A DNA stretch of 64,000 bases from Forficula auricularia (Eukaryota > Arthropoda > Insecta > Dermaptera > Forficulidae): assembly GCA_024734495.1 (NCBI GenBank), contig JALMQS010000816.1, positions 6,101,171 through 6,165,170 on the forward strand, given 5' to 3'. Positions 1 through 64,000 of this stretch are shown in pieces; position 1 is the stretch's first letter; each line of letters begins with the position of its first letter. The notes under the pieces were generated by a model that was not told the DNA's origin, made no database searches, and was given only the letters and a program-made list of their open reading frames with translations. Position numbers and translations under genes: made by a program.

Positions 1-281
1 GAAAATGGTTCAAAATTCTGAGGTGTTGTAAAAAATTGGAAAATTGCATGAAAATCTGTGTATAAAACTATTGTAATCCATTGTTAGGTTTACGGGGGAA
101 AATGTTTGTTTAATTTTTGTCGAGCAGTGTAATGTATCAATGGGTGTCACTATGGAGTCTGACCTCTCTTGGAATGAACAAATTACGTCTGATGTAAGTC
201 AGCTGATTGCAAGCTTGACTTTATATATCTTCAGCCCCAGACGCTATTTTACGCCTAATTAATTTCTTATCCTGAAAAGGC

Positions 282-865
282 TCAAGTCCCCGGCTGAATA
301 TGGCTCGCATCTGTAGTCAGAGGAAAGCATTCTCTTGCCATCCTGGATACAATTCAGAAAAGATTAATTACACTATTAGGACTTGAGGCCATATCTCATT
401 TACTTGATTCCTTGGCTCTCCTCAGAACTGTTAGCGCCCTCTAACACTACTATAAATACTAGCATGCTGTTTATTATGACGAGTTAAGGTCAATCTTAAG
501 CCTGATTTGCAAAATAAATAAATAAAAACGTCCCAAATCGGATAAGAATCGAATCAAACATTTCGGAAAATTGTTTACTCCCATGATAGACCGAGAGCTA
601 GTGAACATTTTGGACCATTATTTCAGAATACAAATAACATATCACATACTGTAGTGTGATCAGCACACACCCCTAAAGTGAAATTCTTAATCGCCGAATC
701 CAGTCGTTTTTAGGGGTAAATGACCACTATATGGTATAGAGTGGAACACCTTGCTTACTGCCACCGACTTTCGCGCGACCTACAACCTTTAACTGTTCAA
801 GACTCACATCCATAGATTCTTCGACTCCAACCCAGCCCATAAAATAAAAAAATAAATAAATAAAG
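282..865 (+). mobile_element. LINE (CR1/Jockey-like) 3' relic
   Basis: Degraded C-terminal reverse-transcriptase and 3' end of a non-LTR retrotransposon. It aligns by eye with the better copies at 19120-19700 and 35440-35910: the 'gaatatggctcgcatctgtag' stretch, the 'ctggatacaattcag' stretch, and the segment near 540-600 that matches the 'nsFIPMTSRDWNSLP' block. It ends in an (AAAT)n tail at 841-865, as LINEs of this type do. Many stops and frameshifts are present. An unrelated insertion of about 135 bp (roughly 605-740) splits the 3' part. Confidence 0.7.
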
Positions 866-2460
866 ACAATAATTTAAATAGCTAGTCAGACAAATAGTTA
901 AAAAAGAAAAATCATAGCAAATAAAATTTGAAAACAACGGCATTTACAAAATCATCGGTGAGCAGTTTTTAGAAGTTAAAGTCTTATTCCCAAATACCCG
1001 AAAAATTCAAGCCCCCAATTTTTGAATATTTATCCATTTAGTGAGTACCTCTTTTATAGTAAATTTCAGTTCTCTTCATCATATATTTCCATTTTATATT
1101 TCAATACCTACACTCCCTCCAATGTTAGGCCCGATTTCAATCAAAATTCAGTGAGTCCTAATTCTCAATATATAACATTTCCTAATTTTTGAGCCCTGTT
1201 TTAAATTAAGATTTTTTCAGTTGTTTTTGTAAAATTCCCAAAACAAAAAAAGTACTCGAGTGAAACGTACCGTGTAAAAGTTCCTAATTTTACTTCAAAT
1301 TTTTATTCAATTTAAAAAAATTGTATTAGTGTTACTTCTTCCTGTAGGTCAACTGTCTGCCCTCCACTTTGTATCAAATAAAACTAACCATAGTGGTATT
1401 TGATTGGAATTGTATAATGTTGGTTGAAGGTTTAAATCCTTCTCGGCTCTCACTATAATACGCACACTAATGTAAGTAATATAAAATTATTTATAAATAT
1501 TATTTGTTAATACAATTTTAATAAATATTGATGTGATATTTATTTATTTTTATTATGAAAGTTTCTACATAAACATATATTAAATGGCTCTAGATCTACT
1601 TACATTTTAACAGCAAAATTTATTTTTATTTACAAGATAGTAACCGAAAAGCTTCACTCGAAACCCGTTTATATGTTGAGAACTCAGTCATGTCCACGGC
1701 TTTTTACTTGTGATCGTATATTTCACCTTTTTACTTTTAGAATATAAACATGGAAAAATATTTGATATTAAATGTCATTTTTCTGCTTTGTATCCTAATA
1801 TATTACTGCTAGCAAAGTGTGAAAATTCTATATTGGTTTAACTGTGTGGATATAAATACCATATATTATATAGGTTTATTTCAAGCAAGAAAAGCAAAGA
1901 TACGTTTTTTATTGTTGTGAACTTTTAATCTAAAGACCTCAACAAAAAATAATTTATTATATTAGTTTTTATTAGAAATGAATAAAGAAATGATGTGTAC
2001 ATCAATTACATCGGTAAAGTTTAAATATCAAATAATTTAATTTTACTACTCACTTGTAAGTACCTTCTTATTATACTAAGTTTTCTAATTATTATATCTA
2101 TAGTAACTCTCCTATTTACAAGGAGTAGTAAAATAAAATAATTTAATGAGAAAATTAGAGAATAAAGTGAAGCATTTTATCTTCAAATTTTGTTAATTTG
2201 GCAATTTTTGTTTTTCATTGGTTTGAGCTAGAAAGTTGAATCCTGGAACAAATTTTTAGCTTATAATTTCAAACTTTATACCAAATTTAAGCTTCTTGGC
2301 TACATCTGTTTAAGAGTTAACGATCAAAAAAATCGATTTTTTATTTCTAATTTTTCATTTGTAAGTTCTGAAACTAGATTCTAATGTAATGAAAATACGA
2401 ATATTTTGGCACCTGTGTACGAACTTTCTAAGAGTTTCCGTTATAGTTATAAAGAATCAG
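866..2460. other. AT-rich DNA without recognisable gene
   Basis: Mostly A/T with short homopolymers and no ORF or splice-flanked GC-rich block. The only structure I see is the imperfect inverted repeat listed at 2029-2145. A poly-A run sits at 2462-2478, followed by a small GC-rich patch (about 2500-2590) of unknown origin. Confidence 0.5.
2029..2145. repeat. Imperfect inverted repeat (MITE-like hairpin)
   Basis: The left arm at 2029-2063 ('taattttactactcacttg') is complementary to the right arm at 2113-2145 ('caaggagtagtaaaataaa'), with a loop of about 50 bp. Probably a relic of a small palindromic transposon; no target-site duplication was identified. Confidence 0.5.
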
Positions 2461-2695
2461 CAAAAAAAAAAAAAAAAATGAGATAATTCAATAAACCCAC
2501 TCGACGGCGGGACTCGCCATATCTGCAAGATCGTGCGGTGCACGACGGCGCCAATGCCTTAAAGGCCCATTGGCCATGAGCTATATTATACCGATCAAAT
2601 GAATACATTTTAAAGAATTTAAAAAAAGTACTATCTTACACTAGGTAAAGTTCTTTAAAAATAACTTTACTAAAAACTTTCGCAATGGTCACAGG

Positions 2696-2770
2696 CAGTG
2701 GCGTAACCAGAAAATTTTAATGGGGGTCAGTCCAGAAAGCAAAATATTTAGTGGAGGATTTTTTTTATAT
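2696..2770 (+). mobile_element. Possible DNA-transposon terminus (CAGTGGCGTAACCAG)
   Basis: The sequence starting CAGTGGCGTAACCAG and running into GGGGG resembles the terminal inverted repeat of hAT-like insect DNA transposons. I found no matching opposite terminus nearby, so only one end is supported. The following 800 bp contains no recognisable gene. Confidence 0.3.
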
Positions 2771-3600
2771 TAAAACAAATAGGTACTTGAAGAAATTAAA
2801 AAAGCAAGATAATTCTTGATTAAACATATGAAATATATTATATTTAATTACGGTTAGTTTGCCATAAGAAACGGTTTGTCGTTGCCGTTACTCATTCCAT
2901 GAACCCTGCCCTTGAGGGGAGGGGGTTCTTTTATAAGATTAAAAAAATGCAAAATAATGAATAAATAAATTATATTTTTTACGAATACATCGAATTGATT
3001 TGGCTTGCTATTTTATCTTTTGTGATAAATAAAAATAATGGAGCCGAAAATATATATTTTTAATAAATATTCTATTATTATTTTTAAGAAGATTTAATTG
3101 GCATGCCTTATCTGATTCTGATATGATTCTTATATGAGCATTATCTCAAGCAACAACAGCTAAAGCTTGGTTCCAGAATAGAGCTCGTACAATTATTTTA
3201 TTTCTTCTTCTATTATTTTTCGTCGAGAATGCATTGAAGCGGAAGAATCATTTATTTACAAATTTGATCAATCTCGTCCTGGAATTTTCGAAACAACACT
3301 CTTGAAGTAAAGAAAAAAGAAAAAGACGGGATTGGTTTACATATTGCGGGATTCGGTTCTATCCAACACGCAACTAATATCTTATCATCTAGTGTATGGA
3401 AGAGAACAGAATGGACCATACAGCCCATCCTTAGATTAACCAAGATTTTCACCATTTAAAAATCTCATAAATATATCCATTTTTTTATTCATTCGTAAAT
3501 TTTCACTTTCAAACAAATTAATCATTTACAATAAATTTTAAATTTCTAAAAATAAAAACTTTGCCTTTTCATTCCACACTTACTATTAAATTAATAATAT

Positions 3601-3790
3601 AGCGCCTGGAGCACCGAGCGATGCTCAGTAACTTTTTCCCTCTAAATAGCTTAAATTTCAAATTACAAGGCTCTGCGACTTACCGAAGACGAGATATGAA
3701 CGATTAAAATATTTATTTTACGACACTCCTAATTTACACCCCTTCCCTTATTTCAATCAGATTAAAATCTATTCACGATTAATAATTCAT
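3601..3790 (+). mobile_element. Helentron/DINE-like fragment, 5' part
   Basis: Begins with 'agcgcctggagcaccgagcg'; 3613-3629 forms a 7-nt-arm hairpin with loop GAT and one mismatch. The rest (from 'tagcttaaatttcaaatt' through 'cgacttaccgaagacgagat') is repeated at about 5655-5780 inside a longer member. The same start motif occurs at 48313 and 60321. Non-autonomous: no coding sequence. Confidence 0.55.
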
Positions 3791-3953
3791 GACACTTGAT
3801 AAATATCATTTATCATATTTATTTAAAAATAATACAACCAATTTAACTAGTTAGAGTAAAGTGAAAAGTCATATGGTATTCGCTCAACACGACTAAATAA
3901 TTAGTAGAAGTAAGTGAAAGTCAAATGGTATTCACTAAACACGACTAAATAAA

Positions 3954-4289
3954 AAAAGCACTAAAGCCCTCTTGTTCGAGAAACACGCGGTTTTCTAAAC
4001 GCAATGGCAGCAAGCAAGCCTTCAGCCGTCTAAATTGGATAGAAAGCTCGAACAAGCGCTTTCGCCAACTCTTTATCCCTATGGAATTCCAGAGAATGAA
4101 ACTCGCTCCCTGCCACCATCTTTCCCGCGACTTATGCGCCTTTCACCTATTTAAGACCCGTATCCACAGACACCCCTCGACCCCCGCCCAGCCCATAAAA
4201 TTATTTCTTCTTCTTTTCACTGATGGAGGGGGCCAACCCAGGCCTTTCTGGTGTAACTCCTCCTCTCATCATTTTCATAAAAAATAAAT
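3954..4289 (+). mobile_element. LINE (CR1/Jockey-like) 3' fragment
   Basis: Matches the 3' end of the element at 35600-35910: 'cgagaaacacgcggttttc', the codons for SFANS-FIP and the 'LFKTRIHRH' block, then a 3' UTR with 'ggccaacccaggcctt' and an A-rich tail ('cataaaaaataaata'). The reading frame is shifted upstream of the open segment at 4081. The insertion interrupts the 52-bp repeat array; the array resumes directly after the tail. Confidence 0.8.
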
Positions 4290-4582
4290 AATTAGTAGAA
4301 GTAAGTGAAAATCAAATGGTATTCACTAAACATACTAAATAATTAGTGGAGTTAAGTGAAAGTCATATGGTATTCACTAAACACGACTAAATAATTAGTA
4401 GAAGTAAGTGAAAATCAAATAGTATTCACTAAACATGACTAAATGATTAGTGGAGGTAAGTGAAAGTCATATGGTATTCACTAAACATGACTAAATAATT
4501 AGTGGAAGTAAGTGAAAGTCATATGGTATTCACAAAACATGACTAAATAATTAGTGGAGGTAAGTGAAAGTCAAATGGTGTG
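4290..4582 (+). repeat. 52-bp minisatellite array
   Basis: About six head-to-tail units, each containing 'attagtggaagtaagtgaaa' and 'tattcactaaacatgact'. Spacing between successive 'attagtgg' starts is 52 bp (for example 4445 to 4497). Units differ by a few substitutions, so the array is not very recent. Two more units sit at 3853-3950, beyond the LINE insertion. Confidence 0.85.
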
Positions 4583-4728
4583 CCCAACGCAATAGTCCAC
4601 TATATTCTTAGTAAATATTGACTACGTCACTGCCTGAGAAACACGGGTCTTCTTGCCTCTGGTATAACTCCTTTTATACCCCTTAATGGTAATCTAATCG
4701 CAGCTAACTTCCAAGAATAAATCGATAG

Positions 4729-5150
4729 TTTTTTTTTTTTTTTTTTTTTTTAATGCAATCGAATGCAAGAAGGGGGTGCACCAGTAAAGATGTAGCCCCC
4801 ATGGATCTCGAAAGACCCTTGCATTACCGGTAGAGAAGGGAAAGTGAGAGGGTGTAGACGTAGGTGTCTATGCACCCTGGTTTTGAAGGTTTGAAGATCA
4901 TAGGTAGCTGGGAAAGATAGAGGCTGTGAGAGAGTTCCAGTTCCTTGAAGTCATGGGGATATATGAATTGGCGAATGAAGTGGTCCTGGGCACCCCTTTT
5001 CTAATTTGACCGCGAAAGAGTGTTGGGAGTCGGCAAAACGTGTGCTGCGTGCAAAGCATGTGAGCATAGTGAGCCCAAGATAAAAGTCTAATGACCTCAA
5101 AAGATTAGACTTTGCCCTGAGTCATAGGGATTTCTCGGAAGAAAACTAAG
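4729..5150 (-). mobile_element. LINE (CR1/Jockey-like) 3' fragment, minus strand
   Basis: A poly-T run at about 4729-4752 is the poly-A tail read on the minus strand. Upstream on that strand are the block encoding 'SYIPMTSRNWNSL' (about 4935-4975) and the 3' UTR. It is the same LINE family as the + strand fragment 450 bp away, but in the opposite orientation and more diverged. Confidence 0.7.
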
Positions 5151-5384
5151 AATAGGTTACCAATGAGCGGTATAAAATAAGGTAAAGCAGAGGGAAGAAG
5201 ACCGTGTTTCTCGGGCAGTGATGTAGTCAATATCCAATAGGGATACTGGACTATTGATTTGTGCACACCATTTGACTTTCACTTACCTCCACTAATTATT
5301 CGAATCGTGTTTAGTGAATACTTACCATTTGATTTTCACTTACTTCACTAATTATTTAGTCGTGTTTAGTGAATACTAAGGATT

Positions 5385-6333
5385 TTATGTTTATAGATAT
5401 ATAGGTTTTTAACTTCTAATTCGGACTTTTCCATATCAAATTCAGGATATTAAAAATCAATTCAACTTCCGGTGTTCCGATTTAAAGTAAAATCTTGCTG
5501 TACCCCTTCTAACTATATCGAGCTTAAGTTTCGAATTTCGTAGCTCTGAGACTTTTGGTTGCGAAACTCAGAGGGGTTAAATTCTTATGTACGTAAACAT
5601 CAACCTCCGGTACTTCTATTTTAGCCAAAATCTTGTGGTTCTTCTTCTAGCCTCTAGATAGCTTAAATTTCAAATTTCAATGTTCCGCGACTTACCGAAG
5701 ACGAGATATGAACGATTAAAATATTTATTTTGCGACACTGCCTAATTTACACCCCCTTCCCTTATTTCGATCAGATTACAAATTTATACCACCTGCATAC
5801 TCCCTCCAAACCTTCACAAAATCCATTCGAACTTTATATAACCTTTTTTGTGGTCTTCAAGGTACTTGATTATGAATATTAAATTTCATCAAAATTGGTT
5901 AAGTCATTTTCAAGATATTTAGGAAAAATTTAAAAAGTACTATAATAATGTACTAATGTTTGTGAGTCGATATGTACCAAAAACTAATCAGCGCTTCTTT
6001 TTTTAAAGCAATGGTTGGTTTTTAATTTCATTTCAGCAATCGGTTGAACGGTGTGAAAAAAATCGTCGACGAAAAAAAGGGTAACATAACAGCATACATA
6101 CATCCGCATGCACACAATGAAAAAATCGCACTTTTTAATTTCTGGACGATACCCCATGTAATTTTTGGCAAAACCGTCACATGCTAAAATTCAACCTAAA
6201 TGAATATTACAATTTGTGACTTTAATTGAGACCATGGGTTCCGTAGTCTTTACCTGGGGATCATTTGCAGTCGCGCTTACCGCGAGACCGATTACAATAC
6301 TTTAGCCATGCTTCGCATTGGATAAAGTAAAAA
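5385..6333 (+). mobile_element. Helentron/DINE-like non-autonomous element
   Basis: The 5' half has two diverged internal repeats of about 130 bp (around 5465-5545 and 5595-5675, both with 'ccgg...tt' then a 'tagcttaaatttcaaat'-like block). From 5840 to 6333 it matches 52130-52588 almost throughout. The 3' end is a long hairpin at 6298-6329 (TACTTTA...CCATGC, loop, GCAT-TGG...TAAAGTA) followed by an A-rich end. Subterminal repeats, an internal tandem block and a 3' stem-loop are the known layout of DINE-1/Helentron-type elements; the family assignment is inference. Confidence 0.6.
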
Positions 6334-6442
6334 TATTAATCATTGAACTCAATCGCGTCCATATCATTTAATAAATGAAGTACATATGCAGGTATTTAGA
6401 CAGGAAACTAAAAATAAAAGAATTCACATTGATTTGCGCAAC

Positions 6443-6473
6443 GTTTCGCCAATTCTTTTTAGGCTTCATCAGG
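6443..6473 (-). ncRNA. Hammerhead-ribozyme-like core
   Basis: On the minus strand CTGATGA (6473-6467) is followed by an extra A, a GCC/GGC stem II with an 11-nt loop, then GAAAC (6447-6443). Downstream 'GTTGCGC' can give an ACGU self-complementary stem III and three stem I pairs (CGC with GCG). The cleavage triplet would be GUU. Core plausible, activity doubtful. It lies about 110 bp past a Helentron-like 3' end. Confidence 0.45.
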
Positions 6474-6483
6474 CGTCTCAATG

Positions 6484-8250
6484 AATATAATTTAATTACA
6501 AGACTATACAAAGATGTGCACTTATCTCCAAATTAAATAATTCGTTCCTAGTTCTTCACAATATACTCGGCTATCGGTTATTTATCTTTAGCATGAGTCA
6601 GCATGTGCTCCTGCTCTACGAGATGAGACTATTAAATGACGACTGTTGCTGCTATTGGCAAACAGCGAGTGTGCCGAGACAAGTTTGAACATGATTATGT
6701 CTGGTGATGCTTCCCCCACCCCTTGCTCGCGGATAATCAGTATTTTACGCGACGGCACAAAAGAGACTTGGCGCGTTCCTCCTCTCAGGATAGCTAGGCA
6801 TATAAAGTAATTAGGTGTCTTAAAAATCAAAAAGAATATGATGAATGAAAGTCTGATGAAATATGCAAGAGTACCTACGGTGTTCCTCCAAAGAAATTAT
6901 TGAAATCAAATTATAGATGGCAGTATGGCCAGAAACTTGAAAACAATGGATTTTCTACTTCAAACTTTTGAGTGTCGTCTCAAGGCAAATAAAATACATA
7001 ACATTAATGTTTGGCACCCCCCAGAATAACAACATTTTCAAAATGACCTGATTAAAACTATTTAACCTATTAAAAAAAAACCGTCACTGAACTTAGCGTG
7101 GGTTGTAGGCTCCCCACCCCTCCCCCTAAAGTATGTTTTTTATAATGTCATTCTTGGCCGACGGCCGTGGTGTACTGACTGACTAACACTAACCTCCATG
7201 AGTCCAAAAGTCAGTAAATTAATATCGATCGCCTCTCACGCTCACCATTACTGATACTGAAGGCATCATCATCACCGTCATCTAGACGTTAGTAAATATA
7301 TTTTTCTATTCATTTCATTAATCTTGGGTCTATGTTTGCTGAAAACCTTTAATTTAAAACCCCCGTACTCACCCTACACACTCGGTCGGTCAGTGTTTTG
7401 ACAAAGAAAAGTGAGTTTCGTCGCTTCGTCGTTTGGGAGTCTTAACAAACGGTTATTGCCGATATTTTCTTGTAAAAAAGGGAACATACCACATAAAACA
7501 GTATATTTTGCATCACGGTGTTCTATTTTTCTAATCCTTACTATTTGAAATTAGGTACTTTGGAACCAAACAAGTACAAAAAATTTATAAGATTCAAAAT
7601 TTACAAATCTAATTTTTTTTAAGCCGCGACGCCCAGGGCGATCGCAACCGCTCGCCCCGCCCACGCGACGGCTCTGCTTAAAGTATTTTAATATTTTAGT
7701 TTCACAAATCTTCAATTTGGATGCAATATGAAAATATGACCTCTACATTTTTTAAATGAATTTTATGTATTTTTTGATTACATGTTAATATATTTTATTG
7801 TCGAACTTATTTAAAGTAAAATCACAAGTTTAAATGTCAGATACGAATTATCTATAAAATATGTATGTTTTTTCGAAATAAATATTTGAAAAACTGTCTC
7901 GGACTGTAATAAAGTAGAGTGAGAAGGCAAAACGAAATAGTAAAACATATCTCGTCTGTTCATTGAGTTAATGCAATATAAACAAAGCACAAAGAGAAAA
8001 AACAAACATTAAATCGAAGATAAATTACAAAAAAATTTCATTCAAAAAAACAATATTCGATTAGTATTGATTTTATTTATTAATCTTAGAAAATTTTTCC
8101 TTTCTATTGGACCCAATGAAAAACTTCTATAAATTGATTAATAATTATCATCCCTGACAGCTCAGCGGTGCTGTCTGAAACCACGATGATGTCCTGAATG
8201 TGCATGACAGAATTATCTTCACAGTTTGTATGCAAAAAGTCCAATAAATA
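6484..8250. other. No recognisable gene
   Basis: AT-rich with several GC-richer patches: 6595-6800, 7140-7270 and 7621-7675 (about 70% GC). The last resembles transposon-end DNA more than an exon. The open frame on the minus strand at 6588-6830 shows no motif I recognise. Confidence 0.4.
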
Positions 8251-8280
8251 ATGAATAAGTGACTGATGCCCATTCATCAG

Positions 8281-8448
8281 GAGGTCGCCGCGGCGTTGTC
8301 CGTTTATATGGAGAACGCGTCAGGCGTCGATGGCGACTCAGAGGGCGCCGATTTCCAGTCCATCAATCATGGATTTTTATTTGTGCCTCTGACCTCCGAT
8401 CGGCACAGATTGGATTTATCATCCTTGTCACTATTTCATTTATATTAA
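8281..8448 (+). CDS. Candidate exon (unidentified protein), weak
   Basis: A GC-rich block follows 'cccattcatcag', a possible splice acceptor. In frame it reads EVAAALSVYMENASGVDG and continues, to a TAA at 8446. Codons are GC-rich at third positions at first (GCC GCG GCG), unlike surrounding DNA. No good GT donor is visible, so it could be a terminal exon or an artefact. An ATG at 8266 is in frame. No family was recognised. Confidence 0.3.
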   Translation, partial: EVAAALSVYMENASGVDGDSEGADFQSINHGFLFVPLTSDRHRLDLSSLSLFHLY

Positions 8449-8506
8449 AGACAATTTCTTCAGTCACTGCCGATTATTAACTCTTCATTCAAACAATATT
8501 TTTTTT

Positions 8507-8760
8507 TTAGAAAATCATAATAGAGTGTCATCTATTCGATCCAATGGAATGGATTATTTTTAATTATATGTCAGAAGGGTTGTTTGTCACCCCCTCGGGG
8601 ATCGAACCCGAATATGCCAGTAACACCAATCCGGACCATTTGGTTACCCTTAAAGGTGCGATCCCTTCTGGCATAATTATGTAAACGCGTTAAATATTTT
8701 ATTCAAAGATTTAAATTTTAATTTGTAAAATTTTTGAATCTAGTGATTCTAAATTTAAAC
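8507..8760. repeat. Duplicated repeat with tRNA-like core, copy 1
   Basis: Starts 'ttagaaaatcataatagag' and ends 'ctagtgattctaaatttaaa'; the whole 250 bp is repeated at 9061-9310. The centre (8569-8672) is bounded by complementary arms TGTCAGAAGGG and CCCTTCTGGCA. Reading minus, it contains GGTTCGATCC (a perfect B-box type sequence, 8599-8608) and an A-box-like TAACCAAATGG. See the tRNA-like entry. Confidence 0.7.
8572..8672 (-). pseudogene. tRNA-derived sequence inside hairpin
   Basis: The minus strand has an A-box-like element (complement of 8637-8647) and a canonical B box (complement of 8599-8608) about 40 nt apart, as in tRNA genes and SINE heads. The acceptor stem is replaced by the AGAAGGG inverted repeat of the host element, and I could not fold a full cloverleaf with an anticodon. 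Treat as tRNA-derived, not as a tRNA gene. Confidence 0.5.
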
Positions 8761-8902
8761 ACACAGCCCTGCCATATAGTTTAAATAAAGGCGGTTGAGT
8801 GTTTCGAATTTTGAAGAGATTCAAAATTTGAAGGGCGATGGAATGACTTTTGGAACTGAATATGAGAGATTTCAAGTTGCCCATAGTAATAGATTTAAAT
8901 TT

Positions 8903-9003
8903 GAAGGACACAATAAAATAGTGTTTCTTCTGTTGGAATTATAAATTTTTAATTTATTTATAACGATTTATAATTCCAGCCGACTCTTTTTATTGTCTCC
9001 TTC
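8903..9003. mobile_element. Relic of GAAGGAGACAATAAAA palindromic element
   Basis: Ends GAAGGACACAATAAAA and TTTTTATTGTCTCCTTC, with 'ggaattataaat' arms. It is a deleted copy of the hammerhead-bearing palindrome at 57378-57598; the central part including the ribozyme is missing here. Confidence 0.7.
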
Positions 9004-9060
9004 AATTTATAAAAATTCTCCTACTCTAGGCAAAAAGAAACTTTCAATTTAGATTTAAAT

Positions 9061-9310
9061 TTTCTTAGAAAATCATAAGAGAGTGTCATCTATTAGATCT
9101 TTTGAAATGGATTATTTTTAATTATATGTCAGAAGGGTTGTTTTTCACCCCTCGGGAATTGAACTCGAATGCCAGTAACAGCAATCCGGGCCATTTGGCT
9201 AGCCTGTAAGTTGCGAACCCCTCTGACATATGTAAACGCGTTAAATATTTTACTCGAAGATTTAAATCGTAATTTGTAAAATTTCGCGATCTAGTGATTC
9301 TAAATTTAAA
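9061..9310. repeat. Duplicated repeat with tRNA-like core, copy 2
   Basis: Second copy of the 8507-8760 repeat in the same orientation, about 80-85% similar by eye. The B-box region has decayed (GGGAATTGAACTC for GGGGATCGAACCC). The hairpin arms around the core remain (TGTCAGAAGGG with CCTCTGACA). Confidence 0.7.
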
Positions 9311-10365
9311 ATGGTAAAAAATTGTCTATCTTTGACGATCGATTGTGGCTATACTACTGAACAAATTTTTTCTGTAGGACACATGGTTTTCGAGTTATAA
9401 GCTAATAGCTGAAAAAAGTCCAAAATTTTCATCGTTTTTAGGCCCTCAAGAATTTAGCACCAGCCAGAAACCGTCACGAACTCTTATAACTGTTATTTGA
9501 TTTGTGATGCCTAATGTCAATTCAAATTATTTCCAGCTTGTGCATATTTATTGGCCAGCAAAAGTCTAATTGGCCTGGCCTATAAAATTTATCATGTATT
9601 TTTTTCATTTTCATTTGTTAATTTTTTCATTTTTGCTTTTACTTTCATTTTTTTCCTTGTGGGGGGGGGGGGGGCTTCAGCCCCCGTGGTTGTGCCAGTG
9701 TCCACATCCATGCAAATTTAAAATTTAGAAATAATTATCGTGTACAGGAATCTTTCTAAATATTTTTATAGTTTTGATTTTAATATTTTAAGTTTAATAT
9801 GTGCATTAAACAAAGTTGATTAATAAAATCATTAGAAAAGACACAACTATCGTTTTTTTTCTCTTTTTAAAAAATTTATCGCGAGAAATATTTTTTTTTT
9901 CTCTTGGGCAAGTTCCTCGGGATTTTTAATTCTGGTGCCATGAAGAAAATTTGAAAATCTTGAAATGTTTCACCAAGAGAAAAAATAAATTTTATTCTTA
10001 CTTCAACTTTTCATTTATTCTCTGTTATTAATGATTTAGAAAACAAAAATTGTAATATAATATTATAAAAATTAATATAGTGGGTAATTAAATAAACATA
10101 ATTTTATTATTATTTTATTAATTTAATTCGAATGCGTGAATTACTCGAAATTACCTTTATCAATTTCTTGGGAATTTCGCCCGACTCGAGCTTATCAGTA
10201 ACGCGCTCATTCTTTCTTTTTAGATGGCAGCCAAAAGCTGGGAACATATACGCCTGATCAAAGGTAAATAAAATTGCTATTATGTATAAATAATATCTCA
10301 TTAGACTAAACTGTCAATTAAAAAATTTCTAATTGTCCTTTACATAATCAATTTAATTCTTACAA
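9311..10365. other. No recognisable gene; G15 homopolymer
   Basis: AT-rich. A G run at about 9661-9675, followed by 'cttcagcccccgtggttgtg', looks like a transposon terminus of unknown family. A minus-strand open frame at 10110-10301 has no recognisable domain. Confidence 0.4.
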
Positions 10366-10855
10366 AAATAAGCTGACGTGTTCTGATGTGGCCATCCACT
10401 TGACTTTACCATACAATCTGGGCCCTCTCATATTTAATATTTAATTAAATTATTTATAATCATGTAGAGGAGGGAGGTTAGTATTTGCATTCTTAGACTT
10501 CTAAGGCCCCACTGATTATGTATACAAAATTTGGTTGGGTTTGGTACAAGGGCCTATATTTTCATTTTTTGCCCCCCCCCCCATTTTGGGCGGCTAATTT
10601 TTGCATTTTTAGACTTCTAGGGCGCCACTGATTATGTATACAAAATTTGGTTGAATTTGCTCAAATGGCCTAGATTTTTAATTTTTAACCCTCCCTCCAC
10701 CCCCCTTAATTTTGGATCGATATGCAACAAAATCTAATCAGCTCTTAATCTCAATGCATCAAAACTACGTGTGGAATTTGGTTTCGATATTCACACTAGT
10801 TTTTGAGCTAGGTCGTCCACAAAAATTTGCTAACTCACAGACTAACTAACAGACA

Positions 10856-11345
10856 TTTTTTTTTTTTTTTTATTTTATTTATCCAGAAAAATACACAACA
10901 TACAAATATGTCATGTCCTATAGAGTTGACAAGTCAACTGTACATAGGGCCGGATTAAAATCTCATATCTATCTTATATTATATATCTTATATCTATCTT
11001 ATATTATATATCTTATATCTATCTTATATTATATATCTTATATCTATCTTATATTATATATCTTATATCTATCTTATATTATATATCTTTTATCTATCTT
11101 ATATTATATATCTTATATATAACAGTTAATCATTATTTAATTTTAATTTTACAAAGAATTACTATAGTTGAGATATGGAGTACATTGTTAAACATTAGTT
11201 CTCATTAGATATTTACCTACATATCACAGGGTGTAATCACAATGATCCAATCCATTTAACCAATTTTTTTCTCAATATTTTTTTGTCACACGACAGATTT
11301 TTTAGATCATTTGGTAGTTTGTTAAGATCATTTGGTAGTTTGTTA
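10856..11345 (-). mobile_element. LINE 3' fragment inserted in Helentron-like element
   Basis: A poly-T run at 10856-10872 marks the tail of a minus-strand LINE. It shares 'acacaacatacaaatatgtc' and 'gttgacaagtcaactgtaca' with the longer copy at 11868-12300. Flanking Helentron-like sequence ('aactaacagaca' and 'ttttgacaaaac') is continuous in the copy at 41197, which places the insertion precisely. Confidence 0.7.
10968..11121 (+). repeat. 25-bp tandem repeat (TATCTATCTTATATT...)
   Basis: Six or so near-identical 25-bp units inside the 3' region of the inserted LINE; the second LINE copy at 11868 lacks the expansion. The open frame here is an artefact of the repeat. Confidence 0.85.
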
Positions 11346-11867
11346 CACTTTTGACAAAACAATTGTTATATCGAAAAATATAATTTTTTCGATATTCACT
11401 TATTAGAGCTTTTTTATAGACCGAAATCCCATGGTTTCGCTCAATTTTTTTTATCATACTACTTTAAGCCGTTTTTGAGATATTTTGAAAAAAGAAGGAA
11501 AAAAACACTTTTTTCATGCACTATTACAATACTTGACGATACCCTGTATGGTAAATTAAAAAAAAAAGTAAAATATTCAAGTTAAATCTTTATTTCTCGA
11601 CCTGCTTAGAGGCACAAGTCCTCGGTGACTAGGTCCTATTAATTTCATTATATATTTATTTAATTATGTATATATATTAATTACACATCATTTCATTTTT
11701 TCTCGTAATTCATGACTAACTTCATAAAAGAATGTAGAATACATAGTAGAATAGAAAGAATTGATTATTTGCATTTCATAAGTTGACTTTGGTTTTGTAT
11801 ATTTTCAAAATTATTGTTCACAAATTGCTCAGCTGATTCATTTACTCAATTGAAATATTTATTTAAT

Positions 11868-12300
11868 TTATTTTTTTATTTATCTATCCAGAAAATACAC
11901 AACATACAATAATATGTCGTGTCCTATAGAGTTGACAAGTCAACTGTACATAGGACCGGATTAAAATTAATAATTATAAAATTTTACAAACCATTAAAAT
12001 AAATGAAATATGGTGTACATCCCTAACCATTAGTTAACATTACACATTTATATACATATCACAGGGTGAATCACAGCGATCCGATCCATTTAACCAATTT
12101 TTTCTTCAATACTTTCTTGTCACACGACAGATTTTTTAGATCATTTGGGAGTTTATTAAAATATTTAATTGCCACAAAATAGACATTTTTTGGGTAATTG
12201 ACTTATTAATCTTTGGCAGGACAATTGATCTATGTCTAGTTCTGCCACTATGTTCATCATATATTATCTTACACACATCATAATAACAAACAAAAGAGTT
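11868..12300 (-). mobile_element. LINE RT C-terminus and 3' UTR
   Basis: On the minus strand, despite frameshifts, one reads RTRHRSIVLPKINKS, then FNKLPNDLKNLSCDKKVLKK (about 12070-12240). This is the pattern at the C-terminus of CR1/Jockey-type reverse transcriptases. A T-rich block (11868-11885) is the tail. Inactive relic. Confidence 0.7.
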
Positions 12301-13265
12301 CAAAAAGATTTATCAATTGTCAAGAAAGATTGCACCTTAATTTTTTTAATAAATCTAGTCAGTATAATGATATAAATATATAATATGAAATATATCAACA
12401 CTACTAAGCGACAATGCAGGCTGAATGAACGCCTTACTAGGTCTACAAGCAAAGAGATAGATAGATACGTGCTACCTAATATTAATTTTCAAGATCTAAT
12501 CAAAAAATTTACATTTATAAAAAGTAGGAGAACAATTTTAAAATATAAATAAAGTGAGACTGTAAAAATGAATATTATTTTGGATCTTATTGTAAGCTGT
12601 TTTTCAAACTTTATGCTGTGAAACACCACACACTCCTTTAACCAACCGTCTTTCATTAATACGTTGTTGACCTTATATAACTCGTAGAATATAATATTTG
12701 AGTATAATAACTAAAAGATGACATTCAAGTGTTTTTTTACAATACAACAAGAACAACAGTCTTTTAACATAAAATAGTAAATATAATCGTAACAAATTAA
12801 ATTTTTAAAGCAAATAATTGTTATATACCTTGAAATTAAGTTTGCTAAAAAATAAAACAACCTCTTTGCAAAACGGAGGACTACGGCTAAAAACGATCAA
12901 GATCAATTTCAAGTTTTAAATTGTAGTTTTCGTTTAATAAAGGTATTTTGAATTTTACTAAAAATAATTTTTTTATAATTATTTCCTCTAATAAACCTAT
13001 AATAAACTTTCAATTTAGATTTCTGACAAGTTTTGCAAAAGTAACAATGATCGTTTTTAGCCGTAGCCCCTTCAAATGGCTACGTTTTTTTTCATTTGAT
13101 AAAAAATTGATTAAACAAATAGATAAATAGGTAATTGAAAATAATTTCTTTTATTTTATTTTAAATATTTAGCTATTTATTTTATTTTGATTCAATGTTT
13201 TCAAGTTTTAACAAATGCTAAAGGTAGAATCAATCAATTTTAATTTCACTTTTGTCCATTTTCAG
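12301..13265. other. AT-rich, no recognisable gene
   Basis: About 25% GC. An open frame at 12948-13130 is low-complexity. The 3' end is the polypyrimidine tract and acceptor of the exon at 13266. Confidence 0.5.
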
Positions 13266-13320
13266 AAGATATCGTCGAGAGGAGACACCAAAGGGGAGAC
13301 GTCGATGGTGCTGGAGCTTG
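13266..13320 (+). CDS. Internal exon of unidentified gene
   Basis: 55 nt of GC-rich sequence between a strong acceptor ('cttttgtccattttcag') and a consensus donor (CTTG/gtgagcc), in DNA otherwise near 25% GC. All three frames are open. Read from the second base it gives RYRREETPKGRRRWCWSL, which ends at a codon boundary and would join in frame to the first frame of the exon at 46438. That joining is inference; intervening exons may exist. Product not recognised. Confidence 0.6.
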
Positions 13321-13634
13321 GTGAGCCAATAAAGAATAGTTTTTTTCTTGTTCATTCATCTCGAGATCATGAAAAAGTGTAGTTTAGTATTTAGCTATAA
13401 CAGGTACTTAGTCCAGCTCCAGACAGATGTTTGATGAAAATAAACATGAAAAATATATCGTTTTAAAATAATAATAATAAAACTGTAGAAGAATCTGGTA
13501 GAACCTTTAAAAGATAGAAAGATGAATTAATCAAATACTGAAGGATTAAGAAAGAAAAGAGTAGAAGAAAGAACAAGCGCCACACGAAACTAAGAAGAAG
13601 ATGACACAAGGAAATAGACGAGAAAAGATAGAAG

Positions 13635-13730
13635 ATTTTTTTTTAATTTTATTGATGTGAGAAGGAGATACACCAAAAAGGTGCATCATCTAAAGGGCTG
13701 GGTTGGCCCCACCATCGTGAAAAGAAGATG
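13635..13730 (-). mobile_element. LINE 3' UTR fragment
   Basis: The minus strand reads 'ggtggggccaacccagccc' then 'tatctccttctcac' and an A-rich tail, matching the 3' UTR of the + strand LINE at 35820-35910. A 5'-truncated insertion of about 100 bp. Confidence 0.7.
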
Positions 13731-14057
13731 AAGATAAGATTTAGCAACTAAATAAACATTTTTTTGAATTGAAATTAATTATTTTGTTTTATTTACAAAT
13801 TTTTTATCATGGAAAAGGGCCCTAAATTTCTTTTGCACACATCCTCCTCTTACCCACGCGGCGGCCCAATGTGACCTAAAAAGATCTTACCTTTTATTAT
13901 TTAAACTTGAAAGCCACCTGTAAAGATATCTTGCTCAAGAGACCTTTATGAAAAAAAGTGTTATTTTGTGATTAAAAATTTGGCTCTAGACAAGTACATC
14001 TTAAGACTAGAGGGTCGGATTTTCCCACAGCCCCTTATCTGTCTTTATTAACTATTA

Positions 14058-14690
14058 ATTCCAAAAATATTTTTATCGATTCTAATACAAAAGTATTTAA
14101 AGAAACGAAATACCGTCACTGTTATATCAAAATTATCAAAAAAAAATATTGAAAAAAACACTTGTATTTTTTGTTAGCTACATCTGCTCTCAAATTTTTG
14201 TATGTTATCAGGTGATAAAACTCAAGTTACAGATTAAAAACAAAAAACAAAGTATTTAGGGGTTAATATGAGGGGTGAATTAGCTGTACACGCCTTTGGA
14301 ATTATGTGGAATTATTTTGCAATCATTAGATAATGCCGTTTCGAATATCGCAATATCTATTGCTTTCCACTTGAAAATGAAAGTGGAAGTGGAAGTAGGT
14401 ATACACGATATTAGTTCGTGGTTCATCCCTTGGGTTAATATAAATGAAAACGGAAGTTTATCTTAGCTACTGAAAAGTGTTGATTTTTAAATACGACAGA
14501 CATTTTGATATACCAAACAGCGACGATACGGTATTTGTTTTGATTTAAAGCAAAAAAATTTAACTTTGACACCCTCGAGAAACCCCTGTGGTCTGAATTT
14601 TTGATTTTCATAGAAAAATAAATTATTAATTCCCAAGATATTCTTATCGATTCTAATACAATAGTATTTAGAGAGACCAAATACGGTATT
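14058..14690. repeat. Direct duplication flanking a small MITE-like element
   Basis: A 60-bp block ('cgattctaatacaaaagta' and 'tttaaagaaacgaaatac') at 14058-14115 recurs at 14627-14690. Between them, 14265-14440 has inverted ends ('aggggtgaa' versus 'ttcatccctt') and an inner 'gtacacgcctttggaattat' also found at 18010. The open frames on the minus strand across 14435-14810 are unremarkable. Confidence 0.5.
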
Positions 14691-14852
14691 TGTTTTGAAA
14701 TGTACTTTATCTGAAATTTCTATGATGAAGTATATACAAGCTCGGACACTGTTGCCAGATTTGTCAAACGAGCACGGATTGGCTAGTAGTGGTACATAAA
14801 CAGCAAACAATTTTGGGCTTATGAATTATGAATCCTTATTGTCTGTTCTATA

Positions 14853-16432
14853 CAGGGTGATCCGCTACGGTCGATGGCACATCAGACGTTTCGGCGGAAA
14901 ACGGAAAGTCTGTGATTTTTCTGAAAATTTTAGCACCTTACATTTTCTTATCTGTTCTATCGATTTAAAATATTTTCAGCATTGCGACGTCTCGAGCCTC
15001 CATCGAAAAGTCAGCAGCTTTACTATTTTTAAATGGAACACCCCGTAGATTAACACGTTTTCAGAACCAAGGGCGGTTCTGAAAACGTGTCCAATATTAA
15101 AATACTTTTTTTGTTAATATTAAATACTTTTTGTCCTATGCCTATCTCTATCGATTTTTTATATATAAAAATAAGTTGTAGTCAAATATGGTTCAAAACA
15201 TTGCCCTAATTAAACTTAAATAAATTAGTGCCCTACTAGTTAGTTGATATTTTTGGTGGTAGTTTCTTGCAGACACCCTGCTAGGCGACCTACGCACGAA
15301 AAAATCGTCTCATATTATACAGGACGTGCTAAGATTACTATTGTTGTTGAGTCAAAAGTTCGTTTTTTCAAATAAGACACCCCGTATATTACTCAATAAA
15401 TTGAAAGACGAAGAAAAATGCTTTAAGACGATATATCATGTCTCTATACCTAAAACATCAAGTTTTCTTAATAAAGCCGCTTTTTCGTGAAAAATTACAT
15501 TTTAATTAATTTAATTTTAGCTAGCCAATCACAATATCAAGCTTATGACAGTTTGTTGAGTATTTATAAGTAACTTATAAACAGTTTATTGACAATGTTC
15601 GAAAAATCTCCCAAAATGATCGCAAATATTTATTATTCAAACGAAGTTCTTATGAAATTATTTATTTTGTACTACACGTAAGAACTTCGTTTGAATAATC
15701 AATATTTCTGATCATTTTGGGAGATTTTTTGAACATCGTCAATAAATTGTTTATAAGTTACTTATAAATATTCAAAAAACTGTCATAAACTTGATATTGT
15801 GATGGTTAGTTAAAATTAAATTAATTAAATTTAATTTTTCACGAAATGCTTTATTAAGCAAAACTTGATGTTTTAGGTATGGGTCATGATATATCGTCTT
15901 AAAAGTACTTTATCTTCGTATTTCCATTTATTGATTACTATGGGGTGTCTCATTTGAAAAAACGAAATTTTGACCCTTGCTATGAATAACGGAAACTAAT
16001 AGTAATCTTAGCACGTCCTGTATAATATGGAGATGATTTTTCGGCGTAAATTAAATAGTTGAGGTGTGTCTAAACTACCACCAAAATATCAACTTTTCGT
16101 GAATTGAAGGCACTGAATTTATTTAAGTTTAATTAAGGCCATGTTTTGGACCAAATTTAACACAAATTATTTTTTATCGCAAAAATCGATAGGTATAGGA
16201 CAATATTATCAAAAAAGTATTTTAATAAAAGGACGGTTCTAAAAACGTGTTAATATAAGCGGTACTCTATTTAAAAAAATAAAGTTGCTACGACTTTTCG
16301 AAAGGTCGCAATGCTGAAAATATTTGTAGATCGATAGAACAGATAAAAAATGTAATGTGCTAAATTTTCAGAAAAATCCACCATTCCATTTTCCAAAAAC
16401 GTCTTAAGTGCCATCGACCGTGAATCACCCTG
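14853..16432. mobile_element. 1.58-kb near-complete palindrome, TIR CAGGGTGATYC
   Basis: The whole element is an inverted repeat: 14853-15640 pairs with 15670-16432. Matching landmarks are 'ggtcgatggcac' with 'gtgccatcgacc', 'atctgttctatcga' with 'tcgatagaacagat', and 'cgaacatt' with 'aatgttcg'. Ends are CAGGGTGA and TCACCCTG, flanked by TATA on both sides (14849-14852 and 16433-16436). No transposase. It would transcribe into a hairpin of roughly 780 bp. Confidence 0.85.
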
Positions 16433-16439
16433 TATACTC

Positions 16440-17725
16440 TAGCATTAGCTTTTTGCTAGTATTGTCGCGAAACAACCACCTTAAAATTAAATTAATTAGT
16501 TTATTTCGTTTAAAACCCACTAATTACAAATCATTTATAGGTATAATTACAAAATTTAATTTATTGCAAGTTAAATAAAATAAAAAATGTCTAATAGCTT
16601 AATATACATATTTAAGGTTTATTACTAGGATGATTTCAGATGGAGAGTGCACCGAGTCTTGGAAAAGGTTTTACTTTTTCCTCCTGTTTTTTTTTTTGTA
16701 AATGTTGATGTTTTTATTAGCTATCAAATGTCTAAAACTGGATCATGCAAATGCCCACGCTGAGAGGTGTCAAACGACTGAAATGAGATTGATTAATTGC
16801 TGTTAAATACATTTTCTCATAATTTTTTCTCTCATACTCACTCGTCTGACATTTTCTTCTCAGAAGTTCATTAGATAGGCAAAAGTAATTTATATTAAAT
16901 ACGTTAATTAAGATTAGATTGTCAAGATATAAATTAATCTTATAATCTAGTGTAAGAGAGGAGTTTTATCGACATATCCTCTCCATGGCAGATAAGGTTA
17001 TCTGCAATTATCACACAAGTGCGATAAAAAGATAACAATTATAGAAGTAGTTTCTCTTGAAGTGAGTACTGACAATAGATCCACTCGATTATAAAATTAA
17101 TTCTAGAGGTGAACTCTCTACTTGTTAGGCCAACAACGTCAAGTTGTTATAATTCTGAAATGCTTGTTATTGGTCCACTGGATGAGGGGTAAGGGAGACC
17201 AGTGCAACCAGGGCAACCTGGGCAACATCTTCTATCATTTATCTAGTCTGTTTAAACTTGGAGCATGCATTTATTTTATTTATTTATATGCATTCAAGTA
17301 TCGAAGGCGAAGAGATATTTATTGCTAGGGCAACTGATTTCAAATTTTATTACGATCGATATCTCTTGATTCAATTCGATGATATCTCTCGGTTGATATA
17401 TCGCTTTTGCGATATTCCTTGACATGGCAATAGTAATAACCGATGTGTTAAATATTAATGAAAAACGAGACCATTATATTATTCTAAAATTTATCGCAAG
17501 TTTATCTATTCTAGTCTAATACTATGTAGAATATTAGTTTTGAGAATTCATAGTGAATGGAAATACTATTATAATAAATCAAATATATATAACAGCACAT
17601 TCATTCTATTGTTTAGAAATTATTCAAGATTTGAACATAGTTTCCGGAGTGAAAACTAATTTTGAATTAATAGTGCGAAAGGTATTATTTTTATAGGCAA
17701 ATTTAAAGAAAAAAAAAGGTGGAGG
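16440..17725. other. No recognisable gene
   Basis: AT-rich. A moderately GC-rich patch at 17100-17260 ('aggtgaactctctacttg' and a repeated 'caaccagggcaacctgggca') has no ORF with a known domain. It could be part of an old LTR or an exon, but neither is supported. Confidence 0.4.
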
Positions 17726-17729
17726 GTTA

Positions 17730-17908
17730 GGCCCGGTGCAAATTGAACCCAATCCACGCATAGCCCACGCGTAGACAAGCACAAAGACAGATTAAACGTG
17801 GGATGGTCGTGGAATGGGTTCAATATGCGCCACTCCGTCTCAAACCTTGTTTTATAAAACAACCCACGCATGGGGTGTGCGTGGATTGGGTTCGGTTTGC
17901 GCCGGGAC
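17730..17908. mobile_element. PIF/Harbinger-like MITE, TTA target-site duplication
   Basis: 179 bp with ends GGCCCGGTGCAAATTGAACC and its diverged inverse, GCAAACCGAACCC complement plus GCCGGGAC, flanked by TTA (17727-17729 and 17909-17911). GG-starting TIRs with a 3-bp TTA duplication are typical of PIF/Harbinger. GC content is well above the neighbourhood. No coding capacity. Confidence 0.75.
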
Positions 17909-17974
17909 TTAATTTTAATAGACAAAACCTTTAGCTAGAGTACTAAATCGAAAATTTGATTTTTTTTTTAATAC

Positions 17975-18920
17975 TTTACCCCGAGGCGTGAACCGCGATT
18001 GGAATTAGGCGTACACGTCTTTGGAATTATGTGGAATTATTTTAAATAAATAAATAAATAAATAAATCTTTATTCCTCGACCTGCTTAGAGTCCTCGGTG
18101 GCTAGGTCCTCCAAACATCAATACAATCTAGCTACAATACATTAACAAACATCAATACAAATTAATTACAACAATTTAACAAATAATAAACAAGTAAAAA
18201 AAAAAAAAGAAAAAAGAAAAAATAGAAATGTATGCTCATTAACAAATAACATGACCATAGATTTCCATCAAAAGACAAAAAGTAATTTAAAAATTCCGCG
18301 CAAAAACCCGATACCAGGAGCAAGAGACGCATTTGCCATAAGTTGTTAAGGAAACCTGGTCAAAACCTTAACAAGGATGGTATGACCTCTCTCTACCTCA
18401 CCTAATCTCTGCTTGTGAGAACTAAATAAAACTATAGGACTTTAGGACTTGACAAAATTTAATCATAGGAGGCAGAATACTATAATCCCAAGTAATAATA
18501 AATAGACAGACTTCCACAAATCAATGCCAGATCCTACAAATGAATGCAAACCTACATATTAATATCTGAATTAACTAACTTGTAAGAACCAGACCTATTT
18601 AAATTAATACCATTCTTCCCTATATCCTTATAATCTATATAACTATCTGAATCATTCTCATAAGAAAAATAACACCACTGGTTTCAATACCTATACTTCT
18701 AGTCCCAACCCTGGATTGACTATCCCTTTTAACCATATTATCTACAAAAAAAGAAAAAATATTTTAAAAATAAACAAAATATTTACCTTAGTACTTTTGT
18801 AATTCATTAGATAATACCCCTTCATCTATTGTCTTCTACTTGGAAATGAAAGTGGATCCACTTTCATTTCCAAGTGGAAGTAGATTTACACGATATTAGG
18901 TCGCGCTTCACCCCTTGCTT
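17975..18920. mobile_element. TIR element split by a LINE insertion
   Basis: Outer parts 17975-18040 ('gtgaaccgcgattggaatt', 'gtacacgtctttggaattat') and 18786-18920 ('attcattagataatacc', 'cgcgcttcacccc') match the contiguous element at 14280-14440. The ends are rough inverted repeats (GGCGTGAACCGCGA with GGGGTGAAGCGCGA on the other strand). Confidence 0.5.
18041..18785 (-). mobile_element. LINE 3' region, (TTTA)n tail
   Basis: The minus strand ends with 'ctaagcaggtcgaggaataaag' type sequence followed by a (TTTA)n tail at 18041-18068. The same 'cctcgacctgcttagag' block occurs at 11594, another copy of this 3' end. The rest is A-rich with no intact reading frame. It interrupts the element listed at 17975-18920. 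Confidence 0.55.
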
Positions 18921-19119
18921 TACCCTAAATCATTCATATCTTATAACTTTAACTTTTAACTTAAATATATTTTTCGATTTTTCCTATTGTGAATAACTCG
19001 TGAGATTAATTGAATAATTCAGAAACATTATAAATGTGAAAACAATAGTGTTTTCAGTTAAATAAAATTCAATTTTGATTCATCTGATTAGTAGACACCA
19101 AAATTTTTTTGGATCGGCT

Positions 19120-19695
19120 TTAAAGTGTTAACTAAGCGCCAAAACGAATATAATCATCAAATTCGACCCTCTATCGAATATTACTTGCATTTATGGAGAG
19201 GAGCCTCCAAGCATTCTCTTAATACCTTGGATACAATTCAGAGGCGGGCTATTAGACTGATAGGAGATCCTGCATTAACTGACACTCTTGACTCCCTTAG
19301 CCCATTGTAGATCTATCCCCGCCCTTTCTCTTTATTATAGATATTACCATTTGGCTTTTGTTCTGACGAGATAAAATCAATAAACACTCTGGGCTTCATT
19401 TGCGCGACCGATTTTCTAAGATTCAACACCCCTACCCGCTTAAATTAGATACTAATCGAACAAATGCATTCGCCAATTTGTTTATCCCTATGACATCTAG
19501 AGACTGGAACTCTCTTCCTCCGACCGTCAACACAGCATCTTATAACCTTCAATCTTTTCAAGACCCGCATCCACGGATACCTTCGACTCCTACCCAATCC
19601 CCAAATCTCTTCTTATTTTCACGATATAAGGGTCCACCTCGGACTACTGAGGTTGTACCTTCTTGGTGCAACTTCTTCTTGTATCAATTATAAAA
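19120..19695 (+). mobile_element. LINE (CR1/Jockey-like) RT C-terminus
   Basis: Two open segments, 19125-19310 and 19400-19693, encode RPSIEYYLHLWRGASKHSLN, IQRRAIRLIGDPA and later FANLFIPMTSRDWNSLP. This is the characteristic end of the thumb/C-terminal region of these reverse transcriptases. A TAG and a frameshift separate the two parts, so it is dead. It ends near a lysine-poor 3' UTR with no clear poly-A. Confidence 0.85.
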
Positions 19696-19767
19696 GAAAG
19701 TATATAAATAATTATCGGGTATTTAATGTGAAAATTTCAAGCTACTCTTAATTTACCATTTGGCATA

Positions 19768-20069
19768 CCGCCCCGTCCATAAATTACGTAACACAAATTT
19801 CAAAAATTTTTGATCCCCTCCCCCCCCTCCTGTGTCACATTCTGTCAAATTTCATTGAGCCCCCTGAATTGTGATGTCACACTATTACTTTTACTTTTAA
19901 ATCCACTTTAAATTCATTTTTAAACACATACATAATTTTTAAAAAATTTTCATTTGACTTTAGTGATATCACAATTTTTAAGATCCCCCCCCCCCCCCCA
20001 GTAACAATTTGTTACACATCTGAGATTCCCCTCCCCCCTTAATATGTGACGTAATTTATGGACGGCCCC
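19768..20069. mobile_element. Harbinger-like MITE, TIR GGGCCGTCCATAAATTACGT
   Basis: Ends are CCCCGTCCATAAATTACGTA and the inverse ACGTAATTTATGGACGGCCCC. Internal C-runs (19816-19828 and 19986-19999) and 'gtgtcacattctgtcaaatt' are shared with a second, larger copy at 28357-28935. The left end is mutated, so the target duplication is not readable here. Confidence 0.75.
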
Positions 20070-20084
20070 TAAGAGGAAATTTAC

Positions 20085-20600
20085 GCCAGGGCATGCTGAC
20101 CTTTATTTGGTAAGTATGTACCCCTGAATATTAGTATTAATATGCCTGTAGGAATGTATTCATATTTATCATTATTGAAAAATTTTCTTTTTATTCTTTT
20201 AACCTCAATAATATTAATGGGTTTGCATTCAATATTTTCTAAAATATATTTTTCTTCTACATCGGTATCTTATATTTCTAACTACCCCCTGTCAAGTTAT
20301 CAGATCGTTAAGAATGACATATTTGAAATTTGATGATTTAAGGCATGTCGAATTTATGAAGATATTTGCTGATTTAGCAGAATCGAATTCTAATCTTAGT
20401 TTATTTTGACCTGCAAATGCTATATTTTTGATATTTTGTTTTATTTGGTCAAAATTGTTTTTGAAGATTCTTCCTAGTTTCATGGGATGAATTTTTCCCA
20501 AATTTCCTACTTTTTGATTCTAGGACTACTACAGAAGGGGCACAGTGTCGCAATCATTATAATGTGTGTCATATTTCTTGAATTCTTTACAGAATCCATC
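20085..20600 (-). mobile_element. LINE ORF1 (gag-like) relic
   Basis: The minus strand encodes KIHPMKLGRIFKNNFDQIKQ then GQNKLRLEFDSAKSANIFIN (20300-20490). After a stop and frameshift come VKRIKRKFFNNDKYEYIPTG and the LIFRG-like strand (20095-20190). Both blocks fit the 'HPxxVG...IxxxGxxxxxVxFxxxxxAN...VxRxxRK...xPTG' pattern of nucleic-acid-binding ORF1 proteins of Jockey-like elements; I base this on pattern memory. Several lesions. Confidence 0.6.
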
Positions 20601-20799
20601 TATTTTTTCAGTATTGGGGATGCCGTTTTCAATTCGGCATCCCATTTCCGCACCCCTCCCGGCTCGGGCATGAGCAGGGATCCCCATACCTTACTTGTTA
20701 TTTTAAGTAAGACAAGGGAGAATTAATAAAAATAAAAAAAAATTAAATTAGAAAGAAAAAAACAAGAAAATATAATTAGTAATAGTATGAGGATTAGCT

Positions 20800-21030
20800 T
20801 ATGAGCTTGCCGATGTCGTCAGTTCGATGGCTAATACAAGACCACATTTTAAGTAAATTAAACAAATAATTTTGATATGAAAATAAAATTAATACACAAA
20901 AAAATAAAACAAAACACTTGTATATATATATACCTTATCGCATCTGTTGGCGATAAGCAGGAGCTCGCTGGCGGAAGACGTCATTACTCTATGAGCGCTC
21001 ACAGAAGACTGACAGGGTAAATCTAATGCT
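20800..21030. other. GC-richer unique patch
   Basis: 'cttatcgcatctgttggcga' with a 7-bp inverted pair CTTATCG/CGATAAG around 20935-20958, followed by 'gcaggagctcgctggcggaa'. No ORF. It could be regulatory or an untranslated exon; unsupported. Confidence 0.25.
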
Positions 21031-21277
21031 TGAAAATGTTATTATATTCCTCTGAAAAAAGGAATAGTTTAAACATATTTTAAGGAGTGGCTAATAAGAG
21101 GAATAGCTTAAAGCATATTTTAAGGAGTGCCTAATAAGAGGTCTACGAATAATAATTTTTATTTATCACATCCTGTAAAATAATATTTTCAAAACATAAA
21201 ATATAGTTTAAAAAAAATCATTTCTGTATAGTAATTAGCAATTTAAAGAGTCCAAAAAAAGGTTTCTTTTTTATATA

Positions 21278-22101
21278 CAGGGTGTCCGTATCACAACGAT
21301 AAACCGCGAACAGAGGATAGGGAAAATTATGATAAAAAATTCTTAGTAAAAGTCTAATAGTTTTCGAGTTACAGGCATTTTTTTGAAAATGGTGAAAATG
21401 GCTATCCTGCCCTATATATCAAGATGCTGTGGCTACAAATTTACATATTTTATTATTATAATTTTTGTTACGCAATCCTGAATAATCCTGGTATTGACCA
21501 GAATACAAAATAAAATTATAAGTAATACTACTTTTGAAGAAAAAAATATTTTTCCCGGACTTATGTTTTAAAAAATTTTCATCAGCTAACTTTGAATCAT
21601 CTTTAATGTAAAAAAGTCTCTAGTAACTTAAACTACTACGGCAAGTTTATTTTAAAAATTGGCCCATTTATTCAAGATTTCAAAATGGTACAGCACTTTG
21701 TACTTCCATCTTTAGAAAAAAAAATATTTGGATTTTTTTGGCAAAATTTGCTAATCTAATAACATATTTTGGTAGTGTTATTTTATTTAATATGTTAATC
21801 ATTTATGTCGCATCTTAATTGAACTAATCTTTGGCTATTAATGGCATTATTAATAGCTATTTAGTTTTATTTTGAATTCTGGTCTTATTCAGAATTGCGT
21901 AACAACAATTAGAATAATAAAATATGTAGATTTGTAGCCACAGCATCTCGATATTTAGAGCAGTGTAGCGATTTTAACCATTTTCAAAAAATTCCTAAAC
22001 TCGAAAGTTATGAGACTTTTATTAAAAAAATTATGTTCAGAACCGTCATAAATTACTCTATCTCCTGTTGACGGTTTATCGTTGGGATATGGGACACCTT
22101 G
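21278..22101. mobile_element. TIR element CAGGGTGTCC, long inverted arms
   Basis: 824 bp; arms 21278-21512 and 21866-22101 are inverted copies ('gataaaccgcgaacag' with 'gttgacggtttatc'; 'gatgctgtggctacaaattt' with 'aaatttgtagccacagcat' type). Flanked by TATA on both sides. The same end chemistry and TATA preference as the 14853-16432 palindrome suggests one superfamily. No coding capacity. Confidence 0.85.
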
Positions 22102-22112
22102 TATACTTACTT

Positions 22113-22600
22113 ATATACCAGCTGTGAAGCCCGCCTTCGGCGCGCATCTTAGCTTCGCTGCGGGCTGCGCCCCTGGACTCCGTAGTGGGTTTTAAAATAA
22201 TCATTTTTAATAATAATAAATTTATTGAACCAATTGTATTACATGAAATAAAGTTTACATTGAATTTGAGGCTGCGACTTCGGAGATTACTTCCCCACTA
22301 TCGACTGTCCTTGATCTGCTTGAGGTTGCGATAATTTTTGTAGTCCTTGTTTTTAAAAGAGGAAAAAATTAAAGAAATAAAAAGGTTTTAGCCATGTTAT
22401 TCCTCTTAGGATCTCCAATTCATTTTCTTTCTTCAATAATGATTCATTATTCTCTCCATCTCAAGCAATCTAAAATCATCATTTAAATTGCCTAATTTTA
22501 ATAAATTTTATTTGTCATGAACTATTAGTGGGTTTTAAAATTAAAAAAAATCACATAGGCGGGCGTCGTTGCACAAGCCGATTATAATAAGTATAGATAG
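22113..22600. mobile_element. GC-rich-ended element with nested retroelement
   Basis: 22119-22180 ('gaagcccgccttcggcgcgc', then 'gcgggctgcgcccc') and 22558-22580 ('ggcgggcgtcgttgcacaag') look like the two ends of one Helitron-like or other DNA element. In between, 22200-22550 is a minus-strand retro-insertion related to 60785-61240 ('gaggctgcgacttcggagat', 'cttccccactatcgactgtc'). A 'gtgggttttaaaat' motif flanks the insertion on both sides, possibly a target duplication. Confidence 0.5.
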
Positions 22601-23259
22601 ATATCGGAAACTGGATGGTCTAATTGAAAACCAAATAATCGACTAGAAGAAATCTAGACTTGTCGACTGTCAAAATCGAGGAAAAGAAAGAAAAAAATCG
22701 TAAAAAGAACACAGCCCAAGGAAACTTAAAATTAGCAAAATATATTTTTTATCAAAATAAACTAAGTGTTTATTAATAAATAAAAAAACAAACAGAATTA
22801 TTATACTCTAGTAATTATGTTTTAGACTTTCTTTTCCATAAATAAATATTAATACATATGATCTTGATAATTATTAGAACGTTCTATTTATTAAAGGTAT
22901 CTTATTTGTAAATAACATTATTATATTTGAACTAATCTGATTCTCCAATATGTACCAACTACTTCATGATTGAGTAATCTCAGTTGATACTGACTTTCGA
23001 TTTCTGATCTCCTAATTTGAGAGTGTACTACTTTCGAACACATTTAACACCTCTAGAATATTGCTCTAGCCTAATTTGTTATGTACGCATTGTATCTGGA
23101 AAGAGATCAGGCTGTTCCAATTAACAAAAAAGAGGGTAAGAAAGTAGTTGTTGCGAATTTAGTAAAATAGACTGGAATAAGTTTTCTTTTTAGGTATTCC
23201 AAAAATCAAATATGATGGAACAGTTTGATTATATGTCACGAGACTTCACTTTTGTTATC

Positions 23260-23262
23260 ATG

Positions 23263-23294
<32 letters not shown>
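23260..23294. repeat. (TA)n microsatellite
   Basis: About 15 uninterrupted AT dinucleotides. Confidence 0.9.
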
Positions 23295-23298
<4 letters not shown>

Positions 23299-23720
23299 AG
23301 AAAAATTTCATCGTACACTAATCGATACTAATAGAATGTTTCTATTCGTAATAAGATCATATCGTCGCTGATCTTTTCAAAACCTCGTAAGTCCTAAATT
23401 CATTGTTTGCTAGAAAACAAGAAAAAACATTTTAAACAACAATACATACAAATACAATGCAATATTTATTATTTGTCCGTAGCGCGAAATTAAATTGGAA
23501 TAGAATAATAAGGTTTCAATAGACAGATGCGCCGTGAAAAGTTGGTCGGTATAAACGTATAATACGTATTTGACCAAAAATCGGACTTAGGTTTTGTAAG
23601 ATCAGCCACGATATGGGGAACGGGTAAATAGCTGGTTGCGCTAAGAACAAATAAATATTTCAAAGGTTTAGAGAAATTAGAGCTAGAGATCTATAGAAGA
23701 ACAGAGTATGCAGGTATATG

Positions 23721-24089
23721 TTGCAGTAAAAACCCGTTTTTAGTAAGAACGGGCTCTTACTAGTTAAAACGCGTTTCACTGAATACTTTTGTGGCAACTA
23801 GAACTTACTGATGTTAGTTGGGTTATCCAAAGGTCTAGGAATCTTCATTTTTTAAACGAAAAAGTCAAAAATTACATTCTCATTAGAAGCAAAGTTATAG
23901 AGGATGTAATTTTTGACATAATCGTTTAAAAAATTTTTGAAAATAAACACCCAAAATGAGGCGGAAGGTGAAAAATGAAGATTCTAGCTAGACCTTTGAA
24001 CCAAACTCAACCAACATCAGTAAACTCTAGTTGCCACAAAGGTATTCAGTGAAAACCCGTTCTTACTAAAAAACGTGTTTTTACTGCAG
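23721..24089. mobile_element. Palindromic MITE, TIR TGCAGTAAAAAC
   Basis: Almost entirely inverted: left arm 23721-23890, right arm 23910-24089. Landmarks are 'tgcagtaaaaacccgttttt' with 'gtttttactgca', 'gtggcaactagaacttactg' with 'cagtaaactctagttgccac', and 'aatcttcattttt' with 'aaaaatgaagatt'. No transposase. Confidence 0.85.
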
Positions 24090-24770
24090 GATATATAGTT
24101 TGAGTATGTAATATTATTAAATTGCCACATTAATTATTGTTTTGAATTTTCAAATTATAACCCATATTTAAGTTAGTCTTCATAAAACAAGAATTAAAAA
24201 AATATTCCCTCTAAATTACTTTAGGATTTATCTGGAGTTAATAAACTATAATCTTGATTATCTCGATACTATCATTGGATCATATGGACTTGATCCACTT
24301 TAACTCTTTAAATCATATATATAATTAAATGAATTGTAAGATATTTGTAGGTATTGGATTTATGAAATTTTCATCAATTTAAAAATCAATCGGAAAACCC
24401 CTCCTGAAAGAACTTTTTATTATAAGACCTATCAAAGGTATTTAGACAAATTTTAGATTACTAATAAATAAATTAATGAATAATATTTATTTCTAATCTA
24501 ACTTCTCATTTGAACAGAAAATTTTCGAAATTGTCAATGTTTTCATTTCCATAATTCCATAAGTCAAAATTGATAAAAAATAAAACACTATGACTAGTAA
24601 CAAGTACAATTTGCATATCCATTCATTTTTATGAAAAAAAAAATAATCTAAAAATAATTTATATCAGATGTCATGAACTAAAGAAACATTGACTTTAAAA
24701 TAAAATAGAGAAAGAGTTTCAATTGAAAACAAAATTTTTTTGTATATATTGGATGGATTGTTCTGTCCAG

Positions 24771-24890
24771 CTGGCGACAAACGACCCGTCTTTCATGCAA
24801 ATCCTCCACTCCGGTTTGTACCGATTGATGGCAAATGGGCTCGGATCGAATGACGAGAGCAAAGAATCTAGTTGGCATTACAAAACAAGC
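24771..24890 (+). CDS. Candidate exon (unidentified), weak
   Basis: GC near 50% in otherwise AT-rich DNA, preceded by 'tgttctgtccag'. The open frame from there reads LATNDPSFMQILHSGLYRLM and then ANGLGSNDESKESS. A possible early donor is CACTCCG/gtttgt; none is convincing downstream. The minus strand is also open across the patch. No family was recognised. Confidence 0.3.
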
Positions 24891-25074
24891 AACACAGTAT
24901 CTGAACTAGAATCCATCTTCCTCGTGTTGAAACTTTGCTCATTAGATACAGAATGGATCTATTATTAAATTTGCCTGTAACTAAAATCAAACATTTTGGC
25001 AAAAAAGCTTATCTAAACTAATAAGAATAGAATGTAAAATTACTAATTTTGACAGTTGGTGGTAGTTAGAACAA

Positions 25075-25275
25075 CGTGAATGCTCTCCATTCTTCTGGGA
25101 AATGTCTCTAGATCGCGAACCCCATCCATACAAGTCCCGGTGGCCTTAAGAAGAAAACAGAAACAGACCCCACAGCTTGGCTTGTCACACGAGCCAATAA
25201 CAAATTGAAACGGAATCATGCATATGGTAAACTTGTACGAGAAAAACTCTTAAGGAATTAAAAGAAGAAGAAGGG
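25075..25275 (+). mobile_element. Possible retroelement 3' end, (GAAG)n tail
   Basis: An open stretch ends ...NHAYGKLVREKLLRN then TAA, followed directly by 'aaagaagaagaag'. A stop followed by a GAA-repeat tail is how the RTE copies at 50151 and 50889 end, but this protein tail is not one I recognise, so the class is uncertain. Confidence 0.35.
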
Positions 25276-25497
25276 ACTTTTGATCCAAAGAAAACAACAC
25301 TAGGGGAAATGACAAGTATAATCCTGAACGTATGTTAAAAGGACGTTTTTAAAATGAGCCAAGAAATTTACATTCAATTAAATTATATTTCAAAAAACTC
25401 TTGAAGAATGTATGAATGAATAAGAAAGAAAGAATACAAAAAATTAATGTTAATCATTGAACCCATTTCTAACTCTCAATAAGATATTTATTAAAAA

Positions 25498-25640
25498 AAA
25501 TGACTTCAAAAAAATTAAATGCAACAAATAAAATAATAAGAACTCAAAAATCAAATAAAATGCACTAAAATGTATAAAATAATTATCTAATTTAGTTGCA
25601 ACTAAACGACGAAACTTTTATATGAAATCACTTTTGAATC
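25498..25640 (+). mobile_element. Half copy of GACTTCAAAAAAATTAAATG palindrome
   Basis: 'gacttcaaaaaaattaaatg' through 'aaatcacttttgaatc' matches the left arm of the complete palindrome at 52590-53012. The right arm is absent; the 1.4-kb inverted-repeat element follows directly. Confidence 0.75.
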
Positions 25641-25649
25641 AATAACAAA

Positions 25650-27100
25650 TCCTCTGGATACAAATTACCAAAAGAATTATAAATAAGAAAGAAATTGATT
25701 TTAATTTATCGATTTCATTGTATCTTGAGGTTCATAGTAACTTTTTAATAAAAGAAAATAGAATTTTGATTAAGAATTTTGCAGTTTAAATGAAATTGAA
25801 TGAAAAGATTTAATTTCTTCTCTCCGGGAGCGAATCAAATAGAAATGGCCAACAGTTTTATATTTTTCTCATTAGATATTTATTAAAATATATTGAAATT
25901 TCATATCTGTGTCTGATTGTAATTTATCTTTTATGTAAAATAAGTATTAATAGGAAATTTGCGTTTTAAGGGATAGTTTATTTGAAGTCTGATTTGAAAA
26001 AAACGCTAATAACTCTGTTAAATTAATTTTTAAAAATATGAAATTAATAGATATTATAAAACAATTAATTAATAATAATTTAATTTAATTTCGAATGAAA
26101 TCGATTCGGTACTTTTTTGAGAAAATTGTCAAAAACCCCGAAAACCGTCTATGAAAGGCCGTTTTACAAACATTTTAAAATTCACCTCCATGTCACAAGT
26201 CAATGTTTCGTTTCATATGTCTTTTTAAACTTTTTCAAAGGTATCTCGTGCTTTCAAAAAACATCGTTTTTTGACGGTTCAGGTGGTTTTTGACCATTTT
26301 CTCAAAAAGTACTGAACCGATTTTGTTCAAAATAGAATTAAATAATTAATAATAAGTTGTTTTATAATATCTAATTTCATATTTTTAAAAATTATTTCAA
26401 CAGAGTAATTAGCGTTTTTTCAAATAAAACTTTAAATAAACTACCCTTTAAAATGCAAATTTCCTATTAATAATTATTTAATATAAAACTTAATTGAAAA
26501 TAACACACAGATATGAAATTTCAATAGATTTGTATATATATATAGTATATAATGAGAAGAAAAAAATCAAACTTTTGGCCATTTCTAGTTGATTCACTCC
26601 GGGAGAGAAGATTTTGAATCTCTTCATACAATTTCTTTTAAGCTACAAAATTCTTAATCAAAATGGTATTTTCTTATATAATAGACATACTGTGAATCTT
26701 CAGATAGATGGAATCGATAAAATAAGATAGTTTTCTTTCTCTTTAGGTCTGTTTTATCAAGAGGCATATCATTTGTTAAGGTTTTTCTAGCTTTTTACCA
26801 TTTTCTTAAAAACTAATCAATCAATTTCTTTCAAATTTGAATATTATTATTAATAATAGATTGTTTTATAATTATTATTAATTTAATATTTTAAAAATTA
26901 TTTTAAAGTCGTAATTAACATTGTTTCAAATTAGACTTTAAATAAACTACACCTTTAAAATGCAAATATTTTTAATAAAAACTATTTGATATAAAAGATA
27001 AAAGAAAATATTTCATAGATATGAAATTTCAATAGATTTAATTGAATATGTGATGACGAGAAAAATTAAACCCTTTAGCCATTTCTAATCGACTCATCGC
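25650..27100 (+). mobile_element. 1.4-kb inverted-repeat element, copy 1
   Basis: A left arm (25660-26130) and right arm (26250-26760) are inverted around a centre containing 'attcacctccatgtcacaag'. After the right arm, 26770-27100 is a second, diverged right-arm copy ('ctttttaccattttcttaaa', 'gaaatttcaatagattta', 'ggccatttctaatcgact'-like). The element is repeated in reverse at 32345-33700. No coding sequence; family unknown to me. Confidence 0.75.
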
Positions 27101-27109
27101 TGTCCCAAA

Positions 27110-27740
27110 TGAATATTGCATGTCTAATAACACCTAGAATCCCTAATTTCATGAATAAACCTATTATAGTTCTTGAGTTATTAAGCTCTGAAAAGTGCCA
27201 TTTTTAACACAACTGACTCACTCACTCACCACTCATAAATCAAAAACCTAAAGTACTTGCGCTGATCCTAGAATGCTGAAAGGCAATAGGGCTAAAGGGC
27301 ATAGCGCATAGGATGATACAGTGTGTACATAGTGAATCGGCCCCAGAAGGATCATCATTTGAGGGTATGTTTGTACTATAATAAGAAACGTTTATCCTGA
27401 TAGTTTCAGATCTTTATCTACTTTGGTTTTTGAATAAATCGGAAAAAATAAAAATCAGAAAACAATTTCTTTCTCAAAAACGGCTTGACCGATTTGAATG
27501 AAAGTTGGTCACATCATAGAACTATATAAAGGCTATAATCGGGAAAAATAACTCATAATCTTCATAATAACCGTTTTTATTTTTTCGAATTTTTTTTTCT
27601 CTACTATATGATAACATTATCCTACAATTTTGAAACTATTTTTTTAAATATCTTTTTCGATGTAGAATTTAAATCAACAAATTGATCTAAAAGGTATGCC
27701 ATATTGAAAATTACCATACCCTGTATGGTAAAGTAAAAAT
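27110..27740 (+). mobile_element. Helentron/DINE-like element (family D)
   Basis: Ends with TTACCATAC, ccct-loop, GTATGGTAA then AGTAAAAAT (27711-27740), the same 3' hairpin as family A. The body differs ('aacggcttgaccgatttgaa', typical of such elements). The 5' boundary is approximate; 'ctgactcactcactcaccac' (27208 on) is internal. Confidence 0.5.
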
Positions 27741-27959
27741 CAGTTTTTCACTATGATTATCGTCCTATGCCCATTGAGAAAATATGGACACCCTAGGCAG
27801 TAGTCAAATGAGGAAATTTTATCGACTTTATTATTCTTGGTCAATTTAACTTGGCAGCACTCTAGGTTTCACTACTCTTTCGAACTTGGTTTTTTTTAAC
27901 ACAATTGTTTTGGGTGGGATTGTATTTACAGAAACGTTTGAATACTAGAGAAGTTACGG

Positions 27960-28170
27960 ATAGAGGCAAATTGGATGGCTGTCTTTGGGAAGAAAGTAAA
28001 CTTCCTTCCTAGAACGGCACGCGCTTCACGCACGCCTCGCTCTTCATTCCCAAAGGCAAGTGCCTAATGCGAGAGACTTCGGTCCCTTTGACCAGCCTCC
28101 GACTGCTGGAGCAAATCCATCACTGCCTTCAGAGCCCAATCGGGAAATGGCATAGAACAATGGAAAAACG
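27960..28170. other. GC-rich unique patch
   Basis: About 52% GC in AT-rich surroundings. On the minus strand a 29-codon frame reads MPFPDWALKAVMDLLQQSEA and on to a TAG near 28067. It could be a short exon or regulatory DNA. No splice sites are convincing. The preceding 200 bp and following 180 bp hold nothing I recognise. Confidence 0.3.
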
Positions 28171-28356
28171 TGATTGACATTAAAAAAATTGCTAACCCAA
28201 TCTAATGAGAGCTATTTATCTTTCAATCTCTCTCATCATCCCTCGACCCCTTTTTTTAAGATCAAAGACATTTTCACTGATTGTGTAAACAATTTATAAA
28301 AATACATGTTTACTAAATTTAACAAGTGCAAACTTCAAAAAGTCCAAGAGGGATTA

Positions 28357-28935
28357 GGGGCCCTCCATAAATTACTTCACATGAATTTCAAGATTTTTAG
28401 ACACCTCTACCCCTGAGTCACATTCTGTCACATTTTCGTTGAGCCCTGTATTGTGATGTCACACTATCACTTTATACCCTATAATTTAATAATTGTAGAA
28501 ACTTGTCTAGATTTATTTTACCAACATTTTTAGGTTGGAATAATAGTGACCTGAAATTTGAAAAATATATATGAAAATTTTTTGAATTTTTGAATTTGAC
28601 TTTTGGGATATTTCACATAAAGCGGACAACGAAAAAAAATGTGAGGTTTTGAAATTCGTTCATATTTGGCCTAATTGTACTTCTAGAAAGTATAAATATG
28701 AACACACAATTTTTTTGGAAATGAGGTTTAGTTGTCAATTGATGGACTTGTAAAGAATTGACGTTATTAAATATCGAATTTTACAAAACCGAAAGTAAAC
28801 ATTTCAAATCAGAATTTTAATAACTTCCACCGTTTTTTTTTAATTTTTAAGATCCCCGGACCCCCTGTCACATTTTGTCACAAATCTGAGATGACCCCGC
28901 CCCCTTAATGTGTGACGTAATTTACGGACGGCCCC
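28357..28935. mobile_element. Harbinger-like MITE, TTA duplication, copy 2
   Basis: 579 bp with ends GGGGCCCTCCATAAATTAC and GTAATTTACGGACGGCCCC, flanked by TTA at 28354-28356 and 28936-28938. Same family as 19768-20069, with extra internal sequence. No transposase. Confidence 0.85.
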
Positions 28936-28949
28936 TTAGTGAAATATAA

Positions 28950-31095
28950 ATTAAAAAAAAGATAGTCATAATATGGCCCGGACCTCTCCCTTGATTTGAG
29001 CATATTGATGATTATACATCATATTTAGTCAAAACTTATCACAATAAATATATTTAAAATGGCTCTCTCTTGTTTTCATGGAATCACAGTTGTTAAATAA
29101 TGTTAATGACTATGGAGAGATCTTTTCATAGTGCTTCAATTCCTGAAAATAATGATCCAGATTGCATCGTTTACGGGAAAAATCCCCTATAAAACTCTAG
29201 ATAATTAAGTTTATATTATTAATTATAAATATCATTTTATTTATTTATTGATATTGATGCAAAAAGTTGTCCCAAAAGTTACGACTCTTATTGGGATGAA
29301 ACTTTGCATCATGAAAAGAAAAAGGAGAAAAGAAAGAAATTTCAGAAATTGGGTCGGAGTTGATGCGCATTTTGAAAGACTTAAGGGTATATTTGTCACA
29401 GGTATATGGTTGTTCGAAGTCATTTGGGATAAACGAGTTGGTGAATGAGTTTGTTCGAATAGAATATAAGGGGAGTTTAATGTTTTAAAAATCGGGTATT
29501 AAGGGCAATTGAGGTTTTACATGGGATGGTTGATTTTATCTCGTCATAGCAACAGCTATAGTAGTATTAAAGTTGAACCATTTACAATGTATTTGATCAA
29601 ATAATTAATTTAATTATCTAAAATAATTTTAATATAATCAAAGCTATTAAAATGAAAAAAGTAAACATAATATATTATTTAAAAATATATTTCTTGAAAT
29701 GATTAGGAGGCTATGGGAAACTTTTTGAAGATGGAATTCAATATGAACAACACTAAAAGTTTCCCAAGGCTTCCTAATCATTTCAAGAAATATATTTTTA
29801 AATAATATAAATTAAAGGAACAACATTCAGCAACTGTATTGCGAATTATATACATATATAATATATTATACAAATTTAAAAATACAGCATAGTATGACAT
29901 AATATTTCTTCACAATTTTGTGCATCCTCAATAAACTTATTTTTGAAAGCAGTGTTAATTAAATTTTCTATTGGAGCAAATTTATTTGAAATGAAAGTGC
30001 TAAACAAAATATGAAAGCATGCAATAGGAATAAATAAAGACCTTTCTCAAAACCAAATTTAATATGAGACAGAAATTTGAAATGACCCGAATAATTCCAG
30101 TGTAAGCCAGGAACTGGAAAAATGATCGCCAAACCCGGGGAGAATCGCGGTCAAAATGACGTTATTGACAATCCTAGATGACCCATCTGACAAGAAATTA
30201 AATATAACTAATAATATCCTTGATTTGGTCTTAGAGTAGCTATTATTCTAAAACCCCGATGATAGACGAATGAATTTTGTAAAAATACTAAAAAATTTTA
30301 ATTTGTTTTTAATAAATTTAATTGATTTAGTTTATTCTAATAATTTAATTATTCGATTACACCAAAAATACATTTATTTTTAATGTATTATTTTATGATT
30401 GGTTCCATAATAGTTGCTTAGCAGGATTAAATATTTAGCCCAAGTTTTATATCGAATAAATAGTGTTAACAAATGCTCGAGGGTATTGTATTTTAATCGA
30501 TTAATTTTCAGAAGCTTATAATACCTACTGGTGGTACTACTATTTATATAAGCATTTGTTATATGATATTGTTTGCTATAAAACGTTTATCTAAGAATTT
30601 ATCGAATTGCCTAAGGGCACTCGTGGGTTTGCTTCTGTCTGGCCAATCAATGCCCTAACCCCTCAAGGGACAGTTGTTTCAAGTGAGACCAGACTCAAGA
30701 TTCGGTTAAACAAATGCACACTTTCATTCATTCTTATTTTATTCAAATTCCCTTTTCTTTGTTTCTTTACACAACAACTCTTGTTTGTATAAGCAATCAA
30801 TAATAGAGGTCAAAATGCAGTGTATTTTTGAGAAAGTTGAAATAAATGTAAAAAAATTACAATACTTTCTAATGCAGAATCTTTGGTTTAAATATTTCTA
30901 TAGATAAATATTATATTACAGAAGTTTAAACTAGAGAGTTTAATCTAAAAAAAAATTTTTAATTGATATTTATTAAGTAAAATTGATTATCCCTACCTAT
31001 ATCATAGAGAAATTTACCACTCAAAATTTTGACTGTATGATAATAAATAATTTCTCAGTGGAGTAAAGAAAAGTTTATTAAAAAGTTTAAATAGT
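28950..31095. other. AT-rich, no recognisable gene
   Basis: Contains the small hairpin at 29670-29809. The complementary open frames at 29241-29448 and the frame at 30607-30792 show no domain. 30600-30710 is somewhat GC-richer. Confidence 0.4.
29670..29809. repeat. Perfect-ended hairpin repeat
   Basis: 'tatatttcttgaaatgatta' (29687-29706) is mirrored by 'taatcatttcaagaaatata' (29775-29795), with arms of about 55 nt and a 25-nt loop. Likely a small MITE; very few arm mismatches suggest recent origin. Confidence 0.75.
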
Positions 31096-31101
31096 CTATG
31101 G

Positions 31102-31210
31102 CAGGGGTTCCCAAACTTTGTCGAGTTGCGGAGCCTTTTTTTTTAATTTTTCCATGGCCCCCTATTATATATTATTTATTTGGCCGCGCATGAGGGAGAT
31201 GTTTTGTTAA
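31102..31210 (+). mobile_element. hAT-like terminus (CAGGGGTTCCCAAACTTTG)
   Basis: The sequence starting CAGGGGTTCCCAAACTTTG is a classic hAT terminal inverted repeat, followed by 'gcggagcc' and 'ccatggccccc'. No opposite end is visible in the window, so this is a truncated insertion. Confidence 0.55.
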
Positions 31211-31389
31211 AAAAAAAAAAATATTAATTTTATTAAAAACAAATTTCGTATTAATTGATTTTCTAAAATGAACACTATTGATATGAATGAAATGAAAGGG
31301 AATTGAATAGTAGTTATATTTATATTTGGTATATTTCTAGGTTCTAATAATAATTCACACCCTGGCCCTGTCGAAAATGTGCTCTCGTT

Positions 31390-31700
31390 TTTGTTAATCA
31401 ATTCCGAGTTTAATTGAGCCAGCCCGGAGCTGATTAAGAAGGCTGTCGAAATTGTGAGGTGCCCTGTGTCCATGAACCGTCAGTGCGACTATCATCTATT
31501 ATCCGCCGTATATGGAGCAATCGCCTGGGAATCGGGGAAATGTGGAGCGTTGTACCAAGGTCGCCGGACCATGGGCCCAGGTTCGGTTGCCGGTCGTGCT
31601 TGCGTGCTGCGTGACTCTGGTCGTGACTCCGCTATTCGAATTGCCTCCCAACCGCATTACACTTGACTCTTCTCGACGCCAGACCATTTCCCAAACAAAC
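31390..31700 (+). CDS. GC-rich block, candidate first exon (unidentified)
   Basis: About 57% GC with many CpG, sharply distinct from flanks. A + strand frame starts ATG at 31512 and reads MEQSPGNRGNVERCTKVAGP, followed by a hydrophobic stretch (VRLPVVLACCVTLVVTPLF, about residues 24-42) that could be a signal anchor. Another + frame and the minus strand are also open, so frame choice is uncertain. No splice donor is convincing. It may equally be a CpG-rich promoter. Confidence 0.35.
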
Positions 31701-31809
31701 CCTATTGAAATTTTTCAGTCCATTTTAATTTCCCTTCCCACGAATTGTTCCTCTTCTGCCTCTGATTGATTGTCTCATTACTTATTTGTTAATTCGTTGA
31801 ATAAAAGCT

Positions 31810-32340
31810 TCAATGTCTTTGGTTCAAGTAATTTTTCATTTCATTGCTTATGTCACTTTTATAAGGACCTTGGAAAAGCAGAAAGTAAAATTCTTTCTTC
31901 CTAGCAGCCCCTTGGTCTTGTCTTTGCCCTTACCTTCAACCTCAATCGTGAGCCGTTCTTTCAATCTTCTGGGTTTTAGATACAAAATTATTAACTATTT
32001 GTGAGAGGTGATTTTCCTCTAAATTATACTAATATTCAGTCAATGTTAAGATTCATCAATGTCCTTGAATAATTCTTCAACTTTATTTTCTCAACAGTAA
32101 TGAAACGCCTTAACGTCCTCCATTGCATCCATCATAAAGGATCTTTAAATGTAGATCACTGTCCTCTATAATATCTATCACATTTTCATGCTGAACATTT
32201 TCTTCTGAAATGGTAATGATAACATTTATTAAAGTATATTCATTAATTCACTAGTCGCTCTTCAAATTAATCCCACAGGGTGGCCATATTATATTCACTC
32301 ACTTCCAGTTCCTTAAAGTCAGGAGGGAAAACGCGTAAAT
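31810..32340. other. No recognisable gene
   Basis: AT-rich; an open frame at 31813-32004 has no known domain. Confidence 0.4.
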
Positions 32341-32344
32341 TTAA

Positions 32345-33700
32345 AGAATGTCATTGGTGCTTATTATTAGGAAATTTGGATTTTAAAGGGTAGTTTATTT
32401 GAAATCCACTTTGAAAAATCGCTAATAACTCCGTTGAAATTTTTTTAAAAAATATGAAATTAATAAATATTATAAAACAATCGATTATAAATAATTATAT
32501 TCAATTTTGAACGAAATTGATTGATTAGTTTTTAAGAAAATGGTATAAAGCTAGAAAAACGTAACAAATGACTCGCTGATGCCAGGTGACTTGCGACCCA
32601 GCCTCTCGATATAGCAGAATAAAAGAATTATAAATAAGAAAGAAAACGATCTTATTTTATCGATTTCTTCTATCTGAAGGTTCACAGTATGTCCATTATA
32701 TAAGAAAATATCATTTTGATTATGAATTTTGTAGTTTAAAAGAAATTGTATGAAAAGATTCAATTTCTTATCTCCGGAAGCTAATCAACTAGAAATAGCA
32801 AAAAGTTTTATTTTTTTGCTCTTTAGATATTTCTTCAATTCAAATGAAATTGTGTTATTTTCATTTATCTTTTATATGAAATAATTATTAATAGGAAATT
32901 TGAATTTTAAAGGGTAGTTTATTTGAAGTCCAATTTGAAAAAACGCTATTAGCTCTGTTGAAAATTTTTTAAAAAATATGAAATTAATAGAAATTATAAA
33001 ACAATTAATTATTAATAATTTACTTCAATTTTGAACGAAATCACTTTGGTACTATTTGAGAAAATAGTCAAAGACCATCTGAATCCTCTCAAAAACGATG
33101 TTTTTGAAAGCACGAGATGCCTTTGCAAAAAGTTAAAAAAAGTCGTATGAAATGAAACATTGGCTTGTGACATGGAGGTGAATTTTAAAATGTTTCTAAA
33201 ACAGTCTTTTATAGACGGCTTTCGGGGTTTTTGTCGATTTTCTCAAAAAGTACTTAAGCGAATTTTTTCAAAATTAAAGTAAATTATTAATAATTAATTG
33301 TTTTATAATATTTATTAATTTCCTATTTTTTAATTTTTCATTGGAGTTAATAGCGTTTTTTCACATTGGACTTCAAATAAACTACCTTTTAAAATTCAAA
33401 TTTTCTAATAATAATTATTTGATATAAACGATAAATGAAGATAACACACAGATATGAAATTTCAATAGATTTTAATAAATATCTAATGAGAAAAAAAATA
33501 AAACTTTTGGCCATTTCTAGTCGATTCGCTCCCGGAGAGAAGAAATTGAATCTTTTCATAAAATTTCTTTTAAACTATCAAATTCTTAACCAAAATGCTA
33601 TTGTCTTATATTAGACAGATACTGTGAACTTCCAGGTATATTAAATCTGTAAAATAAGATCGATTTCATCCTCATTTATAATTCTTTTGTTCTGGTATAT
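32345..33700 (-). mobile_element. 1.4-kb inverted-repeat element, copy 2
   Basis: Reverse-orientation copy of 25650-27100. The centre here ('gtgacatggaggtgaatttt' at 33169-33188) is the complement of the centre of copy 1. The extra diverged arm lies at 32345-32590, as expected for the flipped orientation. The order of the three arm copies is the same in both, so it existed before dispersal. Confidence 0.75.
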
Positions 33701-34670
33701 CAAGAAGTTGTGTCGAGATCAGAGACACATTATTAGTTTATTGATTCATAAAGTCCATTCACTCTACAATATTGGATTCTCTTTTTTAACTCGTAAACTA
33801 TTAATTTTAGATATTTCCCTTATATGAACCTTTCTGTTGGAAATTAAATATTGTTTAATAAAGATCATTTTATAAACTTGTGTAACTGAAAGGGTTAGGC
33901 TCTAATGGTGAAATTTAAGTGGAAAGTTGGATAAATATTGCTCTAAAGCCCTAGGTATTCTACATACAAAAAAATTATAGTGAAGAAATATGTTGATAAT
34001 TTAATTTACTAAAAGGAAGTTTATTATGTATAATTTGCTCAGATGACTATTTAAATATCTAGAGTAGAGATGATTATACATTCAAAATTAAATAATTTTT
34101 TCTGAGAAAAGTAAACATTTTTTTACAAACATATAAGCATTTTAGATAAAGGGTGTCCGTTAGATTGAATGTGAAATTTTTTATTGAAATCCTTCTCATC
34201 AACCAAATTCCATAGTTTTTGATTCAAAAATTATATTTAAAAAAAAACTAAACAACCTTCTAAAAAGTACAAAATAATGTAATACTTAATCAAAAAGTGT
34301 AGGGCGCAGAAACATGTACTTTTAATTAATTTCGACAAAGTGCCCCACGCTTTTTGATTAAGTATTATATTATTTTGTACTATTTAGAAGCTTGTTTTTT
34401 AGTTTTTTAAAAATAACTATAATTTATTTTTTATTTTTTAGTCTTAATTATTTTTATAGAGAAATGTTTGCGGAATTTAACTGAACAAAGTCACATTGAT
34501 AGATAGATAAATACATACATACATTCAGGTGAAACTAATATAAAGCGTGTAAAAATTACCTGGCCAATTCATTGGGCTTGAATTTTTATATTGAAAAATA
34601 TTTACATTTACATAACTCGTAAACTAAACTATTGAGATTTCTCTTATATAAACTTTGCTGATGGAAATTA
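33701..34670. other. AT-rich; small inverted repeat
   Basis: 'aactcgtaaactatta' (33789) and its copy near 34614 bracket the region; both are followed by 'atttctcttatataaac'-like sequence. Inside, 34228-34428 is an inverted repeat ('gtacaaaataatgtaatact' with 'agtattatattattttgtac'). A one-ended 'agggtgtccgtt' at 34153 matches the CAGGGTGTCC element ends. Confidence 0.5.
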
Positions 34671-34671
34671 A

Positions 34672-35090
34672 TGTGGTCGAATGCAAAAACCAGTAAAAGA
34701 TGCAGCCCCTATGGATCTCGAAATACCCTTACATTATAGAAGAGGTGTAGGTGTTTGTGCATTCGGGTTTTGAAGCTTTGAAGATTATAATTGTTGGGAA
34801 AGATGGAGGCCGGGGGAGAGTTCCAGTTCCATGTATCGGAACACTAAGGGCCGATTGTATGTCGCAAAGTAAATGCTTTTTACCACTAACACAGGGTAGA
34901 TGGTAAATGGAGGGACTGGGATGGCCAATCAGATGCCAGCCACTGACAGTGCCTCCATTTACCATCTACCCTGTGTTAGTGGTAAAAAGCATTTACTTTG
35001 CGACATACAACCGGCCCTAAGAGAGACTCAGAAACTCCGATTTTAGGAAACACTGAGAAGATTGGACAAGGGCTTTACGCCGACCGAGTA
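34672..35090 (-). mobile_element. LINE 3' fragment split by a MITE
   Basis: 34672-34844 on the minus strand matches the 3' end of the LINE at 4729-5150 ('gatctcgaaataccctta', 'ggagagttccagttcc'). After the MITE (34848-35017), 'gagagactcagaaactccga' continues. Relic. Confidence 0.6.
34848..35017. mobile_element. Harbinger-like MITE, TIR GGGCCGGTTG, TAA duplication
   Basis: 170 bp, nearly palindromic. It starts GGGCCGATTGTATGTCGC and ends with the inverse GCGACATACAACCGGCCC. Flanks are TAA at 34845-34847 and 35018-35020. The arms include 'gcaaagtaaatgctttttac' and 'cactaacacagggtagatgg'. A second copy is at 49661-49856. Confidence 0.9.
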
Positions 35091-35094
35091 ATTT

Positions 35095-35390
35095 AATTTA
35101 TTAATAATAATAATTTCTTTATTAGCTATTTTTCAGCTATACATATACAATAATAATATACAATCATAAAAGTAATGTAACAATACAATACAATATAAAA
35201 CATTTCAATAATAATGTACATCAATAATACAATAGAATACAAATATTATAATAATAATACACATACAATACTATACCATACAATACAAATACTATAACAA
35301 TAATATTATAATAATATACATACAAACATTATAATAATAATACATCAAACAACACACAGTATACCACAACTTAGTATTATCATTTTGGTG
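35095..35390. repeat. A/T/C simple-sequence stretch (ATACAATA-rich)
   Basis: Degenerate 'tacaataatata' repeats after 'tttctttattagctattttt'. The latter, read on the minus strand, resembles a LINE 3' end with AATAAAG followed by a (TTA)n tail. Strong strand asymmetry: almost no G. Confidence 0.5.
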
Positions 35391-35439
35391 GAGATATCAC
35401 AAGAAGATCTTTTATCAAATTTTAACAATTGCTTCTTGA

Positions 35440-35912
35440 ATTCATGAATTCCCGTGGCATTCTTTATCTCAATTGCCTCTAACTCACTCGACTCCCTAGC
35501 TCACCGAAGAACCGTTTCTGCCCTTTCCCTGTACTACAGATACTATCACGGTGTCTGTTCAGTCAAGCTGAAATCAATTATACACCCTAATGGCCTCTTT
35601 ACGAGAAACACGCGGTTTTCGAACGCTCAGCACCCCTTCGCTGTCAAATTGGATAAAAGTCGAACAAGCGCTTTCGCCAATTCTTTTATCCCTATGACCT
35701 CCAGAGACTGGAACTCGCTCCCTGCCACTATCTTTCCCGCGACTTATAACCTTCAGCTATTTAAGACCCGTATCCACAGATACCTTCGACCCCCGCCCAA
35801 CTCATAAAATTCTTTCTTCTTCTTTTCAAGATGGAGGGGCCAACCCAGGCCTTTAGGGGTTGCACCTTTTAGGTGTAACTCCTTCTCTCATCATTATCAT
35901 AAAAAAAAAAAA
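35440..35912 (+). mobile_element. LINE (CR1/Jockey-like) RT C-terminus and 3' UTR
   Basis: Best-preserved copy in the window. The open frame to about 35807 encodes SLDSLAHRRTVSALSLYYRY, FTRNTRFSNAQHPFAVKLD, FANSFIPMTSRDWNSLPATI and LFKTRIHRYLRP, the standard C-terminal order for this clade. The 3' UTR follows, with 'ggccaacccaggcc' and a poly-A at 35908. 5'-truncated, so not mobile. Confidence 0.9.
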
Positions 35913-35924
35913 ATTGGCACTTTA

Positions 35925-36235
35925 TTGTATTCGGACAAACCCCTGTAGAATAAAGTTTTAAATTTTTAATTTGTCCTGCAAATATCAATTTTGAAATTTT
36001 TCCCACTTCTCAAATCATAACAACCCCCTACATTTGTATATTTTAATTTTTCTAATAAATATTTTGGTGCTAAATTGTTCCTTATTTTAAAGATCCTAAT
36101 TATTGAATTACAATAGATAGTCTCCTTAACATTGAGAAAATTGAGTGTATTTAGCATGTTATTAATACTGGTGTTTCTATTACATTTCAAGATTATTCTC
36201 ATGCACACATTTTGTTTTAATTGTAATTCTTTAAG
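35925..36235 (-). mobile_element. LINE RT C-terminal fragment, second family
   Basis: The minus strand encodes MRIILKCNRNTSINNMLNTL, then CNSIIRIFKIRNNLAPKYL and later TLFYRGLSEYNKVP. This is the typical post-thumb region of Jockey/CR1-type RTs ('...FKIRNGLxPxYL...SLFYKGLxxYN'). It lies tail to tail with the preceding LINE. Confidence 0.75.
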
Positions 36236-36539
36236 TATAAAATCTTTAAGACTAATTTAATTCAATTAAATCTACTACTTAAAATAATATCTTACATGAC
36301 TCTTATTATAAATTATCATAACATTTTCACTATAAATGTTTAAATAGAAGGACACTTCCACTTGTTTAATATTAGAAGGTAATTCAATGATCTTTTGAAG
36401 CATTTCTTTAAACTTTGTTTAGGGAACCTGTTGGTCACGATACTGGAAAGGTAAATGCTAAACATCAACAAGTTCTCTTAATTCCAACTGACAAAAACAT
36501 CAATTAGGCTTATCATTTTTTTGTATAAGGAGTTATTGT

Positions 36540-36830
36540 CTAATGGCAGAATAGGTGACCTCGTCTAGAGCAGGACCTCGCGCGAAACCATTAAATTATC
36601 TCTGTTTGAGTCTATTGAGTGGCTACTAGGCTGGTTGGGTGATTAATCGGCCAGAGAGAGGACGTATTTGAGCGTTTGGCAAACGAGTGTGAGAAAGAAG
36701 ATTACAAGCAAGGCCGTTCGGATTACGAGTAAGGCTTTCAGCTTTCAGACAGGTTGACCAGCAACGAGTCGCGCCCTTCGCCTGCTCCCTCCAACATTTC
36801 GGTTCCGGATTTTTATTTCATTGAACTTAC
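36540..36830. other. GC-rich unique patch (possible 5' UTR exon or promoter)
   Basis: About 48-50% GC with no sustained ORF. It contains 'gaggacgtatttgagcgttt' and 'cagcaacgagtcgcgccctt'. It is not repeated elsewhere in the window, so it may be host sequence. Confidence 0.3.
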
Positions 36831-36894
36831 TCTTAGATCAACGTTCCCTCTCATTTCCAAAGATACTAACAATTACACAACTATGAAATAATAG

Positions 36895-37395
36895 TTTAAT
36901 AAATATAATATTAAAATACCAATAACACCATGGTTTGAAATTATAAAAACATTTAGAAGGCTAACAGTTCATATCATAAGACTTAGAATTGGACATTCAC
37001 TGACACCTGAATACCTTCACAAATTCGGTCTTAGATATAACCCTTATTGTGAGTGTAATCAAACATCCATAGGGGATGTTAATCATATCTACCTACAGTG
37101 CAAAAACAATAGTGTTAAAATAAATAAATTTTATATAAACATTCAATATAATATTCTTCTCTCGTATATTCCTGAAGATTCAATAATAGCAAAGTTCGTG
37201 ATTCAACATATAATAGCTATTAAAAAAATTTAATGTAATATATAAATCTAATTAATTTAATATATAAATGTAATCAATGTAATATATTTAATGTAATATT
37301 TAATGTAATATATTATAAAACTATATAACTACATTTCACTGGCCAAAATGATCTATACGGATCGAGGCCAACAGGGGGGGGGGGGGGGCGGAGGA
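36895..37395 (+). mobile_element. LINE C-terminal domain with zinc-knuckle-like motif
   Basis: Open from 36895 to TAA at 37231. It reads IIRLRIGHSLTPEYLHKFGL then CECN...DVNHIYLQC, i.e. the RLRxGH block and a CxC-H-C cluster found at the C-terminus of Jockey/R1/I-like non-LTR elements after RNase H. The 3' UTR runs to 'ggatcgaggccaacag' and a G14-15 run at 37374-37389. The upstream part is lost. Confidence 0.8.
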
Positions 37396-37868
37396 AAAAA
37401 TATATTAAAAATCAATAGTTTCAGTGGAATACAAAAATTTCTTATTTATGTGAAGAATTCAATGTGGTTGTCTTCTGCTTGATGCAAATAAACATATATT
37501 ATAGGTAAACGAAATATATAATCTGTTTTTTCTCATCAGTTCAAATATCCTAATGGAGTGGGTAAATCCGTATTGTTTATAAACTAATTGTTTCTTAAGT
37601 GATCAGAATCCTATCTCAACAATACGAATTAATGCTTTATTGGGCTTGAATTTAAATGTCTAAAACGTGGAGGAAAATTATTTTCAATTATGTAAAATAA
37701 GTCTTGTGGTCGAGGATGAGAGTTTTAAAAAGAATTTTATTTCCAAAAATCCCTTTTGGGGCTTGTTTACATAGACTTATTAAATTTATTTGTTGAAGAA
37801 ACTTTACAATAACATTTTTGAAAGATTTTAAGTACAATTATTAAGTATAACGTATAGATAAACGTTAT

Positions 37869-38100
37869 TGTCGGTGATTTGGATAAATCCCGAATTTAAG
37901 TAAACAGTAACGTATTGAGTTGAATTGAATTGTGTTGTCGGTGATTTAAATAAATCCCGAATTTAAGAGAAGGGCTTTTGGGCAGAGCCTCCGGCGGATT
38001 CAATGCAGCAAAAATGTTCAACGAGTTAGCAAGGGGACGGCTTATATATAGAGAACATACTGCACTGTCAGCGATATGACTGACGTCATGGAAAGTGCTT
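37869..38100 (+). promoter_or_regulatory. Promoter-like region, possible solo LTR
   Basis: A 32-bp direct repeat starting TGTCGGTGATTT lies at 37869 and 37936. Further on, TATATATA (38043-38050) stands about 27 nt upstream of TGTCAGCG, an initiator-like motif (A at 38070), and TGACGTCA (38081-38088) is a perfect CRE palindrome. The TG start and TATA box fit an LTR, but no CA end or internal region was identified. It may be a host promoter. Confidence 0.4.
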
Positions 38101-39540
38101 ATGTGTGCAGGATATACGACTATAACTTGTATAATTTATAAATTTTTTTCTGCTCGTGGATTTGAATTCCGAAAAAATTGTTGTATTTCCAAAAAGATTA
38201 GATATTGGTCTTTTTATAACTTCAGAAAATCGTTTCTTTTTTTTTCACTTGATTTTGGAGATTTTCACGTAATATCATGGGAAAAACAAACAAACAGACA
38301 GGTCTTTCAAGAAATAAATTTTGAATTATATTATATTTAAATTTATTACTATGACTTATCTACTCTCCAGCTTCTTACGAAGATTTCTTCCCACTATCTA
38401 CAAAATTTATGGAGAGTGTATCGAATTGAAACAAACTTCTTCTTGACAATTCACAATTTTTAATTTCATTAGTGAATTCATTAAATTAACCATTTTTGAA
38501 TAATTTTGATAGGATAAAAAAGTAATATTAGATCAACTTTCGTAGTTTTTCGGAAATTTTTTAGAAAATACTTTTTTATTCGCTACTACCATGTCACAGA
38601 AGTTTCTCCATTTCACTCTTATTCCCCATTTATAAATTAAATAGCTAAAATTTACAAAAAAAAAAAAAAAAAAAAAAAAATTAAATAAAAAATAATAGAG
38701 AGTGCTAGAATTCAAAATGCAATCCTAAATATAAATTAGATCTATCCTAATGACATAGAAAATGAAATAATATCTTCTGAACAAGATACCCTTAAATTAT
38801 TTTTCCCTATTTTCACTCAACTATTATATATAATTTTCCGTATATTTTACTACTTTTATCATAATAAAATTCTATTTTTGCATTTTCCACGCTAATACCC
38901 ACGGATTTTTTCTAAAATTTAACTGGGGAGTTGATTAACACCCATTTCATGGTCCAGCTTCTCTTGTACACTGTGAATAAGTCACAACAAATTTTTCCCT
39001 AAAAATTAATTTATCGAATAATATTGTATTAAAATTTATCTAAATTAAATAAACCAAATGACGATATATAAAGAGTAAAGCGTTTTCAAAAATCATTCAA
39101 GCGGATTATTTAATACTGAGTTTATTAATGCCTAGATATTGTCTTAAATATTGCCTCTTTTAAATAATAATTTCAAATTAAATCATTTTAATTATGACAA
39201 GTTCTTTACATTAGTAAAATTTAATGCATGCTTATAGAAAACATCTATTCAAATATATATTTCCTTAATAAACTTGTCATTTGCCGTTGCTTTCTATAAA
39301 AGAAAAATTACATTCAACATCTTTATGAGTTTGTCTCCTCCATCATTAAAAATCTAAATAAGAATATATATTATTTATTCTTTAATCACTTTAATTTAGT
39401 GAATTCATTTTGCACAGATCCTTTTGTATATTTAATCAAGTGTTGTAGTAAATGTTTTTATTCAGTTTAAAATAAAGACTCCCTCGTGGACATAGCAAAT
39501 TATTTTAATATATCGATATATTGATATATCGAAATTAGCT
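38101..39540. other. AT-rich, no recognisable gene
   Basis: An open frame at 38095-38340 lacks any domain. A long A run sits at about 38657-38681. Tandem 'atatcgatat' repeats begin at 39510. Confidence 0.4.
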
Positions 39541-39544
39541 ATAA

Positions 39545-39795
39545 CTTATATCGAGATGATATATCTGTATATATATATATTATTTATTTGTTTGAGACTA
39601 TCATTTCGAAGACTTTTAATTCTAAGCTCACCACCAGTGAAGGAACATTAAATTTTCAATATCCATACGATATTGACTCCATGAAAAACAACATTTATAA
39701 TTAAAAAGGCTGATGATGAAGACAAAGTCTTCGAAATTATAGATTCAAACAAATAAATAATATATATATATACAGATATATCTTCTCGATATATA
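39545..39795. mobile_element. Palindromic element with hammerhead core
   Basis: Outer arms: 39547-39613 ('atctgtatatatatatatta', 'tttgtttgagactatcat', 'ttcgaagac') pair with 39721-39793 ('gtcttcgaaat', 'attcaaacaaataaata', 'atatatacagatatat'). The centre (39614-39709) is unique. The right arm carries a hammerhead core on the + strand; the left arm keeps only its 3' half on the minus strand. Confidence 0.75.
39710..39746 (+). ncRNA. Hammerhead-like ribozyme core
   Basis: CTGATGA (39710-39716), extra T, a perfect 6-bp stem II GAAGAC/GTCTTC with loop AAA (39718-39732), and GAAA (39733-39736). Compared with 57447-57439, the position that should be U16.1 is A here, so the cleavage triplet is broken. 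The inverted partner at 39591-39612 still has the intact 'GATAGTC'. Confidence 0.7.
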
Positions 39796-40591
39796 TGTGT
39801 GTATGTTTTTTGCATCAGGCAGAGGACCCTCTTTGTTTCTCTTTATGATTCAACAACTCTGCTTCTCTCGCCAGAACAAAAACTTTTCTATTATATAACT
39901 TATATACGATATATCGATATTTTTTATCAATTTGTTAATTAATTAATTTTGTTTGGATGTTTTGGTAAAAAACTTCCAAATTTATAATTTTGGAGGCATG
40001 ATTAATTGCTTATTTGTAACCTACGACTGCGAGAAACAATAAAGATCTATTATCTATTGGTTTAACTAGATACATCGAGCACAGAAAGACACAAAAAATG
40101 TGCCAGTGTTCCCAGATCGAATCTGAAAGAATCAGTAGAAAATCGTTAATTTTAGCAGTAGATAAACACAACAGATGACTTAATTAATAATTATTAATAA
40201 TGTTTCATGCGTTAAAAAATGTTAGATAGTAAAAAAATTCATATTGAAAATAAAAACTAACATTTACCTTAAAAAATGTTATATAAATTAAAAAAAAAAC
40301 TAAATTGGAGTAAAATAAAATGAAATATAATATAATCCAATTTATTATGATGAAGTGGATAATGCGGGAAATGAAAATGAAGAGGAGGACGATGATGAAG
40401 ATCAATTTATTATGATGAATTTTTTTAAATAATCAATACTTTAAAATTAAAAAAAGAAAAATCCGAAATATGATATGTCTATCGTTGATTTACAATGTCT
40501 GCTTTTAATTATTTAAATATTATTTAAATAATACTTTCTTAATGTGTTTACTTTTTGTATTATTATAAATAAAAATTATATTGTTCTAGTA

Positions 40592-40906
40592 CAGTGATGG
40601 CGAACCTATGACACCTGTGTCAATGGTGACACATTAAGCCATTTTGGGTTACAGGCATCGTTTTACGGTCTTTGGTCAAGAAGAGTCAGCAGAGGTTGGA
40701 TTTAATTAACTAAGTCATTAGTGTAAAGAATAATTTTGTTTTTGTTTTTAAATAAATAAATATATCAAAAATATGTTTGTTTTTTTTTTACTAGGTCTGC
40801 AACTATCACCAAATTATGAATATTTATAGATGTGACACGACACCCGAGTTAAGTCAGTTTTTTTCCAAATTTTGGCACACCAAACTCAAAAAGTTCGCCA
40901 TCACTG
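40592..40906. mobile_element. hAT MITE with perfect 8-bp duplication
   Basis: 315 bp. Starts CAGTGATGGCGAACCTATGA and ends AAAGTTCGCCATCACTG. It is flanked by TTCTAGTA at 40584-40591 and 40907-40914, an identical 8-bp target-site duplication as hAT transposases make. No transposase inside. The open frame spanning its right end is coincidental. Confidence 0.95.
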
Positions 40907-41109
40907 TTCTAGTATTGGGTTTTTTTTCGCCTACAATACATGACATAAATTTTTATTTTTTTGAGTTTAGAGTATCTAGTCGATTATTTAATAGTTGTGA
41001 TGTTGTGAAATAAAAAATTCGTATAAAATTGTGCAATTAAAAAATTGCAGTAGTTTTTGGTATTTGCAAGTGAAAAAAAATTCTGATATATTTTTCTATA
41101 TAAATATAA

Positions 41110-41196
41110 CGCAAGGCATATATCGATATTCGATATATATCAAAGGAGTATATCGATACTTATATATCGATATATTTAGGAAATATATCGATATAA
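41110..41196. repeat. ATATCGAT-rich simple repeat
   Basis: Irregular repeats of 'tatcgatat' up to the start of the next Helentron-like element; they resume as 'aatcgatatatcg' right after it (42011). The element may have inserted into a (TATCGA)-type microsatellite, or carry it. Similar sequence is at 39510-39560. Confidence 0.6.
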
Positions 41197-42012
41197 AATA
41201 AGCTGACGTGTTCTGATGTGGCCATCCACTTGACTTTACCATACAACCTGGCCCCTCACTTACATTAATATTTAATAAAATTATTTATAATCATGTAGGG
41301 GAGGGGGTTTAGTTTTTGCATTTTTAAACTCCTAGGGGCACACTGATTATGTATACAAAATTTGGTTGAGTTTGGTAAATGGCCAACATTTTCATTTTTT
41401 GACCCTCCCCCCATTTCGGTCGGTTAGTTTTTGCATTTTTAGACTTCTGGGGACCCACTGATTATGTATACAAAATTTGATTGAGTTTGGTAAATGGCCA
41501 AGATTTTCATTTTTGGACCCTCCCCCATTTTGGGCGGTTAGTTTTTGCATTTTTAGACTTCTAGGGGTCCACTGATTATGTATACAAAATTTGGTTGAAT
41601 TTGCTCAAACGACCTAGATTTTTAATTTTTAACCCCCCTCCACCCCCCTTAATTTTGGGTCGATATGCACCAAAATCTAATCAGCTCTTAATCTCAATGG
41701 ACCAAAACTACGTGTGAAATTTGGTTTCGATATTCACACTAGTTTTTGAGCTAGCTCGTCCACAAATTTGGTAACGCACAGACTAACTAACAGACATTTT
41801 GACAAAACAATTATTATCTCAAAAAATATAATTTTTTCGATGTTCACTTATTAGAACTTTTTTGTAGAGCGAAAAGCCATAGTTTCGCTCAATTTTTTTA
41901 ATCGAAATAGTTTAAGCTGTTTTTGAGATATTTTGGAAAAAAGAAGGAAAAAACACTTTTTTCATGCACGATTACAATACTTGACCATACTCTGTATGGT
42001 AAAGTAAAAATA
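41197..42012 (+). mobile_element. Helentron/DINE-like element (family A), copy 2
   Basis: The cleanest uninterrupted copy. 5' 'agctgacgtgttctgatgtg' with ACTTTACCATACA at 41235-41247. Three to four internal units of about 115-120 bp (each with 'ctgattatgtatacaaaatt') follow, then 'gactaactaacagacatttt'. The 3' hairpin CCATAC-tct-GTATGG is at 41984-41998, with outer pairs TACTT/AAGTA. No ORF. Confidence 0.75.
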
Positions 42013-43070
42013 ATCGATATATCGTTGCCATCCCTACTCTTGGATAAAGAAGAAAGAGGAAATGGCGGTTATTGTTTTTATTAGCATTTGCCGTGGAGTA
42101 TTCGTTCTTCTCACCATCAGCTCGTCCCTTTTGCAAAAGCATATTTCAGTATTTGCTAATCTTTTCTACTTGACTCAACTCGACATCCTTATTAAGGTCG
42201 ATCTTTTGCTTTTTGCCCAACAAGAATAGATAAATCTGGTTATAAACTTGAGAACAATTTAACAACAGCTAAATTATCCTGCGTATTGTGCAATGGCAAG
42301 CCAACCTGTCAAGAAAAGGAAACAATTGAAATGATCCGACTTAGTGAGTGGATAATAGTGAAAGAATCGGCCAATTTCATGGATGAGTTGAAAGCAAATT
42401 TGAATTTATGATTTGCCGATTCGAAAAGAGAAAAACAATTATTATTTCATTAAATTTATTACATTATAGTGTAGGAATTTTAGAATTTTAATTAACATTT
42501 TTTTATATAAATTATTAAATTCTCTATTCGGGTAAAAATGATTAATTATAACTGAAAAATTCATTAAACTTTAAAATTTTGGAACATTTGCTCTAAGTAT
42601 AATCCATTTTTGAATGTTGAAGTGTTCCCACGGTAATTTCTAAAAAAAAATCATTTTTCAAATGGAAATCTCAATTGCATGAAAAACGCTACGCCTTAGA
42701 GATAGTCAACCAAACATACATTTTATCTATTTTAGCCACTCACATTAAAGGCTGATTTGTAAATTTCCGGTTAAACTGCTTGATATATTTGACTGTCAGC
42801 TAAATTAACTAACTGTCATATAAGTATTCAACCACCAAATATACATCCGAAAATGGCCGCATTTTTACTTATTTTAACTCCATGGCAGAAGCGGCGGCAT
42901 TTCAACTTTTTCTAAAGTGGCGAAGGGGAAATAATTTTTAAATATTATGTAGATATTTAAAACTTTATATTGACAAAAATTTCAGATGTTTATTTTTGTG
43001 ATTTATTAACAATAACATTAATAAAAAGTAACTTAGACAAATCAACTTTTAAACGTTAGTTTTAAATATT
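42013..43070. other. No recognisable gene
   Basis: 42020-42420 is somewhat GC-richer ('ctcaccatcagctcgtccct', 'gaaagaatcggccaatttca') without a convincing ORF or splice sites; the rest is AT-rich. Confidence 0.4.
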
Positions 43071-43072
43071 TT

Positions 43073-43373
43073 CTTAAAGCAATTTGAACCGCGAAAGTTA
43101 AATAATGTTATCATTAATTTCTTATATTAATTCTACATTTAGAAAATTATTTTATTATTTTTTGAAAAGGGAAAATGAAATGAGCACCCGACAAGATTCG
43201 AACCCGTGTCTCTCTCCTTTAGCCGAAGGGCGTCTTACCGACTATGCCACGGATGATCCTGCCAGGAAAGGTGCTCTTTGGCTAAAAAAATAATAAAATA
43301 ATTTTCAAATGTAGAATTATCATAAGAAATTATTGATTACATTATTTAACTTTTACGGTTCAAATTGCTTTAA
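43073..43373. mobile_element. Hairpin element carrying a tRNA-like core
   Basis: Long TIRs: 'caatttgaaccgcgaaagtt' (43079-43098) with 'aacttttacggttcaaattg' (43349-43368), 'attctacatttagaaaatta' with its inverse. The core 43182-43276 is bounded by GAGCACC and GGTGCTC. Split parts of another copy are at 60263-60318 and 61528-61606. Confidence 0.75.
43182..43276 (-). pseudogene. tRNA-derived sequence within hairpin element
   Basis: On the minus strand: A box TGGCATAGTCGG (complement of 43238-43249) and B box GGTTCGAATCT (complement of about 43193-43203). A TCATCCG segment pairs with CGGGTGC as a 6-of-7 acceptor-like stem. The D stem and anticodon loop are poor and there is no standard T33, so it is not a working tRNA gene. 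Internal pol III promoter boxes are intact. Confidence 0.6.
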
Positions 43374-43495
43374 AAAGGTAACTTGGTTAAAGAAAAAAAA
43401 ATACTAATTTAGCTTAAAATTTTTTATTTTTAATTGAAGTTCAAAGAAATGTGCACCAAATAATTACAAATAACAAAAACTAATCAAAGTTGTAC

Positions 43496-43525
43496 GTTTC
43501 GTTGATCTATTTCGAACTTCATCAG
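43496..43525 (-). ncRNA. Hammerhead-like core
   Basis: Minus strand: CTGATGA (43525-43519), extra A, GTT/AAC stem II with 11-nt loop, GAAAC (43500-43496), then GTAC. ACGU could be a loopless stem III with GUA as triplet, but stem I does not pair. Core only. Confidence 0.45.
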
Positions 43526-43539
43526 AATCAATTTTTTTA

Positions 43540-43824
43540 CTTTACCATACGGAGTATCGTAAAGTATTATAATGGTGCCTGAAAATAGTCTGTTTTTACT
43601 TCTTATTTTCGAAATATCTCAAAAATAATAATAATTTTAATATTTTTATTTTTATTTATTTATTCGAGATTCTTTAGCCTACCCCTTGGGAAATAATTTT
43701 AATAAAAAATAACTTAGCTAATTCACCGTTGAGACCATGGGTTCCGTAGACTTTACCTGAGGGCCCTTTGAGACCGATTACAATACCAGTACTTTATATC
43801 TGCTTCGCATGGATAAAGTAAAAA
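43540..43824. mobile_element. Two Helentron-like 3' ends, convergent fragments
   Basis: 43540-43635 is a family-A 3' end read on the minus strand (ACGATAC-tcc-GTATGGT hairpin at about 43557-43573). 43730-43824 is a family-B 3' end on the + strand ('gagaccatgggttccgtag', then 'gcttcgcatggataaagtaa'). Both are 3' terminal stubs. Confidence 0.6.
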
Positions 43825-43900
43825 TTACTAACTGCTTACCTAATTGTTTAAATTATGATAACAAATTCAAAAAAATATTATTTTTGTGATGCATGAATTA

Positions 43901-44114
43901 ATGGAGTCAGGTTGGCCAAGTGGTTAAAGTGGATGGCTTTAATCAAGGTAGCGCGGGTTCAAGACCGACTCCGTGCAAATATTTGACTGGCTATAATCTG
44001 ATTCCTTCAGGGGAAGGCACTGGGAAACCACTCCAGGAAAATTACAATGGATAGGATACTCTCCATAGTAATCGCCGACGCTCGTAATCTAGTATGGTAC
44101 TTGAAGAAGAAGAA
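43901..44114 (+). mobile_element. tRNA-headed SINE with (GAA)n tail
   Basis: The head has A box TGGCCAAGTGG (43913-43923) and B box GGTTCAAGACC (43956-43966), 33 nt apart, with GGAGTC at the start complementary to GACTCC at 43966-43971. The body contains 'ctgggaaaccactccaggaa'. The tail is GAAGAAGAAGAA (44103-44114). The tail equals that of the RTE-type LINEs at 50140 and 50889, so RTE machinery probably mobilised it. Confidence 0.8.
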
Positions 44115-45175
44115 TATTGAATTAATAATTTACATATCTTCATCTTCAAGAAACTTATAAAATTACATTTCTCCAGGTGGGTTCGCTATTTTTATTCCTA
44201 TTTTATCAATATTTGATATTTTACTTACTAATTTAACGAATGAGATATAGCCAAGAAACCTGTTTTGTGTATGGGCAAGGGATCCCGGAGAGTATCAATT
44301 AACATAAAAATATCATTCATTCATTGTAATCTTAAAATAAAAGAATATTGTTTTCTACCATTATAAATACATTGACCTTTAAGAACTTTTTCATGAGATG
44401 AACGGACCGCTATCTCTCAAGAAAAAGTTGATGTCCCTTAGACAGAACTCTTTTCATTTATACTAAGTGATAAGAAAAGATTCGATTATTTTTTTATTAT
44501 TAATAGACAGCGACTTACATCTTTTAAGATTCCGACTGACATTATTTCTAATTACTTGTCAAATCATCCTTTTCTAACAAATCTCTTGGCCAACTTTTGT
44601 TCTTCCGGTTTCTTCTGTTTCAAAGTAATCGAGGACTTAGGGTCTTCATTTTCATATTTATTTCTTGTTTTCAGCAGCAGCCAGCCTATCAGTCTTTAAC
44701 AAGAGCTAGGGAAGTCATCTGGAAGCTTCCACATTAACATCTCCTCCATATGGATATATAATTCAAAGATCAGTAAGACCCTTTTTATTAATCAAATCAA
44801 CTGTAATAAGAGAAAAGTGTACAACCACAAAGACATAAGTCTAGTTTAAACATCGAGTTTAAAATTGTCCAAAATCAGTAGGGTGTCAAATAAACAATTA
44901 CACATGTAATCAAAAGTCAGAGTACAAAAAAAATAAAATCATATTATTATGACACTAAAAGCTAAATTTTCTAATAGATTTGATGAAATCTTTTTACTTT
45001 ATTTATTTCTCATGGCCTAAGTCTGATGATGAAGAAACATTAGAATTAATATGCTGTGTCCTATGGTATATAGCATGTAGATTTCATCAGTAACAGAATT
45101 ATGGACCTATCTTCGAAATGTAAAGCTACCTAAGAGTTGGAGAATAAGCTGAATCCATAAACTAACCAAAAATAG
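44115..45175. other. No recognisable gene
   Basis: AT-rich; 44560-44760 is slightly GC-richer. CTGATGATGAAGAAAC at 45021 looks like a hammerhead core but has no room for stem II (see rejected list). Confidence 0.4.
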
Positions 45176-45177
45176 GT

Positions 45178-45437
45178 TAAAGTAAAGAAAATTTTGAAAA
45201 TTTTTAGAAACTTTTTAAAATTTTAAATATAATAAACTAGGTAGGTTTCAAAAAATACAACTCACGCTAGTGTCCTTTGGGAACTCCTGAAGATGGGCTT
45301 ATACCCCGAAATATATATAGAGTCGTGCTAAACAAGCATCTGATCTTTTATTTTTGTGAAACCTACTCGTACCTAGTATTTTATATTTTAAATTTTAAAA
45401 AGTTTCTAAAATTTTTCAAAATTTTCTTTACTTTATT
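45178..45437. mobile_element. Palindromic element with hammerhead (GTAGGTTTCA family)
   Basis: Left arm 45178-45254 ('agaaactttttaaaatttta', 'actaggtaggtttca') pairs with right arm 45351-45437 ('tgaaacctactcgtacctag', 'aaaaagtttctaaaattttt'). The middle holds a + strand hammerhead. A second, left-truncated copy is at 49015-49215. Confidence 0.8.
45282..45330 (+). ncRNA. Hammerhead ribozyme candidate (CUGAAGA core)
   Basis: Stem I 5' strand ACTC (45283-45286), CTGAAGA (45287-45293; position 7 is free in the consensus), extra T, stem II GGG/CCC (45295-45297 with 45305-45307), GAAA (45308-45311), AUAUAUAU as stem III (45311-45318), A17, then GAGT (45320-45323) completing a 4-bp stem I. The cleavage triplet would be AUA. 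A downstream TGCT-aaaca-AGCA hairpin could provide loop contacts. Confidence 0.6.
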
Positions 45438-46437
45438 TAAAATGTTTCACCAAGAACCCACACCATTCTCCCTTAACAAAACCAAAATAGGTTGTTCAAA
45501 GTTATACCACAGGATACTCTTACAAGGTTTTGTGATATTCACCTATTACAGTTATTAAAGTATTAATCGTCAACAAAAAGATAGGTAGTTAAGAGAATGT
45601 TCAAAATAATTAAATTCAGTTCACATTATTAGAGAGAACTGACTTGACAAAATATTGAAACAAATAGAAAACTGACGGAAGATGTAGCAATCACAAATCA
45701 AAATAGTGGTACGAAAGATTGAAACAACCCAGAACTCATGGGAGAAACTAATCTTTTGTCAAATGAAGATAAAAAAGGGCTTAAGTAGGGGTATGTATAT
45801 GATAAAGCGATATATTTTGGGCCTGTGATACTTTTTATTTTGTACCTTTTATCTGTGTACTATATGTACCTACATTGTAAATTAGACCAAGAGCCAGGAC
45901 GATTTAACCCATTAAAATCTGAGACACATTGTTATGAATCCAAGTACTAGTACAAAATTCTTAAGTATCGCATTTTAACAGATACAGGCTCATATGGGAG
46001 TAACGGGAGAATTCCCGGTAGGCCCGTCTAATCATCATCCATTTGTCAAAAGTCGAATTAATTCGTTTTCCCCTTAACTTTTTCTGACCCAGACCAACTC
46101 TCGTAAATTTTATATGTTGTCAATTTATTATGGTAGATATCAGAGAAGTATTAAAATTTCATTTACTCGTGTGTATTTTACAAAGATTTATTCCAATAAC
46201 CAGAAAACTATCGTATATAAAATATTTATTAAAAGGAATTTTTTTAATCTATGTGTATTTTAGTTCGAGCTTACATTTATTAAGATAGATTTAGTTTTAA
46301 TAGCAAGAGGAATCGAAAACAAACTCCGACTTGTTTGATCAAATTGGAATAGATTTTTCTATCGGATACTTATAAGAGTTCCCTTTTAACTATTAAGTGT
46401 TTCTACAATAACTATATATTACAATTATTTATTCCAG

Positions 46438-46580
46438 GTCCAAGGTCCACATCCTATGCTTCCTTGGGCACTTGCCACTACGGGTGAGAGCCCCAGCAAC
46501 CCAAAAGCGACACTCTCCAGCAAGGATTCGCTCCAGTCAGCACGTTCCAGAGATAGTGCTCTCACCCACACGTCTTCCAG
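46438..46580 (+). CDS. Internal exon of unidentified gene
   Basis: 143 nt, about 57% GC, between acceptor 'caattatttattccag' and donor CTTCCAG/gttaga. The first frame is open: VQGPHPMLPWALATTGESPS then NPKATLSSKDSLQSARSRDS, ser/thr-rich and low-complexity, as in linkers of large scaffold or channel proteins. The second frame is also open; the third has a TGA. The length is 3n+2. The best host-gene evidence in the window. No homologue was recognised. Confidence 0.7.
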
Positions 46581-46755
46581 GTTAGATTTTTAGTATTTTA
46601 TTAAATATTAAATAGAAATTCAGAAATAAGGAGGACATTATGATTCAATAATCTTTCCTAATTTTGTATCAAAAATTTGTTTTAATTAGATGTGACAAAT
46701 CAGAGGAAAAAAGGAACAAATAAATACCGTGTTAAAACATGCGATCAATTTTAAC

Positions 46756-46784
46756 GTTTCGCCAATTTATTGTGGCTTCATCAG
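46756..46784 (-). ncRNA. Hammerhead-like core in Penelope pLTR
   Basis: Minus strand CTGATGA (46784-46778), extra A, GCC/GGC stem II with 10-nt loop, GAAAC (46760-46756), then GTTAAAATTG. Stem I pairing is not evident. Penelope-like elements are known to carry hammerheads in their terminal repeats. Confidence 0.55.
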
Positions 46785-47372
46785 GCTCTATACAAAAAAT
46801 AAATACAAATGAATCATTCACAATCATCAAAATCAACCCAGACATAATATAATATAATTTCCTTGGTCAAATTTATAAAACACTTCGTCATTTTTTTTCT
46901 TACTAATTATAATTTTCTGGTAGTTACTCAATGTAACTTCAATGTATTCTAATTTATCGCTAAGTTGTTTTATTTTCCAACATGTAATTTTTATTTTTAA
47001 ATTTAAGACAGATTTCTTAAATTTGTTGGCCAAACTATCAACCTTCTTAGCAAACGGATGTTCTTCTATCTGAAGCACAATACAAGCATTTGAAGTTATT
47101 GATAATGTGGTTAGGGGTCAATCCATTTCTTTTGCACTCCAATAAAAATATTCCTCTATTTTTGTTGTTGGCATATTGTGTTGAAATAGTTGTCCAATTC
47201 TTGACTAATTCTTTGCATTCATTCCCATATGTAACTTGTAAGTTATTAAAGAATCCCCCCGTTAACATATTATTATTGTTATTCAGTTCCATTATCAAAA
47301 TTTGATGTGATAGATCAGAATAAAAAAAAGGAACAATTAAATACCTTGTCAAAACATGCGATCAATTGCAAC

Positions 47373-47400
47373 GTTTAGAAATTTACTGTGGATTCATCAG
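47373..47400 (-). ncRNA. Decayed hammerhead-like core in Penelope pLTR
   Basis: Same repeat as 46756-46784. CTGATGA is intact (47400-47394), but GGCGAAAC has become TTCTAAAC, so the catalytic GAAA and stem II are lost. Confidence 0.5.
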
Positions 47401-47405
47401 GCTCT

Positions 47406-47475
47406 ATACAAAAAATAGTTTTCCTCTGATTTGTCACATCTAATTCTGATAATGGAACTGAATAACAATAATGAT
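47406..47475 (+). mobile_element. Inverted Penelope-like 5' fragment
   Basis: 'cctctgatttgtcacatcta' followed by 'ataatggaactgaataacaa' is the same start region as in the minus-strand element, here on the + strand and abutting it head to head. Inverted partial terminal repeats are common in Penelope insertions. Confidence 0.6.
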
Positions 47476-47579
47476 ATCTGTTTTAATATTATATTAAAAG
47501 TATTAATCTCAAAAATTCACAAATTTAATATAAACGTTTTTTATAAATATAATAATTAGAATGAAAATTAATAATAGAG

Positions 47580-47720
47580 GTCTTTAATTTTACCTGGGTC
47601 GTTAACCGCAACGTGGACACTAAAACCTTGGCCGAACTCGCGGCTTACGAAATGAGCGCGAGACCAGAGAAAAGGTTAAACCTTCATCCTTCGCGTCAAA
47701 TTCATTTAACCAAAGCGACT
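47580..47720. other. GC-richer patch
   Basis: 'gtcgttaaccgcaacgtgga' and 'gagcgcgagaccagag' are not repeated elsewhere in the window and have no ORF or splice pair that I trust. Confidence 0.25.
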
Positions 47721-47993
47721 TGAAATGAGAGGATGAGATGAAAAATGAAATTCGATTGTAAAATTTGAGTATTTGACATTTGTAATATTTAAGTATTACC
47801 TGTTAAAAAAAACTAAAAGAAGAAAAATTGCTTATTTATTTCATGGAAAAAGATGTTTCAATTATGCGAAAGTGTGTGCAAGATATATTTAATTTTAATT
47901 TTTCTTTTTAATGGAGTTGAGCTTAAATCCCCCAAAAAATTCTAGCCTCACCAAAATAATCATTTGATTAAAATGTTAATTATATCATTATTA

Positions 47994-48759
47994 CCCGTAT
48001 AGCACAGAGACCAAAATAAAACCCAAATGCAACTTTTTTGATTGGTTGAATTATAGTCTTTATATAGTTTTAATTAGGTTGAATTACGGTTTCTAAACGG
48101 TAGTTATGTCTCGTTTTTTTCCGTTTGCAACTGTTGTATTAACGTTAAATTATAGTCGCAAAGATTATAATGAAACCGTTCCAAACATGTAGTCGCCAAC
48201 ATTTTGCAACTGTTTATTTATAATTAAATATTTCTTTGATTTGATTAATAAAATGAATCATTACACAATTCTTTAATAAAAAACAATAATCAACATTATA
48301 TATTATATATATAGTACCTGGCCACCAAGCGATGCTTGGTAACTTTTTGCTTCAAGTTAAAAGTTATTAATATAGTACAAGCCCCCTGGACCCCCCCCCA
48401 CGAACCCCGCACTCACACCCCGCCCGCCACCTATATATATATATAATGTTGTTTATTGCTTTTTATTAAAGAATTGTGCAATTATTCATTATATTAATCA
48501 AATCAAAGAAATATTTAATTATAAATAAACAGTTGCAAATCCGTGCCAAAAATGTTGGCGACAACCTGTTTGAAACGGTTGCATTATAATCTTTGTGACT
48601 ATAATTTAACATTAATACAACAGTTGCAAACGGAAAAAACGAGACATAACTACCGTTTAGAAACCGTAATTCAACCTAATTAAAACTATATAAAGACTAT
48701 AATTCAACCAATCAAAAAAGTTGCATTTGGGTTTTATTTTGGTCTCTGTCCTATACGGG
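47994..48759. mobile_element. TIR element CCCGTATAG with long inverted arms
   Basis: Left arm 47994-48305 and right arm 48432-48759 are inverted copies ('agagaccaaaataaaaccca' with 'tgggttttattttggtctct'; 'gaaccgtt' regions; 'aacagttgca' regions). It inserted into the start of the Penelope-like element whose remainder lies at 48765-49012. The centre carries a short Helentron-like fragment. Confidence 0.8.
48313..48431 (+). mobile_element. Helentron/DINE-like 5' fragment with C-rich tract
   Basis: 'agtacctggccaccaagcga' with a perfect 7-bp hairpin ACCAAGC/GCTTGGT, loop GAT (48324-48340). This is followed by a C-rich, G-poor segment (48382-48430), as at 60321-60506. It sits in the middle of the CCCGTATAG element. 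Confidence 0.6.
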
Positions 48760-48764
48760 CTATT

Positions 48765-49012
48765 GTTCAGTTCCATTATCAGTTTTAGATGTAACAAATC
48801 AGAGGAAAAAAGGAAACAATTAAACACCGTGTTAAATAATACAATGCAACGTTTCGCCAATTTATTGTGGCTTCATCAGGCTCTATACAAAAAATAAATA
48901 CAAATTAATCACTCACAATCATTAAATACAACCCAGACATAATATAATATAATTACCTTGAGCAAATTTTTAAAACACTTCGTCATTCAATTTTTTTCTT
49001 GCTAATTAGAAT
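48765..49012 (-). mobile_element. Penelope-like element remnant, copy 2
   Basis: The minus-strand order matches the first remnant: ORF piece ('taaaacacttcgtcat' region, 48970-48985), junction 'aattatattatattatgtct', pLTR with hammerhead core, then 'cctctgatttgttacatct' and MELNN start. The deletion junction between ORF piece and pLTR is the same as in 46686-47405. A start-region piece is followed by the TIR element insertion. Confidence 0.65.
48851..48879 (-). ncRNA. Hammerhead-like core, possible full fold
   Basis: Minus strand CTGATGA (48879-48873), extra A, GCC/GGC, GAAAC (48855-48851), then GUU. ACGU is a self-complementary minimal stem III; GUU would be the cleavage triplet. TTGTATAGAGC upstream pairs with GCATTGTATTA downstream at 9 of 11 positions, counting G-U, with one A-A and one U-U mismatch. 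The pairing is not conserved in the sister copies, so it may be chance. Confidence 0.5.
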
Positions 49013-49014
49013 AT

Positions 49015-49215
49015 GTAATTAACTAGGTAGGCTTCACAAGGAAACTCCTCTGTGAATTCCTGAAGATGGGCATAAGCCTCGAAATACCATATATATAGAG
49101 TCGTGCTAAACAAGCATCTTATCTTTTATTTTTGTGAAACCTACCTAGTATTTTATATATATTTTAAATTTTGAAAAGTTTCTTACATTTTTCAACATTT
49201 TCTTTATTTTATAAA
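49015..49215. mobile_element. GTAGGTTTCA-family element with hammerhead, copy 2
   Basis: The right side ('gagtcgtgctaaacaagcat', 'gtgaaacctacctagtattt') matches 45320-45437. The left arm is cut to 'actaggtaggcttcac' next to the Penelope-like remnant. Confidence 0.75.
49056..49103 (+). ncRNA. Hammerhead ribozyme candidate, copy 2
   Basis: Stem I 5' strand ATTC, CTGAAGA (49060-49066), extra T, stem II GGG/CTC with one G-U, GAAA (49081-49084), an AT stem III region lengthened by 'acc', then GAGT. Compared with 45283, the stem I C-to-U change keeps pairing through a U-G wobble. Confidence 0.55.
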
Positions 49216-49458
49216 ATAAACAACACGAATTCATCCCTCCTAAAAATATTTTCTCCCGTAAGAATAAATAATTTTACTTCCCCGTTAAGTAGCGACTTTA
49301 GCTGTTCTTGGTGATTTCCGCCAATAGAACTCTTGATTTGCAGATAGTGAACTGAAATTTGACTTAAAAGTTTATATTTATAAACTACATCTTACTGTCA
49401 AGTTTTTCTAATTTACTCAGATTCTCTCTTACAAAAATTTTTTCCAGCTAACTGATTC

Positions 49459-50152
49459 TTGAAAATAGACATTTGCTTCAATTTAAATTATTCAACTTTA
49501 ATATGGCAAAACAGATATATGTCAGCGGAGAGCAAAGTTCGCATTTATAAGACAAGCGTGCACCCAGTGTTGACATATGCTGCAGATACAATTTCCACCC
49601 ACCAACTTCTCCGAACAACCGAGAAGAGGATAATTAGAACCATACAGGGGAAAACACTAAGGGCCGGTTGCATGTCGCAAAGTAAATGCTTTTTACCACT
49701 AACCAAAGTAGATGGTAAATGGAGTGACTGGGATGGCCAATCAGATGACAGGCACTGAAAGTTTTCCTGTCATCTGATTGGCCATCCCAGCACCTCCATT
49801 TACCATCTACCTTGGTTAGTGGTAAAAGCATTTACTTTGCGACATGCAACCGGCCCTAAGAGATAGAGTCTGCAGCGAACATTTAAGGCAGATAAGCGGC
49901 ATACCAGACATAGTAGATTGGGCCGGTAGTAGAAAAAGAGAATGGGCAGCCCACGTAGATCGTATGGGAGAGGACAGATTGGCAAAAGTATCAAAAGAAT
50001 GTCGTGCCCAAGGTGTAAGAAGCCTAGGAAGGCTAAACAAAAAGATAGAAAGAGGGCCTAAATGTACACCCTGAGTAAAAATCGAATGGAACAACGTCCT
50101 TTAATTGGAGAAACAGAGGCAGGCCTATTGAGAAGTTTAAGAAGAAGAATTT
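49459..50152 (+). mobile_element. RTE-like LINE 3' fragment split by a MITE
   Basis: Before the MITE: MSAESKVRIYKTSVHPVLTY, then TTEKRIIRTIQGKTLR (49520-49660). After it: DRVCSEHLRQISGIPDIVDW and RKREWAAHVDRMGEDRLAKV (49861-50000). Both are the RT C-terminal region of RTE-type elements. The 3' end is 'aagaagaagaat' at 50140-50151. Frame is kept across the MITE site apart from the insertion itself. Confidence 0.8.
49661..49856. mobile_element. Harbinger-like MITE, TIR GGGCCGGTTG, copy 2
   Basis: 196 bp, flanked by TAA (49658-49660 and 49857-49859). Ends GGGCCGGTTGCATGTCGC and its exact inverse. The arms pair over about 85 bp. It sits inside the RTE reading frame; removing it and one TAA restores continuity of the surrounding sequence, which proves the duplication. 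Confidence 0.95.
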
Positions 50153-50270
50153 TAATTGACAGGAGCCAGATCGTTAGGTTTTAGATAACAAGCGAAGCTA
50201 ATTGAAAATTAAAAGAGATTCCTTAATTCTCAAAAATTATAGAACATAAAATTGTTTTAAATTTCTTATT

Positions 50271-51493
50271 ATTACTTTACCATACAGGGTATGGTCAAGT
50301 ATTGGAATCGTGCATGAAAAAAGTGGTTTTTCCTTATTTTTTTCGAAATATCTCAAAAACGGCTGAAAATATTTTGATTAAAAAAATTGACCGAATTCAT
50401 GGCATTTCGCTCTACAAAAAGGCCCTAATAAGTGAACATCGAAAAAATTATATTTTTCGAGATAATATTTGTTTTGTCAAAATGTCTGTTAGTTAGTTAG
50501 TTGGTCTGTGCGTTACCAAATTTTTGTGGACGAGCTAGCTCAAAAACTAGTGTGAATATAGAAACCAAATTTCAAACGTAGTTTTGGTCCATTGAGATTA
50601 TGATCTGATTAGATTTTGGTACATATCAACTCAAAATTAAGGGGGGTGGAGGGGGGTTAAAAATTAAAAATTTAGGCAAACTCAACCAAATTTTGTACAC
50701 ATAATCAGTGGGCCCACAGTAATCTAAAAATACAAAAACTAACCGCCCAAAATGGGTGTGGAGGGGGGTATGTAGGTTCAAAAAATGAAAATATAGCCTC
50801 TTGTACCAAACTCAACCAAATTTTGTATACATAATCAGGACCCAGGTGTCTAAAAATGCAAAAACTAACCCCCCCCCCAACCCACCCCTTTTTCTTCTTA
50901 AGGTGCCGATCCGTGACAAATGTTGGCTATCATCATGGCAATCCTCACTTTATCAACAGCAATACGGAAGAGTTGTTGGGAGGTCTTGTTGAACCAGGTC
51001 CTGAGGTTCTTCAACCACGATATCCTTCTTCTTCAGGGACCTCTTTTTCCGAAAATCTTCCCCTGTAGAATAGATTGAAGCAAAGTATACCGGGTTTCGT
51101 TCCTCATAATATGACCGAGGTACTGCAATTTTCGGGCCTTGATGTCATCCACCACTTCGAGGTCCTACTTCATTCTTTCCAGAACTTCGGCATTAGTCAT
51201 TCGTGCTGTCCAGGGAATTTTAAGGATTCTTCGATACAGCCACATCTCGAACGCGTTTATCCTCTTAATAATGGCCTCGTTCAAGGTCCAAGACTCTACA
51301 CCATACAAGAGGACAGAGAAGACATAACAACGCAGAAGTCTTGTTTTTAAATCAAGAGAGATATTGTGGCTCTTGAACCCCACCCCTACATGATTATAAA
51401 TAATTTTATTAAATATTAAATATAAGTGAGGGGCCAGGTTGTATGGTAAAGTCAAGTGGATGGCCACATCAGAACACGTCAGCTTATTTTTAC
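50271..51493 (-). mobile_element. Helentron/DINE-like element (family A), copy 3
   Basis: Minus-strand copy. The 3' hairpin is at 50275-50303 (ACCATAC/GTATGGT complement), the internal 'gattatgtatacaaaatttg' units at about 50680-50840, and the 5' end 'ctgacgtgttctgatgtggc' complement at 51455-51484. An RTE fragment occupies 50889-51376. Confidence 0.75.
50889..51376 (-). mobile_element. RTE-like LINE 3' fragment nested in Helentron-like element
   Basis: Minus strand encodes RCYVFSVLLYGVESWTLNEA and FEMWLYRRILKIPWTARMTN, then ARKLQYLGHIMRNETRYTLL and later MMIANICHGSAP-stop. These are hallmark RTE C-terminal motifs. The tail is 'aagaagaagaaa'. Frame is nearly intact but 5'-truncated. The insertion splits a unit of the host element. 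Confidence 0.85.
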
Positions 51494-51519
51494 TATGTGT
51501 AAAAATAAGATCACTGTGA

Positions 51520-52055
51520 ATTGGCTTTCGCCACTTTCCTCCTAATTCTAATCTTCTCCCCTTCTGATGATTTCATATCTTTATTTAAGAGGCAGGTGAT
51601 GATGTATCTTTTTCCATTCATCACATTTGCCTAGAATGCATCCTTGTGTCTGATGTACATGACCAATCGTTCATCACCATCATCGTCTGGCTGAGCTGTT
51701 CGTTTTCTCGACTAATCCGTGAGTTTTCCTTCTCCCTCGTTTCGAGTGACAGGTGCTCAACGTTCAACGTTCAACGTTCAACCTTGACAGCAGAGAAGCC
51801 GCGGATTACAAAACGCCTCCCCTCACCCCTCACCCCTTACCCCACAAAGCTTCGCCAATCTCACTCATCTTGCTGCTTGCTCCTCATTCAAATATATCAC
51901 TTTCAGCCACACCCTTCTAACAGTTTCTACATGATAAGTACTCCTATTATTCCATAAGTCATACTAACAATTAAATAAGAATAATTTTTAGAAAAAAAAA
52001 CTGCAACGGATCGTTGCTAAACTTTATATCTATCTTATATCTTTATATTTATAAC
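51520..52055 (+). other. Unique pyrimidine-rich region with AACGTT repeats
   Basis: Not repeated in the window. 51530-51960 is C/T-rich on the + strand and contains three copies of CAACGTT in tandem (51758-51780). Open frames here (51646-51957) are low-complexity. It could be host regulatory or 5' UTR sequence. Confidence 0.35.
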
Positions 52056-52059
52056 TATC

Positions 52060-52588
52060 TTATTCTAGGGTAAAGTACTTTAAAATATAATTTTACAAAA
52101 AAAAACCTTTATTGGTGGTCCTCGCGGTACTTAATTACAATATTAAATTTCATCAAAATTGGTTTAGTCATTTTCAAAATATTTAGAAAAAAACTAAAAA
52201 ACTATTGAAATAAAGTACTAATGTTTGTGGGCCGATATGTACCAAAAACTAATCAGCGGTTCATTTTGTTTAAATAATGGTAGGTTTTCAATTTCATTTC
52301 AATCGGTTGTACGGTGTGGAAAAAATCGTGGACGAAAAAAACGATAACATCCATCCATCCGCACGCACTTCCTGAAAAAATCGCACTTTTTGGCCTGTGG
52401 ACGAGACCCCATGTAATTTTTAGCAAAACCGTCACGTGCTAAAATTCAACCTAAATGAATACTACAATTTGGGACTTTAATTGAGACCATGGGTTCCGTA
52501 GTCTTTACCTGAGGACCCTTTGAAGTCGCGCTTGAGACAAGACCGATTACAATACTTTACCCATGCTTCGCATTGGATAAAGTAAAAT
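52060..52588 (+). mobile_element. Helentron/DINE-like element (family B), shorter copy
   Basis: Matches 5840-6333 from 'aattaaatttcatcaaaatt' to the end, including 'ccgcacgcacttcctgaaaa', 'gagaccatgggttccgtagt' and the 3' hairpin at 52552-52583. The 5' boundary is approximate. It abuts the next palindrome directly. Confidence 0.7.
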
Positions 52589-52589
52589 A

Positions 52590-53012
52590 CCGACTTCAAA
52601 AAATTAAATGCAACAAATAAAATAATAAGAACTCAAAAAATAAAATAAAATTCACTAAAAGGTATAAAATAATTATCTAATTTATTTACATCTAAACGAT
52701 GAAATTGTTACATGAAATCACTTTTTGAAGTCGGTGTCAAACATACATTTTATGAATCGCACTCGACGAATCTTACTTAGTACCTATGTTTGGCGAGTAA
52801 TGAAGACAACATCGCGTAAGCTCTATTATGTAGTTTGTTTGACACCGACTTCAAAAAGTGATTTGATGTAACAATTTCATCGTTTAGTTGTAACTAAATA
52901 AGATACCTAATTATTTTATACCTTTTAGTGCATTTTATTTTATTTTTAAGTTCTTATTATTTTATTTGTTGCATTTAATTTTTTTGAAGTCGGTTTTTTA
53001 TTTTATTTTCTA
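52590..53012. mobile_element. Palindromic MITE, TIR ACCGACTTCAAAAAATTAAA
   Basis: Left arm 52588-52735 and right arm 52850-53004 are inverted copies. The inner sequence repeats the terminal motif (GAAGTCGGTGTCAAAC with GTTTGACACCGACTTC), so the element has nested inverted ends. ACCGACTTCAAAAAA-type ends are widespread in insect genomes. Confidence 0.85.
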
Positions 53013-53139
53013 AAAATTATTTTTGTTTTTCTCTTTTTAGTGATCTTAAGAATAGTGACTTATAATAATACCTTATTGCTCTCGTAAGAGAAAGATTCTT
53101 CGATTATTTCGATTATTTGAACATAAGAATTGGAGATGT

Positions 53140-53465
53140 CTCCTTATTTTGTCATTGATCATATCATCAAGAACTTGACCAAATTAATAATCATCAAGGT
53201 ATCCCCTTTCCAATAAAAAAAGAATCATCGAAATCGGTGCATAAACAAGGAAGTTATGTCTTTATATGTGAACAAACATAACATAAAAAGGTCCGATACT
53301 AATGAAATTTATACGGGATCAATCGGCAACTATACTGAAGCCAATGCAAAAAAATCATCGAAATCGGTCCACATGGTAAAGAAATCGATGCACAAACACG
53401 CAAAAAAAAAATACATTCCGTTGAATTGATAAATTCCTCCTTTTTTTTTGAAGTCGGTTAAAAAG
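53140..53465. mobile_element. Related GAAGTCGGTT-ended fragment
   Basis: Ends 'ctcctttttttttgaagtcggtt' near 53439-53459 and contains three 'aatcatcgaaatcggt' phrases (53223, 53354 and nearby). One-ended relic of the same or a sister family. Confidence 0.6.
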
Positions 53466-53508
53466 TGAAGAAATTAATTTTTTCCTCCAAAAATGTAATA
53501 GATATGAT

Positions 53509-54444
53509 GAGGCATTCCACGCCAAATCAGATGGTTTGAAAAAATTCAATTTTTGATTTACTTCAATTTTTGACTTTTTTAGGACCCATCAAAAAACTCT
53601 TCCTCTTCCTGGTAAATTTTGAATTTTTTTTGATCACCGGTTTAAAAGATATCGAATTTCCGTTTTTCGCTCATAATTTCTTCAAAAATGGTCCAAATTT
53701 AATTTTTTTTTTTTTTTTTTTTTAATTTTTGTTTAAAAAAATACAAAACAATTATTTAAAGTGTTTTTATATGCAATTTTTCAGTTTGAAAATTTTAATC
53801 TTGTTTTTGAAAATGTATGTACATTTCGATTTTTTTGATAATTTTTTTATTTTAAACTTCTATTCATTCTACACATTTGAAGACCAGGTTGATAGTTGTC
53901 GTATTATAATGACTATTTTTTTCGATTTTGATTTTTTTCACCAAACGAGAATACAAATTATTTATTTTAAACACCTGTTAACTATAAAAATAAATTCAAA
54001 ATAACTAAAAAAGAGAACTCAATACCAAAAAGTGGTTTTAATAATGGTTAATAAAGAATAAAATTTTTCGAAATTTTAAAAATAAAAAAAAAATAGTAAT
54101 ATCATAGGACCACTATCAACCCGGTCTTAAAATTTGTAGAATGAATAGAAGTTTAAAATAAAAAATCGAAGAGTAGGTTTACATACAGTTTCAAAAACAA
54201 GATTAAAAAATCGCATATAGAAACACTTTAAATAATTGTTTTGTATTTTTTTCTAAAAAGTATGTAAAAAAAAAATGGACCATTTTGGAAGATGTGCGAA
54301 ATACAGAAGTTTGATATCTTTTGATCAAAAAAATTTCAAAATTTACCAGGAACAGTTTTTTGACGGGTACCAAAAAATGTCAAAAAATGAAGGAAATCTA
54401 AAATTAAAATTTTTTAAAACGTCCGATTTGGCGTGGAATGTCTC
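53509..54444. mobile_element. 936-bp foldback, TIR GAGRCATTCCACGCCAAATC
   Basis: Left end GAGGCATTCCACGCCAAATC, right end GATTTGGCGTGGAATGTCTC. Arms pair as far as 'gaccaggttgatagttgtcg' (53881) with 'ccactatcaacccggtct' (54112). The spacer of about 170 bp and arms are A/T-rich. No transposase; the open frames at 53729 and 54275 are by-products of the arms. Confidence 0.85.
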
Positions 54445-54821
54445 GTATATAAAATAAAATATTTTAATTTTACTTTATTTGAATCGCTGATTGCAGAAAG
54501 GGTCAACTCACTGAACTGAAGCTTTGAGAAAAACGCAAAAAACTGTTTTTTGGGACATGTGAAATATAATTGAAGAAACATTTAATGCGCAAATCAAAAA
54601 TATATTAATATATTGAAACAGAATTTTTTTTAATAGTAATCAAACTATTTGCTTTAATCACTTAAGTCTTAGTGTCTTTCAACGTTGACAAACATATATC
54701 TATAATTTTTAAGAGTTCTGTGACGGTTCAAGGTGGAACATTTTTAATAATAATAAAGTAAGTAGCATTTCAAGGTTGGTTTCACAAAAAAATAAAACAA
54801 TTACCTATATGTTTAGAGTTT

Positions 54822-54877
54822 TTATCTCTTAATATATATATTTCAGGTTTTAATCCTATCATCAGGAGTTAATATAC
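54822..54877 (-). ncRNA. Hammerhead ribozyme candidate, cleavage site altered
   Basis: Minus strand: TTAACTC, CTGATGA (54865-54859), extra T, stem II AGG/CCT with 7-nt loop, GAAA (54844-54841), an (AU)n stem III, then 'TAA' and GAGATAA (54828-54822). Stem I pairs at 6 of 7 positions. Two extra nucleotides at the cleavage position, compared with the + strand copy, probably inactivate it. Confidence 0.65.
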
Positions 54878-54889
54878 ATATTTTCTATG

Positions 54890-54938
54890 TTAACTCCTGA
54901 TGATGCGCTCAAAACCCGAAATATATATATCGAGATAA
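54890..54938 (+). ncRNA. Type I hammerhead ribozyme candidate
   Basis: Stem I TTAACTC (54890-54896) pairs with GAGATAA (54932-54938), six of seven positions. CTGATGA at 54897-54903, extra T, stem II GCG/CCC with one mismatch (54905-54917), GAAA at 54918-54921, self-complementary AUAUAUAUAU stem III (54921-54930), C17 at 54931 (triplet AUC). All universally required core bases are present; the stem II mismatch and the extra T are the weak points. Confidence 0.75.
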
Positions 54939-55019
54939 AAACTCTAAAAATATATTTGTTTTATTTTTTGTGAAACCAACCTTGAAATTCTATTTTCTTT
55001 TTTATTATATATCTATATA

Positions 55020-56090
55020 ATCATGACTTAGATCCTTTCTGCATTTACTTGAATTTGAACCAGAAATTCTGGAACAGTTCTCCGCTTTGGGAATACAAAA
55101 ATTTGGGCACCAGAAGGGAAACTTTTTATGACTTTCTATTCTTAAATTATCGCCGAAATCAGAATATAGACAAACACAGCAGGCACAACAATATAAAAAA
55201 TGGTTGAAAATGATTTTTTCCCACGTTTTAAAATATGAAAAGTAAAAAGAAATTCGAGTGAATTCAATACTCAACAAGAGTGGCGGACGTAAAGAGTAAT
55301 TTCATTCAAATGCAAACTCCAAATTAAATTTATAAACTTATACAATGAAAAAAGTCCTATAAATAAATGTTGTCAAAAAAGATGAAGGATTTTTCCCGTA
55401 GCGACTTGTCAATCTGAAGATTGCGGAAGCTCTTAAGAGATTAAATTATGCAACCTGTAACCATTGTACGATGATAAAGGAACTACACGCATTCCTTTTG
55501 CTCAAGTATAGTAGAAACTTTATTGTCCAGTATAGAAATTTACATAAAATGAATGGGACGAGCAGGTTGGGCTTTATCTAACAAGAAAATATAAACGAAA
55601 TCCCATGGGATTGCCTCTCATCTAGCGGGACAGCAGACAAAATATTTTCAGTGATATATGATCTTCACTAAAAGATATTTATTTTGTATCAATCTTTATC
55701 TTGATTAATTAATTAAATGAAATCTAAGGTTAGGGGATGTCTGAATTAACTATTATAAATAATCTCCTGAGTGTATTCTAGAACTTTCAACTATACGTAA
55801 TTTAAATAAACATTTTATTAATTTTTCATAAATTCAGTATTTTATGTAGTATAATAAGCTGATTCAATGAAAGAACTACAAATTGAAAATATTTAGTTTG
55901 ACGAGAGTATGAGAGTTGTTGATTCTTAAGGTGAAATCAATGTGATTTAGCATCAAACAGAAGACACTCATTAAAGAAGCTACTATAAATGATTGTCATA
56001 ACAATAGATATTTAAATTTTATAAATTAAAGGGTTTTTTAGTAACATAAAATAAATAAATAAACTAACTTAACTGACTATTATATATATA
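55020..56090. other. No recognisable gene
   Basis: AT-rich. The open frame on the minus strand at 55005-55277 (a few Cys, no motif) and 55370-55640, slightly GC-richer, gave nothing I recognise. Confidence 0.4.
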
Positions 56091-56094
56091 ATTA

Positions 56095-56236
56095 TTATAT
56101 AGCAAAGTAGCTGTATAATTTTAGGTTATATAACATTTATGTTTTGTTGCTGTTTTATAAGTGCTCCATAACGCTTATACAACATCAATACAACATAACA
56201 GTTGTATAACCTAAAATTATACAGCTATTTATAGTA
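56095..56236. repeat. Inverted-repeat MITE-like element
   Basis: 'agctgtataattttaggtta' (56109-56128) pairs with 'gtataacctaaaattatacagct' (56203-56225); arms of about 55 nt and a 30-nt loop. Termini unclear. Confidence 0.75.
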
Positions 56237-56636
56237 GGGTTTATTATGTGGTCGATTTACAAAACAGTTTCGGTCACCCCTAGTTGACCATTTTCAGTAG
56301 TAAATTTCGTTCAAGATTTGGAATTTGTCAATCTGCATAAACAACTCATTCTTAATTTATTAACATGGCTATTTCAATAATTTATGAACACTTGTCATTG
56401 ATTAGAATTTATTCTGAACTCAAAGGAAGAAAGAAGAATTCTAGAATATTAAAATAATTTTAATTCATACTCCGTTCATAGATTTTATCAGGATCAAAAT
56501 AAATATAGCCAAATTCTATTTGATTTTTGATTTTTTATATATATGTGATTATGATTATGTGTGCGTGTTAGAGTGGTTTTTATTTTAGAAGTATGTGGAA
56601 ATCAACGGGACAACCCGGAAACTTGTTCATATAAAT

Positions 56637-56952
56637 AAAAAACTAATAATTGTAGAATTTAAGTCATATCGAAAATCGCGTAACCGAGCCCTAGCCCTCT
56701 AAAGTTTGAAAAAGTAGTTTTTTTCATTTTGGTCCACCCTAATATTAAACAGCCTCAAATTATATATTATTTCGATAGAGGACGTTAATACGGAGTCCAA
56801 AACATGCTTATTTATTGAAATCGGACTAGAATTGATTTTAATATTAGGGTGGACCAAAATGAAAAAAAACCTACTTTTTCAAACTTTAGAGAGCTGGGGC
56901 TCGATTACGCGATGTTCGATATAGCTCAAAATTTACAGTTATTAGTTTTTTT
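56637..56952. mobile_element. Inverted-repeat MITE, AAAAACTAATAA ends
   Basis: Left arm 56637-56746 and right arm 56838-56952. Landmarks are 'attttggtccaccctaatat' with 'atattagggtggaccaaaat' and 'tcgcgtaaccgagccc' with 'gggctcgattacgcga'. The spacer of about 90 bp is unique. Confidence 0.85.
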
Positions 56953-56959
56953 GTATCCC

Positions 56960-57376
56960 TTACCAGTACTTGCAATTACCTCAGAAAATACCCCAATCTG
57001 AGCTTTCTCTTTTCTTTCAAAATTTCTCCTCTAAAATATCTCCTAGCAATCAATTCTCTTTGTCTTAAGGAGTACCCTATCAATTAGGCTCTTTTTATCT
57101 TCAGATTCTTCTTCAGTGCACTATTTTCTATATTTTTTTCCAGAACTTCCTCATTTGCAACTCTAACATATTCACTAATTTAATCTTTAACACTTCTGTA
57201 GCACCACATTCTAGGTCTCCAGTATTTGGCAAGAATCCTATTAATACACTGTTATTGTATTGTATGTTTTCAACAATATTAAATAGTTTATTTTATTGAG
57301 ATCTTTTTTTATTTAACAAGATACAATATTATTAAATTGAAAGTTTTTGCCGAGAAGTAGCAGAATTTTTATATAT
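56960..57376. other. No recognisable gene
   Basis: Pyrimidine-rich + strand (56970-57240) without ORF; remainder AT-rich. Confidence 0.4.
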
Positions 57377-57429
57377 TGAAGGAGACAATAAAAGAGTGTG
57401 TCTTCTGCTGGAATTATAAATTTATTTAT

Positions 57430-57483
57430 TTATAACGAGACTATAGTTTCGAGGGCTTTGCCCTCTTCATCAGTCTATTACAA
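57430..57483 (-). ncRNA. Type I hammerhead ribozyme, best candidate
   Basis: Minus strand: CTGATGA (57473-57467), extra A, perfect 6-bp stem II GAGGGC/GCCCTC with loop AAA (57465-57451), GAAA (57450-57447), stem III ACU-AU-AGU, C17 at 57439 (triplet GUC, the most common in nature). Stem I: A-U and G-C, a bulged A, then UUGUAAU with GUUAUAA, seven pairs including two G-U. The CUAUAG stem III is self-complementary, so a dimer could form it better, as described for minimal retroelement hammerheads. Confidence 0.8.
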
Positions 57484-57501
57484 TGTATTCACTGTAATAG
57501 A

Positions 57502-57540
57502 CTGATGAAGAACAAATTTTTTGCAATTATGAGTCTCGTT
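57502..57540 (+). ncRNA. Decayed hammerhead, partner arm
   Basis: CTGATGA (57502-57508) is intact, but stem II is destroyed and GAAA has become GCAA (57523-57526). 'GAGTCTCG' downstream still matches the cleavage-site region of the partner arm. Confidence 0.55.
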
Positions 57541-57599
57541 ATAAATAAATAAAATTTATAGTTCCAGCAGAAGAACACACTCTTTTATTGTCTCCTTCT

Positions 57600-59285
57600 A
57601 CAATATTATTATTTATTTAACTGGGTTCCAAATGTCAAATGTGTCTAAACATTGATATTTATATAGGAATATTTCCAAACAAATTGATCCCTTTTAAAAA
57701 TATCACTGTTCAGAAGTAATTTGTTTAAAAGAAAAGCAAGAGATTTTCATTAAAGGCGTGTTGAATTTCGAAAAATTAATGGAAGTCTTGCTCGTGTTCT
57801 TTGTTAATTCCAGAAGCTCGCTATTTTATTTGAACCACGGTGCTCCATCAAATGGAAAAAAACGTCCAATCTACAGAGCTCATTTCTCCGATTTGTTATG
57901 ATTGATTTCCATGTTGGATTTGTATTTCGTTAAACAGATAATTAATTAATCTTTTCGAAAATCATCTTCTGACTAATTGGTTTCGTCTTTGCATCTTGTC
58001 GAAAGTACAGCACGTGCCTTCCTTTTTTTTTTTTTTTTTTTTTTTTAGTTGATTCGTCCATCAGAATATATAGATTTCCTCTGTGGAATGACGCGGCATC
58101 CATTCCAACTTAAAATATTCTTTAATTGCTTGATAAATATTCATGGGTGTGTGGTCAGTTCAATTACTTTCTGGATATTATACGATATGTATGGCTCGTT
58201 TGTTGTTTGCATCTGTTGCCTTGGTCTTTATCATCGCACGTTTCCAGAGCACATCTATCCAAGGATAATAGGCCCGTCGGGGCATCCATTACAGTTATAT
58301 GTTAAATCCAATTAGACCTTTTTCTTCTATTGCTGCAATGCGATTTATGGAGACGCATTAAATATAACAGCGGGATTTTTCTATAAAAAAGTCAATTGAA
58401 TATCGATATAAAACAAGTTTATGCTAAATTCAATTACGTTCCAAATGTTATTCAAAAAATAAATAAATAAATAAATAAAAATCCTAATAAATCTCATAGA
58501 TCTACATTTAAAAGAACTCAATCTTCCAAATCGATTTTATTTTTAACTTGCTGCATATAGACTCAAGGCTGCAGACTAATTTCGGAAATTATCCTTGTAC
58601 AAGTGAGACTGACCAACAGGTTCAGAGTCTATTAAGAACCACTTTAAAAACAATATTTCAAAGCTAGAGCAAAATGCTTACACGTACTCAATGACTTTTT
58701 TGATCTTCAATGAAGATCTTTGCTCAGATTTTATTTTATTGTGGTATATTTAATTTTGTATTGAGATTAAGAGGAAATTTTTATTGTACCTAATTGTGAA
58801 TTGAATCGTTCCATATTTTTTTCCACTTAGGAATGAATTTCATTAAGTTTATAAAAAAACAACAACATCATATATTAAAGGAATTTTATTATATATAGTA
58901 CTAATTATTTAAAAATATTTCAACGTATTTCCTACATAATTTCTAAAGTAAAGCATTTCAAAATTATTTCAAGAAGAAAGGTAAATGATCATTCAATGAA
59001 AATGAGAAAAAAAATATTACTATACCATTCAAGTAACTGACCATATCTGATTTGAGGAAGTAGGTTGATTTTACTTCCTTATTTATGGCTACTACGACAC
59101 AGGGGAAATAACTAGATTTACTCATTAGACGATTATTTAACTAATGTATTTTTTATTTTTATGTAGGTATTTATATCATGTCATGTAAATTAGCGGAAAT
59201 CCCGATAGTGATTGAAGCGTCATCAAATCCTAGATAGAAACTTAAACTATTATAAAAAATTAAGTTATAGTTCTAATCTAATATT
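57600..59285. other. Unique sequence with one moderate ORF
   Basis: A T23 run at about 58024-58046 precedes an open frame 58049-58315 (88 codons, hydrophobic middle, several Cys). The composition (about 42% GC) stands out from flanks, but neither a domain nor splice sites support a gene. (AAAT)n at 58458-58482. Otherwise AT-rich. Confidence 0.35.
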
Positions 59286-59289
59286 TTTT

Positions 59290-59715
59290 ATTTAACATTG
59301 GCGGCGAAAGGACGGTCCTTAAAAGGCCATGAAATTTTTAACAAGAATTGGTTAAATTTTATTTCACACATAAAATGGCTTTCAAAGACTCAACACTTAA
59401 TTGTGATTTTTCTGATATCCACACTTTATTTGCCATAGAAAAAACGCGTTCAGTCGCAGCATTAGTTCCTGGTGTGGACAGCGCGTATTCCACAATTTTT
59501 GGTGCATTATTGTACATGGTTTGTTTCAAAATGATGAAATATTCCAAACCATTTGTTCTCTATTGTGATTTTTACAGATTTAACCATTTGCTTATCAATA
59601 TATTTTTTGTCGTGCATTCTTTTCCAAAAATCGGGACTTTTTTAAAACGCCGCGGGAAGCGGGATAAATTATTAAAAATCAGGACTTTCCCGCGAAAACG
59701 TCTGGTCACCTTACA
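59290..59715 (-). pseudogene. hAT transposase C-terminal relic, internally deleted
   Basis: Minus-strand frame 59547-59359 encodes VEYALSTPGTNAATERVFSM and VWISEKSQLSVESLKAIL, the hAT dimerisation (hATC) domain signature. Directly upstream on the minus strand, 59560-59715 has 'ggtgaccagacgttttcgcg' and repeats of cgcggga/tcccgc, the look of a hAT 5' terminus. So the 5' end is fused to the 3' coding end by an internal deletion. Confidence 0.75.
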
Positions 59716-59719
59716 ATAG

Positions 59720-60260
59720 AGTTAAGCTTTGGTCGAGTTCATTTTCGAAATGCCTCTCTTAACACACAAATTGACCCTCTGTCGAGCTTGGGCACTTCGT
59801 TGTGTGTTTGTTAAGTTGACTATCTTTTAGGCGTTTCTTTAATTTTACCAGCCAAAAGCATTATATACGTAATTTTAGTCATTATTTAAAATTGTACTAT
59901 TGGAATCTTGTATATGGTCATGTAGACGTGGCCTCCACAAGATGTTGACGCCAACCTCCTCTGTCTCTAATTGTGATGACTGTCATACTCGAAAAACCTT
60001 GCTTTCTTCATAAAAAATATATCAATCATTCAATAAACAGTTATGTGTAAATTATGGAAAATGTACTAGTACATCTCGAGAGAGGTAAAAAAAAATAATC
60101 ACAAATAAAATGAAAAATAAAGCTATAATAAAAATTAATTTAATGTGACTATTAAACATTTAATGAAGTTTATTTGTTTTTACGGTATTAATTACCATCC
60201 ATAATTATTTCAGTCCTTTTTTCTCATTTTTTTTTAATTTTTAACATTATTATATTCTTA
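59720..60260. other. No recognisable gene
   Basis: 59720-59960 is moderately GC-rich with 'cgagcttgggcacttcgttg' but no ORF; the rest is AT-rich. Confidence 0.4.
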
Positions 60261-60318
60261 AATCAATTTGAACCGCGAAAGTTAAATAATGTAATCAAAA
60301 ATTTATTATGTTAATTCT

Positions 60319-61522
60319 GCAGTACTTGGAGCCACCGACCAATGCACGATAACCCCTGCCCCCCCCCCCCCCGAAACCACACACCTTTCCCCCACCACTG
60401 CACCCCCATTCCGCCCCACCCCACCTCACCCGCGCCTCCCACCCCCGGATCCCCCACAACTGCACTCGACCTCCTGCACCTCTCACATTCACCTCACCCC
60501 GCACCCAGTTTTTGCATTTCTAGCTTTCATTAGGTCTACATATTATGTGTATATTTGTTTACTCGTACACCAATTTGCCCACATTCGTTCATATTGATAA
60601 TCATTTTAAAAAAATAAATAGGAAAATAATAATAAAAAAATAATCGTATAGGATCTGAAATAAAAACATAAAATTAAATAAAATTTGTTTCCAAGTTATA
60701 TAAAAAAAGCCACCTCAACCACTTTATTTCTAAACACACCTGTAATGTTATGATTTAGACACGTGTTAATTAAAGACAAACAAAATTTTTTTTTTTTTTA
60801 TAAATTTTATTAAACCAATTATTTTACAGTAATTAATGTATACCTTATATTTTAGCTTCGATTCCGGAGATTGCTTCTCCACCATCGAGTGTCATATTCA
60901 TCTTTAGTCAAAACAAATTTTTTTTTTTTTTTTTTTTTATAAATTTTATTAAACCAATTATTTTACATTAATTAATGTATACATTGTATTTTGCTTCGAT
61001 TCCGGAGATAACTTCTCCACCATCGAGTGTCCTTATTTATCTTTAGTCCTTGTTTTTAATAAGAGGAAAAATCTAATTAGATAAAAAAACCTCTTTTCCG
61101 ATAATTATTTCAATTCCATTATTCCCCAATCAAGTCGATTGGTCACTCCTCTCCACTCCCGTCTCCTACAAACAAAAAATCCCTAATTTTAATATAATAT
61201 ATTAATATTTGCTATAACCTATTAATGAGTTTTAAAATTAAAAAAACATTTAAAAATAAAAGATAATTGAAAAAAATATAAACAAACTTTTTTATTGAAA
61301 TTTTCATCTATCAACAATTAATTTAATGAAGAAAAGATCAATTAAGATTAAATTTGTCAGGTCAGACCTAGCCAGATCGCTTTCTCATCCTCAAAACTTG
61401 TTAATAGAATTTGTTTCATCAAAATCAGTAAAGCCGTTTTCAAAATAGAACCAAGATACAAATATATATATAAATATATATATATAAATAAATATACAAA
61501 TAATTTTTGCTCGTTTAATAAG
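60319..61522 (+). mobile_element. Helentron/DINE-like element with nested retro-copies
   Basis: Starts 'agtacttggagccaccgac' (compare 48313) and runs into a strongly C-rich, G-poor tract (60358-60506), then 'agtttttgcatttctagctt' as in family A units. 61380-61522 ('catcaaaatcagtaaagccg', 'aagatacaaatatatatata', 'tttttgctcgtttaata') looks like the 3' part. Retro-copies fill 60785-61240. Confidence 0.5.
60785..61240 (-). mobile_element. Two head-to-tail retro-insertions, poly-A tailed
   Basis: 60789-60912 and 60913-61240 both begin (+ strand) with a T run, 'ataaattttattaaaccaat', then 'gcttcgattccggagat' and 'cttctccaccatcgagtgtc'. Read minus, each ends AATAAAATTTAT plus poly-A. The first is truncated after about 110 bp. 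The relative at 22200-22550 is more diverged. Confidence 0.75.
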
Positions 61523-61619
61523 AGTAGATTTAAGAAAATTATTTTATTATTTTTTGAAAAGGAAAAAATAAATTGAGCACCCGAAAGGATTGGAACCCTT
61601 ATTATACCCAATTTTTTTT

Positions 61620-62640
61620 TCAAAATTTCACAATTACAATTAATTTTTTATTTACTTATACTTTAACTTACATCAAAATATAAGTAGCGGTTTTGCATCG
61701 GCCTCTCAAAGTGCCCACTCTTGAGGTTTTTAACTACAAAAAGATAAACTTGCTTTCACTTTTTCTTTCCTAAGTGAAAGTAAACAATAAATCTAATAGT
61801 TAGAAATTAAATTAAAACAAAAAAAAAAAAAAAAACTCTCCAGGGCTTAAAAATGCAGTGTGTCTATGTGTGCGTGTCATGTGATTTTTTATGGTGTAAA
61901 AATAGTTATTTAAGTATAAAGTGTGATAAGAGGTTTGTTACTCTCAAAGATCATTTTTGGCGACGAAATCGATCTCTCCACTTTTACCTTAGACCACTAA
62001 GTAATTTTCTTAAGTGAGTTCGGGACAGCTTATCTATCTGGTTGATCTTCGAAAAAATCTTTTGTATTTCTGCAGAGTGACAACGTCTATCTACTAAATT
62101 TTTTAATGATAACATTGTTAATAATGAGGTTAATTTCGAATAAAGATTTGTATTGATAATAATAATAAAAAGAATATTGAGATAAATTTTTTCTCATTAT
62201 CAAAACATTTATTTAACACAAAAACGATTTCAAGAAATAGAGTTGGAATTCTACACTAGTGCTTTTGTTATATTCTGTTGGCTGAAAATAGCTTTTTATT
62301 TTTACATTTATGAATAACTAATTAACTAGACTGTCAAATCTATTGAAAGATGTATTATTCGATTCATAAAAGTTGAATTATTGATCTGTATAAATTTGTT
62401 GAAAATGGTATAATTTGTATAGAAGTTATAGCCTTTTTAAAATCTCGGTCCATTTACTTACATTTTAAAAGAACAATTTTCAATTTATTTCTTTGTAATG
62501 AGCCAGACGATCAACTTCAAATTTCGGGAATAAATATTTAATACATCAATAATTCAATGGTAAAAATTTGAGAATTTTATTATTATAATGATAAACAGTC
62601 CCAAGCCCCCTCAACAGCCTTGTTTGTTTATTTTATATTT
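61620..62640. other. No recognisable gene
   Basis: 61840-61990 has 'gtgtctatgtgtgcgtgtca' and 'tttttggcgacgaaatcgat'; the latter resembles an LTR/primer-binding junction, but there is no paired LTR. The remainder is AT-rich. Confidence 0.35.
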
Positions 62641-62653
62641 TTTGCATTATAAT

Positions 62654-62766
62654 TAAGCTACGAAGACATTGGACGATTATCGGTCGATTCGTACATTTGG
62701 TTGTTTTATTTTTATTCGGCGGACGGCTCGAATCGACCAATAATTGTCCAATGTCTACGTAGCTTT
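62654..62766. mobile_element. Small palindromic MITE (GACATTGGAC)
   Basis: Arms 'aagctacgaagacattggac' (62654-62673) and 'gtccaatgtctacgtagctt' (62747-62766) extend over 40 nt each ('cggtcgattcg' with 'cgaatcgacc'), with a loop of about 33 nt. Confidence 0.85.
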
Positions 62767-64000
62767 AAAATCAAATCAAATAATTTAATATTTAAAATTT
62801 TTAAACAAGTAGGAATGAAATTAGAATATAAACATCAATTTAGGATAGATACCTTCTGTTAGGTAGCTGAAATTCCATTCATGGGAAAAAAATAAAATCA
62901 TTATTTATTTAAAATAAATATTTCTTTAATTTTTGACAAAAAACAACAATTATTTAATTTGTAAATTTAATTAAAGAAAATATTAAAATTAAAATAATGT
63001 ATCTACATACTATAGATACGAAGGTTTGATAGAAGGGGTGCTGCCATCTTCTAATGAAATTCAATACTATTACTTACCACTTACCACCTAAGGCAAAGTG
63101 CAAAATACTCTGACCTTAGAGTTATAAATTACTTCGCCCTAAGAAAACCTTACAGTCTATTCTAGCTTTAAGATGTGCAAAAAAAACTTAGTCATTGAGA
63201 AAGTTTCTCAAGAAGAAAATACTAAGAATCAAGAAAAAAAAATGAAGACAAATAAGAATCCTTCAAGAAATATAAATTATTAAGACAAGAAATTCAATTT
63301 TTATGCCATATTATCATTCTTAGTATAAATATAATTCCTTTAAAGATAAACAATTATTTAAATTTTTCTATTCAATTAAATTTCAATTATAGATGGAATA
63401 TATAAATATAAATATTGTTTACTGGTCATATATAGTAGTAGTTAGGTATGTTTAATATTTATTAAAAGTACATTTATGAACTTGAAAGAATAAAAAATTC
63501 AATGTTCAATTCACCACTCGTACATTCCAAAGATGATTTATTTCAGTCATCTTGAAAATTGAAAAACTAATGAAATCTGCTTGGTGGGGCTTTGATGGTC
63601 AGGTTGATGAACTGAAGAATCAGGGGAAAATCATTTCGGGGTAGACTGTCCATGGTGAAATTAATTTTTAAGTTTATTCACAACTCTTAGCTTAAAAAGA
63701 TGTTTAAAAAAATGACAACTCTATGCAATATAAAATTGATTTTGTTGACTTATGTCTATCATTTTTATAAATTAGTCTAAGATATATTTGACAAAAAAAT
63801 TCTTTTCCATTAGGCTAGTCTAGCCTCTCTCAAAAAACCTTTAAGAAGAAATAAACTTGATAGGTATATATCTATATCTATATTATGTCTTAAGAATGAC
63901 TTCAGAACTAAAATTTGAAAAAAATAAATTTTAACATATTTTCTAATTTCTCCAATTCAATAATGATATATATTTTGGTATGTTCACATCCAATAATTTG
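62767..64000. other. AT-rich, no recognisable gene
   Basis: Homopolymer-rich sequence; no ORF above 60 codons and no repeat shared with the rest of the window that I can see. 63580-63650 is slightly GC-richer. Confidence 0.4.

Follow-up and report, generated by a model that had tools for sequence, protein, structure and literature searches.

In the analysed window, 64 kb of Forficula auricularia DNA with many other palindromes, self-comparison places five palindromes at the listed motifs (39547-39793, 45178-45435, 47267-47477, 54747-55008 and 57364-57613). The elements and hammerhead-like cores of the window were assigned to families A, B and C, with one core left outside them. The features are as follows (the structured descriptor is defined below).

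39547..39793 (+): palindrome A1, a relative of A2; self-comparison
57335..57598 (−): element A2, 264 bp, head-to-head pseudo-LTR-like arms; self-comparison
57322..57334 (left) and 57599..57611 (right), no strand: 13-bp target-site duplication of A2, TACAATATTATTA
57447..57473 (−): hammerhead core of A2; pattern and structured descriptor, Rfam Hammerhead_1 at 12.4 bits
57502..57530 (+): second arm of A2, decayed hammerhead without GAAA
8903..9049 (+): element A3, 147 bp, tail of 46 nt
8890-8902 and 9050-9062: 13-bp duplication of A3, TAGATTTAAATTT
45179..45483 (+): element B1, direct and inverted arms; self-comparison
45169-45178 and 45484-45493: 10-bp duplication of B1, AAAATAGGTT
45287..45311 (+): hammerhead core of B1; pattern and structured descriptor
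49004..49217 (+): B2, a relative of B1, core at 49060-49084
54705..55006 (−): element B3, near-symmetric head-to-head pair
54694-54704 and 55007-55017: 11-bp duplication of B3, ATATATCTATA
46687..47478 (−): element C; self-comparison
47419-47478: inverted stub of C, tail of 36 nt
47299-47417: direct repeat of C with decayed core
46684-46801: direct repeat of C bearing the core 46757-46784
46678-46686 and 47479-47487: 9-bp duplication of C, TGTTTTAAT
47050..47292 (−): start of an open frame in C (MELNNNNN...), open to 47050 and disrupted beyond
48785..49012 (−): C3, an extra copy of the C repeat, core at 48852-48879
6444..6472 (−): hammerhead core of C4, in a 62-nt relative of C3
43497..43525 (−): isolated core outside families A-C

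Hammerhead core statistics

An exact core search (CTGANGAN{4,34}GAAA) over the 64-kb window gave 17 matches, against 4.35 ± 2.22 expected from 100 dinucleotide shuffles (maximum 10). Twelve positions had been listed in the preliminary description as CTGANGA...GAAA cores; ten of them bear the pattern (6444−, 39710+, 43497−, 45287+, 46757−, 48852−, 49060+, 54841−, 54897+ and 57447−), while 47373− and 57502+ have lost GAAA. The remaining seven matches (6853+, 8434−, 21551−, 26670−, 43510−, 45023+ and 63612+), of which 43510− begins at the same core start as 43497−, contribute no locus under the structured descriptor and are treated as chance.

Besides the core, the structured descriptor required stem I, helix II and a cleavage site of the U-H type. 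Six loci were left in the 64 kb (6444−, 43497−, 45287+, 48852−, 49060+ and 57447−), compared with a mean of 0.19 and a maximum of 2 in 100 shuffles, none of which attained six. When 192 core words (the true core and its permutations) were scored, the true core came first with 6 matches and the runner-up had 3. The descriptor was tuned after the sites had been inspected, and the shuffles and permuted cores were scored with the identical descriptor. A first, stricter version gave three loci (shuffle mean 0.17, maximum 1, n = 60), of which only 49060+ was on the earlier list, 6853+ and 63612+ being treated as chance; it lost most sites because it tolerated neither a split stem I nor a base left unpaired ahead of helix II.

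As fitted, all six structured loci have an unpaired base preceding helix II and a helix III of 1–3 bp, and they present the type I features of conserved core, three helices and open helix I. Five of the six belong to families A, B or C. Of the twelve listed positions, for which spacing and pairing had been said to fit hammerheads, only six retain every required helix. The type I-like character of the motifs was borne out. In the alignment of the family B rows, the core was 10/10 identical in each of five comparisons (six are possible; B1-B2 was uncounted), compared with 48–69% in the other columns. Judged from sequence, the hammerhead-ribozyme motifs are real and their self-cleavage is putative.

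The proposed covariance check with Rfam returned background. No hammerhead was found over the whole window at gathering scores or at E ≤ 10, and four short stretches gave a single, sub-threshold Hammerhead_1 match (57432-57476, 12.4 bits versus 34). High-E matches over the palindromes, mostly to microRNA families and all below gathering score, were set aside as an unspecific response to near-perfect hairpins. This suggests that PLE-type ribozymes (PLE, Penelope-like element) are missed by the Rfam hammerhead models, and that an Rfam-negative region may still contain them.

Structure of the elements

The tailed arm of A2 terminates at 57335 (tail of 43 nt) and the untailed one at 57598. Its core has a helix II of 6 bp, a helix III of 3 bp and a stem I of 2 bp followed by a 1-nt bulge and a paired stretch; the transcript of the palindrome is predicted to mask its own ribozyme, CUGAUGA being expected to pair with the other arm. 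A type III fold for 57447−, drawn from the central palindrome, was set aside, as visual inspection gave no more than about 3 bp of helix III. Both outer ends of A2 are common to A3, despite the hammerhead-bearing centre being gone from the latter. In A1, the core at 39710-39736 (+) shows by eye a 6-bp helix II, and no stem I was found with the structured descriptor; its flanks share only AT-rich words of 7–9 bp, and no duplication was accepted.

In B1, the direct arm has the tail (49 nt) and the hammerhead, and the inverted arm has no hammerhead. The core combines a stem I of 4 bp, a 2×4 internal loop and 5 bp with a GGG/CCC helix II and an AUG overlapping A9. B2 matches B1 at 77% over 235 columns, and self-comparison gave no palindrome for B2 itself. 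The tailed arm of B3 terminates at 54705 (tail of 47 nt), and its two cores, 54841-54865 (−) and 54897-54921 (+), both fail the structured descriptor. In the piece 54890-54938, which had been suggested for a cleavage test, visual inspection shows helix II to contain a C-C mismatch, and the piece fails the descriptor as well.

Element C reads as an inverted stub, a repeat with a decayed core, an ORF start and a repeat with a core. Direct pLTRs (pseudo-LTRs) around an ORF together with an inverted pLTR are found in family C only, A2, A3, B1 and B3 being an inverted pair alone. Database searches gave no homologue for the frame start, which generally resembles, we presume, PLE N-termini; the rest of the ORF was not found. 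C3 is 87% identical to C1 over 233 columns. The C4 core has a stem I of 3 bp, an internal loop and 6 bp, with a 3-bp helix II and a palindromic ACGU at helix III. The isolated core at 43497− has G-U pairs in stem I and a 1-bp helix III, and is doubtful.

Most of the motifs had been placed in inverted-repeat elements or Penelope-like remnants. An inverted-repeat setting agrees with the five palindromes for many of them, and does not extend to 49060+, 46757−, 48852−, 6444− and 43497−, where self-comparison gave no core-spanning palindrome.

Tails, duplications and start codons

Five insertions are flanked by duplications of 9–13 bp (A2 13, A3 13, B1 10, B3 11 and C 9 bp), and all five carry a one-sided tail (43, 46, 49, 47 and 36 nt, respectively). 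The untailed end precedes an ATG by 7 (B1), 10 (B3) and 9 nt (C), and the distance from the tail end to the A of ATG is 42, 37 and 27 nt in the same order. The ATG lies inside the tail in B1, B3 and C; the tails of A2 and A3 have no ATG. CTGAWG-ATG, the arrangement of PAc (Poseidon of Anolis carolinensis, PMC11167929), occurs in A1, B1, B2 and B3R and is absent from B3L, A2 and C. Unlike PAc, the hammerhead-embedded AUG of B1, B2 and B3R opens merely 10–12 codons.

Chance rates for the duplications were obtained from 1500 draws each, with the window sizes used in the search. Words of at least 13 bp arose in 1.5% (A2) and 1.7% (A3) of draws, of at least 10 bp in 13.8% (B1) and of at least 11 bp in 5.2% (B3). 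Words of 9 bp arose in 15–31% of draws at other sizes, the 9-bp duplication of C having no null of its own. Flanking duplications by chance are not rare in this window. Ten intervals were searched and four duplications accepted, those of A2, A3, B1 and B3; none was found at B2, C2 or C3. The 8–12 bp words shared at A1, C1 and 43497 were discounted because they were AT-rich or lay away from the element ends.

Nine other palindromes were inspected as an unmatched control, in windows narrower than those of the duplication search. Words of at least 7 bp near the ends were seen only at I13 (11 bp, not abutting the ends), and two further inverted pairs had 8-bp words.

The inner junctions vary: A2 retains one core and the remnant of a second, and A3 has no core left. 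Neither the stub of C nor the inverted B1 arm has a hammerhead, and the arms of B3 are near-equal.

Protein domains and database searches

The Pfam scan covered 59 of the 143 frame fragments of at least 60 aa in the window. None of the 59 matched any family at E ≤ 0.01, reverse transcriptase (RT) and GIY-YIG included, though decayed pieces may escape such a scan. Three patterns, two of the ribozyme and one of an arm, were without a match in viral contigs; genome contigs gave none to one pattern, and phage records none to 54700-55100. A single viral hit from the protein-based search (residues 1-21 of 104, 57%) was judged irrelevant. The tRNA scan found none.

Discussion

The hammerheads most probably (roughly 80%) sit in worn, mostly gene-less, folded-back Penelope-type ends, the remains of probably three PLE families, and for the short palindromes the best interpretation is insertion of PLE ends that lack an ORF. 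We infer PLE identity, above all for A and B, as well as the PLE enzyme and the priming at both ends. The preliminary description had named Penelope-like machinery as the probable mover, which is likely. Arms, tails and duplications match the published Penelope anatomy. For Penelope elements, duplications of 8–10 bp have been described together with pLTRs in inverted orientation, one of which can be tailed, and with palindromes at the junction (PMC3846280), and hammerheads, usually minimal, are stated for all available PLE sequences (PMC6155905). Published PLE anatomy also covers short duplications and AT-rich targets (PMC3846280, PMC11167929, PMC6155905). The optional PLE tail is 30–40 bp long and lies near the ORF start. 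Dimeric PLE hammerheads were reportedly described by Lunse et al. in 2017.

Adineta vaga Pen2a and others (PMC3846280) have, like the earwig elements, inverted next to direct pLTRs, a junction palindrome, one tailed inverted pLTR and short duplications; in contrast, the earwig A and B inserts have no visible ORF, and their duplications reach 13 bp. PAc (PMC11167929) shares the AUG at hammerhead helix II (A1, B1, B2 and B3R), the tail by the ORF start and the AT-rich target, whereas the earwig arms are head-to-head, the B AUG opens only its short frame and no protein was found. Against the Penelope reading stand the missing RT and GIY-YIG domains in the scanned fragments, the C frame without a homologue, the Rfam background and the duplications that are not rare by chance. 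So do the short frames opened by the embedded AUG in B1, B2 and B3R, the A2 and A3 tails devoid of ATG, and the report that top- and bottom-strand start sites did not differ (PMC11167929).

The suggestion of several undescribed two-armed carriers found no support, the fold-back layout of Penelope ends, optional tail included, having already been published (PMC3846280); a known layout is most likely and a new class of ribozyme carrier less so. In its most developed form, this alternative takes the palindromes for independent, SINE-like, ready-made two-armed carriers without ORFs that use PLE enzymes in trans. The common outer ends of A2 and A3, the similarity of B1 and B2 and the lack of a visible ORF in A or B would agree with it, but the inner junctions differ among A2, A3, B1, B3 and C, and an ORF start lies within C, so it is rather improbable. 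The near-constant outer ends with differing inner junctions are better explained by PLE ends inserting again and again than by the multiplication of a single ready-made palindrome. They suggest priming at both ends of the target break, not the copying of such a unit.

Foldback or MITE-type DNA transposons containing a hammerhead-like sequence by coincidence would account for the long terminal inverted repeats, and the window holds 86 inverted pairs 40 nt or longer; with a duplication length varying from 9 to 13 bp, a tail on a single arm and direct repeats around the C ORF start, this origin is very unlikely. Metazoan retrozymes are short units in tandem that carry type I hammerheads and move via circular RNA; they too are short, A+T-rich and non-coding, with a type I-like ribozyme, low G+C and a comparable unit size (about 170–400 nt; PMC7229834). 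They are described there as direct tandem repeats, whereas the arms are inverted in A2, A3, B1 and B3 and the direct repeats of C surround an ORF start; the tail anatomy and a helix III as minimal as in published PLEs also speak against a retrozyme, which is hardly to be expected here. That the cores are chance matches within AT-rich palindromes would suit the Rfam result, the seven unsupported pattern matches, the weak 43497− and the late tuning of the descriptor, but is scarcely credible when no shuffle attains six structured loci, permuted cores reach at most 3 and the core is retained between diverged B copies.

In the preferred reading, PLE end insertion, the small palindromes would be inserted terminal repeats, with the coding region mostly absent and a minimal type I hammerhead near the start of each pLTR. 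An AT-rich target would be cut on both strands by the PLE enzyme, and reverse transcription would begin inside the element RNA near the ORF start, at either of two neighbouring sites. The cDNAs from both break ends would traverse the pLTR and then join head-to-head, which would yield two arms, a duplication of 9–13 bp and a tail on a single arm. For PAc, both strands of an AT-rich target are cut and extended, reverse transcription starts internally near the ORF start, the tail is the stretch between two start sites, the ORF begins at hammerhead helix II and ribozyme mutants leave insertion unaffected (PMC11167929). The PAc hammerhead reportedly cleaved only when protein was present. The templates of core-keeping arms were evidently uncut at that ribozyme, because the core is upstream of its own cleavage site.

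A self-priming model has been proposed for inverted pLTRs (PMC3846280). Since all five duplication-flanked inserts pair one tailed with one untailed arm, the ends of a target break may instead each have been primed from a different one of the two start sites, a tentative proposal that is more likely wrong than right. If true, two-site priming would replace self-priming for head-to-head pLTRs and predict asymmetry genome-wide.

Short two-ended PLE end insertions record the integration of a poorly understood class of retroelements. Their outer ends, junctions and one-sided tails provide, in any PLE-rich genome, a countable test of the start-site result (PMC11167929) against self-priming (PMC3846280).

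Hammerhead motifs in the window

The exact hammerhead pattern CTGANGAN{4,34}GAAA matched 17 times in the window, against a mean of 4.35 and a maximum of 10 in 100 shuffles. Ten of the 12 core positions listed in the preliminary description matched it, and the remaining two, 47373- and 57502+ (signs denote the strand), lack GAAA. A descriptor combining core, helix II, U-H cleavage site and stem I, which was loosened after a stricter one had yielded 3 loci (two of them, 6853+ and 63612+, not among the 12 positions), found 6 loci: 6444-, 43497-, 45287+, 48852-, 49060+ and 57447-. With this descriptor 100 shuffles gave a mean of 0.19 loci and a maximum of 2, and among 192 core words tried the true core had the most matches, 6, the runner-up having 3. 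The core is also present at 39710+, 46757-, 54841- and 54897+, which failed the descriptor; by eye, helix II of 54897+ contains a C-C mismatch, and stem I is shifted in 54841-.

As fitted by the descriptor, helix III measures 1-3 bp in the 6 loci, and in all six one base is left unpaired after A9 and before helix II; at 49060+ it lies opposite another unpaired base. A viroid hammerhead with an extra core nucleotide is known, according to the title of the paper cited for it. The Rfam check proposed in the preliminary description came out negative: no hammerhead reached the gathering score in the window, none appeared over it at E ≤ 10, and four short stretches gave a single sub-threshold match.

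Folding predictions for A2, B1 and C4 (members of the families listed below) leave the core of the hammerhead unmodelled and are only indicative. When the A2 element RNA is folded in silico, stem I has pair probability 0.0 and CUGAUGA lies within the central hairpin; in its single-arm RNA, the outer five pairs of stem I come to about 0.7 and the two core-adjacent pairs to 0.0. Stem I is predicted at 0.34-0.97 in the C4 arm and at 0.0-0.001 in B1 under both settings, values that tell against a readily formed B1 ribozyme.

Families of carriers and insert boundaries

Self-comparison of the window sorted the carriers into three families and placed 43497- in none.

Families of carriers from self-comparison
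39547-39793 and 57364-57613: palindromes, family A
near 8877-9082: ribozyme-less relative, family A
45178-45435, 49004-49217 and 54747-55008: family B
46684-46801, 47299-47417, 48785-49012 and 6438-6499: repeats, family C

By the same comparison, neither B2 (49004-49217) nor the C repeat copies C1, C3 and C4 have the core enclosed in a separate palindrome. Five of the six possible row comparisons were made in family B, and each shows all ten core bases identical, against 48-69% identity in the columns outside the core. Because the rows are few, two being arms of one insertion, this identity supports, rather than proves, past selection on the core. No copies outside the window were found in viral contigs, genome contigs (one pattern) or phage records.

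Flanking duplications were searched for in ten intervals, the C insert being added separately, and chance was estimated for A2, A3, B1 and B3 from 1500 draws each of size-matched random window pairs.

Flanking duplications (with the share of draws giving equally long matches) and one-sided tails
A2, 57335-57598: 13 bp (1.5%); tail 43 nt
A3, 8903-9049: 13 bp (1.7%); tail 46 nt
B1, 45179-45483: 10 bp (13.8%); tail 49 nt, assuming the 10-bp duplication (a few bases shorter with a longer imperfect one)
B3, 54705-55006: 11 bp (5.2%); tail 47 nt
C, 46687-47478, minus strand: 9 bp, accepted once this whole insert was chosen; tail 36 nt

Given these chance rates, the B and C duplications are weak when taken alone, and it is the joint pattern that carries weight. 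A2 and A3 have both outer ends in common, GAAGGA... and ...CTTTCAATT, A3 being without the centre. No flanking duplication was found for the B2, C2 and C3 intervals. Shared words at A1 (39547-39793; 9 bp), C1 (9 bp) and 43497 (12 bp, TTTTTATTTTTA) were not accepted as duplications, being AT-rich or off the element ends.

Other repeats in the window

The right end of a large foldback element (47994-48759; 126-nt arms 99% complementary, with further inverted blocks) almost touches the end of the C3 copy. By eye, A3 lies between two copies, in direct orientation, of a SINE-type repeat that resembles a tRNA (8509-8690 and 9078-9240); ARAGORN found no tRNA over the window. A palindromic MITE-like pair (49674-49861 and 34846-35010) has similar termini, GGGCCG-TTG-ATGTCGCA; the former gave sub-threshold microRNA matches in Rfam, and an RT-like reading frame is interrupted there (by eye). 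Direct repeats of 52-bp period form two blocks at 3840-4593. A three-copy family (10434-11565, 41265-42013 and 50266-50676), with one copy inverted, has internal units of ~115 bp, and two complex blocks (25714-27071 and 32361-33715) hold related direct and inverted repeats, ~66-90% alike.

Coding traces and probable relation to Penelope-like elements

On the minus strand, the C insert reads as an inverted stub, a direct repeat with a decayed core, an ATG opening an 81-codon frame (47292-47050), a frame break and a direct repeat with a core. The frame matched no Pfam family above cut-off and no solved structure (best E 0.45), and a homologue search found none. Its layout, and in part the general resemblance of its ORF start to the N-termini of Penelope-like elements (PLEs), suggest that family C belongs to this group.

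In Adineta vaga, a Penelope ORF is flanked by two pseudo-LTRs (pLTRs) with an inverted pLTR adjoining, an optional tail on one inverted pLTR, 8-10 bp duplications and junction palindromes, for which self-priming is the explanation offered (PMC3846280). Hammerheads, usually minimal, are reported to occur in all available PLE sequences (PMC6155905). The window elements match published PLEs closely in these structural features, but RT and endonuclease were not found in the scanned fragments: 59 of the 143 frame fragments of at least 60 aa, mainly near the carriers and near 6-9 kb, gave no match to any Pfam family at E ≤ 0.01. Short ORF-less palindromic hammerhead carriers did not appear as a class of their own in literature titles and abstract openings, a search with subscription papers mostly outside it. 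The preliminary description had suggested that such two-armed carriers may be undescribed; since their structural features are already published for PLEs, they are filed here as PLE-type, an already described kind.

Proposed insertion route and one-sided tails

The window directly shows arms placed head-to-head, outer ends that hardly vary, junctions that do, flanking duplications and tails. On the most likely route, both ends of a target break would be primed, and each cDNA would begin at one of two start sites, extend back across the pLTR and be joined to the other head-to-head. Where an arm has kept the CTGANGA core, its template was probably RNA uncut at that ribozyme, because the core lies upstream of the cleavage point. 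Data on PAc, the Poseidon element of Anolis carolinensis, likewise indicate unprocessed RNA as substrate, and insertion persists in its ribozyme mutants (PMC11167929). The PAc protein cuts and extends both strands and prefers AT-rich DNA; its reverse transcription starts internally near the start of the ORF, which itself begins at hammerhead helix II, and its tail is the stretch between two start sites (PMC11167929).

In B1, B3 and C, an ATG lies 7, 10 and 9 nt, respectively, downstream of the untailed end, and 42, 37 and 27 nt separate the tail end from the A of that ATG. No ATG was found in the A2 and A3 tails. A strict rule of one start site per strand is not favoured, as PAc start sites do not differ between top and bottom strands (PMC11167929). 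The tail extends beyond the palindrome on exactly one arm in all five inserts (A2, A3, B1, B3 and C), an outcome that has a 1-in-32 chance under equal, independent sorting. This pairing of one tailed with one untailed arm is the more interesting point.
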